From Aphrocallistes beatrix (Eukaryota > Porifera > Hexactinellida > Sceptrulophora > Aphrocallistidae): a stretch of 64,000 bases of DNA. Shown here one piece after another: positions 1-64,000 of the stretch. The stretch lies in assembly GCA_963281255.1 (NCBI GenBank), contig OY725488.1, forward strand, positions 10,079,524 to 10,143,523, given 5' to 3'. The notes below the pieces were generated by a model, which worked only from the letters and a program-made list of their open reading frames with translations, was not told the DNA's origin and did not search any database. The translations under genes and the position numbers were made by a program. Positions within the stretch are counted from its first letter, which is position 1, and each line of letters starts with the position of its first letter.

Positions 1-1034
1 AGAAATATTATGCAACAGTCCTATTTTGCTAGACTATATATACTTGGTATCCCGGTCATTTGTGGGGTATATACCTGGATGGCGACTTCTTGATAGTTTT
101 TCCACCAGTTTTTCTTCATAATTTTTTTTTTGGGAATACCGAAAGTAGTGAATAATGAATTTAGACAAAAAGTGTAAATCAATTAACAGCAAACGAAATT
201 CCAAAACAATTTTTGACCGATACACATTGATACACTTTAAAAATTCAATGCAACAGAAAAAGTTGTACCACTGTGGTACATTTAGCTAGTCTAAGGGTAA
301 CACTGTAAATGGACAGAAACACAATTTCAAAAGAAGCCTCGTTTTCGGTGAAGGACTATGTTATTACAGTAGAGTGCGAGTAATCTGGATCACGTAACTC
401 AGAAATGTATCTTGTTTAGCCGCGCTGCAGATTTACATGCACTTCAGTTGAATAACTATATAAAATTGAATATATAAAATTGACGAAATTTGGTGTAATT
501 TTAACTTTAAAACACTATGACTGTTGATCTTTGTGGTCATTTTGGTCCCCAAAAGCCCTTTATCGAGACTTGGGGTGTTCTGGTAATACTGGTATATACA
601 TTAATTAAGTTTAACAGGCTTTCGCTGAAAACAAGGCCATTTTTGAATTTCAAAAATATGTCTAATTTACTGAGTGTTATCCCGCTTATGATGGCTATCA
701 ATATAAATTATGTTCCTATTAAATGATATTCCTGATTTAACATTATAAATCATATGTAGCTTGGCCAACTATATTTACTTCGGGCCGCAACTGCTTCATA
801 CCATTTAGTGGCGGGACGCAATACAGGGGCGTGCACTCGGGATGGGTATGGATAGAGGCATTTTGGACAATTTATTATACTATAACGAATGATAAAATAA
901 AGCAATCATGGCGCGAATAATACTTGTGGAAGAAAACGAGATGCATGATATGGAAAAATTTGGAGAATTCGTCTAAAAGTGGGTAAAAAAGGGGGAGATT
1001 GAAGCAGGCAACGCGGGCCGCCTGTTGGACAGCG
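1..1034. other. Intergenic, no gene recognised
   Basis: No convincing exon, RNA gene or complete transposon is visible. Around 780-1030 there are GC-richer stretches that look like decayed repeat, but I cannot assign them. Confidence 0.4.
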
Positions 1035-1368
1035 CTGATCTACAATATTACACTTAAGTCCAGATAAACGCGATATAAAATGGTTTGTTTCTAGGTTTGG
1101 TACAAATCTACCAAGCAGATCTTCAGGATGGAGGAACGTATGTACTTGCACACCGTCCATGCCAATGTGGAATCTCATTATCTTTAAGAACCTTTCTAAA
1201 AATTAGGATAAGTAAATAAAATACATGGAATAATGTAAAAATAATGTAAATATATAATGGAAGGTAACTAAAGTCGCAATTCTCAAAGTGGGGGAGGCAA
1301 AATAAATGTTATAATAAATTCAAGATTCAAAAATACTTCTAATACCAATTGGTTACATGTAACATACA
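1035..1368 (-). repeat. 3'-flank module of the GTPase-MACPF array, copy at 1.0-1.4 kb
   Basis: The DNA just downstream of the broken gene at 1369-3499 resembles the DNA at 8003-8320, 25690-25990, 28620-28940 and, in part, 34808-34940. Shared landmarks are a tract with AATATATAATGGAAGGT and, about 200 bp further from the gene, a tract that on the minus strand can encode a peptide like HPEDLLGRF. It shows that the 3' flank was duplicated with the genes. Whether the peptide-coding tract is real coding sequence is unknown. Confidence 0.6.
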
Positions 1369-3499
1369 CTACCAAGGTTTAGCACGTTCAGTTGCTTCTA
1401 CTCGTGTCAAGACAGGCTCTTCTTGGAAAAAATTCTTATCTGTCAGAGATATGAAGTCGAGAGGATATTGAAAGTTGAGATCAGTTAGACCAGTTTGTTC
1501 ATTAGTTTTGATAGGGTTCAGTTCTGTAGCATAAGAAAGGATTTTCTCATCAAGGGAACATGACAAAATATCACCAATAAATGCCGAATTAACTATTTTC
1601 TCAATACAAATAGTATTTTCTTCGATAGAATTTGTCCAACTCTTCCATTTATCAACAGTTATATCAAGAATTGATTTAATATGGCAGTACTTGGTACCAC
1701 CTGAACAAGTAAGAGGACATCTAACCAATTTAATGATATATATCTTGTAAGAAATGCTCTCTGTTTGGATCTTTTCCATCTTCAATACAGCAGAATATGA
1801 TTTCAAGTTGCTTCCTTAACGTTTTTGTTTTCTCATCGAGGAATGCTTTACTAGTCTTTTCATCTTTTTGAGGATTACAATATAACTCTCCTTCAATGCA
1901 GCCTCCGAAGTACAATCCTGTAATACAATGTAAAGCATAATCTTTAATGAAACTTGTAAAAGTAGGGGTTTCAAATTTGTACTCTAAACTATCAGCTCCT
2001 TCGGGAAGGGATTCTATTAATTTGTTAACAAATCTATCATCAAGAGCAAACTTTCCGATATCATTGATCTCGACCTGAAATAATACATAACAGATTCGAA
2101 AGGTTAGTTTTAAGTATTTCATTAGGAACCATCTTACATCTGCGTCACAAACGATGTCAATAGTAACTTGCCTGAGCTATTTTGCAATGCAATATTCAGG
2201 AATCTCAATTTCATAGTTCCCAAGTTTCCTATCCTTAAAGGGACGAATTGTTAGGATTTGATTTCGTGTGTCTCTGAATTGTCTGGAATATCCCATACCT
2301 AGTGATTTGAAATCAAGTTTTATTTTTATTCGAGATACTTGAAATAAATGGACTAACCATTCTTTTTCTTCATCAGTAAGTTGGAAAGGATACAGAGAAT
2401 TTTTGATCTTCAATAAATCCATAGTTTTAAGCGTTAAGAGATCGATATGTTTAATTTTCTGTAAATTATAAACCAAAGGAAAAATTTTAAAGGAATCTGA
2501 ATTAATTGCATCCATAAGAATTGAATAGATTTCATTGTCTTTCCTTATGAAGTATTTTTCATTTACAATTCCTTCCCACTTAGTAATACTATTACGCTTT
2601 AGATCAAGACGATTGGTCCTAATTGGTTCAATATTGCATTTCCTAGATATACTAAATAGTAACCTCACAGCTTCAATACCGATTTCATCTCCAGATTGTT
2701 TCATTAAGTGAATCATAGCTTGGAACAAGTTGAGAGGTTGTCTCTTACCGTCTGGTAGAATACGCCAGTCTCCTTCTTTTTCCATCTCCTCTCTCCTATC
2801 CAAATTCTCAATGAACACCACAGGTACTTCAAAAGAAAAATGAGCCTGAGTTAAATTTCTACATACTTCTTTAATCCATTTTGTTCCTTCAGCGTATTTA
2901 ACTCTCGAAAAGTGCATTGCATGTGTCACTGCAATCACTACATTAGGATGGAATTTATCAACTACGTTCAGTTTAGAAAGTACATGAAGCATCCTGGAGA
3001 AAGTAGAATAGATCCCACACAATCTATTATCTGCAGCTGAAAGAACGATGAGAACAATGTTAGGATAAATCCGAACTTGGTGTTTAGAATTCCCTAACTC
3101 AGGGTGTGTATCGATAAAATGCGATATCTTTGCCAAATTTTCAACATCAGCATCTTCTCCTCCTGTATCACCAAACCCTGGAGTATCAATAAAACTTACG
3201 TTCAAAACCTTTTCAGACAAGAGAGAACTCTTCACAGTACAACGATACTCAGTGACCTCTCGCGTTATAGACCCCCCTCTCTTGGCTTGAATAATATCTG
3301 TATCAAACAAGTAGTTTAAAGTGGAAGATTTTCCATCCCCTGATTTTCCATATAAAAATATAGTCGTTTGATTACTTGATCTTTGTGCGGCCTTACTTCG
3401 ATATTGCATTTGTGCCAAGACAGAGTCAATATATTTTGCAAAATTCTTTGTAGATTGTTGTTCTCCTAATTGGGGTTGAACGGGATTAGCTTCTGCCAA
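1369..3499 (-). pseudogene. Broken GTPase-MACPF-CAAX gene (subfamily I)
   Basis: Close relative of the intact gene at 8617-10779 but carrying four separate lesions. The start codon is TTG where intact copies have ATG (MAEANP context). A TAG stop replaces the Glu codon of the conserved AKELRQ stretch, near 2177. A frameshift near 1730-1800 separates the C-terminal third into another frame. A small deletion after AKPW puts a stop where the CAAX box should be, so the prenylation site is lost. The GTPase part is otherwise well kept: P-loop GKSGDGKSS, DTPGFGD, THAMHF, and EN followed by ILPDG. The MACPF-like signature (YALHC then FGG) is also still readable. It lies upstream in coordinates of a coiled-coil membrane protein gene at 5124-6692, the same neighbour order as the intact gene at 28953-31103. 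I call it a pseudogene; an N-terminal GTPase-only product from a downstream ATG cannot be excluded. Confidence 0.85.
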
Positions 3500-3575
3500 C
3501 TAAATGAAGAAAAAATTACACTCTCCAAATAAATTATTTTTTGCTGAGCAATTTAAATTGCAAATAATTATTACG
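3500..3575 (-). promoter_or_regulatory. Conserved 5' flank of subfamily I genes (copy 1)
   Basis: On the minus strand the bases just before the start codon contain TTAAATTGCTCAGCAAAA, closely matched before the genes at 28953-31103 and 34945-37095. Conservation at the same distance from the start suggests 5'UTR or promoter carried with the duplication. No factor site is claimed. Confidence 0.35.
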
Positions 3576-4244
3576 AGGGTCACTCGACAAGTTTTGAGCC
3601 TGAGTAGTTGCTTCCATTTGATTGTGTTGAAAATTCCTAGGATTATTCATCTACCTATTGTTATCTTTGGCCTTGAGTTTGATTTCAATCGGACAATTTT
3701 CTAAAATATTATGCCACATATAATGGAGTGTCCTTGTGGACTCCGACACATTTGCAAGCCATTTCCTATGGAATTTTATTTATTCTCTTTATGGAAAAAA
3801 TGATAGTTGGGAACAAACTTTTGATAATTCAATATTATCAATGATGCGATATATTCACAATCCGGGGGGATTCTATGATTATCATATTTAAATTTCGTTT
3901 GCAAAACTTAAATAAATTTTCAAAGATATCCCAATTCAACACTTGTGGTTGTGTTTTCATAGATGCTAATACAAAATATCTTAGACAATTTCTTCAAAAG
4001 GTAAAGTTAAGTCAGGTGCTATCTTTCTTGCCTACTGATAGCCGAGGTTCTCTGTAAATATACTGTCATATACATACACACATGCTGCATGCATCTGTCA
4101 ACAACTATCAGTAGGTTTAGCACCTCACCCAGATTATGAACCAACTGAGACATACGTATTAGCAAGGATTCGAGAGAATATAAATCTACTCTTTACTTTA
4201 TCTAATTTTCTGCTAGTTCTGCACTGATTTCATTATTAATACTA
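3576..4244. other. Intergenic, no gene recognised
   Basis: AT-rich DNA without a supported exon. A short inverted match (CTACTGATAG near 4032 and CTATCAGTAG near 4105) may be part of a small decayed element. Confidence 0.35.
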
Positions 4245-4663
4245 CAGGGTGTTTCATTGATTACACACAAAAGTAAATTGCTTTCATTTCATTTGTGATC
4301 GAGATAATTTAGTTATTTGCTTTTGAAAGGAAATCCTTTGACATTTATGAAAAACAATGAAGCAAACCGTTGGAATAAAAGTCAATTATTTCAAAACATC
4401 ATTAATATAGAATAACTCATTTCCGATTTAGTCATTTTGGGCGGGTAAACCTTAGAAGTGTGGGGTAATCTTGAATAGGACTGATTTTTATGGTAGAATT
4501 CCACCATCTTGATCTTCTTTTGTTTGTCATCTAGCTTGTCCATTTTGATGTCACACAAATGTCAGAGGGTGTTAAACAACATCGTAAAAGGGGAAGATGA
4601 TTAGTAAAATATTTACCTAGTAATTTCAAATTATTTTCGTGATACAATCGCTGAAACACCCTG
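4245..4663. mobile_element. Tc1/mariner-type MITE, 419 bp
   Basis: The ends are inverted: CAGGGTGTTTCA at the left and TGAAACACCCTG at the right, each bordered by TA, the usual target duplication of Tc1/mariner elements. No internal transposase is visible, so this is a non-autonomous copy. Confidence 0.75.
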
Positions 4664-5123
4664 TACGTATAACCGTTAGAATGACAACTCAGGAACTAGT
4701 CCAGGATCAATCGAAAAAATATTTTAAAACCCACAAGACAAATTCCACAAGGCCAAAATATCATTCAAGCTAGTCAAAACCATCCCTAACAAAAAATAAT
4801 CGGGAGACAATTCTTTGGCCTCCGATGTCCGAAAATCCAATTCTTAATAGAATTCTCTTTGGAATTGTTTAGAATTGGTGATTTCAACCAATTATAGATA
4901 TTCTATGCTAATAAAATGTCCGAAAAGACTCAAAATATAGCAACATAGTAGAAAATATTTCCAAATCGGACATCCGTTCAAAAGTTATAACCAAATGATC
5001 ACACTGTTCGGACAAAATTTTCCCATTTAGTGGTCCGTTGAAATACCATGAATTTAAAACTATAATTGTTAGAGCTTAGCTTTAGTGATTAAATCTGTAG
5101 AAAGTTTCCTATACCATGATATA
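4664..5123. other. Intergenic, no gene recognised
   Basis: AT-rich stretch between a MITE and the last exon of the coiled-coil gene copy 1. Nothing further is supported. Confidence 0.35.
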
Positions 5124-6692
5124 TTATATCAAATATTTTCTAAAAGCTAAAGATTTCATAATCTCATACAATGTTGAATAATTATTAAACAATAGAGAGA
5201 CACAACTAACTTTTTCATTTGAAGCTCCCTTTACTTCATCCAACTTTGAGCGTGAGTTTCTGTTTGATTGTACTGTTGGTTTAATTCCTGTAAGGAGGTG
5301 TTAAGGTATATATACTCCAAAATAAATTTATTAATGAAATTGATCGCAGCTCACCATAACGTGGTTTTCGCGTATCGTCTCGACCAGCTAGCTTGATTGT
5401 AACTTGATATGAGGGATCTCTCCTCTCAACTTTGAAAGGTGTCACTTCAAACACTCCCAAATTTCCTAAGTTGAGAGATCCTTCATGCCCTTACCTCCAT
5501 GACACAATCGCACTTGAAACAGACTTTACTTGCATTTCCTAATCCCTTCGCATCCTCTGTAATAAATGTAAACATTTCGCCGTTTTTATCGAAAAAGTAG
5601 ATCTCTCTTTCTCTGATCCGCTCTACAGCTCCTGCGAACCATGTCATGGTGACAGAGGTCTTACTATCCAAGTAGCTTGTAACAGATGAAGAGGCTAGAC
5701 AAAAAAACATATGTACAAATTCATTATTTTAAACAATTGCTGACTCAAATTTTTTATTTCTTGTTCATCTACTATGTATGTACTACGTAACAATATATTA
5801 TTATGCTAGGCAAGTAGTGAACACTACTGAGCGTAATGGAATCAGTTGTCAATAGGAAATACCTAAATAAATTCGATTACCTGAAATGCTTTGAAACTTC
5901 TGTACATTCTTTAATGATATCTTTTCTTTCTCTAAATCACTAACTACAGTCTGTAAATGTAGAAGTTCAGCTTCTTTGGTAGTTAATTTCATTTCCAATT
6001 CTTCAATTCTTTTCAGTTTGACAATATTGTCTTGATTCTTCACTTCTGCAGTCTTTAGTTTTCCTTTAACAACTTCGTTCTCCTTCTTTAGACGTTGAAT
6101 TTCTGCCTTAGACTGTTTGAGCTGAGAAATACAAAAATAGAACATTATAAAGCTAGTAATTAATAACCATATTCCAATAGGAGTGGCCGGGTGCGTGCTC
6201 AACTTTCCAAATATTAAAATCCAAGAAGAATAAAAGTTATAACGGCCCATAAACAGACCACCACTCCTCTTCAGTTACATCATATCACAAAATATACCCT
6301 CCTCCTTCAAAGTTACGTAACGCTAAAACCATTTCATTCAATACACTCTCTATGATTTATGCATTTTAGCAAGGAAAATCAATCTATTATTCAGTATTTT
6401 CTCTCTAATACTACGTTACGTAAAGCATATAATTAAATTCCCTAACCTGCTATGTCACACCCTGTCATGCTTCACCTGATACCCCTCTCCCTTAGAAGCG
6501 TTACGTAACGTTTGAACAGCTCATAATTATATAAATGTAATAAGAACGACATGAATGATAAACTCAGAACAAACGAACCTGTTCTACCATGACTCTTTTC
6601 TCTTCATTTGGATGTGAGATAGCATCATTAGCTTGTACTGTCTGTCTTGCATCACAGTTAGATGAGACAATTCTACAAACTCTCTCAATTGC
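5124..6692 (-). pseudogene. Coiled-coil, single-pass membrane protein gene, copy 1 (5'-truncated)
   Basis: Exons read on the minus strand. Exon 1 remnant is 6579-6692, ending MVEQ before a GTTCG donor. Exon 2 is 5881-6268, with a hydrophobic helix (GIWLLITSFIMFYFCI), a Lys/Glu-rich coiled coil, and donor GTAATC. Exon 3 is 5495-5694, after acceptor TCTAG, and joins in phase. Exon 4 is about 5355-5490 (VFEVTPFKVERRD region), with donor GTGAGC. Exon 5 is 5124-5287, after CTTACAG. Exons 1 and 2 match copy 2 at 31512-32997. Lesions: most of exon 1 is missing where a hAT-like fragment begins, and the exon 3 to 4 junction is out of frame. The exon 3-5 product, mostly beta-type residues with a CFKCDC cysteine cluster, is not one I recognise. 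It shows what copy 2 has lost. The gene sits between two GTPase-MACPF genes and was duplicated with them. Confidence 0.65.
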
Positions 6693-6778
6693 TCCATAAT
6701 TTCTCCTTACTTGGGGGTACGCGTAAAGTTCAAAAAATAGCCAGGGGGTACGCTGGGAAAAAAGTTTGAAGACCACTG
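6693..6778. mobile_element. hAT-like MITE fragment interrupting exon 1 of the coiled-coil gene
   Basis: The right edge reads AAAGTTTGAAGACCACTG, the reverse of the CAGTGGTCTTCAAACTTT ends typical of many animal hAT elements. The sequence GGGGGTACGC occurs twice inside. It starts where homology to exon 1 of copy 2 stops. Confidence 0.5.
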
Positions 6779-8323
6779 CTCTATAGTATGGTCTCTCAAC
6801 TTTGGGAATCAGTGGAGCGGTGACAATTTGGACCCATGATGGCGTTGAAGAAAAACTTCTAAATTCATGGTTAACGAGTTATTAAACAAATTACGGAATG
6901 TAGGCAATATGCTAAATTGTCTAAATACTCATAAATTGAATTTAGATATAGAAATTATATTTTACATCAAGCCATTCATAGCTTGGTTCAATCAAAAAAT
7001 ATATCAAAAACAGGGTCTGAATATAACTAAACTTGTCATAAATACACCTATTGCACAATAATATGATGACTAATCAAAACTTTTGCAACGGAAATGGGTA
7101 CTACGACATCCTACTTATATATGTTAGTTATACATTCTTAAGTTCTACTTTGTGTCATTACTGATTTTTTTGGCAGATCGTGTATTACTTATAGTTTAAC
7201 CATTTTCTACAGTATCTCAGGATTTACTACTAATAATTAGCAAATACGCATAAGAATTTCAACTGTGGCACTTTATGATACTAACATCATCATCTACTGA
7301 CATGTAGTACAAGGCTGCAAATGTAGAAATATTTAACCTTGAATTGGTATAGTTCAGTTGAAAACCTTTCGAACTTAAAGAAAACATATTTGAAGTCAAA
7401 TCTAGCGTATCTGCTGCTGAATAGATGTTATAGGTTTAATCATTAGTATTTGAATGAGAAATAATGAGTAATAAGTACAGTTGAGTGAAATTATGAGGCA
7501 CTTATATAGCAGGAACCATGGATGTACAACTTGAGTGATTAAGTTACACACGCACCATGACTTCATAACTTTCCGGGAATAATTAATATAGAAACGAAAT
7601 CTCAATAATGAAAAAAGGGAAAATAATGGATATATTTCAAATTTCACATTTAGAGAGCTCTAAAATTCCCCAACTATGTACTGTGTCAGATATTAATATT
7701 TTGCGTCCTTCAATTCACTTACTAGAGCAGCACTATCAGTCTGTTCACAGACAAGTTTTTATTTACATATGTACCCATGTTTCGATATCTATGAAAAATG
7801 AGTGTTAGTAAGTAACCATTGAATGAACTTAATAAGGTATTTGCAGGGTGTATAATTGAAAAGAAAGTGTTCACTAGTCTTGCAATTCAAATGAGTGAAG
7901 AACGTTTGCTGTATTGAACTTAAGTTGTCGCGATAAAGTCTATAATTCACGTTTTAAGAGGAATTAGAAAATTTGAAGAATTGTTATTTCAATTCCAGGT
8001 CGACGCCATTAAAAATAGTTTGTTCTAAGTTTAGTAAAACTCTGCTCAGCAGATCATCAGGATGGAAGAATGGAAGAAACGTCTTACACTCTCCATGCCA
8101 TTCAATGAGATATCTTGCCATTTCTAATAATAGGAACTGCTCTAAAAATTAAGTTAATAAAATACAGGGAATAATGTAAAACAATGTAAATATATAATGG
8201 AAGGTTACTACTCGTAAATCCTACTAAAAAATATAAACATTCAGTAAAATGGGGGAAAGTCAATATTATAGTTAATTCAAGATTCTAAAGTCATTCTAAT
8301 ACCAGCAGGTTTGGCGTTATATA
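6779..8323. repeat. Segmentally duplicated spacer of the gene array, block 1
   Basis: This non-coding spacer matches block 2 (23946-26005), block 3 (27116-28952) and, in part, block 4 (33700-34090 plus 34808-34944) over hundreds of bases, including shared stretches such as GGTACTACGACATCCTACTT and AATATATAATGGAAGGTTA. It precedes (in + coordinates) the 3' end of a subfamily I gene in every case. It preserves the un-inserted version of the hAT site occupied in block 2 at 24395-24930. Confidence 0.75.
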
Positions 8324-8458
8324 CTATATGATAGCACACATGGTTTTGGCATGATCAGTTGCTTCTACTCGTGTCAAGACCGGCTCCTCTTGCAAAAAAT
8401 TCGTATCTGTCAGAGATATGAAGTCGAGAGGATTTTGAAAGTTGAGATCAGTTAAACC
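8324..8458 (-). pseudogene. Orphan 3' end of a GTPase-MACPF-CAAX gene
   Basis: On the minus strand 44 codons run from a GLTDLNFQ stretch through LTRVEATDHAK to a terminal CAII box and TAG stop. This closely matches the last part of the gene at 28953-31103, including the bases after the stop. Homology stops abruptly at 8458, and 158 bp later the complete gene at 8617-10779 ends. It is a leftover of unequal recombination or deletion between tandem copies. Confidence 0.8.
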
Positions 8459-8616
8459 ATTATCTATATCATACCGATCGACAAAAATCTCAGCGACCTA
8501 CATAAATCATAACCTTCAAAAAGTGTACAAACATTCAGTAAAAACATGGGGAAAGTCAATATTATAGTGAATTCAAAAGTCTAAAATACTTTAGTACATT
8601 AGTTACATGTATCCTA

Positions 8617-10779
8617 CTACATTACAGAACACAAAGGTTTCGCACGATCAGTTGCTTGTACTCGTGTTAGGAGAGGCTCTTCCGCATAGGAAGATTGGAA
8701 AGAATTAGTATCATTCAAAGATATAGATTCGAGAGAGTTTTGAAAGTTGAGATCAGTTAATCCAGTTTGCTTTTCAGTTTTGATTGGTTTAAGTTCCTTA
8801 GCATAAGAAAGTTTTTTCTCATCAGGGGAACTTGATAAAATATCGCCAATGAATGTCGAATTTACCATTCTCTCAATACAAATAGGTTTATTCTCAATAG
8901 AATTTGTCCAACTGTTCCATTTATTAAAATTTATATCAAGAATGGATTTGACATGATACTCCTTGGCACCACCTGAATATCTAACTGAACATTTGACTAA
9001 TTTACCAATAGTTTCCTTTTCATTTAGAAAATGCTCTCTGTTTAGATCAATTCCATCTTGAAAACAGCCGAAGATAATTTCAAGTTGCTTCCTTAATGTT
9101 ATTGTTCTCTCAGCGAGGAATGCTTTACTAGTCTTTTCATCTTTTTGAGGATTAAAATATAACTCTCCTTCAATGCAGCCTCCGAAATACAATCCTGTAA
9201 TGCAGTGTAAAGCATAATCTTTAATGAAACTTGTGAAATTTGGGTTTTCAAATTTGTACTCTAAAGTACTAGCTCCTTCGGGAAGAGATTTCTCTAATTT
9301 TTTGACAAAAGTATCATTAAGAGCAAATTTTCCGATATCACTGATCTCGACTTGAAATAATACATAACAGATTCGAAAGGTTAGTTTTAAATATTTCATC
9401 AGAAACCATTTTGCATCTTCGTCATAAACAATGTCAATAGTAACCTGTCTAAGTTCTTTAGCCGTACAATATCCAGGAACTTCAATTACATAGTTCCCAA
9501 TTTTCCTTTTTTCTAAGGGACAAATTATTAGGATTTGCTTTCGTTTGTCTTTGAATTGTCTAGAATATCCCACACCTAGTGATCTAAAATCAAGTTTTAT
9601 TTTCATTTGAGATACTTGAAGTAACTGGACTAACCAATCTCTTTCTTCATCAGTAAGTTGGAAAGGATAGAGGGAATATTTGATCGCCAACAAATCCATA
9701 GTTTTAAGCGTTAAGAGATTAATATGTTCAATTTTCTGTAAATTGTAAACCAAAGGAAAAATTCTAAAGTTGTCAGAATTTTTTTTTTTCGTAAGAATTG
9801 AATAGATAGCATTATCCATGTCGAAAAATTTGTTGTTTACATCTTTTTTCCATTGGGTACTACTACGCTTTAGATCAAGATTTTGAGGAGTGCATCTAAT
9901 TGGTTCAATATTACATTTCCTAGACACGCTGAACAGTAATCTAACAGATTCAATACCGATTTCATCTCCAGAATGTTTCATCAAGTGAGTCATTGCATCA
10001 AACAAGTTAAGAGGTTGTCTGGTACCGTCTGGTAGAATATGCCAGTCTCCTTCTTGCTCTATTTTTTTCTTTTTGGCCAAATTCTCAATGAATACCACAG
10101 GTACTTCAATAGAAAAATGAGCTCGAGTCAAAATTCGACATATCTCTTCAATATGTTTCGTTTCCTCATCAAATTCATCTCCCGTAAGGTACATTGCATG
10201 TGTCACTGCAATCACTACATTTGGATGGAATTTATCAACCACATTCAGTTTAGATAGGACATGAAGCATCTTGGAGAAAGTAGAATAGATCCCAGACAAT
10301 CTATCATTTGTAGCTGAAATAACGATGAGAACAATGTTAGGATAAACCCAATCTGGATCTACTTCGAAATACCCTAACTCAGGGTGTGCATCGATAAAAT
10401 GCGATATTTTTGCTAAATTTTCAACATCAGCTTCTTCTCCGTCTGTATCACCAAACCCTGGAGTATCAATAAAACATACGTTCAAAACATCTTCAGATAT
10501 GAGTGAACTCTTTACAGTACAACGATATTCAGTGACCTTTCGAGTTATAGAATCTCCTCTATTGGCTGGAATAATATTCGTATCAAATAGGTATTTTAAA
10601 GTGGAAGATTTTCCATCTCCCGACTGTCCATATAAGAATATAGTCGCTTGATTACATGATCTATGTGCGGCCTTACTTCGATATTGCATTTGTGCCAATA
10701 CAGAATCAATATATCTAGCAAAATTATCTGCTGATTGTTGTTCTCTTAACTGAGGTCGAACGGGATTAGCTTCTGCCAT
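8617..10779 (-). CDS. GTPase-MACPF-CAAX protein, 720 aa (subfamily I, intact)
   Basis: Single-exon gene starting at an ATG in the family MAEANP context. Residues about 45-290 form an AIG1/GIMAP/Toc-type GTPase domain: P-loop GQSGDGKSS at 51-59, candidate switch Thr in TRKVTEY at 79-85, DTPG at 105-108, THAM at 193-196 in place of the usual (N/T)KxD, and IEN at 231-233 followed by ILPDG. A linker of about 100 residues follows. Residues about 395-650 look MACPF-like: LGVGY near 401-405, a strand-rich stretch ending in SLPEG, YALHC at 522-526 with FGG at 532-534 (perforin signature YGTHY...GG), then SGG at 602-604 and a W..W..SI segment near 621-628. The C-terminus is CSVM, a CAAX box of farnesyl type. 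The expected location is the cytosolic face of a membrane. The GTPase and CAAX calls are firm; MACPF is inferred from motifs and their order; pore formation is inference. A hAT MITE ends about 45 bp before the start codon, replacing the flank conserved in related copies. Confidence 0.88.
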   Translation of the reverse strand: MAEANPVRPQLREQQSADNFARYIDSVLAQMQYRSKAAHRSCNQATIFLYGQSGDGKSSTLKYLFDTNIIPANRGDSITRKVTEYRCTVKSSLISEDVLNVCFIDTPGFGDTDGEEADVENLAKISHFIDAHPELGYFEVDPDWVYPNIVLIVISATNDRLSGIYSTFSKMLHVLSKLNVVDKFHPNVVIAVTHAMYLTGDEFDEETKHIEEICRILTRAHFSIEVPVVFIENLAKKKKIEQEGDWHILPDGTRQPLNLFDAMTHLMKHSGDEIGIESVRLLFSVSRKCNIEPIRCTPQNLDLKRSSTQWKKDVNNKFFDMDNAIYSILTKKKNSDNFRIFPLVYNLQKIEHINLLTLKTMDLLAIKYSLYPFQLTDEERDWLVQLLQVSQMKIKLDFRSLGVGYSRQFKDKRKQILIICPLEKRKIGNYVIEVPGYCTAKELRQVTIDIVYDEDAKWFLMKYLKLTFRICYVLFQVEISDIGKFALNDTFVKKLEKSLPEGASTLEYKFENPNFTSFIKDYALHCITGLYFGGCIEGELYFNPQKDEKTSKAFLAERTITLRKQLEIIFGCFQDGIDLNREHFLNEKETIGKLVKCSVRYSGGAKEYHVKSILDINFNKWNSWTNSIENKPICIERMVNSTFIGDILSSSPDEKKLSYAKELKPIKTEKQTGLTDLNFQNSLESISLNDTNSFQSSYAEEPLLTRVQATDRAKPLCSVM

Positions 10780-10823
10780 CTAAATTGAACTAAACATGGA
10801 GATATAATAGTGTAAGAGTCAAG

Positions 10824-11225
10824 ATTCGGTTTAACCAAATATTATTTGCAAATAATTGATATTTGGTCTGTAACCAAATATCATTATTTGGTATTCGGTT
10901 GAGAACCAAATAATTTGATCAACCGAATATTTGGTAAAACAAATAATTTGCATGCTTTGCCAATACAATCACACGTTCTTACATGAGGTGGTCCGAACAC
11001 AAATAAATCTAATAGGCCTACTTTTACTTGATTATATTTTGTATAAATATTTATAAAATTATAATAGATAAAGGTTTATGCAAAAATAGATTCAAGTATT
11101 ATTTGTTTTACCAAATTATTCGGTTGACAAAATTATTCGGTTTGACCATTATTCAGTTAACCAAATTATTTGGTCTGACCATTATTCGGTAAAAATGGTA
11201 TTTGGTTGAAGCGGTTTCAACCTTG
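10824..11225. mobile_element. hAT-like MITE with TTTGGTTAACC motifs, left end eroded
   Basis: Same family as the complete element at 24395-24930: many copies of CCAAAT/ATTTGG motifs in both orientations and the right end GGTTTCAACCTTG. About 20 bp of the left terminal repeat are missing. It abuts the 5' side of the gene at 8617-10779. Confidence 0.65.
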
Positions 11226-11231
11226 ATATAT

Positions 11232-11674
11232 ACAGTCGAACCTGTTATAACGGCCACTCTGTATAACGGTCACCTGTCTATAGCGGTCACCAATGAACAG
11301 TCCCGTCCGAAATTTCATAATATTGACCCTGTGTATAGCGGTCACCTGCTCAACGCGGCCAGCGGCCACCCATTTGCAGTCCCTTGCTGACCCAAAAACT
11401 GTGTATAACGGTCATCATCTGTCTATAATGGTCACTACCTGTATATAACGACATCACCTTTTTCACCTTTTTATGTGTTTATGACAGGACCTGTTACTAA
11501 CGATAAACAAGTGTCATTATATTACTTCAAGTAATATATTTCTAAAAACTTGATATTCATTTCACTACGTTGATACCTTTTGGGGATTAAGACAATCACC
11601 TGTATATAACGGCCACCTGTGTATAACGGCCATTTTTGTCCAGTCCCTTGGGTGGCCGTTATATACAGGTTCCA

Positions 11675-11677
<3 letters not shown>
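11232..11677. mobile_element. pogo/Tigger-like MITE (TATAACGG family), copy 1
   Basis: Bordered by TA on both sides. The ends are CAGTCGAACCTG and CAGGTTCCACTG. The interior is built of repeated CCGTTATA-type words. A second copy is at 20990-21403. The short CAGT-type termini and TA target fit the pogo/Tigger group; no transposase is present. Confidence 0.7.

Positions 11678-11736
<59 letters not shown>
11678..11736. repeat. (TA)n microsatellite
   Basis: About 59 bp of uninterrupted TA dinucleotides directly at the right TA border of the neighbouring MITE, probably grown from the target duplication. Confidence 0.9.
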
Positions 11737-11740
<4 letters not shown>

Positions 11741-12209
11741 GGATTGGCCTGCGTATAGCCCATAAACCTATGGGCCTGGATAAAAATACAGCTTAATTTG
11801 AAATCTCCCTGGACTCTTGGCGAGCTTGAGGAGAGTCTTAATGAAGTCTGGGAAAAATTTCAACTGACTTTTTGAGGTCATATTGGGAGTCGATGAAGAA
11901 AAGGGTAGTTTTGGTAAACAAGAATAAAGGTCAGAAGATTAAGTACTAGTGGATATTATTTTGTAGTGATGTATGTTTTGCATGTGGTTTCTTCTTAGAA
12001 AAGTAAGTTATTACGAATACTTTGTTAGAAAAATACACTTAAACATTTTCCCAATTTCATTGTGTCACACTGTACTATAATGTATAACAGTAAGGATGCG
12101 CCGGTCAATGAGGCAGTCGCTTTGGAGGCGCTCTGTCGAGAGTGACATTTTCTTTTGTTTAACACATTTAAGTTAATGTATTTGAAATAGGAATAACTAT
12201 AGGGTGAAG
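11737..12209. other. Intergenic, no gene recognised
   Basis: No supported exon. It separates two MITEs beyond the 3' side of the gene at 12787-14877. Confidence 0.35.
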
Positions 12210-12550
12210 CAAGGCTGGATTCGGTTAACCGGTTAACCAGCTAACCGCCGTCAATCACGGTTAATGGTTAAGAAAATTTTGGATCGGTTAGCCGATCTGC
12301 TTTATTTTCTAAATATTTAGACTAATTTCATAGTTTTTCGATGAAGATTCTGAATATTACTTCTAAAATTTTCAAACCAAATAGTATATTTCGAGACCAC
12401 TGAAGATTGTAAATTTTTCAATATCAGGTTAAATATTAGTCGACAAATCCATATTTATACTAATTAATATTGACATCTGTTAACCGGTTAACCGCCCTGG
12501 AGGAAACCAAAATAACCGACCCTGAATATCGGTTAACCAACCCCAGCCCT
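12210..12550. mobile_element. hAT-like MITE with GGTTAACC motifs
   Basis: The left end reads CAAGGCTGG and the right end CCAGCCCT. The flanking octamer GGGTGAAG is present on both sides (12202-12209 and 12551-12558), an 8-bp target duplication as made by hAT elements. The subterminal regions are rich in GGTTAACCGG-type palindromes. Confidence 0.75.
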
Positions 12551-12786
12551 GGGTGAAGAAAATGTCGCCAGCATTAAGCATTAATTACGCATCAAAAATT
12601 GAAAAATTGCTCTTCTTGCCGTCTCTCGCCCTGGATCTTCCCCTTGTATTGAGAGACAGACGTAGAACGACTTCCATGCTGTAATTCACTAAATCAACCA
12701 CACAAAAATTGACAAAAACTGATAAAAATAAGACAGTTTGAAAAGGTAGTTTTAGTACATGTAAAAAAGTTCGAACTTCAATGGAT

Positions 12787-14877
12787 TTATAATAAAATAC
12801 ACATAGCTCTAGCTGGACCACTCGCGTCAGTCCGTGTTTTAACATCCAATTTCAGATTGTGGGGTACAGGCGATACTGCGCTAATAGAAGATTGAGAAGA
12901 ATAGCCTGTCAAATCATTTTTTTCAATTTTTTCATTAAAATGATGAGCAAATGGACTGATCTCTTCATCATGTGATTCTTTTAGTATTTTGTATAGAGGA
13001 ACGGGTTTGATAATATTATCTAGACAAATACTATTTTGTTGAATGGATTTTTTCCAGTCGTTCAATTTATTCACAGTTATATCGGACAGTCTTTCAGAAT
13101 GACATTTCTTGCTTCCTCTTCTCCAAGTGATCTTACATTCTTGCAATGCGTTTTTTAGTTTATCGTCGAATTGGGGGGGTATGTCGCGCGGGCTAGTTCC
13201 ATTATTGATTTGTGTAAGGAAATTTTCGAGTTGCAAAGAGATTTCTTGGCTCTTATCATCGAGAAACATTTTGTTATTTTGCTCGTTTTGTAAAAAAGAA
13301 AATTCAAAATTTATATCAATATAGTCACCGAAAGATAATAGTATAATACAATCTTGAGAGTATTCTTCGATGAAAGTATTCCTTCTTTCATGATATTGTT
13401 CTGTAAAAAAAGAATTTTTTAACTTGCTGATAAAAGAGGGATCAAATATTTCAATTTTATCAACTTCAACTTGAAATAAGATATAACATATTCGAAACAT
13501 TAGTTTTGAAGAGTTTGCTCGGAACAAGTTCACTTTTCCTTCATGAACGATGTCAAAAATGGAAAACTTTCCGATTTCTTTTATTGAACATGTTTCAGGA
13601 ATTTCAACTTCATAGTTTCCAATTTTCATTCTTGTCATGGGACCAAGTTCTAGAATACGTTTTCGACTTTTCTTCAGTATTGTAGAATAACCGCAGCCTA
13701 ACAGTTCAAAATCAAGTTTTATTTTAATTCGGGATACTTCAAATAGATGGATTAGCCATCCTTTTTCTTCACTAGTAAATTCGTAAGGAAAGAGAATTTT
13801 CTGAATATCTGTCATTTGGTAATTAAGAAATTCATTGGGATTGACCAAATGTTTTTTCTGTAAGTTATATATCATAGGAAAAATGTGTAGGCTATCGGAA
13901 CCAATATACGTAGAAATAATTTCATAAATAATACTTTGTTTCTTTGAAAAGAATTTTTCTTCTATTATTTCTTTCCATTGAGAAGAACAATATTTTAAAT
14001 CGCTGGGTATACTTATACTGGTTGGACTTACTTTATATTTAGTAGACATATGAAAAAACAGCCGAACAGCTTCAATACCGATTTTATCTCTGGATTGATT
14101 CATTAAGTGAATCATAGCATCAAACAAGTTAAGAGGTTGTTTCGTACCGTCTGGTAATATCTTCCAGTCTCCTTCTTGCTCCATTTCTTTCTTTTTATCC
14201 AAATTCTCAATGAATACCACAGGTACTTCAATAGAAAAATGAGCTCGAGTCAAAATTCGACATATCTTTTCAATATGTTTCGTTTCTTCATCAAATTCAT
14301 CTCTCGAAAAGTACATTGCATGTGTCACTGCAATCACTACATTTGGATAGAATTTATCAACTACATTCAGTTTAGATAGGACATGAAGCATCTTGGAAAA
14401 AATAGAATATATCCCAGACAATCTATCATCTGAAGCTGAAATAACGACTAGAACAATGTTAGGATAAACTCGAACTTGCTGTTTAGAGTTCCCTAACTCA
14501 GGGTGTGTCTCAATGAAATGTGATATTTTAGCCAGGTTTTCAGCATCTTCTCCTTCTGTATCATCAAATCCTGGAGAATCAATAAATCCAATATTTATAT
14601 TTTTTTCGATTTGTGATAATTCAAGGGAACAGCCGTATTCGGTAACTTCCCGCGTGTCAGACCTTCTTTTTCTTGTAGGAATAATATCTGTACCAAACAA
14701 GTGGTTCAGGGTAGAAGATTTTCCATCTCCTGACTTTCCATATAAAAATATAGTCACTTGTGTGGCAGATCGCCGAAGTAACGGTTTCTGGATTTGTTCT
14801 ACCATGTTGCTCTGAACCCCTGGTGCAAATTCCTCCATTTCAGGATGAATTAAATCCTGGGGATTAGCTTCAGCCAT
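12787..14877 (-). CDS. GTPase-MACPF-CAAX protein, 696 aa (subfamily II, mosaic)
   Basis: Single-exon gene with ATG in MAEANPQDLIHP context, like the gene at 45157-47238. P-loop GKSGDGKSS at 47-55, DSPG at 100-103 (Ser instead of Thr), THAM at 185-188, then IEN and ILPDG. The C-terminal half has the LGCGY entry motif, but the perforin-type signature is eroded: the position of YALHC reads YSQDC and the following FGG is FGD. The C-terminus is CILL, a CAAX box of geranylgeranyl type. The first ~80 and last ~400 residues resemble the 45-kb gene. The middle of the GTPase domain (about 14170-14480) is nearly identical in DNA to 10040-10340 of the gene at 8617-10779, pointing to gene conversion. The MACPF part may be structurally retained but functionally changed. 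The downstream flank carries a hAT MITE. Confidence 0.85.
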   Translation of the reverse strand: MAEANPQDLIHPEMEEFAPGVQSNMVEQIQKPLLRRSATQVTIFLYGKSGDGKSSTLNHLFGTDIIPTRKRRSDTREVTEYGCSLELSQIEKNINIGFIDSPGFDDTEGEDAENLAKISHFIETHPELGNSKQQVRVYPNIVLVVISASDDRLSGIYSIFSKMLHVLSKLNVVDKFYPNVVIAVTHAMYFSRDEFDEETKHIEKICRILTRAHFSIEVPVVFIENLDKKKEMEQEGDWKILPDGTKQPLNLFDAMIHLMNQSRDKIGIEAVRLFFHMSTKYKVSPTSISIPSDLKYCSSQWKEIIEEKFFSKKQSIIYEIISTYIGSDSLHIFPMIYNLQKKHLVNPNEFLNYQMTDIQKILFPYEFTSEEKGWLIHLFEVSRIKIKLDFELLGCGYSTILKKSRKRILELGPMTRMKIGNYEVEIPETCSIKEIGKFSIFDIVHEGKVNLFRANSSKLMFRICYILFQVEVDKIEIFDPSFISKLKNSFFTEQYHERRNTFIEEYSQDCIILLSFGDYIDINFEFSFLQNEQNNKMFLDDKSQEISLQLENFLTQINNGTSPRDIPPQFDDKLKNALQECKITWRRGSKKCHSERLSDITVNKLNDWKKSIQQNSICLDNIIKPVPLYKILKESHDEEISPFAHHFNEKIEKNDLTGYSSQSSISAVSPVPHNLKLDVKTRTDASGPARAMCILL

Positions 14878-15240
14878 TTGAGTAAATGATATACCTACTA
14901 GTAGAAGACAGATAGGCTACAATAATGTAAATATTAGAAATAATTTTTCGATTGAGGACTGCACTGACAAAAGCGGGCTGGTGGAGCTCAAACCTCATTG
15001 GAATCGAAGATTATACACAATACAATATTTAGGACTGATCACCTCACTAGACTCACCGAAATAGTCATTAATTCAAAAAGTTCCGGCGGACCTGCTTGAG
15101 GGTCAAAGCTATTTCAAACATTTCTCTTAAATTTAAAATAAAAAGATCGAGATTGGGATCGGATCCGTTTTGAAACTATGATATAAATCAAGAATAACAA
15201 ACGAGCTAAGTGCAGTCTAGGGACCCAGAGTGAAAAGAGA
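14878..15240. repeat. 5' flank shared by the two subfamily II genes (copy 1)
   Basis: Sequence upstream of the start codon at 14877 matches 47239-47960 upstream of the 45-kb gene, with landmarks CTGCACTGACAAAAGC, CTTGAGGGTCAA and GGAAATAGGAAACATT. This shows that the genes were duplicated together with at least several hundred bases of promoter region. Confidence 0.7.
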
Positions 15241-15274
15241 GGACCGGAAATAGGAAACATTATATATATATATA

Positions 15275-15462
15275 CAGTTGACTCCGCTTAATAGGTCCAC
15301 TGTTTAATCGGGTCAGCCGCTTAATCGGGCCACTTTTGGTAGGACCAGAATAGCTCTCACACATAGAAGCTAATACAAAATATTTTCGGTTAATAGGGTT
15401 CTCCGCTTAATCGGGCCAAAATGTCCTCTGACCGATGTGGCCCTATTAAGCGGAGTCGACTG
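15275..15462. mobile_element. pogo/Tigger-like MITE (CCGCTTAAT family), 188 bp
   Basis: TA-bordered element with ends CAGTTGACTCCGCTTAAT and the inverse ATTAAGCGGAGTCGACTG. Relatives are at 28081-28220 and 48519-48706. No transposase. Confidence 0.75.
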
Positions 15463-15474
15463 TATATATATATA

Positions 15475-16019
15475 TAGTCCACAACCGAAAACCGGGGTGC
15501 ATAAGGAAAATATGGTCGTGTTCTATACAAATTACTCTCGGAAGCGGGGCGCTTGTTCAAAAAACCGGGGCGAGTTTGGATGATATTTTTCTTTGCAAAA
15601 TAATGTTTTTTGTTTGAAACATTCCATTTGTTTATACGTACTTAATGTATGAAGAGTTGTTAAACAGCTTTTATGGGTGTAGGTACCATGATGAATTAGA
15701 GTCAAATGACAATTTTTAATGACAACAATGTAATACCAATGAGACAGACTGACTGTTAGTATGTACATACGTATGTACTATACAAGGGCGAAATAACAGG
15801 TTCGGCGGGTATATGAGAGCCGTGTCAATTTTTGGAGTGGTCTTACTATAGCATAATTAGTGAGGATGCTAGTTTACACGGAACCATGATTATTTCTCTT
15901 AAAATGCTTTGTTTTTGTCACGAACTATACTAACTTGATGCAGTACATCTAATCTCTCGAAAATCGGGGGACTCCCTAAAACCTGGTCCCGACGTACCCC
16001 GGTTTTCGGAAGTGGACTG
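15475..16019. mobile_element. pogo/Tigger-like MITE (ACCGGGG family), 545 bp
   Basis: Inverted ends TAGTCCACAACCGAAAACC and GGTTTTCGGAAGTGGACTG flanked by TA. The interior has no coherent transposase. A relic of the same family lies at about 40741-40830. Confidence 0.65.
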
Positions 16020-16040
16020 TATATATATATATATATATAT

Positions 16041-16259
16041 AAGCGCTTCGCTTGCTTGCGCTGCGCGGCTGGTGGGAGCCTGGGATTAAATTGATTAATT
16101 ATAAGGGAGATAAAATCTCTAAATGCATCTGTCCTACGATTATAATCGATATCGCGCGAAAAAATCACTAAATTTGTCAATTTTAAAAATTTTGATGCGT
16201 AATAATGACGACATACATACATCCTTACTATTAAAACTCGATTAATCCTTGTGTATATA
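16041..16259 (-). mobile_element. Helitron/Helentron-like non-autonomous element, family 2, inverted relic
   Basis: Begins (read inverted) with the GC-rich AAGCGCTTCGCTTGCTTGCG end and finishes near CCTTACTATTAAAACTCGA, both diagnostic of the family seen complete at 53837-54386. Internal parts are deleted. The class name rests on the GC-rich subterminal hairpin and the absence of terminal inverted repeats. Confidence 0.5.
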
Positions 16260-16735
16260 CAGTACCCGGACAAAAGTATTCGACCACCATATAAACCGCC
16301 ATACAAATAGTATTAAAGTGGGTCTATTCATAAAGGAATATGTACTCAAACTGTAACGAATACTCTATTTTTTATTTCAAAATCGTAAACTAGACATCCT
16401 AATTATTCATAATTGATAGCCTCAGCTTAATTACTAACTCTCAAGTTAATAAATATCAACATTTGATACTTGATGCAACTTGTCCTAAGTCACAGCCATT
16501 AAATATGATGGCGTTTAGTGACACAAAGTGGCATAGGTTGATAATTTTCTACATAAGAATAAGTAATCGAGTTGAAACTCTCAATTATGAGTAATTAGAA
16601 TATGCAGATTACGAATTCGAACTAAAAAATAGAGTATTTTCTAACTGTTTAAAGACAAGTTCCTTTTTTAAAAGATCTAATTTAATACTATTTGTATGGA
16701 GGTTTAGGTGGTGGTCGAATACTTTTGTCCGGATA

Positions 16736-16738
<3 letters not shown>
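16260..16738. mobile_element. Tc1-like MITE (GGACAAAAGTATTCG family), 479 bp
   Basis: TA-bordered. The left end CAGTACCCGGACAAAAGTAT and right end ATACTTTTGTCCGGATAGTG are inverted copies. A partial relative ends at 52950, immediately before the TATA box of the dispanin-like gene, and another end is near 33660-33690. Confidence 0.75.

Positions 16739-16796
<58 letters not shown>
16739..16796. repeat. (TA)n microsatellite
   Basis: Uninterrupted TA dinucleotides between a Tc1-like MITE and a Helentron-like element. Confidence 0.9.
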
Positions 16797-16798
<2 letters not shown>

Positions 16799-17278
16799 TG
16801 TAACGAATTGATTGAAGAAACTGCCAGGCGTAGAAAGCTGATTTTTGGCAAGTGAGAGTATTTTGGCTAAGCTATGGCAAGTTCTGAGCTCAGACGAAAA
16901 TGTCGACTCATCATGGAATTATGACGTCATTGTCAGATTTTTAAAGTCAAGCAATACAGTTATTCGAGCATAACTCAGCCATTATAGGAGATAGAAGGCT
17001 GAGATTTTAATAAAATATGTATACTAACATACCTCACATATGATGCAACTATCATCAAAAAATGATGACTCATCACTTTGTTATGACGTCATCATTACTC
17101 ATCAAAATTTTAAAAATAGATAATTTTGGTGATTTTTCGTGCGATATCGATTATAACAGTAGTACAGGCGTATTTAGGGATTTTATCTCCCTTATAATTA
17201 ATCAATGTGACCCTAGGCGCCTCTTGCGGACACACAGTGTCCGCCAGCCGCGCAGCGCAAGCAAGCGAAGCGCGCTTA
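16799..17278 (+). mobile_element. Helentron-like element, family 2, plus orientation
   Basis: Runs from TGTAACGAATTGATTGAAG to the GC-rich end GCAAGCAAGCGAAGCGCGCT. Relatives are at 41596-42085, 53837-54386 and, as fragments, 16041-16259, 17513-17790 and 44363-44485. There is no coding capacity. It meets the TACA microsatellite at its GC-rich end. Confidence 0.55.
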
Positions 17279-17470
17279 TACATACATAAATACATACATA
17301 CATACATACATACATACATACATACATACATACATACATACATACATACATACATACATACATACATACATACATACATACATACATACATACATACATA
17401 CATACATACATACATACATACATACATACATACATACATACATACATACATACATACATACATACATACA

Positions 17471-17501
<31 letters not shown>

Positions 17502-17502
17502 T
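17279..17502. repeat. (TACA)n microsatellite, about 220 bp
   Basis: More than 50 tandem TACA units, interrupted only near the start (TAAATACA). It lies exactly between two tail-to-tail Helentron-like elements. Long open frames here (MYVC or YIHT repeats) are artefacts of the 4-bp repeat. Confidence 0.97.
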
Positions 17503-17512
17503 AATTGTATAC

Positions 17513-17790
17513 AAGCGCGCTTCGCTTGCTTGCGCTGCGCGGCTGGCGGGCACTTTGTGTCTGTCGGAGGCGCCCTTCGGGCTCCTGGGGTCACATTGAT
17601 TAATTATTAGGGAGAAAACATCTCTAAATGCGTCTGTCTTACTGCTATAATCGATATCGCACGAAAAATCACCAAATTTGACAATTTTTAAAATTTTGAT
17701 GCGTAATGATGACGTCATAACAGTGATATCTCGGCGATATGTTATTTTTTGATGATAGTTGTATCATATGTGAAATATATTAATAGTTCT
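17513..17790 (-). mobile_element. Helentron-like element, family 2, inverted partial copy
   Basis: Begins with the inverted GC-rich end AAGCGCGCTTCGCTTGCTTG, mirror image of 17259-17278, and fades after about 280 bp. Confidence 0.55.
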
Positions 17791-17993
17791 GGTCGAAAAA
17801 CTGAAATTTTTACAATTTAAAAATATTTGGTGTGAAAAGGAACCTAGTGTCGGAGTAGTGGTTTTGAATACTAGTATTATCTTTTATTCATTTTAAGTAT
17901 TTAAGTGTTCAGAAAAAAACATACAATGAGCAAGTAGTTTCCAATATCTTCACACAGTAGTGTCTAATCGTTTGCATTGGTGTAGGTTTAGTA

Positions 17994-18439
17994 CAGGGGT
18001 GCTCAAACTTTTAAATCTACGGGCCACTTGAAAGACTAGGTTCCGCCTTACGGGCCACAAATCATAGATCGCCTCTAGCTTTAGTTTAATCAATTTTCAA
18101 GCTATACTATTTGACCTCATATTGCATTAACAATGGATTCTACTTGTAAATTCAGGTTATTGACTTAAATTATAATCTTTTGAATGGATTCGAATCATTT
18201 GATGTCTCTTTTGAAATCAACTATAGTTACCAAATACTGTATTCATACTAGGAACATTGATGCATTTGTAGAGTATCTATGTATAATTATTTCTATATGG
18301 TGTTTAGAAAAAACATTTATTATCTGACGATTGAAGTACGTCAATCCACTATATATATATACGTATGAATGATGAAAACAAGCGAATTATCCGCGGGCCA
18401 CAGCGAATGGTCTCGCGGGCCACCGTTTGAGCACCCTTG
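17994..18439. mobile_element. hAT MITE with 8-bp target duplication, 446 bp
   Basis: Ends CAGGGGTGCTCAAACTTT and CGTTTGAGCACCCTTG are the classic hAT form. Flanks are GTTTAGTA (17986-17993) and GTTTAGTG (18440-18447), a near-perfect octamer duplication. GGGCCAC words lie inside both ends. Confidence 0.85.
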
Positions 18440-18447
18440 GTTTAGTG

Positions 18448-19317
18448 AGTTAGCATGTGAGAAAATTGACAGGATTGTTGGCGATCTGATTTCGCAGCAC
18501 CAAAGTATAGTTTAGCTTACCTACACTTGTAATATACTATGATGTATAGTGACCAACTTCTGAAATTAGTGCCTCCCTATACTATATATACCTCATTAAC
18601 GGGGTTTCAAGAATAACATAAGTGTTTGAAAAAGTTGGAAAAGGCGTTAAATGTCCATCGGTAGAAGAAATATACGAATTTCGATTCGGCATTAAATGAC
18701 AAAAGAGACATCTTTGAATGTCCAGACAAGGCGTTAAACTCATGATAGTAAGTAACCTTATCATATTTGATCACATATAGTAATATTGTTCTAAATGCAT
18801 TTTAACAACTTCTGCAGTTAAAGATCTTTGCTATGACGTACCATTTTGGTTCCTTCGTAGTGGTTCCCAACTTGGGTTCCATGGACCCTTAGTGGTCCAC
18901 AGAGGAGAATTTTGTATTATTGTTAATAGGAGGGGGCTTACAGAATATAGAAATTTGCTATAGGGCGGAGGGGAGATTCTCAACCAAAAAAGGTTGAAGA
19001 CCTCTGCTCTAAGAGATACTAGGAGTCTGATTTCAGATTCGAAATCTACACATTCAAAATAGTTGAAGAGTTCTAATAAATCGTTCAACCCAATGAATAA
19101 AATTATAAACTTGTGGCATAAGAAATAATTCATTGCCATCATGTATAATGGTAAATAAGGACATATGTGGCACAAAATGGCAGTAATTGATAATTTGAAA
19201 ACATTGGATATACCCATTTGAGTATTAAATGCACATATACAATAATGAAGTGTACAAATACTTCTGTCTGAGTGGTGTAAAAAACGATATTCTAAAGTTA
19301 AAATCCCAAATAAGCTA
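18448..19317. other. Intergenic with a hAT-like relic
   Basis: A decayed hAT-like element is likely at about 18857-19011 (AGTGGTTCCCAACTTGGG at the left, AGGTTGAAGACCTCTG at the right). The remainder shows no supported gene. The stretch at 18590-18760 weakly resembles 38040-38215, so it is probably repeat. Confidence 0.4.
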
Positions 19318-20855
19318 CAGTCTGTTTCACAAATATTGAGAATATTCGCTAAATTAATATCAGCTCATCACTTCAGTTTTGAAATTAGTTTTGATAAAAA
19401 AAAGGGGATTTCATTTCTATTCGATTTTACCAAATTCAATTCTAAACTTCAAGGCCTCAGAGTAACTTGCGGATTTGGGACTAGGGATGCGGTAGAAGAT
19501 GGTTGAACTAATACATGAACTGCCTTAAATCATTAACAAAGCGTAATAGAGCTTAGGAATGTATTACCAGCATATATAAATATGGTGTCAAAGTACCCAT
19601 ATCTGTTGTTAAAATTTAGATTAGTCACCATATGATTGCGCGCAATAGGTTATATTGGTGACAAATTTGGTGATTTTCAGAGTTCGTTTAAGGGCACTTC
19701 TAAGTGTTTTTATTATAAAATTTTTCGCATAGAACTGAGATGTTCATTCCGAACATCCTTATGTGCTAAGAAGAGACTAGACAACGGATTAAAATATTTT
19801 TTGATGCTGGTATGCATTGTGCTGCTGAGATTATTCGAGTAAACCAAACTTCTCCAGTACTGTTTATCAAATTTTGAAAATAACTAAGGACAACAAACAC
19901 ATTCAACATAAGAAATGTGCTGGACATCCTGTGAAAACTATCTACAGACAGAAGCAGGATATTACATATATAGACTCTAATTCGATCTCCCAAGATATCC
20001 GTCGGAGACGCAGTGTGTTGAGTTTAAACCACCCAGATTTGCCATCTACCACTATAGTGTACCGTGTAGTAAAGTCCTCTGGTTTCAAATCATTAAAAAC
20101 TACCCTAGCGCCACTTATTACAGAAGTAGTGGCCGCAAAACGAGTTCGACGGGCGAAAAATAACCTTCAACAACAATGGGACAGAGTTTGGTTTTCGGAT
20201 TAATGCTCTGTCGTGACATTTGGATGAAATCAAATTTCCCCATTTATTCCAAAGTCGGGAAACATTCATCCAAGGTGCATATTTGGGGAGCGATATCTAC
20301 ACGTGGCGCCTCTGTGGTAAAGATATTTACTCAAAACTTCAACTCAGAGGTGAATATCAATACCTTTAATGAGTATCTCCTTGAAGTTGCTAATTTCTTC
20401 CACCCAGATGGTTGGATCTTACAGGAAGACAATTCGCCAATTCATCGTCACCATTCGAGCCAGAGTAGAGAATGGAAATCTTCCAGAAATATACTGGTTT
20501 TAGACTGGCTAAGCAATTCTCCTGATCTAAACCCCATTGAAAACTTATGGGCAGTTCTGAAGATTCGATTATTGAAGAAATATATAAGTATCAAAGAGGA
20601 ACTTTGCGACAAAATAGTACAAGAGTGGGAGTCTTACACTTCATTTTTTCTACAAAATTTCATCTTCTCGATGGAGAATAGACTTAGGATGTGCATACGA
20701 GTGAAAGGCGAGAAGATTAATTACTGACTATATAAACTATCTTCAAAATTATTCTATTTTTTATTTAACAATCTAACATTGTACTAACAATTGTGATACA
20801 TGAGTTTGAGCTAAAAGTAATCCTGAAAAATTCTCAATAATTGTGAAACAGATTG
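19318..20855 (+). mobile_element. Tc1-like transposon, 1.54 kb, inactive
   Basis: Inverted ends CAGTCTGTTTCACAAATATT and AATTGTGAAACAGATTG, each next to TA. The length is typical of Tc1 elements. It contains the decayed transposase at 19770-20727. Confidence 0.85.
19770..20727 (+). pseudogene. Tc1-family DDE transposase, frameshifted
   Basis: The N-terminal part shows a helix-turn-helix with a TVYQILK-like recognition segment, split between two frames near 19870. A middle part ends at VWFSD, where the first catalytic Asp lies, followed at once by a stop. The next frame has WILQEDNSPIH, holding the second Asp, and SPDLNPIENLW, holding the catalytic Glu at the D34E-type spacing. At least two frameshifts and a stop mean it cannot make an active enzyme. 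Confidence 0.85.
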
Positions 20856-20989
20856 TAGTTTCTAACATTTGATAACAAAAGCGCCTTTGCGTTCCTCCCC
20901 TAATATACTCTTGAACATAATACATGATTTAATTATATCATTACTAGTGTTACTTAGCTGAAGTTGTTTTAGGTGTTTAAAAGTATATA

Positions 20990-21403
20990 CAGTCGAACCT
21001 GCTATAACGGCCACTCTATATAACGGTCACCTGTCTATAGCGGTCACCAATGAACAATCCCGTCCGAAATTCCATAATATTGAACCTGTGTATAGCGGTC
21101 ACCTGCTCAACGCGGCCAGCGGCCACCTTTTTGTAGTCCCTTACTGACCCTAAAATTGTGTATAACGGCCACTAACTGTCTATAACGGCCATCACCTTTT
21201 TCACCTTTTTATGTGTTTATTACAGGATATGTTACGAACGATAAACAAGTTTCATGTAATTACTTCAAGTAATGGAACTACATGTAGTAACTATGTTTTA
21301 TTCTAGATAGGGTTAAGACATTCACATGTATATAACGGTCACCTGTGTATAACGGCCAATTTTGTCCAGTCCCTTGGGTGGCCGTTATATACAGGTTCCA
21401 CTG
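20990..21403. mobile_element. pogo/Tigger-like MITE (TATAACGG family), copy 2
   Basis: Same ends and layout as 11232-11677, with TA on each side. The central part is slightly shorter. Confidence 0.7.
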
Positions 21404-21479
21404 TATATATAATAACCATAGAAAAACGTAGATAAAATGTCATTTCTCAGGAGATAATTAGAAAGCATTCAAGCGTTTT

Positions 21480-22130
21480 GGAACCTTGGTGGCAGCAAGC
21501 GACTCTGCGGACAAGCGGTGTCCACAAGCCGTGGAGAGCAAGCAAGTGAAGCGCACTTATGAGATATCTTATACATCTTATATATTAAAACGCTAGGATC
21601 TTTTTAATCCGAATTGATCGAAGAAAGGTAGTAGAGATATGAAAATTGGCATGTAGGTGTCTAATGATATGACTACGATTAAGTTCAAAGATCTAAGCGA
21701 AATTTTCGCACCACTACAAAAATTCACAATAGAAATTATTGTACGACTCTACAATAGATTGTCATCGTTATTAATACTTCAAAGCCACAACTTATATTTG
21801 ATATCTTAAACGTATTATATAGTATATAGCAATAAAAAAGATTATGGGCATATTTCCACACCTTTATATACATATTTTCACACCATTTGACAAATTTTGA
21901 AAAATATGCTAGAGAGAGACTAGCTTCCAACGGGTGACATGGGGTTTTAGGGGTGTAGATATCGAATATAATATTTTCAGGTCTATATTATAAATTATTT
22001 GTTTACATTTCTTTACAATAGATACATAAAGTAAACAAATCTAAAAAAATTGTCTAGAAACTTGCTTTCAATGGTTGACATGTGTTTTCAGTTTTGTAGA
22101 TTTCGAATATATCGAATATGTATATTTCGA
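21480..22130 (+). mobile_element. Helentron-like family 1 relics
   Basis: About 21480-21560 carries the GC-rich 3' end of one copy (GTGTCC...GCAAGCAAGTGAAGCGCACT). From 21566 the start of another copy follows (CTTATATATTAAAACGCTAGG, then GGCATGTAGGTGTC), running to the foldback at 22140. Complete relatives are at 42432-43185 and 51133-52062. Confidence 0.5.
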
Positions 22131-22139
22131 ATACAGAAA

Positions 22140-22452
22140 AGGTGCCCAATTTCCTGGACGGTACGGATTAAGATGCCCAATTTCCGGGACGGGACGGGTC
22201 AAGATGCCTAATTTCCGGGACGGGACTGGATCATTCCGGGAACTTTGTCAGTACTTAATTCGCGGGACGGGACAAAAAAGGTGCCTAATTTCCGGGATGG
22301 GACGGGTTAAGATGCCTAATTTACGGTATGGGATGCCGTCCCGTCCCGAAAATTAGGCATGCCCGTATAATTAGGCATTTTTGTCCCGTCCCACAAATTA
22401 AGTACTGACAAAGTTTCCGGAATGATCCTGTCCCGTCCCGGAAATTAGGCAT
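22140..22452. repeat. Foldback element built of GGGACGGGAC units
   Basis: Words like CCTAATTTCCGGGACGGGAC recur in the left half. From about 22335 the same series returns inverted (GTCCCGTCCCGGAAATTAGG), so 22205-22330 and 22335-22452 could pair as a long imperfect hairpin. Related units lie at 61975-62108. Confidence 0.75.
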
Positions 22453-22469
22453 ATTTTGATATGCTAGGG

Positions 22470-23420
22470 AATTGAGACAATTGCACCATCTTAACGACAG
22501 GGTATATCGAGATTATAAATACTCACTAATTGTTTATTGAAATTAGATAAGATAATAAAAATGTAAAATACACAACTTTCAAACAATGAAATAAATTAAT
22601 AAGATAAAGTGAAAAATTACCTGAAAAGTTAAGATAAGAACAGTAATCTGAAGTCAGAATAAACTTTCGAAAATTATATTGAATAGAACAAAGCTGAGTA
22701 AATCGAGTAAGTTTAGACACATCAATTTATGCTATTTATATAGAAACTGAGCTAGCATAAGACTATACTGGAGCTAGTACACAAATAGAATCAACCTTGT
22801 AACATCTCAAATTTCAGACCACCAATCACAGCCCATCAAAAACATAGCACACTGTAAAATGCCTTTACCCCAGAGATTACTAAGATGCTATCTCGTTTTC
22901 TATCTATCTGAGTAAATATTACTGGGTCTAGTTTAGATGTAATTGAACTATTGCTGTTCATTTGGCTTCCTTAGGTAGATATCTGATATTTTCGCTTTGC
23001 TATAGTAGTGTGACGAAACTAGATTATGCCGGGATACTTAGCAGACTTAAGTTTGTGAAAAATCTAATTTGAATAACAAAGACAATACAAAAAACGAGTA
23101 CATAACAATACTTATACGTATGACTATAAATACTATATGTCTTGCTGCTACGAGTAACCATGACTTCTAATTGTAAACAATGCTACTCCCCACGACGGAT
23201 GAATCCAGTTACCTAACAGTAGTAGTATAATATTATATGGGTAGAATTGTCTTCACTTTGTATCAGAAATATTGGATTCCATCTCCTTATAATATCTATT
23301 CATATGCTATAATAAACCGGTTTGACTAGATAAGCAATGCTAATGCCATGATACCTTTTTTTAGGTCATCAGTGAATTTGGTTTAATTTTCGTAGAAGCT
23401 ATTTTTCCGTATTTTATTAT
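22470..23420 (-). repeat. Duplicated segment, copy 1 (partner at 50580-52270)
   Basis: Matches 50580-51130 and 52066-52270, the partner being split by a Helentron-like element. A conserved exon-like tract ends at a GTAATTTTT donor on the minus strand (near 22620), preceded by a TATA box. No protein product is recognised; the short reading frames diverge between copies. Confidence 0.55.
22732..22743 (-). promoter_or_regulatory. TATA box of an unidentified minus-strand transcript (copy 1)
   Basis: On the minus strand CTATATAAATAG lies ahead of the conserved tract with a splice donor. The identical box is kept at 50871-50882 in the duplicate, although flanking bases differ. Confidence 0.4.
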
Positions 23421-23945
23421 ACATAGCTCAGTGGGAACCATAGGCATAGCACCATAGGCGCCGATAGTGCCAAAGCGGGAGGATCCAGACCCAAATAGCA
23501 GGAGGATACACCTGCTGACTAAAGACATGCTTCTATAGATACAAAGTGCAGGCAAGTATTTATCTATTAAATCAGTAGTAGTGTAGAATTTCAGTAATAC
23601 AAACACCAAGGGACGGTCAAACATTGGGATTGGTATCAAATGAGGTGAATTATATGTATTTTATTCTTATGGGTAAAGTATCTGTCCGTATAATAAAATT
23701 CGGAATTTCCTATCAACGAGGTGTTACTGTCTATACAAAGGGAAAATAGAGAGTGTGAGCCAAAATCTTTTTTACTATCTACATAGATATATCCGTACAC
23801 AGTAGGATTTCAATCTTCAATCATAAATAGTTTTGTCAACAGAGCCTCGTGAGGTGGCGCCAGATAGGGAAGAACCTTTAGGAGGATTTAACTGTGCTCC
23901 ACTTGGTGGTGGGCATAGTTAATGCATGAAGCTAAACAGCTTGAT
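23421..23945. other. Intergenic, weak coding potential
   Basis: A minus-strand open frame at 23361-23639 (92 codons, MIPIPMFDRPLV start) overlaps this stretch. It has no recognised domain or splice context beyond a possible CAG/GTGTAT donor. I do not call it a gene. Confidence 0.3.
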
Positions 23946-26005
23946 ATGAAAAACGATGATTCTCTATCTCCTTTAAAAATACTCGTTATGTCATTTCGGT
24001 CGACTGAAAAACACCCAACTCATAAAATGTGTTACTCTATAGTATGATCTCTCAACTTTGGGAATCTAGTGGAACGATGATAATTTGGACCCATGATGGC
24101 GTTGAAGATTATCTCTTACATCAAACCATTCATAGCTTGGTTCTATCAAAAAAAAATTAAAAACAGGATCTGAATATAACTAAATTTGTCATAAATACAA
24201 CCTATTGCACAATAATATGATGACTAATCAAAACCTTTGCAACGGAAATGGGTACTACGACATCCTACTTATATATGTTGATTATACATTCTTAAGTTCT
24301 ACTTCGTGTCATTAATGATTTTAGGCAGCTCGTGTATTAGTTTAACCATTTTCTACAGTATTTCAGGGATTTACTACTCATACTTAGTAAATACCAGGGT
24401 TGAAACCGAATAGTTGATTATTCGGTTTAACCAAATATTATTTGCAAATAATTGATATTTGGTTTGTAACCAAATATCATTATTTGGTATTCGGTTGAGA
24501 ACCAAATAATTTGGTCAACCGAATAATTTGGTCAACCAAATAATTTGGTCAACCAAATAATTTGGTCAACATAATAATTTGTTTAACTGAATATTTAGCC
24601 AAACAAATAATTTGCAAGAATTTGCAACACAATAATCACATGTTCTTACATGAAGTGGTCCGAACACAAATAAATATAATAGGCTTACTTATACTTGAAT
24701 ATACTTTTGTATAAATATTTATATAAACATTTATGCAAAAATATAATCAAGTATTATTTGGTTGACCAAATTATTTGGTTGACCAAATATCCGGTTGACC
24801 GAATTATTCGGTTAACCAAATTATTTGGTTGACCAAATTATTCGGTTTGACCATTATTCGGTTAACCAAATTATTTGGTCTACCCATTATTCGGTTAAAT
24901 TGGTATTTGGTTGAAGGGGTTTCAACCTTGGTAAATACGCATAAAATTTCAACTGTGGCACGTTATGATACTAACATCATCATCTACTGACATGTAGTAC
25001 AAGGCTACAAATGTTGAAATATTTAACCTTGAATTGATATACATAATTCAGTCGAAAACCTTTTGGACGTAAAGAAAACAAATTTGAAGCCAAATCTAGT
25101 GTATCTGCTGCTGAATAGATGTTATAGGTTTTATAATTAGTATTTTAATGAGAAATAATGAGTAGTAAGTACTGTTACGAAAATTATGAGGCACTTATAT
25201 AGCAGAAACCATGGATGTGATTAAGTTACGCACGCACCATGACTTATCATAACTTTCCGGGAATAATTAATATAGAAACGAAATTCAATAATGTAAAATG
25301 GGAAAATAATGAATATATTTCAAATTTCACATTTAGAGAGCTCTAAAATTCCCCGACTATATACTATGATAGAATATTAATATTTTGCGTCCTTCAATTC
25401 ACTTACTGGAGCAGCACTATCAGTCTGTTGACCGACCCGAGTTTTTATTTACATATGTACCCATGTTTCGATATCTATGAAAAATGAGTGTTAGTAAGTA
25501 ACCATTGAATGAATTTAATAAGGTATTTGCAAGGTGTATAATTGGAAAGAAAGTGTTAATTAGTCTTGCAGTTCAAATGAGTGAAGAACGTTTGCTGTAT
25601 TGAACTTAAGTTGTCGCGATAAAATCTACAATTCACGTTTTAAGAGGAATTAGGAAATTTGAAGAATTGTTATTTCAATTCCAGGTCTACGCCATTAAAG
25701 ATAGTTTGTTCTAAGTTTAGTAAAAATCTGCCGAGCAGATCATCATGATGGAAGAACGTACGTCTTACACCCTCCATGTCATTCAATGAGATATCTTGCC
25801 ATTTCTAATAATAGGAACTGCTCTAAAAATTAAGATAATAAAATACAGGGAATAATGTAATAACAATGAAAATATATAATGGAAGGTTACTACTCGTAAA
25901 TCCTACTAAAAAATCTAAACATTCAGTAAAATGGGGGAAAGTCAAGATTATAGTTAATTCAATATCCTAAAGTAATTATAGTACCAATTGGATGGATGTC
26001 ATATA
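23946..26005. repeat. Segmentally duplicated spacer, block 2
   Basis: Collinear with 6779-8323 and with parts of 27116-28952. Ends at the stop of the truncated gene at 26006. Differs by a 536-bp hAT MITE (24395-24930) absent from the other blocks. Confidence 0.75.
24395..24930. mobile_element. hAT MITE with perfect 8-bp target duplication
   Basis: Starts CAGGGTTGAAACC and ends GGTTTCAACCTTG. GTAAATAC flanks it on both sides (24387-24394, 24931-24938). The interior is an array of ATTTGGTTGACC-type words in both orientations. Block 1 (near 7244) keeps the empty site as a single CAAATAC. Confidence 0.92.
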
Positions 26006-27115
26006 CTACGTGATAACACACATAGGTTTGGCAGTTGCTTCTACTCGTGTCAAGACAGGATCTTCTTGGTAAAATTTCGTATCTATCAGAGATATGAAGT
26101 TGTGGGAGTTTTGAAAGTTGAGATCAGTCAAACCAGTTTGTTTATCAGTTTTGATGGGGTTCAGTTCTTTAGAATAATAACTGATTTTCTCATCAGGGGA
26201 ACTTGATAAAATATCACCAATAAATGTCGAATTAACCATTCTCTCAATACAAATAGTATTATTTTCGACAAAATCTGTCCATCTCTTCCATTTATTAGCA
26301 TTCATATCAAGAATTGATTTGACATGGTAGTATTTACTACCTCCTGAGCAAGTAAGTGAACATTTGATCAATCCATTAATGCTTTCCATGTCTTGCAAAG
26401 AAATACTCTGGATCCTTGCCACCATGAATACAGCCGAAGTAAGTTTCAAGTTGCTTCCTTAATGTTATTGCTTTCTCTGCAAGGAATTTTTTACTTTCCC
26501 TATCATCTTCTTTACGACTACAATATAACTCTCCCGAAATACAGCCTCCGAAGTACAATCCTGTAATGCAGTGTGAAGCGTAATCTTTAATGAAATTTGT
26601 AAAAGTAGGGTTTCGAATTTGTACTCTAAACTATCACAGCTCCTTCAGGAAGAGATTGTTCTAATTTGTTAACAAATATATCATCAAGAGCAAATCTTCT
26701 GATATCACTGATCTCGACCTGAAATAATACATAACAGATTCGAAAGGTTATTTTTAAATATTTCATCAGAAACCATTTTGCATCTTCGTCATAAAGAAAG
26801 TCAATAGCAACCTTTCTGAGTTCTTTAACCGTGCAATATTCAGGAACATCAATTTCATAGTTCCCAATTTTCATATATTTAAAGGGACAAATTGTTAGAA
26901 TTTGCTTTCGTTCGTCCTTGAAATGTCTAGAATAGCCCACACCTAGTGATTTAAAATCAAGTTTTATTTTTATTCGAGATACTTTAAATAAATGGACCAA
27001 CCATTCTCTTTCTTCATTAGTAAGTTGGAAAGGAAAGAGAGAATGTTTGACCTTCAACAAATCCATAGATTTAAGCGTTGGGAGATCAGTTAGTTTAATT
27101 TTCTGTAAATTATAA
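26006..27115 (-). pseudogene. 5'-truncated GTPase-MACPF-CAAX gene (subfamily I)
   Basis: Only the C-terminal half remains, beginning at the YNLQKIKL region, so the entire GTPase domain is gone. It keeps LGVGY and a LYFGG-like remnant (here MYFGG), and ends MCVIT: a CAAX box CVIT. Two frameshifts break it, near 26630 (after SLPEGA) and near 26400-26450. The 5' breakpoint at 27115 joins directly to block 3 of the spacer, so an interior part of this gene was fused to the 3' flank of the next unit. Confidence 0.85.
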
Positions 27116-28952
27116 AAATGATGAAAAATGATGATTCTCTATCTCTTTTCACAATACTTGTTATGTCATTTCGGAAGACTGAAAAACACCCAACTCATAA
27201 AATTGTTACCTACTCTATAGCATGGTTTCTCAACTGACAATTTAGACCTATGATGGCGTTGAAGAAAAACTTCTAAATTCAATGGTTTATGAGTTATCAA
27301 ACAAATTACGGAATGTAGGCAATATGATAAATTGTCTAAATACTCGTAAATCATTGAATTTAGATATAGAAATTATCTTTTACATCAAACCATTCATAGC
27401 TTGGTTCTATCAAATAATATATTTAAAACATTTGGAAGTGTGCTTAAACAGGATCTGAATATAACTAAAATTGTCATAAATACAACCTATGCACAATAAT
27501 ATGACTAATCAAAACTTTTGCAACGGAAATAGGTACTACGACATCCTACTTATATGTGTTGGTTGTTCATTCTTAAGTTCTACTTTGTGTCATTAATGAT
27601 TTTAGGCAGATCGTGTATTAGTTGAACCATTTTCTACAGCATCTCAGGGATTTACTGCTATTTTTTTACACGCTGCTTACACCTTCATATTTTTTGGAGG
27701 AAAAAAGGGATGGCGAGCAAAAAAAGAGATTCCTGGGGACCTTATGAAACTGGACATGGTTAACATTAAGAAACAAAGGATATTGAAATTTAGAAAAAAT
27801 ATATTTCAAAGTTGTTTATCCTGCAATACTTTTTCACCGAACATGAGGATATTTTAAATTTTTGTTTAAGTAGAAGTAAAATTTAAGAATCTCTATTTAT
27901 TTACGTTTTTTTGTAGAGTAGTTTTATGAACTGATTATTATAGGTTACTTTTACATAATCTATGTGGTAAAATATTCCTGATGCATTAAAAGATAATCAG
28001 TTCATCGAATATTTCATAGATTTTTTGTTCGATATTGTATCTCTTCTCAACAAATGATTAACTTAATATAATAAATAATACAGTCAACTTCGCTAAATAG
28101 GACCACCGGTTGATCGAGACACTTTTTATTAATACAAACTATTTTGGTTGAGAGGATTCTCCGCTTAATCGGGACAAAATTTCCTCTGACCGACATGCTC
28201 CTATTAAGCAGAGTCAACTGTATTTTGTATCTTACGCAGAGATCAGAGCTATATTGCTCATCTTAACTAGATGCTCTAGCTCGTTATATTATACGTTATG
28301 GTAATATATGAGTGCATTTCACCATATTTCAGTATTTTTAGTGCAGTTATTGTAGGAAGGTACCTTAATGGTACGGATAACGTACCACATCCGTTCAAAT
28401 TGATATTAGGAAGAACTTCGAAATCTATGAAAAATGAGTGTTAGCAAATAACAATTGAATGAATTTAACAAGGTATTTGCTGGGTGTCTAAGTGGAAAGA
28501 AAGTGTTCACTACTCTTGCAGTTCAAATAAGTGAAGAGCATTTGTTGTATTGAACAATAAAATCTATAATTTCACGTTTTAAGAGGAATTTGGAAATATG
28601 AAGAATTTATTTTAATTCTAGATCTATTCCATTAAAAATAGTTTATTCTAATTTTGGTAAAAATCTGCTCAGCAGATCATCAGGATGAAAGAACGTATGT
28701 ATGACTTCGTTCACCTTCCATGTCATTCAATAAGATATATCGCCATTTCCAATAATAGGAACTGGTCTAAAAATTAAGTTAATAAAATACTATAAGGAAT
28801 AATGTAACAACAATGTAAATATATAATGGAAGGTTACTACTCGTAAATCTTACTAAAAAATCTATTATTCAGTAAAAATGGGGAAAAATTAAGTATATAG
28901 TTAATTTAAGATTCTAAAGTCATTCTAATACCAACAGGTTTGGTGTTATATA
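27116..28952. repeat. Segmentally duplicated spacer, block 3
   Basis: Matches blocks 1 and 2 from its left edge to about 27660 and again from about 28416. The middle (27660-28415) is unrelated, replacing about 550 bp of block 1, and contains a small MITE. Near 28620-28730 it has the conserved tract that can encode HPDDLLSRFL on the minus strand. Confidence 0.7.
28081..28220. mobile_element. pogo/Tigger-like MITE (CCGCTTAAT family), 140 bp
   Basis: TA-bordered, ends CAGTCAACTTCGCTAAAT and TTAAGCAGAGTCAACTG. Family of 15275-15462, internally shortened. Confidence 0.65.
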
Positions 28953-31103
28953 CTATATGATAGCACACATAGATTCAGCATGATCAGTTGCTTCTACTCG
29001 TGTCAAGACAGGCTCTTCTTGCAAAGATTTCGTATCTGTCAGAGATATGAAGTCGAGAGGGTTTTGAAAGTTGAGATCAGTTAAACCAGTTTGTTTTTCA
29101 GTTTTGATAGGGTCCAGTTCTTTAGCATAATAACTGATTTTCTCATCAGGGGAACTTGATAAAATATCACCAATAAATGTCGAATTAACCATTCTATTAA
29201 TACAAATAGCATTATTTTCAATAGAATTTGTCCAACTCTTCCATTTATTAGCATTCATATCAAGAATTGATTTGGCATGGTACAATTTATTACCGCCTGA
29301 ACAAGTAAGTGAACATTTGATCAATTCATTAACGTTTCCCATGTCATGTAAGAAATATTTTCTGTTTGGATTCTTTCCACTTTGAATACAGCCGAAGTAA
29401 ACTTCAAGTTGCTTCCTTAATGCTTTTGCTTTCTCAGCGAGGAAGTTTTTACTTTTCTTCTCATCTTCATTACGATTATAATATAACTCTCCCTCAATAC
29501 AGCCTCCGAAATACAATCCTGTAATACAGTGTAAAGCGTAATCTTTAACGAAATTTGTAAAAGTAGGGTTTTCAAATTTGTACTCTAAACTATCAGCTCC
29601 TTCGGGAAGGGATTCCATTAATTTTTTAACAAAGGTATCATTAAGAGCAAACTTTCCGATATCAGTTATCTCTACCTGAAATAATACATAACATATTCGA
29701 AATGTTATTTTTAAATATTTCATTAGGTACCATTTTGCATCCTTGTCATAAACAATGTCAATAGCAACCTTTCTGAGTTCTTTAGCTTTACAATATTCAG
29801 GAACATCAATTACATAGTTCTCAATTTTCTTACCTACACAGGGATGAATTGTTAAGATTTGCTTTCGTTCGTCTTTGAAATGTCTAGAATATCCCACACC
29901 TAGTGACTTAAAAGCAAGTTTTATTTTCATTCGAGATACTTGAAATAAATGGACTAACCATTCTCTTTCTTCATTGGTAAGTTGGTAAGGATGGAGAGAC
30001 TGCTTGATCTTCAACAAATTCATTTTTTTAAGTGTTAGGAGATCAGTTAGTTTAATTTTCTGCAAATTATAAACTAAAGGAAAAATTATAAACTCATCAG
30101 AATTATTTTCCTCCATAAGAATTGAATAGATTTCATTGTCTTCCCTTAAGAAGAATTCTTCATTCACAATTCCTTTCCACAGAGGTCTTTTAAGTTTTAG
30201 ATCAAGATTTTGAGGAGTGGTCCTAATTGGTTCAATATTACATTTCCAAGAATCACTAAATAGTAACCTCACGGCTTCAATACCGATTTCATCTCCAGAT
30301 TGTTTCATCAAGTGAGTCATGGCATGGAACAAGTTGAGAGGTTGTCTCTTACCGTCTGGTAATATCTTCCAGTCTCCTTCTTGTTTCATTTCTTTCTTTT
30401 TGTCCAAATTCTCAATGAATACCACAGGTACTTCTAAAGAAAAATGAGCTCGAGTCATAACTCTACATATATCTTCAATAAATTTTGTTTCTTCAATGTA
30501 TTCATCTCTTGAAAAGTTCATTGTATGTGTCACTGCAATCACTACATTTGGATGTATTACGTCAACGACTCTCAGTTTAGATAGGACATGAAGCATCTCA
30601 GAAAATTTTGAATAGATCCCAGACAATCTATCATCTGTAGCTGAGATAACGATGAGAACAATGTTGGGATAAACCCGATCTGGATACAATTTGGAATGCC
30701 CTAACTCAGGATGTATATCGATAAAGCTCGATATTTTCACTAAATTTTCAGCATCAATATTTTTTCCTCCTGTATCATTAAACCCTGGAGTATCAATAAA
30801 ACATATATTCAAATCCTTTTCAGACCAGAAGGAACTCTTCACAGTACAACGATACTCAGTGACCGTTCGCGTTATAGAACGGCCTCTCTTAGCTGGAATA
30901 ATATCTGTATCAAATAAGTAGTTTAAAGTGGAAGATTTTCCATCTCCTGACTTTCCATATAAAAATATAGTGGCTTGATTGCTTGATCTATTTGCGGACT
31001 TACTTCGATATTGCATTTGTGCCAATGCAGAGTTAATATAGGATGCAAATTTCTCTGTTGATAGTTCGAACAAATAAGGTTGGACGGGATTAGCTTCGGC
31101 CAT
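28953..31103 (-). CDS. GTPase-MACPF-CAAX protein, 716 aa (subfamily I, intact)
   Basis: I take the ATG at 31103 (MAEANP context), not the four codons further upstream that begin with TTG. P-loop GKSGDGKSS at 50-58, DTPGFND, THTM in the G4 position, and IEN...ILPDG complete the AIG1/Toc-like GTPase domain. The C-terminal part has LGVGY, SLPEG, YALHC with FGG, a CSGG, then a W..W..SI tract, matching the order of MACPF landmarks. The tail TRVEATDHAES leads into CAII, a CAAX box. The downstream flank (block 3) and the tail closely match the orphan 3' end at 8324-8458. The neighbour toward higher coordinates is coiled-coil gene copy 2, repeating the order seen at 1.4-6.7 kb. GTPase and prenylation calls are strong; MACPF is by motif; no experimental function is known to me. 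Confidence 0.88.
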   Translation of the reverse strand: MAEANPVQPYLFELSTEKFASYINSALAQMQYRSKSANRSSNQATIFLYGKSGDGKSSTLNYLFDTDIIPAKRGRSITRTVTEYRCTVKSSFWSEKDLNICFIDTPGFNDTGGKNIDAENLVKISSFIDIHPELGHSKLYPDRVYPNIVLIVISATDDRLSGIYSKFSEMLHVLSKLRVVDVIHPNVVIAVTHTMNFSRDEYIEETKFIEDICRVMTRAHFSLEVPVVFIENLDKKKEMKQEGDWKILPDGKRQPLNLFHAMTHLMKQSGDEIGIEAVRLLFSDSWKCNIEPIRTTPQNLDLKLKRPLWKGIVNEEFFLREDNEIYSILMEENNSDEFIIFPLVYNLQKIKLTDLLTLKKMNLLKIKQSLHPYQLTNEEREWLVHLFQVSRMKIKLAFKSLGVGYSRHFKDERKQILTIHPCVGKKIENYVIDVPEYCKAKELRKVAIDIVYDKDAKWYLMKYLKITFRICYVLFQVEITDIGKFALNDTFVKKLMESLPEGADSLEYKFENPTFTNFVKDYALHCITGLYFGGCIEGELYYNRNEDEKKSKNFLAEKAKALRKQLEVYFGCIQSGKNPNRKYFLHDMGNVNELIKCSLTCSGGNKLYHAKSILDMNANKWKSWTNSIENNAICINRMVNSTFIGDILSSSPDEKISYYAKELDPIKTEKQTGLTDLNFQNPLDFISLTDTKSLQEEPVLTRVEATDHAESMCAII

Positions 31104-31116
31104 GTAAAAGAACAAA

Positions 31117-31215
31117 TCACTCTCTAGCTAATTTTACAAGTAATAATTTTGCTGTGCAAGTTAAATTGCAAGGATTTATTATAAATAAATGCAATATTTA
31201 AAAGAGATTAGACAG
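31117..31215 (-). promoter_or_regulatory. Conserved 5' flank of subfamily I genes (copy 2)
   Basis: Minus-strand bases upstream of the start contain TTAACTTGCACAGCAAAAT, matched at 37110-37160 and 3535-3560. Likely 5'UTR or promoter kept by the duplication. Confidence 0.35.
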
Positions 31216-31235
31216 AATTTAATTCATATTTGTAC

Positions 31236-31505
31236 ATTTTATATATTAAAATGCTAGGATTTTTTGATTGTTTGTTTGTCTGAATTGAATGAAAAATTGG
31301 TAAGTCGTATAGATATGAAAATTGGCATGTAGGTGTCAAATGATTGATCTACGATTAAGTTCGAAGATCTAAGCGAAATTTTTACACCTCTGCAAAGAAA
31401 ATGGAAAACAATTTTTCGCGCCTTTTCCATACAGTGCTATGCACGGTTTCACTCTCACAATAGAAATCATTGTACGACACTACAATATATTGCTATTAGC
31501 TCCCG
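31236..31505 (+). mobile_element. Helentron-like family 1, 5' part
   Basis: Starts TATATATTAAAATGCTAGGA and continues with GGCATGTAGGTGTCAAATGA, as in 42432-43185. Truncated before the GC-rich end. Confidence 0.5.
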
Positions 31506-31511
31506 ATTTAC

Positions 31512-32997
31512 TCATGAATTTATTGTCCCATGGTTTACCGAGTGGGGCCCACATTGACCCCAAAGGACCATGATTCTATTTACTGTGTGGGGTCTGGACC
31601 CCAATATACTACAGTGTTTACCATATGGGGTCCATCTGGACCCCAATATACATATGCTCTGAAGCTTCTGTACATTCTTTAATGACATCTTTTCTTTCTC
31701 TAAATCTCTAACTACAGTTTGTAAATGTAGTAGTTCAGTAACTTTGGCAGTTAAGTTCATTTCCAATTCTTCAATATTTTTCAGTTTGACAATATTATCT
31801 CGATTCTTTACCTCTGCAGTCTTTAGTTTTTCTCTAACAACTTCGTTCTCCTTCTTTAGACGTTGAATTTCTGCCTCAGCCTGTTTGAGCTGAGCAATAC
31901 AAAAATAGAATATTACACAACTGGAAATTAATAACCATATCCCAATAGGAGTGGCTAGATGCATCCCTGACTCCCCAAATATTAAAGTCCAAGTAGAATA
32001 AAAGTTATAATGGCCCAAAAACAGACCCTTACTCTTCTTCAGTCACATCATATCACAAAATACACAACGTTGCATAACGCTAAAATAATTTCATTGAATA
32101 CACTCTCTATGATTTATACTTTTCAGCAAGGAAGTGAATCTTTTATTCAGTATTTTCCTTCCAATACTGTGTACGTGAAGCATATACTTAAATCCCCTAA
32201 TCTGCAATGTCACAGCCTGTCATGTTTCACCTGACTCTCCCTCCCTTAGCAGCGCTACGAAACGTTTGAACAGTTCATAATTACAAAGTCCTCTCTAACT
32301 GTCCACCATTGGGTAATGGGATCCTAAGTAGACAATTTGAGAACTCTGGACAATTAGAGAATTCGAAGTGTGTGTGCACATAGTAGATCTTATTCTGGCA
32401 AGTGGAAAAATAGAGAACCTGGACATAACAGAAATGGATAATTAGAGAGGACTGACTATATGTAATAAGAACGACATGAATGTAAACTGAGAGCAAACGA
32501 ACCTGTTCTACCATGACTCTTTTCTCTTCATTTGGATGTGAGATAGCATCACTAGTTTGTACTGTCTTTCTTGCATCGCAGTTAGATGAGACAATTTTAC
32601 AAACTCTCTCAATTGACTTCTTCAATTCTTCTTTATTCCACTCAAGTTCAACATATCTGGGAATCGAGACAGAAGTTCTACGTATCTCAGCGATCTGAGC
32701 ATCAAAGTTAACCACGGTTGTTTGCAGTATGGAATTGAATTCGTTATCCACTAAATCAGTCTGGATATTACCTTTCGCTGTTTCAAGTTTTCCTATCTTT
32801 CTCTCATCTCTCCCAACTCGTTCTCTCGTATCTGAGTATATCTCACACAATTCCTTACTCACTCTTTCTTCACATTGTTCTAACGCAGTCCTCATTTCAA
32901 GGTAGACTTCTTTAATTTCTTCTTTCCTCTCCTCAACCAGAATTCTTAGATTCTCGAGTAAGTTGTCTCTGGGTTGAGGGAGACTGCTCATAGCCAT
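31512..32997 (-). CDS. Coiled-coil, single-pass membrane protein, copy 2 (3' end altered)
   Basis: Exon 1 is 32503-32997: ATG in MAMSSLPQPRDN context, 165 codons of mostly helical, Glu/Lys-rich coiled coil, ending MVEQ at a GTTCG donor. Exon 2 starts at about 32036 after GAAG, in phase. It holds a hydrophobic helix PIGIWLLISSCVIFYFC (about residues 195-213), then a second coiled coil with LKKENEVV heptads. Homology to copy 1 stops at KLQSI (about 31657). From there the frame runs into a repeat of TATTGGGGTCC words and stops at 31512, so the beta-rich domain of copy 1 exons 3-5 is missing. The N-terminal helices resemble coiled coils of TRIM-like proteins, but no RING or B-box is present. The product may be a membrane-anchored adaptor; function is unknown. 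It is co-duplicated with the GTPase-MACPF genes. Confidence 0.6.
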
Positions 32998-33000
32998 GAT

Positions 33001-33699
33001 AGGCAGATATGATGTGAGTACTGAGATCTATTCCTTAAATAAACATAAATATTTGATATGGATCGTGAACTTATTTAGTAACGGCAGAATCTATCATTAC
33101 AGTGCATAAATATTTATTTAAGAAAAGGTACAGTTCAATCTTAAGAGGGAAATAGCAGCGGTTCCAATTAGTCCAATTTTGGAAATCCCATATATGTATT
33201 TTATGAGCCGCTAAAATTAGCAGCTCACCTAATCTGCAAGTACAGTGAACTCCTCTAATCAAGTCGGTCTACTGCCTAGCCTAAAGTGACTTTATATAAA
33301 TTTACCATACAAATAGTTAATACTAAGTTATTTAGCGAGTCAAGGGCATTTAATTTATAAGAGATACGCTTAATTTAACTTCATATTCGAATTACTCATT
33401 ATATAATCTTTCCACTGGATTAATCTCCCATAAGGTTAAATATTTTCAAACTGTGGCGCCTCGTACCACTAATGCCATCATATACAATGGTGATAACTCG
33501 TGATATGTGACATAGGGTAGCATGTTGACAGCTTATAACGCGAGTAATTGGACTGTGAAGGAAACTAATTTTAAGCCAGATTTAGCGTATCCGTTACTGG
33601 TTAGCTGTTAAGACTTTACAAATTGATTATACCAATTTTGGGTAGAAAATATTGGGGCGTACGAATACTTTTGTCCAGGGAGTATATATAACATCGACG
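33001..33699. other. Upstream region of the coiled-coil gene and spacer
   Basis: No gene. Near 33655-33692 there is an end of the Tc1-like GGACAAAAGTATTCG family (ACGAATACTTTTGTCC). Confidence 0.35.
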
Positions 33700-34944
33700 T
33701 ATCATGCTGCGCTACAATATGGTGACTTATCGCAATTTTCCGGGAATAATTAATATAGAAACAAAATTTCAATAAGTTAAAATAGGAAAATAGTGGATAT
33801 GTTTCAAATTTCACATTTAGAGAAACTCAAATGGGTATACACTGTTTTAGGACATTAATAATTTGTGTCTTTCAATTCACTTATTAGAGCAGCACTACCT
33901 GTTTGTTGACCGAAAGTTTTTATTTACATATGTAACCATGTTTCGAAATCTATGAAAAATGAGGGTTAGTAGACAACAATTGAATGAATTTAATTGGTAT
34001 TTGCAGAGTTTCTAAGTGGAATGAAAGTGTTCATTAGTATTGCCGCTCAAGTGAGCGAAGAGCGTTAGCTGCATTGAACTTTAGTTGCCGCGATAAAATT
34101 TCGGGGGCGCTGCATTAGGCGGAGTTGTCACTAGTGCGAATTTCCCAAGTTGTCATTGTTCTACTGTAATAAAGTAATTGTCGAGTTGAACTACTAGAAA
34201 CTAGATACACTTAGTTTACTCTGTTAGACCACCCAACTAGTCGGATATCGTACACAGTATTTATTAGATCAGTTTAGGTTCCTATTTAGTCCTTTCTTAT
34301 TAACGTATTTCTCTCTTTGTTCACTTGGCATTTATCCTATCAGTAGATTAATAAATTCCTAATCAACATTGTCACACTACTCTACTTTTGAGAAGGTGAA
34401 GAGCAATTTACGGCTTGGAAGCAGCATAATAGTGCATATTTGCCAGGCTATTGGAATAACTATTTCAATTGTAGTAGTGCTCAAGTTAAGCCCGTTGATA
34501 TCGGTAGTGTGATCGAGTATTAAGCTAAATTAGAGGGCCCGAAAGTGCCTGTAATTTCTCTTCAGGGACCTCTAATTTCTTAACATTCGTAATGTACTGA
34601 ATATCATAAAATGTAGTATTCGAGGTAAGGGACCTCTAATCTTTTGCAGGACCCTCTGAGCAAATCCTTAAAAAAGCCATGACTGGTAGTAAAATTAGTA
34701 TACAAAACCTGATATAAATTGTCCACAATTGATAGAATTGCCTCGGAACACAATGAAAGGTTCCATCAAACTGAATATGATTCATCTGAGGCATTAAATC
34801 GAAAGTGTAAATATATAATGGAAGGTTAATACTCATAAATCCTAGTAAAAAATCTAAACATTTAGTAAAAATGGGGGAAGTTAATATTATAGTTAATTCA
34901 ATATCCTAAAGTAATCCTAATACCAATTGGTTGGATGTCATATA
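33700..34944. repeat. Segmentally duplicated spacer, block 4 (partial)
   Basis: 33700-34090 closely matches 7575-7960, and 34808-34944 matches the gene-proximal 3' flank of related copies. The stretch 34091-34807 is unrelated and shows no gene. Confidence 0.65.
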
Positions 34945-37095
34945 CTACATGACAGTACACCAAGGTTTGACACAATCAGTTGCTTGTACTCGTGTCAGGA
35001 CAGGCTCTTCTTGGAAAAATTTCGTATCTATCTGAGATATGAAGTTGTGAGAGTTTTGAAATTTGAGATCATTCAAACCAGTTTGTTTTTCAGTTTTGTT
35101 GGGATTCAGTTTTTCAGCATAAGAACGGATATCCTCATCAAGGGAATTTGATAAAATATCACCAATAAATGTCGAATTTACCATTTTCTTAATACAAATA
35201 GCATTATTTTCAATAGAACTTGTCCAATTCTTCCATTTATTAACATTTATATCAAGAATTGATTTGGTATGGTAGACATTGTTACCGCCTGAACAAGTAA
35301 GTGAACATTTGATCAATTCATTAATGTTTTCCATGTCCTGTAAGACATATTCTCTGTTTGGATCCTTCCCACTTTGAATACAGCCGAAGTAAACTTCAAG
35401 TTGCTTCCTTAATGCTATTGCTTTCTCTGAGAGGAATTTTTTACTTTTCTTTTCATCTCCTTTACGACTATAATATAACTCTCCCTCAATACAGCCTCCG
35501 AAATATAACCCTGTAATGCAGTGTAAAGCGTAATCTTTAATGAAATTTGTAAAAGTAGGGTTTTCGAATTTATACTCTAAACTATCAGCTCCTTCGGGAA
35601 GAGATTCCATTAATTTGTTAACAAATCTTTCATCAAGAGCAAACTTTCTGATATCATTGATCTCGACCTGAAATAATACATAACATATTCGAAAGGATAT
35701 TTTTAAATATTTCATCAGAAACCATGTTGCATCTTTGTCATAAACGATGTCAATAGCAACTTTTCTGAGTTCTTCAGCTGTGCAACATTCAGGAACATCA
35801 ATCACATAGTTCCTAATTTTCATTTTTTCTAAGGAACGAATTGTTAGGATTTGCTTTCGTGTGTCCTTGAAATGTCTAGAATATCCCACACCTAGTGTTT
35901 TGAAATCAAGTTTTACTAACATTCGAGATACTTCAAATAAATGGACTAACCATTCTCTTTCTTCATCAGTAAGTTGGAAAGGATGGAGATAATTCTTGAC
36001 CTTCAACAAATCCATAGTTTTAAGCGATGGGATATCAGTCAGTTTATGTTTCTGCAAATTATAAACCAAAGGAAAAATTAGAAATTCATCAGAAATATTT
36101 CTATCTACAAGAATTGAATAAACCTCACTGTCTTCACATAAGAAGAATTCTTCATTTACAATTCCCTTCCACAGAGGTCTTTTAGACTTTAGATCAAGAT
36201 TTTGAGGAGTGGTCCGAATTGGTTCAATATTATATTTTCTAGAATCACGAAATAGTAACCTCACGGCTTCAATACCTATCTCATCTCCAGATTGTTTCAT
36301 CAAGTGAGTCATGGCTTGGAACAAGTTGAGAGGTTGTCTCGTACCATCTGGTAATATCTTCCAGTCTCCTTTATGCTCCAGTTCTTTCTTTTCATCAAAA
36401 TTCTCAATGAATACCACAGGTACTTCAAAAGAAAAATGAGCTCGAGTCATAACTCTACATATGTCTTCAATAGATTTTGTTCCTTCAATGTATCCATTTC
36501 TCGAAAAGTGCATTGTGTGTGTCACTGCAATCACTACATTTGGGTGGAATATGTCAACCACATTCAGTTTAGATAGGACATGGAGCATATTGGAAAACAT
36601 AGAATAGATCCCAGATAATCTATTATCGGAAGCTGAGATAACGATTAGAACAATGTTGGGATAAACCCGATCTGGATTCAATTTAGAATGCCCTAACTCA
36701 GGATGTGTATCGATAAAGCTCGATATTTTCACTAAATTTTCAGCATCAAAATTCTTTCCTCCTGTATCATTAAACCCTGGAGTATCAATAAAACATATAT
36801 TCAACTCTTTTTCAGACAAGAGAGAGCTTTGCACTTTACAACGATATTCAGTGACCTTTCGCGTTACAGATCCTCCTCTCCTGGTTGGAATAATATTCGT
36901 ATCAAATAGGTAGTTTAAAGTGGAAGATTTTCCATCTCCTGACTTTCCATATAAAAATATAGTGGCTTGATTACTCGATCTATTTGCGGCCTTACTTCGA
37001 TATTGCATTTGTGCCATTACAGAGTTAATATAGGATTCAAATTCCTCTGTAGATGTTTCTGGTAATTCAGGTTGAACGGGATTAGCTTCTGCCAT
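34945..37095 (-). CDS. GTPase-MACPF-CAAX protein, 716 aa (subfamily I, intact)
   Basis: Single exon, ATG in MAEANPVQP context. GTPase landmarks: GKSGDGKSS at 50-58, DTPGFND, THTM and IEN...ILPDG. MACPF-like landmarks: LGVGY, SLPEG, YALHC plus FGG, CSGG, then W..W..SI. The C-terminus is CTVM, a CAAX box whose final Met favours farnesylation. The tail TRVQATDCVK is the short conserved segment seen before the CAAX box in the family. It is most similar to the gene at 28953-31103. Together with the coiled-coil gene at 31.5-33.0 kb these two form the unit [GTPase-MACPF, coiled-coil, spacer, GTPase-MACPF] that also exists at 1.4-10.8 kb. Confidence 0.88.
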   Translation of the reverse strand: MAEANPVQPELPETSTEEFESYINSVMAQMQYRSKAANRSSNQATIFLYGKSGDGKSSTLNYLFDTNIIPTRRGGSVTRKVTEYRCKVQSSLLSEKELNICFIDTPGFNDTGGKNFDAENLVKISSFIDTHPELGHSKLNPDRVYPNIVLIVISASDNRLSGIYSMFSNMLHVLSKLNVVDIFHPNVVIAVTHTMHFSRNGYIEGTKSIEDICRVMTRAHFSFEVPVVFIENFDEKKELEHKGDWKILPDGTRQPLNLFQAMTHLMKQSGDEIGIEAVRLLFRDSRKYNIEPIRTTPQNLDLKSKRPLWKGIVNEEFFLCEDSEVYSILVDRNISDEFLIFPLVYNLQKHKLTDIPSLKTMDLLKVKNYLHPFQLTDEEREWLVHLFEVSRMLVKLDFKTLGVGYSRHFKDTRKQILTIRSLEKMKIRNYVIDVPECCTAEELRKVAIDIVYDKDATWFLMKYLKISFRICYVLFQVEINDIRKFALDERFVNKLMESLPEGADSLEYKFENPTFTNFIKDYALHCITGLYFGGCIEGELYYSRKGDEKKSKKFLSEKAIALRKQLEVYFGCIQSGKDPNREYVLQDMENINELIKCSLTCSGGNNVYHTKSILDINVNKWKNWTSSIENNAICIKKMVNSTFIGDILSNSLDEDIRSYAEKLNPNKTEKQTGLNDLKFQNSHNFISQIDTKFFQEEPVLTRVQATDCVKPWCTVM

Positions 37096-37215
37096 CTAGT
37101 AAAAGAACAAAGTTACCCTCTCGCAAAAACTAGTAACAATTTTGTTGAGCAAATTAAATTACAAGGATTTATTATGAATAAATGCAATATTTGGAAGAGA
37201 TTGGACATCATTCAA
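37096..37215 (-). promoter_or_regulatory. Conserved 5' flank of subfamily I genes (copy 3)
   Basis: Minus-strand TTAATTTGCTCAACAAAAT and the adjoining AT-rich stretch match 31117-31215. It is the clearest long match between two intact genes outside coding sequence on this side. Confidence 0.4.
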
Positions 37216-37319
37216 TTTATATTTGAACATATAAGCCTCATATTAAAACTCAATCGTTCTTAGTTCAACTCCAAGTATAGGACATGACTCATGCCATTAT
37301 TGGCTTGTAACCTACGTAA

Positions 37320-37780
37320 GTACTAGCTTCGTATTAGCTAGAGACTATCTTCCAACGGTTGTCAGGGTTTTTAGTGCTGTAGATTTCGAATATTATATTT
37401 CGGATCCATATGAGAAATTATTCGTTGACCTTTATTTACAATATTTAAGGAAAAAATCCCAAAATAGATTAGATTGAGTAACTTCAGGCGCCCGCAGGGC
37501 GAGTCTGTGGATACGCAGTGTCTGCAAGACGCGCAACGCAAGAAGTGAAGCGTGCTCGTATAAGTTATTAGTGCTTTGAAGTATTAATAACAATGGCAGT
37601 CTATTGTACGGTTGTACAATGATTTCTATTGAGAGTGAAGCCATAAATATTGGGTAGAAAAGGTGTGGAAAATTCTTTAAAATAATCGTACACTCATCAT
37701 TTGACCTACATGTCAATTTTCATACCTTTATGACTTGCCAGTGGTTTTCAATCAATTCGGACAAACAAACAATCCTACCG
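37320..37780. mobile_element. Helentron-like family 1, head-joined fragments
   Basis: 37320-37563 is a 3' part ending GTGAAGCGTGCTCGTATA. From 37564 to about 37780 the 5' part of another copy follows in inverted orientation (ACCTACATGTCAATTTTCAT). Confidence 0.5.
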
Positions 37781-38484
37781 TTTCAATGTTTAAACAGATC
37801 TTTACTATTGTGGGGTCCGTCCCCTCCGCTACATTCGTCCGCCACCTCTTTGTCCCCCATGTGGCGGCCCTGGCGCTGCCCCTGTAGAGATTTCAAAAAA
37901 GCGAATCTCAAAAATGTGATCAAAACTAGTTCTTAACTATTGAATTGTTGAAATTAATCAAGGGTGTTTATCTCAAATATCACATTTTCGAAATTCTCTT
38001 AATTAGTACACTATAGTAAGTAACAACTTTTGAAATAATAATATGTTTTCTAGGTGATTTTGCTCATGGTAAAGCCATGAGAGATTCGAGGCTGAAATTC
38101 TGGAAGTGTTTTGAGATGTGCACTTCGGGTATGATTTTCATCCGACACGAAAAGACAAAATAAGACACATTTGAATGGTCAAACAGGATGTGAAATCAAA
38201 ATCATAATTCCTAATTTCAAAATTCATATTACTCAAACCATTCATCTTACACTAACCAAATTAATCATTAATGAAGGTAATTCATGTATCAATTCTCACG
38301 ATGTCCTAATTACTAGTAAAATAATAAAAATTTAAAAAGTGAAAATAGTAAATAACACTCAATAAAATAATCATAAAATCAGTAAAAATCTCAAATAGTA
38401 GACGATAAACATTAAAATATCTATGAAAAAAGGGGTGAGATAAGAATTTAATCAACACAAAATTCTATAAAAAGTGCAATAATA
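37781..38484. other. Intergenic and 3' flank of the 38.5-kb gene
   Basis: GC-rich stretch at 37815-37890 looks repeat-derived. A plus-strand frame after TTTCTAG at 38047-38160 reads DFAHGKAMRDSRLKFW-like but is short and ends in a stop, so I do not call it. Confidence 0.3.
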
Positions 38485-40656
38485 TTATAATATGGCACAT
38501 TTTTTCGGTTTAGCAAGCTCAGTAGCTTGTACTCGAGTAATAACAATATCTTCCTCTTTGTCTCCTGGATAGAGGGCATTAATACCTAACGGTGTCGAAA
38601 TACGTGGAGATTTTTGAAAATTGATATCTTCTAAGTCATCTTGCCTCTCAGTTTTGATAGGTTTCAGTACATCAGCATAAGAACGGATTTTCTGAGATGT
38701 CGAGGCTGACAAAATATCGCCTATAAATACGGAATTCACCATTCCATCTATGCAAGTAATATTTTTCTCGATAGAATTAGTCCAATTTTTCCATTTATTA
38801 ACATTGATATCAAGAATTGTTTTAGCATGGTACTCCTTGCTACCTCCTGCACAAGTAAGATTACACCCAACCAATTTACGAAAGAATTCCTCGTCTTTCT
38901 GGAAAATGTTTTCTTTCGGATTTATTCCATCTTGAATACAATTAAAGTACCTTTCAAGTTGCTCTCTTAATATTTTCGTATTTTCATCAAGAAATCCTTT
39001 GTTAGCTTCTTCATCTTTAAGATAATCAAAATATAATTCCCCTTTAATAAACCCTCCGAAATATAATCCTGTGGTGCAGTGTAAAGCATAATCCTTTACG
39101 AAATCGACAAATCGATGGCTTTCTAAAATGTATTCCAGGCTACCAACTCCAGGGGGAAGTAATCTCTCTAATTGAGTGACAAAACTGGAATATAGACCAA
39201 TTTTAATGAATTTAGTTGTATCAATCTTTACCTGAAATAAGATAAAGCAGATTCGAAAGGTTATTTTCAAATATTTCATCATAAGCCATTTTGCACATTC
39301 ATCATAAACAATGTCAATGGCAACCTGTCTGAGTTCTTTTACTGAGCATAAATCAGGAACCCGAATTACATAGTTACCAATTGTCTTATTTTTCAAGAGA
39401 CCAATATTTAGAATTTGCTTTCGTTTGTCTTTGAATTCTCTAGAGTGTCCAATACCTAGCCAATTAAAATCAAGTTTTGTGTTAATCCTGCGTACATTAA
39501 ATAGATTAATCAACCATTCTGTTTCTTCATTGGTAAGTTGGAAAGGATGGAGAGCCTGCTTAACTTCTAACAAATCTCTATTTAGGAAATCTTCAGGCTT
39601 AACCACGTTAATCTTTTTCAAATGATAAACTAAAGGAAAAATATGAGAACCATCAGAATTAACATTGCTCAAAAGAATTGAATAGATCTGATTGTCTTTT
39701 TTTGAAAAGAATTTTTCATTTATTATTTCATTCCATTTGGAACTAGTTTCTAAATTAATATTTTCAGGAATACTCTTAATTTTCTCGATATTACATTTTT
39801 TACACTGACTAAAGAGGAGTCGAACAGCCTCAATGCCAACCTCATCCCCAGATTGTTTCATCAATCGAGTCATAGCATGAAACAAGTTGAGAGGTTGTCT
39901 CGTGCCATCTGGTAGAATACGCCAGTCTCCTTCTTTATCCATCTCATTTCTTTCATCCAGATTCTCAATAAACACCACAGGCACCTCAATTGAGAGATGA
40001 GCTCGTGTTGAACATTTACATATGTTCTCAATATATTTTGATTTCTCAGAATAGCCATTCCTCGTAAAGTGCATTGCGTGTGTCACTGCAATCACTACAT
40101 TAGGATGAAGTCTGTCCACGACATTCAGTTTAGAAAGGACATGAAGCATCTTAGAAAAAGCTGCATATATTCCACATAATCTATGATCTGAAGCTGAAAC
40201 AACCACTAGTACAATGTTTGGATAAACCTGAACTTTCTTCTTAGAATTCCCTAATTCAGGATGTTCATTAATAAAATGTGAAATTTTAGCTACATTTTCC
40301 CCATCATCATCTTCTCCATCTACATCTCCATACCCTGGAGTATCAATAAAACTCACACTTAAACCTGTTTGAACCAGAGGACTACTTAAAGAGCAACCAT
40401 ACTCGGTAACAGTTTTAGTTTCAGACTTTGCACTATGCGTTGGAATAACTTTAGTATCAAACAAGCAATTCAGGGTGGAAGATTTCCCATCTCCAGACTT
40501 GCCATATAAGAAAATAGTTGCTTGATTACTTGATCTGCTTGCGTGCTTACTTCGATATTGCATTTGCTCCATTATTGAGTTAATATATCTTGTGAAATTC
40601 TCTGGGGTTAGTTGCTTCTCAATTAGAGGTTGCTCTTCTGCATTGGCTTCTGCCAT
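38485..40656 (-). CDS. GTPase-MACPF-CAAX protein, 723 aa (divergent subfamily I, intact)
   Basis: Single exon, ATG in MAEANAEEQP context. P-loop GKSGDGKSS at 52-60, DTPGYGDVDG, THAM at G4, IEN...ILPDG. The C-terminal region has LGIGHS at the MACPF entry, LPPGVGS, YALHC with FGGFIKG, a CAGG, then W..W..SI. The C-terminus is KKCAIL: CAAX box CAIL with basic residues just before it, which could strengthen membrane binding; Leu at the end favours geranylgeranylation. It is the most diverged member of subfamily I and lacks the shared spacer and 3' flank of the others, so it is probably an older copy. The GTPase call is firm; the MACPF call is by motif order. Confidence 0.87.
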   Translation of the reverse strand: MAEANAEEQPLIEKQLTPENFTRYINSIMEQMQYRSKHASRSSNQATIFLYGKSGDGKSSTLNCLFDTKVIPTHSAKSETKTVTEYGCSLSSPLVQTGLSVSFIDTPGYGDVDGEDDDGENVAKISHFINEHPELGNSKKKVQVYPNIVLVVVSASDHRLCGIYAAFSKMLHVLSKLNVVDRLHPNVVIAVTHAMHFTRNGYSEKSKYIENICKCSTRAHLSIEVPVVFIENLDERNEMDKEGDWRILPDGTRQPLNLFHAMTRLMKQSGDEVGIEAVRLLFSQCKKCNIEKIKSIPENINLETSSKWNEIINEKFFSKKDNQIYSILLSNVNSDGSHIFPLVYHLKKINVVKPEDFLNRDLLEVKQALHPFQLTNEETEWLINLFNVRRINTKLDFNWLGIGHSREFKDKRKQILNIGLLKNKTIGNYVIRVPDLCSVKELRQVAIDIVYDECAKWLMMKYLKITFRICFILFQVKIDTTKFIKIGLYSSFVTQLERLLPPGVGSLEYILESHRFVDFVKDYALHCTTGLYFGGFIKGELYFDYLKDEEANKGFLDENTKILREQLERYFNCIQDGINPKENIFQKDEEFFRKLVGCNLTCAGGSKEYHAKTILDINVNKWKNWTNSIEKNITCIDGMVNSVFIGDILSASTSQKIRSYADVLKPIKTERQDDLEDINFQKSPRISTPLGINALYPGDKEEDIVITRVQATELAKPKKCAIL

Positions 40657-41464
40657 CTAAATTAAATAACTAGCTAGATAAATAAAAGATTTTTCAATTT
40701 TTAAGATTTTCAATCAAGTCAATATTTAGCAGGTAGATACCAGGATGTGGCGGGCCGATAGGGGTGCTATATGACATAATCTACATCCGACTCTCAAAAA
40801 ATCCCCGTATTCGGATGTGGACTGTGTTGCCATTTGTCCAAATCGTATTTGGAATATTTTACCATCTGTATTAATATAGAAACTTGTTATATCGTTTTCA
40901 AAATAATCATAATGATAAGAAGAAAATCACATAATGTTGCGTATTCATGATGATTTAGCATATTTGAAAAATTTGAGAAAATTTCAAGGAATTATATTAT
41001 AAACTATTGCTATGTTAGTCAATACGGCTGGTTAAACGGATTGAGACGCCAACACTCATTTTAGAACTGTGCATTCTAATATTCAAGGATAGCCCTAATC
41101 ACTAGATCCAAATAATTGAAGCAACAAATATCAGTAAACTCTGCTTCAGTAACGTATATTAGTACAATGTGCAAATCGACTTTCGGTATTCTATAAGACT
41201 GATTAAATTATAAACAAAACAATTTGAGATATCTCTCGTTTCAAAAATGAATATGAAATAAATGAAAATTATTTAAGAGAATGAATTCAAGAAATAAAAT
41301 TTACATCGTTTGTTCTATATCTGATATAACGATTTCTAATCTATTAGTTCAATTAGATTCGCACCTAAATATGTTATATAATCATGATTACGCAGCATTA
41401 TTTTATTTTATTTTTTGATTATAACTCAAAAACTATTCAATATATCGGTATGTATTGTTATATT
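40657..41464. other. Intergenic, 5' side of the 38.5-kb gene
   Basis: Contains a relic of the ACCGGGG pogo-like MITE (about 40741-40830, ending GGATGTGGACTG). Otherwise AT-rich with no supported gene. Confidence 0.4.
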
Positions 41465-41590
41465 CAGGGTTGCCGTGGGAATGGGAAATGATTTTTCCAC
41501 GTGGGAATTCCCATGTGGGAAACCCATGGGAATTCCCACGGGAAATCTCGTGGGAATGGGAATGGAAATTTCTTTCCCACGGCAACCCTG
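41465..41590. mobile_element. hAT-type MITE made of CCCATGGG-like palindromes, 126 bp
   Basis: Ends CAGGGTTGCCGTGGG and CCCACGGCAACCCTG. Perfect octamer duplication GTTATATT (41457-41464 and 41591-41598). The interior consists almost wholly of GTGGGAATTCCCA-type palindromic words. Relatives at 44616-44854 and 58937-59165. Confidence 0.88.
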
Positions 41591-41595
41591 GTTAT

Positions 41596-42085
41596 ATTGA
41601 TATAAAAAGCTATATTATATACCAAACAAGGCATAGAATGCTGATTATAGCATGTGGGACTCTTTTGGCTATGGCTCCACTAAATTCTGAGCTCTGACGA
41701 AAATGTTGATTCATCATGGGATTACAACGTCATTGAAACTTTTTTAATAATTAGAAATTTCAGTTTTTCGACTATAACTGAGCCATTTCGGGTGCTATAG
41801 AAGGTTGAAATTTTAATAGAATGTGTAGATTAATATATTTCAAATAAGATACAACTCTCAATAAAAAATGATTACTCATCACTTTGTTATGACATCATAA
41901 TTATGCATCACCAAAATTGACAAATTTGGTGATTTTCGAGTGATATCGATTATAACAGTAATACACACGCATTAGAGATGATATCTAACATATAATTAAT
42001 CAATGCAAGCCTAGGCGTCAGCAGTCCGCCTACACAAAGTGTCTGCCAGCCGCGGAGCGTACGCAAGCAAAGCGCGCTTGTAGTT
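41596..42085 (+). mobile_element. Helentron-like element, family 2
   Basis: Ends in the GC-rich GCAAGCAAAGCGCGCTTGTA tail. The interior matches 16799-17278 (TCATCATGGGATTACAACGTC region). The left end is disturbed by the CCCATGGG MITE. Confidence 0.5.
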
Positions 42086-42116
42086 GTATAACTTGGGAAG
42101 CATATTCATATATATG

Positions 42117-42362
42117 TTAGGACAATTTGCGAAATCAACAATTATGCATAATTGTCGACAATTATGCATAATTGTTCATTTAACAACAATTATGCATAAT
42201 TGTTCATTTAACAACAATTATGCATAATTGTTCATTTAATACAATTATGCATAATTGTCGCATTAGATGAACAATTATGCATAATTGTTGTGAAATGAAC
42301 AATTATGCAAAATTGTCGACAATTATGCATAATTGTTGATTTCGCAAATTTGTCCTAACATA
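42117..42362. repeat. Array of AATTATGCATAATT palindromes inside a terminal inverted repeat
   Basis: Outer inverted arms TTAGGACAATTTGCGAAATC and GATTTCGCAAATTTGTCCTAA enclose about nine copies of the palindrome ACAATTATGCATAATTGT, some separated by TCATTTAAC or a single CG. Each unit is self-complementary and the whole element is too. Probably a foldback MITE; no coding sequence. Confidence 0.85.
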
Positions 42363-42431
42363 TACATTCTATTAAAATTTTAGTTTTCTATAACCTAAAA
42401 TGGCTGAGTTAAGTCGAAAAACAGAATATAT

Positions 42432-43185
42432 CTTATATATTAAAATATTAGGATTATTTTGTTTGTGTGTGTGTTTGTCCGAATTGATTGAATGATTGGG
42501 AAGTCATAGTGATATGAAAATTGGCATGTAGGTGTCAAATGGTATGACTACGATTAAGTTCTAAGATCTTAGCAAAATTTTAACACCTCTGCAAAAAAAA
42601 TGGAAAACAATTTTTCACACCTTTTCTATACAAAATATATGATTGCACTATCGCAATGGAAATCATTGTACGGCACTACGTACAATAGATCGTCATTGTT
42701 ATTAATACTTCAAAGCCACAAATTATGTTTGATATCTTAAATGTATCATAACGTATAGCAATAAAAAAGATTATGTGCATATTTTCACACATTTTATATA
42801 TATATTTCACACCTTTTGATGAATTTTGAAATATTTGGTAGAGACTAGCTTCCAACGGATGGGTGATATGGGGTTTTCAGGGTTGTAGATTTTGAATATC
42901 ATATTTTTGAGTAAATTTGATGATCAACTTGTTTACTTTTGTTCACAATAGATGCATAAAGTAAACAAATCACAAAAATCGGCTAGAAACTAGCTTCCAA
43001 CGAATATTCGAATATTATATTTTCGGATGCATATGAGAAATTATTCGTTGACCTTTGTTTAAATATTTATATAAAGAAAAGAAAATTCCCAAATATGTTA
43101 GGTTGAGTAACTTCAGGCGCCCGCAAGGCGACTCTGCGGACACGCAGTGTCCGCAAGCCGCACAGCGCAAGCAAGCGGAGCGTGC
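42432..43185 (+). mobile_element. Helentron-like element, family 1, near-complete
   Basis: Runs from CTTATATATTAAAATATTAG through GGCATGTAGGTGTCAAATGG to the GC-rich end GCAAGCGGAGCGTGCTTGTA. No terminal inverted repeats or coding capacity. Used here as a reference for the partial copies. Confidence 0.55.
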
Positions 43186-43292
43186 TTGTATATATATATT
43201 ACTCGAGTTTTTATGGTAGGATATTAAAAATACGCTAGAATTCGCTGGTTAATGAAAACTGAAAAATTATCACTAATTGTTTGCAAACTTAC

Positions 43293-43371
43293 CAATATTA
43301 TCTCCCAATTTTTTCGTAATTAGCTTAGATATTAAATTTGAAAAATATCCCCTGGTGCCTACAAACTCAAC
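43293..43371 (-). other. Possible orphan exon
   Basis: On the minus strand TTTGCAG precedes and GTAAGT follows a 79-bp open stretch beginning GTTGAGTTTGTAGG, readable as VEFVGTRGYFSNLISKL. The splice sites are excellent but no in-phase partner exons were found, and a Helentron-like element lies just beyond. Confidence 0.25.
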
Positions 43372-44362
43372 CTGCAAACATGTCTGCAAATCTCGGAACA
43401 CAATCGAGTGAATCATCCGTATAACGAATTAAATGAAATACGAAATTTATCTAGACTTTTATTGCCTTTCAAAAAATATCTAAAATTATGATTATTTACA
43501 CCATTTGTATTAAAATCAACCACATAAATTATATATTTATTTGTTACCTTGTTGTAAAGTTTGACAAATCACTGTCTTGTCCTGTATACGACTAAAATTT
43601 GTTCCGAAATACTGTTTGGACAACAATGGCCCCCCTGCAAAAATGATTCGTGGGGGCCATTTTCTTCAAATGTCCATGGTGCTGAGCAAAATTGGTTTCC
43701 CCCCTACAAAAATTCCTCCCCTCTTCCCTTAATTGTAAAGTTGTTTTGACAAATTTGGATCCCTATTTTCTCAAGTATTTGTATGCATATTCAGATTACC
43801 TTATTAAACTATGTCTATTAATGCATTTAGAATTTATTGATTATATTTTTCCAAAGAATCGTTTGGAGTAATTCTATGCCCACGGAAAGACTAGCAAGCA
43901 AACACGCTAATATGAGTATGTTTCTATAATGATGTGTAATCATTTCAGAAACCTTCTATATTTACTAACAGGCTCGAATATTAAATGATCCATTAAAACT
44001 AATTAAAACATAATTTCGGCTTATGTTTCAGATATCTAGTTCAAAGTATAATATCTCTTATTGTCATATTTTTGAAAGTGAATGTCGACTTCAATTATCC
44101 AATCATTCCACCATTTTTTCAATTAAACAACATTCCAATAATCCTAGTATTGGACTTTTAATTGGGACCATGTTTCAGTTCCTCGCCCACATCAATATTT
44201 AGCTACTGTATATATTGTTGTATCCCTTTCTATTTTAGGTACAGGGAATTTATTTCTAGAGATTGAGTTAAACAGTCGATATAGCATTTCAAAAATCTAT
44301 TGATGTTTTCGAGACTTTAATGCGTGAAATAAATGTTTGTAGCCAATTATATATCAAATTAA
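43372..44362. other. Intergenic, no gene recognised
   Basis: The GC-rich tract at about 43625-43735 (GGGGGCC and GGGGGG words) looks repeat-derived. No supported exon. Confidence 0.35.
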
Positions 44363-44485
44363 TGAAAAGACTCCCGCATGCCAAAAATCAGCTTTCTGTG
44401 CCTGGCAGTTTCTTCAATCAATTCGTTACAGATAAATATACTACGTGTATATATTGATCGAGTTCTAATAGTAAGGATTTGTGTG
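44363..44485 (-). mobile_element. Helentron-like family 2 fragment (inverted 5' end)
   Basis: Matches 54267-54386: CATGCCAAAAATCAGCTTTC, then TTCAATCAATTCGTTACAG and GTTCTAATAGTAAGGAT. Confidence 0.5.
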
Positions 44486-44615
44486 AAAATAACGGGTTCG
44501 GGTAAAATGCAATTCATTCAAGAATTGAACAATTTCATCAGTGTTACCTTAATATATGCACAAGTATAAATACAAGTACTTTCGAGAGCAAATTTCGAAT
44601 TTGTTCTGCAATAAT

Positions 44616-44854
44616 CAGGGTTGCCGTGGGAAAGAAATTTCCATTCCCATTCCCACGAGATTTCCCGTGGGAATTCCCATGGGTTTTCCCACGTGGGAAT
44701 TCCCATGGGTTTCTCACATGGGGATCCCATGAGTTTTCCCACATGGGAAAACCCATGGGAAGTCCCATATGGGAAAACCCATGGGAATTCCCACGTGGAA
44801 AAATCATTTCCCATTCCCATTCCCATGGGAAAACCCATTCCCACGGCAACCCTG
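44616..44854. mobile_element. hAT-type MITE made of CCCATGGG-like palindromes, 239 bp
   Basis: Same ends as 41465-41590. Perfect octamer duplication GCAATAAT (44608-44615 and 44855-44862). The interior is a longer series of CCCATGGGAA and CCCACGTGGGAA words, so copies of this family differ mainly in palindrome number. Confidence 0.9.
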
Positions 44855-45156
44855 GCAATAATATAATATTAATAAATGTAATTTATTTGTCATGTAGGAC
44901 AAAAAGAAATAACAAAAGGATTGGCCTATAAAATTACAACTATGTACGTGTATATTCATTTTGCATTGCATAGTCTTGTAGGATATCAAGGTATGTCAGA
45001 ATGATAAAAGTCGAGGAAAATTAGTAAATCTTTCTGATGTAGTATTAGTTCAAGCCAACAAACTCGAAATAAAAACAAATACTAACTAAAATAAAAGTAA
45101 TTTAAAATTTGTTAATCAAAGGCTGAGAAATTTCAAATAATACACACTTGACATTT

Positions 45157-47238
45157 TTAAAAAAGGACACACGATTTAGCGTTGCCTGCTTCATTTCGCG
45201 TCATGATCACTTGAGCTTGATTGTTAGAATCACATCCCATGTTAATGGAATATTTCGAACGTAATATAAAATCCTCGCTGATTGCTTCGTTAGTAGTATT
45301 TAGTACTTCAGCATAAGAACGAATTTCTTCATCATGTGAGTTTGACAATATATCGAATAAAGGAACATATTCTACCATCCTATCTAAGCAAATAATATTT
45401 AATGGGATTGAATTCGTCCATTTTTGCCAATTATTAACATTTATATCTATAAATGTTCTCGAATGATACTTTTTATCACCTCCTTTCCATTTGATTTTAC
45501 AGTTTTTCAACTCACTGGATATTTTTTCATCAAATCCGATATCACCACATGGATTATTGCCTCTATCAATGTTCGCAATCCAAGTTTTAATTTGAGCAGT
45601 TATTTCTTGGATTTTTTTCCTTTGAAATTCGAGGCTATTCTGTTTATCTAGTTGAAGAGGATAACATAATTTTCCTTCTATAAGGCCTCCAAAATCTAAT
45701 TTTATAATACAGTGTGAAGGAAATATTTTTAACGAATTATGTTTTCTATTTCCAGTATCTTTCGAAATTTCCTTTTTTAATTCGTTGATAAAGACAGGAT
45801 CAATAGAACCTTTTTGGGGTTCATCAATACTGACCTTAAATAAAACATAATTAATCTGAAAGGTCATTACTAAATCAGATTGCAATTTTTTTTCGACATT
45901 AGAAGAATGAAAGAAAACCTCTCTGACTACATTAACAGAGCAAGTTTCGGGGGCATCCATTACATATTTGCCTATATTAATAGTTTTAACAGGTCCAATT
46001 TCCAGAATCCGATTTAATTTTTTGTCCATTTTTTCAGAATATCCGAGACCTAATAATTCAAAATCAAGTTTTATGTGTATTCGGGGTACATTAAATATAT
46101 GGATTAACCAACTATTTTCTTCTTCAGTAAGTTGGTAGTGTTTGAGACGTTGCAGGATGTCTTCCAGTGTTAGGTTAATGAAATCATCGGGTTTGACTAG
46201 CTTAATTTTCTGCAAATTATAGATTAAAGGAAATATACCTATGTTGTCAGAAGTCCCAGAACCAACATAACTTGAGAGAACACGATAATTTTCATTTTTT
46301 TTCTTTGAAAAGAATTTCTCTTCCAGAATTTGTTCCCAGTAATTAGAACTCAACTTATCTACATTAGGATTGCCGGAAGTATTTTCGATTTCTATGAATT
46401 TATATTTTTTAGACTCGCTAAAGATGTGTTTCACTACTCTACTACCAATTTTATCACCAGATTTTTCCATCAGTGTAATCATGGCATCAAATAAGTTGAG
46501 GGGCTGTCTCTTACCGTCTGGTAGAATACGCCAGTCTCCTTCATGTTCTAATTCATTGCGCTCATCCATGTTTTCAATGAATATTACAGGAACCTCCAAA
46601 GAAAAATGAGCACGAGTCATAATTCTACATACATCTTTAATATATTTTGTTTCCTCAATATAATTAGCCCTCGTAAAGTGCATTGCGTGTGTCACTGCGA
46701 TCACTACATTGGGATGAAGTCTGTCAACTACATTCAGTTCAGATAGAACATGAAGCATCCTTGAAAAAGAAGAATAAATCCCAGACAATCTTTTATTTGA
46801 TGCTGAAATTACAACGAGTACAATGTTTGGATAAATTAATTTTTCAGAATTCTTCAATTCAGGATGATTACCAATGAAATATGATATTCTAGCAAGGTTA
46901 TCAGCATCTTCTCCCTCTGTATCATCAAATCCTGGAGAATCAATAAATCTAATAGCTAACTTTTCTCTAAATAGTGACTCTTCAAGTGAACAGCCATATT
47001 CAGTAACTTTTCGTGTTTCCGATCTCCAATTCTTTGTTGGGATTACATTCGAGTCAAACAAGTGGTTTAGAGTTGAAGATTTTCCACTTCCTGACTTTCC
47101 ATATAAGAATATAATAACTTGTTTGGCAGATCGCTGTGCAAACGGATTCTGGATATGTTCTATTATATTGCTGTGAATTTCTGGTGCCAGTTCTTCTCTT
47201 TCAGGATGAATAAAATCCTGGGGATTAGCTTCAGCCAT
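45157..47238 (-). CDS. GTPase-MACPF-CAAX protein, 693 aa (subfamily II, intact)
   Basis: I choose the ATG at 47238 (MAEANPQDFIHP context); the frame stays open 50 codons further upstream but that extension has no counterpart in paralogs. P-loop GKSGSGKSS at 47-55, DSPGFDD, THAM at G4, and IEN...ILPDG. The C-terminal region keeps LGLGYS, then HCII with FGGLIEG (signature without the Tyr), a KGG and a W..W..SI tract. The C-terminus is CVLF, a CAAX box of geranylgeranyl type. Partner of the gene at 12787-14877, with which it shares termini and 5' flank. It did not receive the subfamily I-like middle segment found there, so it represents the unconverted form. Role inferred as for the family. Confidence 0.87.
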   Translation of the reverse strand: MAEANPQDFIHPEREELAPEIHSNIIEHIQNPFAQRSAKQVIIFLYGKSGSGKSSTLNHLFDSNVIPTKNWRSETRKVTEYGCSLEESLFREKLAIRFIDSPGFDDTEGEDADNLARISYFIGNHPELKNSEKLIYPNIVLVVISASNKRLSGIYSSFSRMLHVLSELNVVDRLHPNVVIAVTHAMHFTRANYIEETKYIKDVCRIMTRAHFSLEVPVIFIENMDERNELEHEGDWRILPDGKRQPLNLFDAMITLMEKSGDKIGSRVVKHIFSESKKYKFIEIENTSGNPNVDKLSSNYWEQILEEKFFSKKKNENYRVLSSYVGSGTSDNIGIFPLIYNLQKIKLVKPDDFINLTLEDILQRLKHYQLTEEENSWLIHIFNVPRIHIKLDFELLGLGYSEKMDKKLNRILEIGPVKTINIGKYVMDAPETCSVNVVREVFFHSSNVEKKLQSDLVMTFQINYVLFKVSIDEPQKGSIDPVFINELKKEISKDTGNRKHNSLKIFPSHCIIKLDFGGLIEGKLCYPLQLDKQNSLEFQRKKIQEITAQIKTWIANIDRGNNPCGDIGFDEKISSELKNCKIKWKGGDKKYHSRTFIDINVNNWQKWTNSIPLNIICLDRMVEYVPLFDILSNSHDEEIRSYAEVLNTTNEAISEDFILRSKYSINMGCDSNNQAQVIMTRNEAGNAKSCVLF

Positions 47239-47960
47239 TTGAGTAATGCAATATCTACTAGTATAAAATAGATAGACAACAATAATGTATAAATGCAAGA
47301 AATAAATATTCGATTGAGGGCTTTGATTTTTTCCAGTTTGGTCGGTTTTAACCGGTTTAAACCAGATTATGTCTGCTGTCCTACACAAACATGTACTTCA
47401 TATGCATATACATATTCAGAAATTATTGTTAGTTTTTATTGCTTCCATTGTTTTTCTTGTCGTTTTATTACATAAAAGAGTTTCAATATTCTTGAAGTTG
47501 GAACAGAATTTGTTCAATTAATTAGTACCAACGCTATTTAACAATATACACAAACATTTATAACGTTCAGAGGTCTGCACTGACAAAAGCAGTTCTATAA
47601 CTTTTAACCAGTCGGGTTGTGAACATAAGCGCCAAACCCGGAGGGTGCTGGGGGAGCTCGAGCTCTTTCTTTGGATTCGAAGATTGCCCATAGATGCAAT
47701 ACAATACTATTTAGAACCGAGCACTAGACTCACCAAATTTATCATAATTCCCAAATTTCGGCGTCCATACTTGAGGGTCAAGGCCCTCCTATTTTATAGA
47801 TTTCTCTAAAATTTCGAAGTGAAATCTAGAAGTTTGAGATTGGGATCGGATCCTTCTTGAAACTATGATCTAAATCAGAAACAACAAACGACCTAAGTGC
47901 AGCCCAGAGGCCCATAGGCAAAGGGAGGACCAGAAATAGGAAACATTTAGAGGCAAACAA
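47239..47960. repeat. 5' flank shared by the two subfamily II genes (copy 2)
   Basis: Matches 14878-15240 with several insertions or deletions. About 300 bp in the middle (47320-47570) is specific to this copy. Confidence 0.65.
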
Positions 47961-48518
47961 GGCCCACATGGCTTATGGGTCCCTACAATTACTCTAATAC
48001 TACTTACTAGGCTTAAATCATTGGAAGTATAAATTGCATCTGTATGTCAGATTTTGATTGATACGATACCTGGACTAATAATCACAATATAATATATATG
48101 TGCATGTAGATATATATATGCCTTAAATTACGTTCTACATGGAAGGAAGGGGTCAATTTTCAATTTTTTGGAAGGGGTCAATTTCCTCTACAAACTGTAA
48201 AATTCCTCTACTTGGCTCTACTAAAATACTTAGTAGAGCCAAAATATCAGTGACCACTCAGTGACCACCAAAATTATGGCTAGTTAGGTTTTATGGTTGG
48301 TTTTGTATTTTTCGTGAAGTCCTAGCATAGGATATGCCTTATATCATAATCGGCGTGTAATGCCCGTCAGTCTGTCTGCCCGCATCTTAAATTTATATTG
48401 GACCAAATTTGAAGAATTAATTATTCATTTCACAATGCTGTTTAAATTTTCTTGTCTCTAGTCGAACACTAATGACCAATGGTTAGTGTGATATTGCTAA
48501 AAGTTTATAATTGAAATA
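47961..48518. other. Intergenic, no gene recognised
   Basis: Contains GGAAGGGGTCAATTT twice near 48150-48180. No supported exon. Confidence 0.35.
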
Positions 48519-48706
48519 CAGTCGACTCCGCTTAATAGGGTCACATCGGTCTGAGGACATTTTGACCCGATTAAGCGGAGAATCCTATTAACCGAAAATA
48601 TTTTGTATTAGCTTCTATGTGTGATAGCTATTCCGGTCCTGCCAAAAGTGGCCCGATTAAGCGGCTGACCCATTTAAACAGTGGCCCTATTAAGAGGAGT
48701 CGACTG
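48519..48706. mobile_element. pogo/Tigger-like MITE (CCGCTTAAT family), 188 bp
   Basis: TA-bordered, ends CAGTCGACTCCGCTTAAT and TTAAGAGGAGTCGACTG. Same length as 15275-15462 but opposite orientation of the interior. Confidence 0.75.
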
Positions 48707-48721
48707 TACATATTCCATATA

Positions 48722-49129
48722 CCGTATTTCCCTGAATAAGCGCGGGGGCTTGAATAAGTGCCGGTTTGAATAAGCGCCGGGTCTAAAGGGTGGGCGAAAT
48801 AAATAAGCGCCGGGGCTCGAATAAGCGTCGGACGCCGGGGCATTTTAGTTCTCTGAACATCATATCAAACTAGTATTCTCAGTAGTGGCATAGATACAAG
48901 TGCTTTTTGAAACATTACATTATCCTTTTTTAATAGAACTAACATTCTCAGTTGTGGCAAAAATAAAAGTGCCAGTCAATGTAGTAAACAAAAAAAAGAG
49001 CGCCGGGTCAAAATAGCGAATGAAAAAAATAAGCGCCGGGGCTTGAATAAGCGCCGGTTTGAATAAGCGCCGGGTCTAAAGGGTGCACGAAATAAATAAG
49101 CGCCCGGGCGCTTATTCGAAGCAATACGG
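48722..49129. mobile_element. MITE with GAATAAGCGCCGG units, 408 bp
   Basis: Ends CCGTATTTCCCTGAATAAGC and GCTTATTCGAAGCAATACGG between TA borders. Interior carries repeated AATAAGCGCCGG words. A near-twin is at 62110-62481 and a deleted derivative at 49879-49959. Confidence 0.8.
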
Positions 49130-49878
49130 TATTCCAACCTCTACAAAGAATAAAATCGGGATATTGAGCTATTTAGCGGGACTAGGATATTTGTATTAGT
49201 CCTATACACTGAAAATCGGGACAATTCCACTTTTGGAACGTTTTCGCGGGACATTACTCCAATGTCCAAAAGAGAGGAACGTTATGCCAAAATGGGACAG
49301 TTGACAAGTATGCTATTCATCTCAAATGATAGGATTACACAACAAACAACAATCAGTTTAGAATTGGATCTATGAATATGGGGCATAATATACTACATTA
49401 TAATTACTGAACTTGATTAATATGATTATTCATATGTACGCGAATGAGGATAAAACGATACAGATGGTCAAAACTAAATAACTTCATAATAAAAAGTGAT
49501 TAAAAAAAGGCTTCAATGAATAATGTTTCATATATACATTAGTACGTACTGTGGTTTCAAATTCATTGCACTCAGGATAGTTAGCTTAATTAAGAATAGC
49601 AAATTTCGTTTACCATAAACTTAATTTTTCTTCTCCAGTACAAAATACATGATTAACCGTGGATAAATGACATTTTCAGTAGAGAATTAGAAATCAATCA
49701 ACAGTTTCTTTGATTCACATAGCGACTCTGCAGACACGCGATGTCCGCAAGTTGCACAAGCAAGCGAAACGCGGCTGTAAAATTAATCTTATTAGAAATG
49801 ATGACGCGTTAGTAAAGTCTTTTATGCTCAAATAACTAAGTGTGTAAATTTCCAATGATTTGGGATCGAAATAGAGTA
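49130..49878. other. Intergenic
   Basis: A 3' end of a Helentron-like element remains near 49715-49775 (GCAAGCGAAACGCGGCTGTA). No gene. Confidence 0.35.
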
Positions 49879-49959
49879 CCGTATTTCCTTGAATAAGCGC
49901 CGGGTCTAAAGGGTGCACGAAATAAATAAGCGCCCGGGCGCTTATTCGGAGCAATACGG
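49879..49959. mobile_element. Deleted derivative of the AAGCGCCGG MITE, 81 bp
   Basis: Both ends of the 48722-49129 family with only one AAGCGCCGGGTCTAAAGG unit between them, still TA-bordered. Confidence 0.8.
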
Positions 49960-50034
49960 TATATATGATGCCACCATCTACTTATGATATTAATATAGAC
50001 TTGGTGTGATTAGTTTTTAGTTGATGATCTAGCA

Positions 50035-50372
50035 CAGTAGTTCTCAACCTCGGGGTCGCCATTAACATTTTTTGGGGAGCCGAAAGATTTATTGCGGTAA
50101 TTAATGTCACTGACAATGACATTTTATCCGAATCCTTATAAGAAGTTCGATTCTGGTAGCTGAACCTCCCACTAATGCCATGTTTATGTTATTATCACCC
50201 AACATGCCGAGAACAAACATACTTGTAATTTACTTTATAAAGTCCTTAGTAATATTATAATTGCATTTGATTATTATACATATCAAATTCATAATGTATT
50301 CTTTGGTGGGGTTGCAAGGGATTCAAAATTGTATAAATGGGGTCGCGAGAGAAAATAGGTTGAAAACCACTG
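50035..50372. mobile_element. hAT MITE with perfect 8-bp target duplication, 338 bp
   Basis: Ends CAGTAGTTCTCAACC and GGTTGAAAACCACTG. ATCTAGCA flanks both sides (50027-50034, 50373-50380). Confidence 0.92.
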
Positions 50373-50870
50373 ATCTAGCAGATTCTGAAAATAGATGGGT
50401 TAATAAGCGAAAAATTACCTAAATTACAAGCTCGTTTTAGATATAAATTGTTAATTATTATGGCAGTTTATACTTAGCACAATTTGGAAATGGAAAATAG
50501 ATAGGTGCAGGTAGGTCCAAGGGCAAAACCAAGAAGAAGATTCATACTTATAATTTCAAATTACATATAGACTCGGTATACTTGGGACTTGAGACAATTT
50601 CACTTTCTCAACGGTCCTGTTTCTCGAGAATATAAATACTCGCTAAGCATTGTTTACTGAAATTAGATAAGACAATATAGAGAATAAAGGTAAAATGCAT
50701 AATTGCATAACTCAAACAATGAGATAAAATCATAATAAGATAAAGTAAAAAATTACCTGAAAAGCTAAGATAAGAACAGTAATCTGAAGTTAGAATAAAC
50801 TTTCGAATGCTTGAAAATGAATAGAACAAAAACTGAGTAAAACGATTGAGTTTAGACACATCAATGTATC

Positions 50871-50882
50871 CTATTTATATAG
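50871..50882 (-). promoter_or_regulatory. TATA box of an unidentified minus-strand transcript (copy 2)
   Basis: CTATATAAATAG on the minus strand, identical to 22732-22743, ahead of an exon-like tract with a GTAATTTTTT donor near 50755 and a possible acceptor TAATTTCAG near 50660 that has been lost in copy 1. Confidence 0.4.
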
Positions 50883-51132
50883 AAACTGAGCTAGCATAAG
50901 ACTATACTGGAGCTAGTACACAAATAGAATAGACCTTGTAACATCTCAAATTTCAGACCACCAATTACATCCCGTTAAAAGCATTTTATAGTGTACATAG
51001 CACACTGTAAACGCCTTTAACAGAGATTACTTTGATGTCTGTCTCGATTTTTAATCCGAGTAAATATTACTGGGTCTAGAATCATGATTTACCTAAAATA
51101 TAGAAATAGTTGTTCGTTTGGACTCCTTAGGT

Positions 51133-52062
51133 ATATCTTATATATTAAAATGCTAGGATTTTTTTTTTGTTTTTTTGTTTGTTTGTCCGAATTGATTGAA
51201 GAATTGGTAAGTCGTAGAGATACGAAAATTGGCATGTAGGTGTCAAATGATGAATCTACGATTAAGTTCTAAGATCTAAGCGAAATTTTCACACCTCTGC
51301 AAAAAAAATGGAAAACAATTTTTCGCACCTTTTCTATACAAAATAAATGACTACACTATTACAATAGAAATCATTGTACAAGTACGACACTACAATAAAT
51401 AGATCGTCATTGTTAATAATACTTCAAAGCAACTAATGTTCGATATCTTAAATGTATTAGAGTGTGTGGCAATAAAAAAGATTATGTGCATATTTTCACA
51501 CCTTTATATACATATTTTCACACCATTTGATGAATTTTGAAAATAATGCAAGAGACTAGCTTCCAACGGGTGACATGGGGTTTTCAGGGGTGTAGATTTC
51601 GAAATCATATTTTCAGATCTATATGATAAATTATTTGTTTACTTTTGTTTACATTAGATACATAAAGTAAACAAATCTCAAAAATATGCTGGAAACTTGC
51701 TTTCAACGGTTGACATGGGGTTTTCAGGGGAGTAGATTTCGAATATCATATTTTCAGATCTATATGATAAATTATTTGTTTACTTTTGTTTACAATATAT
51801 ACATAAAGTAAACAAATCTCAAAAATATGCTGGAAACTTGCTTTCAACGGTTGACATGGGGTTTTCAGGGGTGTAGATTTCGAATATTATATTTTCGGAT
51901 CCATATGAGAAATTATTCGTTGACCTTTGTTTACGATATTTATATAAAGGAAAAATTCACAAAATATGTTAGATTGAGTAACTCCAGGCGCCCGCAGGGC
52001 GACTCTGCGGACACGCAGTGTCCGCAAGCCGCGCAGCGCAAGCAAGCGAAGCGTGCTTGTAT
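51133..52062 (+). mobile_element. Helentron-like element, family 1, with internal triplication
   Basis: Starts TATCTTATATATTAAAATGC and ends GCAAGCGAAGCGTGCTTGTA. A unit of about 130-145 bp containing TTGACATGGGGTTTTCAGGG is present three times in a row (about 51545-51900), against fewer in 42432-43185, so this copy has expanded internally. Confidence 0.6.
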
Positions 52063-52270
52063 CTATTAAATCTTCAACTTTGATATATAGTGGTAGTATG
52101 GTTGAAAATTGTCTTTACTTTATATCCAAAATTATGGATTTAATTCCTATAAAAACTTACATATTTTCAAATAAACTGGACCAAGATAAGCAATGCCATG
52201 ATACCTTTTTAATGTCATCAGTGAATTTTCGTAGGAGCTATTTTCCGGATGGTATAATACTTCAGTGGAA

Positions 52271-52734
52271 TGGTTTTCAAAAGATTTTCAATAAATTTCA
52301 AATTATTTATACAAGTAGATCAATTTCAGACATTGTAACTCATTTTAATATTCTACTCAATATCAGATCAGTTTTCAGATCAATTGATGTGGATAGCCAA
52401 TCAATTAAATTCATCATTTCAACCTTGTCAAATCAATCAAATCATTTCAAAAATGATCTATTTCTATAACTCAAATTATTGACTGAAGTCTTCAGGAATC
52501 TGAGTTATTAACATATTAATAGGAGACATATTTTACACCTTTTAAAATATTCCATATTCTAAGCTGTAAGTAAAATCGAGTTTTCAATAGCTAACTAATA
52601 TAGGGTACGTATTTTAATATGTAGATTTTGCACTTTGAAAGTAATAATCTGGGCATTTTGAGTTACTAAACTATACATATTTTCACACCATTTGAAAAAT
52701 ATTATTTTATGGTCATGTTTTCATACATTATAGC
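52271..52734. other. Intergenic, no gene recognised
   Basis: AT-rich stretch without splice-bounded frames I would trust. Confidence 0.35.
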
Positions 52735-52950
52735 GATTAGTGACACAAAGTGGTACAGGTTGATAATTTTCTAAATGAGGATAAGTATTTGTATTTTCAA
52801 AAATGAGGATAATTCGGATGTGTAGTTTACGAATTTGAAATTAAAAATAGAATATTCCAAGTTCGAGTGCATATTCCTTTATGAATAGATCAACTTTAAT
52901 AATATTTGTATAGAAGTTTCCGTGGTGGTCGAATACTTTTGTCCGGGTAG
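52735..52950. mobile_element. Tc1-like MITE remnant ending at the dispanin gene promoter
   Basis: Matches 16505-16738 (TTAGTGACACAAAGTGG at the left, GGTGGTCGAATACTTTTGTCC at the right). The right terminus is complete and followed by TA; the left half is missing. Confidence 0.7.
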
Positions 52951-52962
52951 TATATAAATACA
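52951..52962 (+). promoter_or_regulatory. TATA box of the CD225/dispanin-like gene
   Basis: TATATAAATACA lies about 90 bp before the start codon, giving a 5'UTR of roughly 60 nt if transcription starts about 30 bp downstream. Its first TA is also the target-site TA of the MITE end. Confidence 0.6.
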
Positions 52963-53042
52963 GTTGAATCAAAGAGTGAATATCAATAATATACTCTTCA
53001 CAATATTCATCTCAATAGGATTTCAAATTTCAAGTCGACAAA

Positions 53043-53630
53043 ATGTCCCAATATCCACCTGAATACTCTGATACCCTCGGGGTTAATTCCACCGCACCAA
53101 CACTCGAAAGCGATCTCGTTCCTGGTGATACTGAGCAGCTATTGGAAAGGTGTCTTCCCCTTCCAGTCGCTCATCAACCACAAGATAAACAAGATCCTAT
53201 TCAACAGGAAGACGCACACACTCACTACCCGGAAGGTATTCCCCTCACTCTCTGGCGTCAGGACTGTACCTGGAACAGCCCCGTCACGACTAGAATGAGT
53301 TTGCCAACAGAACAAACAGCTCAAGAAAACACTTTCCATTTCGCTACCAAACCATTTTATTTCGAGGTCATCGTTGTCCTAGCATGCCTCTCTATGTGTT
53401 TCTCATTACCCATCGGTCTATGCGCCTTTTGCGTAGCTTTGTGCGCCTATTCTCAATTCACCGACAAGAAATACGACTCAGCACTGGCACTCAGCTGGGC
53501 CGCTCTGGGTCTAGGAGTAACCTCTGTCATCGTGAGCATAGTTGCATATGTGCTGTTATTCAAGTTATATAGTAATATACATACGCCACAATCAAGTTCA
53601 GATGGTCATGGTGGTACCAATAGATATTGA
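53043..53630 (+). CDS. CD225/dispanin (IFITM-like) two-TM membrane protein, 195 aa
   Basis: Intronless, ATG in AAAATGTCC context. Residues 1-105 are polar and Pro/Gln-rich with no signal peptide. A first hydrophobic segment at about 107-135 contains several Cys (LACLSMCF, then C127, C130, C134). An intervening loop (YSQFTDKKYDSALALS) and a second hydrophobic segment at 152-174 match the CD225 pattern: re-entrant or TM helix with SLPIG, a Tyr..D..A loop, then TM helix. Family members such as IFITMs and PRRTs sit in plasma or endosomal membranes and can alter membrane fusion; the Cys cluster suggests S-palmitoylation. A polyadenylation signal AATAAA is at 53756-53761. It is the only complete plus-strand protein gene here, set among GTPase-MACPF genes, which makes an immune role tempting but unproven. 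Confidence 0.75.
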   Translation: MSQYPPEYSDTLGVNSTAPTLESDLVPGDTEQLLERCLPLPVAHQPQDKQDPIQQEDAHTHYPEGIPLTLWRQDCTWNSPVTTRMSLPTEQTAQENTFHFATKPFYFEVIVVLACLSMCFSLPIGLCAFCVALCAYSQFTDKKYDSALALSWAALGLGVTSVIVSIVAYVLLFKLYSNIHTPQSSSDGHGGTNRY

Positions 53631-53836
53631 AAGCAACAACCTGTTGTATTTCTAACTGCTCTCTACATTTTCGGTAATACTTCTAGCCACTTAATGTTTG
53701 TTATCATTATTCAAAGAATTTACTAGCTTTACTATCAGTACATTAGGTCATGTAAAATAAATTATCTGTATATAATCCATCTATTTCTAGAAATTAGTGA
53801 AGGGAAGCAATATATATTTTAATTTTATTTATTACA

Positions 53837-54386
53837 AGCGCGCTTCGCGCTTGCTTGCGCTGCGCGGCTGGCGGACACTTTGTGTCCGCCGGAGGCTCCC
53901 TTCGGTCGCCTGGAGTCACATTGGTTAATTATAAGGGAGATAACATCTCTAAATATGTCTGTCCTACTGTGCTAATCGATATCACTCGAAAAATCACCAA
54001 ATTTGTGAATTTAAAAATTTTTGATGCGTAATGATGACGTCATAACAAAGTGATGAGTCATCATTTTTTGATAATAGTTGCATCATATGTGAGGTATGTT
54101 AGTACACAGATTCTATTAAAATTTCAGCCTTCTATCTCCTATAATGGCTGAGTTATGCCCGAATAACTGTGTTGCTTAACTTTTAAAAATGTGACAATGA
54201 CGTCATAATTCCATGATGAGTCGACATTTTGCTCTGAACTCAGAACTTACTGGAGCCATAGCCAAAAGACTCCCACATGCCAAAAATCAGCTTTCTGAGC
54301 CCGGCAGTTTCTTCAATCAATTCGTTACAGAGATATATATATATATATATACAAATAACAATCGAGTTTTAATAGTAAGGATTAAT
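53837..54386 (-). mobile_element. Helentron-like element, family 2, complete inverted copy
   Basis: From the inverted GC-rich end AAGCGCGCTTCGCGCTTGC to GAGTTTTAATAGTAAGGAT, with the TTCAATCAATTCGTTACAG motif and a TA run near the far end. No terminal inverted repeats, no coding capacity. Confidence 0.55.
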
Positions 54387-54605
54387 TGATAAAAAAAGTA
54401 GGTTTCTTTCTAGTTCCCTGGAGTCTATTCTAGGATTGAGTTGTGTAAAACCATTTTAACGCTAAACAATGTTGTATTGATTACAAATTATTATATCAGT
54501 CATCTATGCTAAATAGAAAGTTTGATATGTTATGATAAAGTTGAGTTTGGCGAAACCCGCTAAAACTACAATAAATATTCAAGAAATCCCTGACATAATT
54601 CTTAC

Positions 54606-54911
54606 TATATCTAGAGCCATAGCAATCTTGCCGTATCCGACTGCTGCATTCTGAGGATTTGTATCATCATCATGCTCTCAATAAGCCTTTATTGCTTAAT
54701 TAAGGTACATATCGTGGAGATGCGGAAACAATAAAACAGAGAGATGAAAAAACTACAAAGTTACCCTCCAAATATTATGAATTATGCTTACCTTGTTGAA
54801 ATGTAAGGCAAAGTTAGCATCTCTCCCCTCTTTCTCTTGATTATCTGAGTCTGCTGAATCTGCGGAGTTTGCAGAGGAGTCTACTGGGAAGGTTTATTTT
54901 GTTTCGGCCAT
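54606..54911 (-). pseudogene. First exons of an unidentified gene with a premature stop
   Basis: Exon 1 is 54792-54911: ATG in AATAAAATGGCC context, then at codon 6 a TAA, after which the same frame stays open through an acidic stretch (SADSADSDNQEKEG) and FALHFNK to a perfect GTAAGC donor. A second exon at about 54606-54678 reads EHDDDTNPQNAAVGYGKIAM and ends at a GTAAGA donor. The steady frame and splice sites argue for a former coding gene; the TAA argues it is dead or that translation starts elsewhere. I do not recognise the protein. Confidence 0.4.
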
Positions 54912-55463
54912 TATTTTATTAATTTGTTATCATAAGTCAAAATAATCATTTCTCTGTAGTAATTGTAGTCAAGTGGGAAAATAAGCTATTTATTCATTAG
55001 TTAAGTTGGGACTATATAACCCTTGAAATATATGAAATTTGATTGGTTTAAAGAAAGTTTATAAAAAGAGAATTCCACTTGTCTACTTCGATCTTCCAAG
55101 AGGCGGGAATTATTGTTATCGAATTCGCAATGAAGTATCTGTGTTAATTTGAGCATATTAGGTGAGATTATGATCTATAGACCCCGAAATATAGTTATGT
55201 TAGATGAAGGTGATTAAGGTGGAATTAAAGGGATATCTAGGATTAAAATATTTGTGGCTAGATTTTTCACAGGTGCTAAAGTATATTCTGAAGGCACTAA
55301 AGTATGCACGATAATTTGATAGCTAAGTGTAATAAAATAACTATAAATTTTCCGATACTCAATAATTTAATATATCTATTAAACTTGATAACTACCAACT
55401 CTGGAAAAAGATGCGCTGAGTGAAATATTTTCTATTCTATTTTATAAAAAACTAGCCAACCAA
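54912..55463. other. Intergenic, possible promoter of the 54.6-54.9 kb gene
   Basis: On the minus strand TTTTTATAAAC (near 55060-55070) and GTTATATAG (near 55010-55020) could serve as TATA elements. Otherwise nothing is seen. Confidence 0.3.
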
Positions 55464-55647
55464 TCATTTCAATTCTTTCCCTTTAATAATTCCCCTCACC
55501 GGGGCTAAGCTCATCAGGTCCACCATTCTCAGTCCGTGCTTCTCTCCTCCCACCGCGAACACGTACGGACTGTCCGGAGAGAAACCCGCGCAGTAGAGCT
55601 TCCCAGCCCCGGGACTCACCGAGTGCAGACACTTCCCACACTTCAGT
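55464..55647 (-). other. Terminal exon of a WD-repeat protein (PWP1-like)
   Basis: After the acceptor TCTGTAG the frame reads CGKCLHSVSPGAGKLYCAGF, then SPDSPYVFAVGGEKHGLR and MVDL, ending KGKELK-stop. The F.PD.P...A.GG...GLR..D pattern is that of the last WD repeat of periodic tryptophan protein 1 homologues, as far as I recall them. No other exons of such a gene are visible, so it is probably a displaced fragment. A shorter, decayed copy is at 59396-59460, in the same position relative to the next GTPase-MACPF gene. Confidence 0.5.
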
Positions 55648-56413
55648 CTACAGACAACGCACACCGTTAATAATATTGCCAATAAGGCACTGTATCTCCT
55701 ATAATATGAGCTGTACTAAATTACGAACTCTAATAGATATTGGATATAGTGATAGTACAGAATGTCATCGACTGGGGCACCTCAAACCGAATAAAATTAT
55801 CATTATATCCAAAATATAACTACTACATCCAATGTAATTACAAACTACATAGTTGCAAGATTCAAATATCTCAAATATAAACAAATTTAAAAGAATTCAA
55901 AAGTTGAAAAATAACAATTTCAGATATTTACACAAAATAAAGGGAATTGTAGAGAATAACATCAGTTAAAATAACTAATCAAATATAGATTCATTAAGAA
56001 TTCGTGTGATTAAAAATCATAAAATAACACATTCAGACTTAGAATGATCACTCGCATCTTTTCGGGTGTAAAACTTAGAACCAGATTCAGGGTCTGGCTC
56101 AACAGTTTCCTCAGATGCCAATAGCAGTGTCGCTATATTAGGTCGATCTTCAGGAGTGATAACTAAGAAGTGCTGGGCGTAGGCTTTAACATCCTCACTA
56201 GGATAGTTAAATAAGATATAGTCCAGAGAAATGTAATTAAAAAAGTTTTCTAAAAGAACCACGTTCCCTTCAAGCGAATCTACCCAGTCATTCAAATTGA
56301 CCGTTGTCATATCCAGGAGCTTATTACAGTAATACTTAGTGTTGCCTCCTCTCCAAGTTAGAGTAGAGTTGGACAGTGTACGGAATAATTCAACATCATT
56401 AACATCTGCAGCA

Positions 56414-58235
56414 GCCGTATTCACTAAGATCTTAAGCACTAAGATCGATCTTAAGTCTTAAGATCGATCTTAAGTCTTAAGATCGATCTTAGTTAAGATC
56501 GATCTTAAGATCGAACTTAGAGCTATTCACTAAGAATTAAGATCGATCTTAAGATCGATCTTAGTTAAGATCGATCTTAAGATAGAACTTAGAAATAACG
56601 TTAGGGTTAATATGATTAGAATATAGCATTAAACTAATCAAATACAAAACTGAACTATAATATTAGTAATGGTAAGTGGTCATTTATTATTGATCTAGTG
56701 AAAATAAACTATATTTCTTCTTTTTGTTCAAAATTGGGGCAATTAATGTCAATATTAGGAGCAAATAAGATTGATTAACCCACTCCTGTAAGACATAGCT
56801 TCTATCTATGTAGTTGTACCGCCTGGAATGCCTGCTAGTGAGTCTCTTACATATCTGTGGTGAAATCTTTGTTTTAACTTGGAATTCTATTTGAAAATTC
56901 AATGTTTTATGCATGTAATCTATAATTATTCTACACTAGCCAATATCAAAGGAAGAGCTATCAAAGAGCACAAGTTGTACCTCATGGATTCATAATATTA
57001 TATTGAACGAAACGTATAAACAACAAGTGTCTTTGTATATTGTAACATGAAAGTCTCTCTAAGACAAAATATAAACATTGGATATGAAAAGTACAATAAA
57101 TTGAACTCTATCGACGGTAAAATTTCTGCGTCATTTGGTGTTAGGAAAATAATTGGTGTCATTAGTGGTTATGGTAAGTCGGCGTCCTCCCGTGTATATA
57201 AATTGCTGCTGAGTACTTGCACTAACAATACCAAACCAACTGGACAAATCCCGCAAAGCAAATTGGACCAGAGAAGAAGAGTGCAGTCTCATTAATGAAA
57301 TTGAATCAGCAGGTGAGATTTTGAGAGGCTCAGGAATTCTGCTGACAAAAACAGGAAGCCAGAAAGACTGGAGGGGTACAAACACTGCTGGACAGGTAGA
57401 AGACGAGGACATGCAATTATATCAGCAGATAGAAGTATTTCTGACTCTGCAGATCGGGTAACAGAGATGTTTCAAAACACCCTTGCTTTTAGCGGAATTA
57501 CAGGTGCTGCTGATCTTTTGAAGATACTCCAAGTTTAGAATCTCCAGGAGTTAAAATCCCGACAATATATACTCGTAAGCCATCAAAGAAAAGTCGGAAG
57601 AGAAGGCGAACTGTTGATGAGCAAGATGATTCGGTCGAACTCTTGAAGGCTGCAGACTTACTTCCATTACAGCAGGTTGATAGAAGAGCAGAGGGACTAT
57701 TATAGATTGAAACGTCAGAGACTGCTGGAAAAATCATTGCGAATAGGAAAATAGGATCAAAGTGATTATTATCAGTCATGTGAATCAATATAAAGCCTGT
57801 CTCTATAATTGTGCATATTAGAATGAGTATATGATTTTATGATCAAAGAATGTATGTTCGTTTATTCATACAAATCCAAGAAGAATTTGCCACGAATATA
57901 GCATGTGATACATGTTGCGATGTTGCACACAATAAGGAGAAATGTTTTTAAAATATTTAAATTTTATTTGAAGTCTAATATCAATCAAGGTAGATTAAAT
58001 GTTCGATAGAAGTAATTTTGAATAACATTCATGGGGTAATTAGTGAAAATCGAATCAATTCCAATACTTAAGACACCTCCCTAGGTTGCTTAAAGTTCGG
58101 TCTTAAGTTCGGTCTTAAGATCGAACTTAAATCTTAGTGAATACCAATCTTAGTGAATACGACTTAAGATCGAACTTAAGACTTAAGCACTAAGATCGAT
58201 CTTAAGATCGATCTTAAGTTCTTAGTGAATACGGC
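56414..58235. mobile_element. Harbinger-like element with palindromic terminal arrays, 1.8 kb
   Basis: Inverted ends GCCGTATTCACTAAGA and TCTTAGTGAATACGGC, versions differing by a base or two. Inside each end lie repeated self-complementary words AAGATCGATCTTAAG (56435-56590 and 58095-58220). A Myb/SANT-like reading frame lies in between, as in the second gene of PIF/Harbinger elements. No DDE transposase is seen, and no clean target duplication, perhaps because the insertion was accompanied by deletion. Confidence 0.6.
57213..57715 (+). pseudogene. Myb/SANT-like protein of the Harbinger-like element, decayed
   Basis: Frame 57213-57461 has no start codon but reads KANWTREEECSLINEIE, the beginning of a Myb/SANT-like DNA-binding domain (Trp followed by REEE and a hydrophobic helix). 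After a gap with a possible GTAACA donor, a second frame (about 57530-57702) carries a basic tract KPSKKSRKRRR, a likely nuclear localisation signal, and ends in a stop. Exon joins are uncertain. The accessory protein of Harbinger elements fits best. Confidence 0.55.
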
Positions 58236-58354
58236 CGCAGGATTAAATATCTGAATCGAGTTCATCATTGATTTGTATACTCGGATTAGCTTCAGCCATT
58301 AAGATTCAGTGTAATACTTAGAATGAAAAAACAAATGTATATTAATATACAAAC

Positions 58355-58577
58355 CTAAGTTGACTAATTCATTAAAAAATGGCAAAGAATTATGAATTAT
58401 TCGAATAATTCATAATTCAGAATCATGAATTGTGAATTACTGTATTTTAAAAATTCATCCATATAATTTATGATATTTTCTCGTAAAAAACATTCAATTT
58501 TGAATAATTCTTCTCAGGCTTGATGAATTATGAATTATTCGAATAATTCATTAACTCTCATGAATTAGTCAACTTAG
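58355..58577. mobile_element. AT-rich palindromic MITE with 8-bp target duplication
   Basis: Ends CTAAGTTGACTAATTCAT and ATGAATTAGTCAACTTAG. ATACAAAC is repeated at 58347-58354 and 58578-58585. Inside each arm is the palindrome GAATTATTCGAATAATTC. The 5' flank of the gene at 59700-61883 keeps the unoccupied site. Confidence 0.88.
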
Positions 58578-58585
58578 ATACAAAC

Positions 58586-58936
58586 ACTATTTTTACGGAG
58601 TAAAACAATGGATGAGAAAGACAAAATCATAAATAAAACTAATTAATCTCTCACATAAATATTAGTCTGCAAGGCTTACAGATGACTAATAATAACTCTT
58701 TCACTAATTCTTTTGGAAATTTTACTGGATATATATTGTAAACAATAATAAACGAATGTTGGAGGAGCCATCTCCCTCCCAGGTTCGGTCTGGAAAGTGT
58801 GTGGGGTATGGCACCCCCAACTTCCCCCACCCCTACTCCAATGAAATTTGTTATACATTGATTGGAAGCATAACCAGCGACGGTTTATATCAGGTTCCGT
58901 AAACTCGTTTTTTAGGTCACATGTGACCTGACACTG
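58586..58936. other. Intergenic, no gene recognised
   Basis: No exon supported; the GC-richer part (58740-58850) has no recognised origin. Confidence 0.35.
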
Positions 58937-59165
58937 CAGGGTTGCCGTGGGAATGGAATTTCAACTCCCATTCCCACATGATTTCTGTGGGAGATCCTAC
59001 AGAAATGCAGAGAAACGCACACTGAACCTCACAGAAAATCCTACAAATTTCCACATGCGCCAATTCTCATAGCCTTAAAGTAATTTAATTCCCATCTCAT
59101 ATAGGAATCAGTGGGATTTCCCATCGGAATTCCTACAGATTTCCATTCCCAAGGCAAACCTGCCT
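58937..59165. mobile_element. Older copy of the CAGGGTTGCCGTGGG MITE family
   Basis: The left end CAGGGTTGCCGTGGGAATGG is clear, the right end CCAAGGCAAACCTG is decayed. The interior palindromes have diverged. Confidence 0.6.
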
Positions 59166-59217
59166 GATAGACACTTTGTGCGGCTTATAATATCCCTTCA
59201 AGTTCAATTATAGAACA

Positions 59218-59395
59218 TCTTATATATGAAAATGCTTTTTTTGTTCGTTTGTTTGTCGGAATTGATCGAAGAATTGGCAAGTCGTAGAAATACGAAAATT
59301 GCCATGTAGGTGTCAAATGATGAATCTAGGATTAATTTCGAAGATCTAAGCGAAATTTTCACACTTCTGCAAAAAAAAACTTCTCTATACAATAG
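59218..59395 (+). mobile_element. Helentron-like family 1, 5' part
   Basis: CTTATATATGAAAATGC and CCATGTAGGTGTCAAATGAT as in the complete copies, truncated. Confidence 0.45.
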
Positions 59396-59460
59396 TACTG
59401 CAGACACTTCGCCTCTCCGGGCGACAGCTCCCACACCATAGTCTACAGATATCGTAAACC
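59396..59460 (-). pseudogene. Decayed copy of the WD-repeat exon
   Basis: Resembles 55610-55670 (GCAGACACTT, then the TCTACAGA acceptor region and the following AT-rich flank). It shows that the subfamily III genes were duplicated with this neighbour. Confidence 0.5.
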
Positions 59461-59699
59461 ATTAATGCCATTAAGATATCTATATCTTATATAATAAAAA
59501 CTGTATTAAAATTACGAACTAGTAGTTATAAGATTCAAATATCTCAAATAAATGCAAATTCAAAAAGTTCAAAAATAACAGTTTCAGATATACACACAAA
59601 ATAAAGTAAAGGAATTGTAGAGAATAACATCAGTTAAAATATCTAACCACTTAGAGAGTCATTAGTCATGTTCAAATTGGCACCATATGTGCTCAAAAA

Positions 59700-61883
59700 T
59701 TACAAAAAAAAACACTTAGACTTATATTGATTACTTGCATCTTCTCGATTGTGAAACCTGGGGCCAGGTTCAGGGTGTGGATCAACATTTTCATCAGAGT
59801 CCAATGCTAACAGTGCGTCTAAATTAGGTCGATCTTGTCCAGTGATAATTGAGAAGTCATCGGCGTAAGAACGAACATTTTCACTAGGGGAGTTCAATAG
59901 GATATTGTACAGAGGAACATAATTCAAAAAGTTTTCAAAAAGAATTACGTTCCCTTCAAGCGAATCTATCCAATGATTCCAATTGACCGTTGTCATATTC
60001 AGGAGCTTATTACAGTAATACTTACGGTTGCCTCCTCTCCAAGTTAGAGTAGAGTTGGACAATGCATGGAATAATGTGACATCATTAACATCTGGATTAA
60101 ATACGCTTTCTCTTCGAATACATTTTATCCATGTTTTGAGTTGGGAATTTAACTCTTTTTTACTCTTAATCAAATAAGCTTTGTTTTCAGCTGGATCTTT
60201 CTTAGACTCCAGCAACAATTCTCCCTCAATGAAACCTCCGTAGTATGCCCCTGTAACGCAATGCAGCCCGTATTTCTGTAAGAAATTTATGAAAATAAGA
60301 TTTTGAAATTTATACTCCAAATTAAACGGTTCGATTCCTTTTGGAAGTGATTCTTCTAAAGAAGCAATAAACAGGTTATTCAATCTGACTGCGTCGAGAT
60401 TTGCAATATTAACTTGAAACAACGAATGATATATTCGAAACCTCAGCTTGGAAAAGTTGGTAAATGGGCGCCAAGTTTCCCCAATCACTTGAAAATCATC
60501 GACATAGAACTTTCCAACATTTTGTACATTACATATTTGAGGAACTAACATTACAAAATTATCGTGTATTTTTGAAGGATAATTAGGACAAAAAGAATCT
60601 AAGACCTGAGATCGAATTTGATTAAACTCTCTCGAATACCCCAAACCGATAAGCCTTAAATTTACTTTAACGTTAACTCGTTTTACATCAAAAATATCAA
60701 ATAACCATCCTACCTCTTCACCAGTGAAAAGGAAAGGAAAAACTTTCTCTTTAACAAAAGTAATACTTGCATTTTGGAGTTGTTTAGAATAAATTATGCC
60801 AGCTTTCTGCAGATTATAAACAAAGGCAAGGAATTTTGAATCATCTGAAAATTTCTTACTTAGACTCTCATAAATCTGATTTTCCTTCGGAATGGATAAT
60901 CGTTCTTGAATAATCTTTCTCCAAAGAGTAATTTTAGAATTATTCGAATGATCTGGAGTTTTACCAATATTTGGAATATTACTTTTTCCAGACTCATTAA
61001 AACAGAGTCGAACAGCTTCAACACCAACTTCATCTCCAGATTGTTTCATTAAGTGAATCATAGCCTCGAACAAGTTGAGAGGTTGTCTTGTACCATCTGG
61101 TAGAATACGCCAGTGTCCTTCTTGTGCCATTTCTTTCCCTTTATCCAAATTCTCAATGAACACTACAGGCACTTCGATACAGAAGTGAGCTCTAGCCAAA
61201 GTTTTACAATTTTTCTTGATCCTTTTCGATTCCTCAATATAGTTCTCTTTCAAATGCATAGCATGTGTTACTACAATGACTGTATTAGGATAGATATCAT
61301 CAACTACTCCTAATTTTGAGAGAATATAAAGTGATTTAGAAAAGCTGGAGTTAATCCCGAATATTCTGTTATCTAAAGCTGACACGAAGACAAGTACAAT
61401 GCTTGGATAAATTTCTTCTTTTAATTCTTTGTGAGAGTCAATGAAATGGGAAATGTTTGCGAGGTTTTCAGGATCTAACCCGTTTGTATCACCTAACCCT
61501 GGCGTATCAATAAATCCTATTTTGAGTTCATTTCCCAATTCTGAACTATTAATAGAATAAGAATACTCAGTAACTTTCCGTGTTGAAGACTTATCTCTAC
61601 TCGTTGGAATAATATCGGAGTCAAATAAATATTTCAGAGTAGTTGATTTTCCAACTCCAGATGATCCGAATAAGAAGATAGTAGCTTGACTAGATGTACG
61701 CTTAGCTAGAATACTCTTCAGCCTCATCCCAGCCACTATCTTCTTCTTCGTTTTGCTTCGATCTAAGTCAATCCACTTAGAAATAGAATTCGATGAAATA
61801 AGCGGGTGGAGCTCAAATTCTTCGCCGGGATTATCAGATGAATCTACTTCATTGATTTGTATACTCGGATTAGCTTCAGCCAT
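59700..61883 (-). CDS. GTPase-MACPF-CAAX protein, 727 aa (subfamily III, intact)
   Basis: Single exon, ATG in MAEANPSIQIN context. The N-terminal extension is about 22 residues longer than in subfamily I. P-loop GSSGVGKST at 73-81 with the canonical Thr; DTPGLGDTNG; THAM at G4; IEN...ILPDG. The C-terminal region is the best MACPF match of the array: LGLGYS at the entry, then YGLHC with YYGGFIEGE, closest to the YGTHY...GG consensus, then RGG and a W..W..SLEGN tract. The C-terminus is CFFL, a CAAX box of geranylgeranyl type, preceded by NREDAS. Its broken sister lies at 56017-58299. As the most divergent intact gene with the most canonical motifs, it is the best starting point for structure prediction. 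Confidence 0.88.
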   Translation of the reverse strand: MAEANPSIQINEVDSSDNPGEEFELHPLISSNSISKWIDLDRSKTKKKIVAGMRLKSILAKRTSSQATIFLFGSSGVGKSTTLKYLFDSDIIPTSRDKSSTRKVTEYSYSINSSELGNELKIGFIDTPGLGDTNGLDPENLANISHFIDSHKELKEEIYPSIVLVFVSALDNRIFGINSSFSKSLYILSKLGVVDDIYPNTVIVVTHAMHLKENYIEESKRIKKNCKTLARAHFCIEVPVVFIENLDKGKEMAQEGHWRILPDGTRQPLNLFEAMIHLMKQSGDEVGVEAVRLCFNESGKSNIPNIGKTPDHSNNSKITLWRKIIQERLSIPKENQIYESLSKKFSDDSKFLAFVYNLQKAGIIYSKQLQNASITFVKEKVFPFLFTGEEVGWLFDIFDVKRVNVKVNLRLIGLGYSREFNQIRSQVLDSFCPNYPSKIHDNFVMLVPQICNVQNVGKFYVDDFQVIGETWRPFTNFSKLRFRIYHSLFQVNIANLDAVRLNNLFIASLEESLPKGIEPFNLEYKFQNLIFINFLQKYGLHCVTGAYYGGFIEGELLLESKKDPAENKAYLIKSKKELNSQLKTWIKCIRRESVFNPDVNDVTLFHALSNSTLTWRGGNRKYYCNKLLNMTTVNWNHWIDSLEGNVILFENFLNYVPLYNILLNSPSENVRSYADDFSIITGQDRPNLDALLALDSDENVDPHPEPGPRFHNREDASNQYKSKCFFL

Positions 61884-61974
61884 TATGATTAAGTATAAAA
61901 CTACCTAGGACTGAAAAACAAAATATATTAATACAAATACTTTGTTAAGGAGTAAAATCATTTTTCGAACAAAA

Positions 61975-62108
61975 AGGGCAGGCCTAATTTACGGGACAGT
62001 CACGTAAAATCTAGATGCCTAATTTACGGGACGGGACAGCATTCAATCCCGTAAATTAGGTCCTTAGATTTTCCGTGGGACAGTACCATCCCATCCCTTA
62101 AATTAGGT
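61975..62108. repeat. Short foldback of GCCTAATTTACGGGAC units
   Basis: GCCTAATTTACGGGACAG near the left and CCCGTAAATTAGGTCC further on are inverted. Relative of 22140-22452, directly abutting the MITE at 62110. Confidence 0.6.
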
Positions 62109-62109
62109 A

Positions 62110-62481
62110 CCGTATTTCCCTGAATAAGCGCTGGGGCTTGAATAAGCGCCGGGTCTAAAGGGTGAGCGAAATAAATAAGCGCCTGGGCTCGAATAAGCGT
62201 CGGACACGGGGCATTTTAGTTCTCTGAACATCATATCAAACTAGTATTCTCAGTAGTGGCATAGATACAAGTGCTTTTTGAAACATTACATTATCCTTTT
62301 TTAATAGAACTAACATTCTCAGTTGTGGCAAAAATAAAAGTGCCAGTCAATGTAGTAAACAAAGAAAAGAGCGCCGGTCAAAATAGCGAATGAAAAAAAT
62401 AAGCGCCGGTTTGAATAAGCGCCCGGTCTAAAGGGTGAGCGAAATAAATAAGCGCCCGGGCGCTTATTCGAAGCAATACGG
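62110..62481. mobile_element. MITE with GAATAAGCGCCGG units, 372 bp
   Basis: Near-identical ends and interior to 48722-49129, TA-bordered. High similarity suggests recent mobility. Confidence 0.8.
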
Positions 62482-63378
62482 TATGCCCAATAAAAAAGAT
62501 CAGCGTTTTGATATATAAGATTCTAATGTGAATCCTCATTCCAAAAGTTGTGCCACACAGAACTACAAAAAAGAAGAGTTCTTAGACTATGAATGCAGTT
62601 AAACAGTGAGAAAGTTCAACATTTATATTAAGTGTAAGACACAAGAAATTCATTTATATAAGTTGACTAATTAGGCCAGGGGATCAGGATTTGGACCCAG
62701 GTTCAAACCTCCATCATATAAGGAATATATGGTCCAACTTTGGTGCAATTTGGTTTAATAGAATTTCCAGGAACGAGCAGAGAGACGTCGCAAGTCGATC
62801 ATGACATGATAGTAGGGTTGAAAACATTGATTCCGTGACATGAGCTAGGTATTGCTAGAAATGTCATATATAGTAAGGTGTGAAACCGCAAAACTAAAAA
62901 AATTACAATTAATTAATCTAAACGGACGTGTCCAATGGATTCCCATATGTGACTTCCTATTCGTCAATAATATTATATTTAACGATTTGGTTAAATGCTA
63001 AGGAGATATCGGTGCATGATCGGGAAAACAAAATTTGGCCCCTTGCCCATCGGATTAACGCTCTAGTACTCTCAATCTTAATTGTGTTCTATATTAATAA
63101 TACTTGTTTACTGCGGATTTACCAATCAGGCATGGGCGTAGCCATGGGGGGGCCTGGCCCCCCTAAACTTTCACTCGGCCCCCTCAAAATAAATAAATCA
63201 CTTTGAAATTTGATCTAAATAATGGCCCTCCCTAAAATATATCCAGCCCCCAAATAAAATTTTGGGATCAGGGTGTCACAATAGTAACAAATGCCCCAAA
63301 ATAGTAAAACAATTAATAAAAATCAACTTATAATGGATTTATGACTATATTCTGATTTTATTTAACATTTATTTTTAG
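62482..63378. other. Intergenic, probably intron of a plus-strand gene
   Basis: Contains a GGGGGGCCTGGCCCCCC palindrome near 63147-63163, likely repeat. If the exon at 63379 is real, this may be the preceding intron. No upstream exon was identified. Confidence 0.35.
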
Positions 63379-63543
63379 ATATGGGGCGCTGGCTATTGGA
63401 TTTTTGGGTCTCCTAAATGCCGCCCAGACTTTTGAGAGTGGCATAGTCGCTTATCTGAAACTATCAAAACCAATCATCAAACCTTCCACGCTGGCAAACA
63501 GTCACGGAATCGAATCACTCGATATTTCCGATCCAACTATAAG
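63379..63543 (+). other. Exon of an unidentified gene, plus strand
   Basis: A 165-bp stretch between a strong acceptor (pyrimidine-rich, ATTTTTAG) and a GTATCC donor stays open and reads YGALAIGFLGLLNAAQTFES, then IVAYLKLSKPIIK and further to DISDPTIR. The first 20 residues are hydrophobic, like a membrane or signal segment. Base composition is more GC-rich than its surroundings, as expected for coding DNA. The protein is not recognised. A Helentron-like end lies 50 bp downstream. Confidence 0.5.
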
Positions 63544-63590
63544 GTATCCCCTATGTTAGGACCTGGACTAAAAATTGACATCAAATATTA

Positions 63591-64000
63591 CAATACAAGC
63601 GCGCTTCGCTTGGTTGCGCTTCGGAGTTACTCAATATAACCTATTTTGGGGATATATATTATATTTACTCTGTATAAATACCGTAAACAATACTGTAAAG
63701 GCGACTTTGGCCCTTAGAGGTAACTTTTTTCCCCACAATAGCAATTTTAATAAAATATACTCAAGCATAGTCTACTCTGATAATGCCTCACAATAAAATA
63801 ACCAAGGATGCGGTAATAGCCGAATGGATTAATACAGGATTAGCCTAAAATCGTTAATCATGTAGAATACGCATTAAGAATGTATTACCAGTATATATAA
63901 AAATGGCATCAAAGTACTACATATATCCATTTTTTGCAGAGGTGTGAAAATTTCGCTTAGATCTTCGAAATTAATCATAGATTCATCATTTGACACCTAT
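63591..64000 (-). mobile_element. Helentron-like family 1 pieces at the window edge
   Basis: 63591-63640 has the inverted GC-rich end AAGCGCGCTTCGCTTGG. From 63936 to the edge the inverted 5' part appears (GAAAATTTCGCTTAGATC, then ATTTGACACCTAT). They may be the two ends of one inverted element cut by the window. Confidence 0.45.

Follow-up and report, generated by a model that had tools for sequence, protein, structure and literature searches.

Tandem GTPase-MACPF-CAAX genes in the glass sponge Aphrocallistes beatrix and a probable exchange of Hint for CAAX within their family

We describe a family of tandem genes in Aphrocallistes beatrix, the products of which combine a GTPase domain, a MACPF domain and a C-terminal CAAX box. 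The window (the whole stretch of 64,000 nucleotides that was analysed, from contig OY725488.1) holds seven intact same-strand genes, each a single ORF of 693-727 aa, together with four broken copies, which confirms the tandem family proposed in the initial annotation. As a full explanation we lean slightly towards a lipid-anchored GTPase-MACPF family that underwent a Hint-to-CAAX anchor swap and has a role in cell-autonomous defence.

Results

All seven intact genes are located on the minus strand. P0002 (8617..10779, 720 aa) is an intact ORF with the GTPase-MACPF-CAAX order, having a Septin-type G match at 10438-10647, a MACPF match at 8824-9363 and the CAAX box CSVM at 8620-8631. The other intact ORFs are found at 12787..14877 (696 aa, C-terminus CILL), 28953..31103 (716 aa, CAII), 34945..37095 (716 aa, CTVM), 38485..40656 (723 aa, CAIL), 45157..47238 (693 aa, CVLF) and 59700..61883 (P0001, 727 aa, CFFL at 59703-59714). 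The CAAX box claimed earlier is seen as a cysteine at position -4 (Cys-x-x-x) in all seven products, and this count, together with the recurrence of the box among relatives, rules out that it arose by chance. The description of the genes as intronless is correct where the window's coding ORFs are concerned but does not extend to the C6 cluster of the same genome, where GTPase and MACPF occupy separate ORFs that are probably exons. Searches for RNA genes in the window returned no tRNA and no Rfam family at gathering score.

The four broken copies, also on the minus strand, differ in what is left of them. The copy at 1360..3499 retains the GTPase and a partial MACPF region in a frame interrupted by a stop, with the C-terminal part in another frame. 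Of a second copy a C-terminal remnant is left at 8327..8458, and at 26120..27114 parts of the middle and the MACPF region survive in two frames. A further C-terminal remnant at about 56020..56409 (open frame of 146 aa) shows a 63% match to residues 597-727 of P0001. Pairwise dN/dS is 0.25-0.50 in all 55 pairs formed by the seven window genes and four cluster neighbours; these ratios are rough (dS is near or above 1 in many pairs) and fit genes that are kept by purifying selection. A pseudogene array is thereby ruled out for the seven intact genes, and that reading holds for the four pieces.

For the GTPase domain, at least one of the Pfam families Septin, AIG1 and MMR_HSR1 is above its cut-off in each of the seven window proteins. 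AIG1 itself passes its cut-off (27 bits) in two of them (28.5 and 30.8 bits, against 17.2-26.8 for the other five) and was rejected as the sole label, given that Septin and MMR_HSR1 score equally well. What stands of the earlier AIG1/Toc-like assignment is the broader Toc/septin/AIG1 class: GxxxxGK[ST], DxPG, a T-containing G4 and an EN-type G5 are all present, and among 75 aligned proteins the G1 Lys is found in 72, the G3 Asp in 73, the G4 Thr in 74 (His in 56) and the G5 Asn in 75. In a PDB search with the G domain, Arabidopsis T7I23.11 (which we take to be Toc33) and septins headed the list, and the T7I23.11 alignment takes in the G4 and G5 regions; the resemblance is weak across the whole G domain (best E 3.8e-7, no individual stretch being significant alone). 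Toc34/33, septins and GIMAPs share G1, G3, the T-containing G4 and the EN-type G5 with the family and, to our knowledge, carry no MACPF domain. Guanylate-binding proteins are large GTPases as well, some of them prenylated at a CAAX box, but their G domain is unlike that of the family and they have no MACPF; no GBP family is among the Pfam matches of the seven window proteins at E up to 1.

The MACPF domain that had been proposed for the C-terminal half is supported by sequence profiles. Pfam MACPF is above the curated cut-off in four of the seven window proteins (35.7, 35.7, 33.3 and 23.9 bits), and reaches 15.7 bits, below the cut-off, in the product of 38485..40656. For the products of 12787..14877 and 45157..47238 Pfam lists no MACPF match at E up to 1; these two align to 92% of the length of P0002 with identities of 48% and 44%. 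A profile made from 19 MACPF regions of the A. beatrix genome matches perforin-1 (8e-11), complement C6 (4e-8) and complement C9 (4e-5) in the PDB, and such matches rule out that the MACPF landmarks are due to chance or misreading. At E 0.001 a MACPF match is obtained in 35 of 53 family members, and 33 of the 35 genomic MACPF matches in A. beatrix (counted by eye) sit in clusters with GTPase. Relatives from Adineta, Mytilus and Gigaspora score 56.6, 61.1 and 70.2 bits, respectively, and Mytilus LOC127738684 and Gigaspora P0089 rank among the members with better conservation.

As in perforin-1, MPEG1 and complement C6-C9, the MACPF core contains the Y-G, GG and W..W..S landmarks. Known MACPF proteins are secreted or lumenal, whereas the family lacks a signal peptide-like start and carries a GTPase and a lipidation signal. 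In a crude test based on hydropathy, only two of the 75 aligned proteins (neither from the window) were over the limit for such a start, in line with the cytosolic location suggested earlier.

A further difference concerns the first transmembrane-hairpin (pore-helix) region. In a sequence alignment made without structure, the distance from GxGY to the strand-2 Phe is 60-71 residues (median 62) in all 25 CAAX proteins. In 41 Hint proteins the same distance is 65-105 (median 89), and Mytilus and Gigaspora have values of 98 and 88, respectively. The region is thus about 30 residues short in the CAAX clade, and the second helix region shows no shortening. Because of this, pore formation by members of the clade is doubtful, and the idea of pore-forming products is weakened for the window genes. 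It is a real possibility, if a little short of an even one, that these proteins are membrane scaffolds, in which MACPF would serve GTP-dependent oligomerisation after membrane insertion was lost. Such a role agrees with the shortening of the first helix region alone and with the Toc/septin class of the G domain, known members of which (septins, Toc and GIMAP-type GTPases) form dimers or filaments. However, the distances derive from alignment, seven Hint members are equally short in this region (65-71) and the MACPF core glycines are conserved (in 70 and 74 of the 75 aligned proteins).

Many relatives in A. beatrix, Oopsacas and Mytilus are GTPase-MACPF-Hint proteins, with a hedgehog autoprocessing module in place of the CAAX box, and the GTPase-MACPF fusion is also present in mussels, mycorrhizal fungi and a rotifer. 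The three homolog searches detect proteins through shared short words, and in two of them scoring was limited to the best 8000 candidates. Among 90 homologs, 45 end in Hint, 26 in C-x-x-x (25 without P0010, a broken fragment that ends this way by chance and was left out of the CAAX statistics), none in both and 19 in neither. These 19 include fragments, P0058 (cut within Hint), Gigaspora P0089 (with a divergent Hint-like end that is missed by the Hint profile) and six near-full-length proteins (P0039, P0043, P0044, P0045, P0080 and P0085); in view of the latter, the lipid may be dispensable or the gene models may be cut. The third search yielded 22 more proteins (P0091-P0112), which are outside all counts and were scanned for Hint, four of them also with Pfam. 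In the 25 CAAX proteins the a2 residue is I, L or V in 22 and F in 3. All 25 Hint matches in A. beatrix fall (by eye) within family clusters on C4, C7, C12 and C16, with no Hint match on C1, the site of the main CAAX cluster, and none in the seven window genes.

Cys1, Ser/Thr69 and His72 of Hint are present in all 45 proteins, and the Hint profile matches Drosophila hedgehog residues 258-459 (2e-19), reaching into the sterol-recognition region. The relatives share these residues and this match with the hedgehog C-terminal domain; they differ from it in position 46, which is His in 45 of 45 where hedgehog has Asp46, and in their cargo, a GTPase-MACPF part without signal peptide instead of a secreted ligand. 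The residue before Cys1 is Gly in hedgehog and in 7 of the 45 Hint proteins, a count that speaks against the anchor-swap explanation. An engineered Asp46-to-His swap reportedly left hedgehog autoprocessing active and widened its use of sterols (PMC9163320).

At four places in the A. beatrix genome a second, weaker Hint match directly precedes the intact one, and eight of nine inspected double-Hint proteins have G-F-P where the intact Hint has C-F-P, which suggests regulation. Given also the varying residue before Cys1 and the members with neither ending, it might be argued that Hint is a regulatory self-cleaving protease (with water as acceptor) that frees GTPase-MACPF on demand, the CAAX box being a separate gain of anchoring and not a functional replacement. 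We regard this as quite improbable, since the hedgehog match extends into the sterol-recognition region and since the strict exclusivity of Hint and CAAX, together with a shared linker, points to equivalent roles. The linker motif [TSND]-R-x-x-[AVI], a pattern picked after the tails had been viewed, occurs at most 32 residues before the Cys in 21 of 25 CAAX and 25 of 45 Hint proteins (background: 7.2% of windows taken from these proteins, 781 of 10,889). The 20 Hint proteins without it within 32 residues likewise count against the anchor-swap explanation.

The tree, like the counts over 75 proteins, omits 15 of the 90 homologs, namely fragments, partial models, a two-unit protein and GTPase-only or distant ones (P0003, P0005, P0010, P0029, P0041, P0050, P0055, P0057, P0059, P0060, P0064, P0078, P0086, P0088 and P0090). 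Rooted on Gigaspora, it places the 25 CAAX proteins and one truncated model in one clade (support 1.0). Nodes uniting this clade with Hint proteins have supports of 0.955, 0.97 and 0.992; the node of its immediate sister group lacks a support value, and support is as low as 0.28 at one deeper node. As CAAX forms one clade among Hint-bearing lineages, Hint was probably replaced once, and with so many relatives carrying Hint the CAAX box looks like the derived replacement. A phage origin was rejected on the basis of the Mytilus member P0082, the sole member compared, for which the phage collection yielded no match.

Discussion

Fusions of AIG1 with Hint (Hog) have been published for Glomus (GmGIN1), Glomeromycotina (MEROPS C46), amphioxus (CARD-AIG1-HINT) and Biomphalaria (AIG1+hint) [PMC2362128, PMC8778642, PMC12373286, PMC7053062]. 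Like our Hint-bearing relatives, they join an AIG1/Toc-type GTPase to a C-terminal Hint, and GmGIN1 is said to have no signal peptide. The genes could accordingly be taken for an ordinary lineage expansion of these fusions, with MACPF overlooked and nothing new in the mechanism. This seems unlikely to us: in their available portions, the published descriptions name neither a MACPF domain, which here lies between GTPase and Hint, nor a replacement by CAAX, and that of PMC8778642 comprises two domains. Our literature search found no named family with the GTPase-MACPF-CAAX architecture, in agreement with what had been stated initially.

Judged by their sequences, the proteins are plausibly cytosolic, GTPase-controlled MACPF proteins with a C-terminal sterol or prenyl anchor that serve cell-autonomous defence. 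The family would be ancient and patchily kept, and its members would consist of a Toc/septin-class GTPase (a putative GTP switch), a linker region, MACPF and a short R-x-x-A tail with a lipid at its end. In members of the older form, the C-terminal Hint would excise itself, and the tail would keep a sterol. In the clade of the window, Hint would have been lost once and a CAAX box would have come in its place, with prenylation taking care of anchoring. The X residue of a CAAX box sets the prenyl type, and by this rule the prenyl group of the window clade would mostly be geranylgeranyl. At the membrane, GTP-dependent pairing of G domains would bring the MACPF parts together as arcs or rings, which may damage or remodel the anchoring membrane, their presumed target. 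Tandem expansion and decay suggest a role in cell-autonomous defence, and analogy likewise points to a possible immune function.

A more far-reaching proposal, which we consider speculative and somewhat unlikely, is that of a new class of intracellular immune effectors: a GTP-gated perforin held by a lipid, in which the sterol of a His46-Hint gave way, in one glass-sponge branch, to a prenyl group in the same place on the tail. Under this proposal some genes would encode as many as five covalently joined GTPase-MACPF units, five being the number in a predicted product of C12.

Conclusions

If the anchor-swap explanation is true, perforin-like domains would, beyond their use as secreted weapons, also be GTPase-controlled intracellular tools, from fungi to animals, and hedgehog-type sterol attachment would operate on cytosolic proteins. 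The natural His46 Hints would provide a direct test of the engineered hedgehog result. Finally, evolution would have exchanged one lipid anchor for another on one scaffold.

The gene cluster and its extent

The initial annotation had proposed a tandem family of proteins combining a GTPase, a MACPF domain and a CAAX box; the family is real and the proposed architecture is right. In agreement with that description, the window, at C1:10079524-10143523, holds seven intact minus-strand ORFs of 693-727 aa, each ending in a CAAX-like tetrapeptide, together with four broken family pieces. When the genome (100.5 Mb, 28 contigs) is searched, family matches on the same contig (C1) span 9861097-10141406, beyond the window limits. 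All 13 intact ORFs of the window type end in C-x-x-x (counted by eye among the loci read): 11 lie on C1, including the seven of the window, and two on contig C16. The C-terminal pieces of the broken or cut copies L012, L021, L024 and L026 also end this way. For 11 cluster genes, dN/dS is 0.25-0.50 in 55/55 pairs (many with dS near or above 1); the GTPase part usually changes more slowly than the MACPF part.

Three other features were seen in the window. A plus-strand ORF of 195 aa with hydrophobic stretches (53043-53630) weakly resembles CD225/IFITM (20.4 bits against a cut-off of 27.1) and has 14 matches in the genome, itself counted. Part of a transposase, its DDE_3 domain scoring 51.4 bits, lies at 20176-20727 on the plus strand, and the minus-strand ORF at 17110-17718, mostly a repeated Met-Tyr-Val-Cys run, is probably a simple repeat rather than a gene.

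MACPF and GTPase domains

Pfam places MACPF above cut-off in four of the seven window proteins, and scores rise in the better-conserved family members: Adineta has 56.6, Mytilus 61.1 and Gigaspora 70.2 bits. A profile built from 19 MACPF regions of the Aphrocallistes genome matches perforin-1 (8.1e-11), C6 (4.2e-8) and C9 (3.9e-5) in the PDB, and further C8, an insecticidal protein, pleurotolysin B and MPEG1. The 33 PDB sequences at E <=1 include one unrelated de novo protein and one 'Unknown protein', and astrotactin-2 is the weakest of them. These profile matches support a MACPF assignment for the C-terminal half of the window proteins.

The G domain of the window proteins matches Septin, AIG1 and MMR_HSR1 in Pfam. 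With the family GTPase profile the top PDB match is Arabidopsis T7I23.11, which we take to be Toc33 (3.8e-7 for the whole chain, no single stretch being significant alone), and septins come next (2.2e-6). The T7I23.11 alignment includes a TH-type G4 and an EN-type G5; among 75 aligned family proteins the G1 Lys is present in 72 and the G3 Asp in 73.

A hedgehog-type Hint module in the relatives

A first search yielded 60 proteins and a second, alignment-based one 46, of which 30 were new; together they comprise 90 distinct homologs. Scored with a Hint profile (threshold >50 bits), 45 carry a Hint and 26 end in C-x-x-x, with no protein having both; the other 19 have neither. From Cys1 to the end, the Hint regions measure 202-243 residues in 42/45 and 144-171 in the other three. 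Every one of the four PDB matches to a profile of seven Aphrocallistes Hints is a hedgehog; the match to Drosophila hedgehog (residues 258-459, 2.1e-19) extends beyond the Hint core and enters the sterol-recognition region.

Cys1 and His72 are conserved in 45/45 Hints, and position 46 is His in all 45. According to the available text of PMC9163320, the hedgehog equivalent of position 46 is the general base Asp303, and an engineered His variant remains structurally intact and active and takes a wider range of sterols. The family Hints thus look competent and show the engineered Asp-to-His swap in natural form. That Gly precedes Cys1 in only 7/45 speaks against a plain hedgehog-like reaction.

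By eye, and among the matches listed, 25/25 Pfam Hint matches in the genome fall inside family clusters of contigs C4, C7, C12 and C16, with none on C1, and 33/35 MACPF matches lie in clusters with GTPase matches. The two outside are C15:3403249 and C16:202605, the latter a MACPF-only ORF separated by 29 kb from the closest GTPase match listed. At C6:4256618-4269114 (loci L027, L028 and L029) GTPase and MACPF occur in separate, closely spaced ORFs, which are probably exons of intron-containing family genes.

At four places, C16:1072579, C16:1101747, C4:2280066 and C16:1068264, the intact Hint is immediately preceded by another Pfam Hint match of lower score. In 8/9 long proteins inspected (P0031, P0032, P0034, P0035, P0067, P0073, P0074 and P0075), G-F-P replaces the C-F-P of the intact Hint, likely at the Cys1 place of the extra copy, judging by pattern only. 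On C12 (L039/L040, C12:1023500-1042000) a single 3630 aa frame at 1024151-1035040 holds five consecutive GTPase-MACPF units of 707 aa. Unit 2 is identical to unit 4, and units 3 and 5 share 99.6% of their residues; unequal crossing-over of recent date, or an artefact of the assembly, may be responsible. The frame that follows, 1404 aa read from 1036942, has at least one more unit and a Hint at its end.

Range and literature

The best-scoring named relatives of the window proteins, P0026 and P0028 (31-32% identity), come from Oopsacas minuta, also a hexactinellid sponge. Among named entries, GTPase and MACPF occur together in proteins of Oopsacas, four Mytilus species, Gigaspora margarita, Gigaspora rosea and Adineta vaga, a patchy range that could stem from loss or horizontal transfer. 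The Mytilus coruscus entries P0092 and P0095 are labelled DHH, with GTPase-MACPF-Hint as listed domains; the label probably derives from the Hint module. P0089 and P0099, both GTPase-MACPF proteins, belong to arbuscular mycorrhizal fungi (Gigaspora), and P0104 to a bdelloid rotifer (Adineta). The C-terminal end of P0089 gives a weak intein-type Hom_end_hint match (22.5 bits against a cut-off of 32.1), and the end of P0104, resembling it by eye only, lacks any match to Hint in Pfam at E 0.01; the sponge-derived Hint profile matches neither. Fish matches cover 16-18% of the query, with GTPase domains and no MACPF listed, and Dendronephthya P0090 has GTPase domains alone listed.

AIG1-Hint fusions have already been described (PMC2362128, PMC8778642 and PMC7053062, in the portions available), and PMC12373286, the one paper listed that mentions MACPF as well as the Hint domain, describes AIG1+HINT in its accessible part and, separately, an enrichment of MACPF in lancelets. 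The literature searched, which leaves most subscription journals outside its scope, yielded no description of a GTPase-MACPF fusion; excerpts of PMC4771724 and PMC9334734 contain nothing on such fusions, and on MACPF with prenylation or CAAX none of the 12 papers listed, out of 1,354, mentions MACPF.

A probable exchange of Hint for CAAX

We built a FastTree phylogeny from the GTPase-to-MACPF region of 75/90 proteins, rooted by choice on Gigaspora. All 25 CAAX proteins fall, together with one truncated model, into a single clade (support 1.0), which is united with Hint proteins at nodes of 0.955, 0.97 and 0.992; the node joining this clade to its immediate sister carries no support value, and two other nodes are weak (0.28 and 0.36). 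The motif [TSND]-R-x-x-[AVI], typically T-R-x-x-A, occurs within 32 residues upstream of the CAAX Cys in 21/25 and of the Hint Cys1 in 25/45, against a background of 7.2% of windows in the same proteins. The four remaining CAAX proteins have F/Y-R-K-T/W-A, and seven of the Hint misses have a T-R-x-x-A-like motif 160-193 residues upstream of Cys1, in several cases preceding an apparent extra, degenerate Hint.

The first helical cluster of the MACPF domain was measured as the alignment distance from GxGY to the second-strand Phe. It is 60-71 (median 62) in the 25 CAAX proteins against 65-105 (median 89) in 41 Hint proteins, with Mytilus at 98 and Gigaspora at 88; seven Hint members are as short as the CAAX proteins, and the second helical cluster of the latter is not shortened. 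Because the first cluster is short in CAAX proteins, the case that the window proteins themselves form pores is weakened.

Read from sequence, the CAAX box probably stands in place of a hedgehog-type Hint on a GTPase-MACPF scaffold, the Hint having been exchanged for the CAAX box. What is said of mechanism, beyond the anatomy of the family proteins, is inferred. This probable exchange of Hint for CAAX is more surprising than the GTPase-MACPF-CAAX architecture itself.
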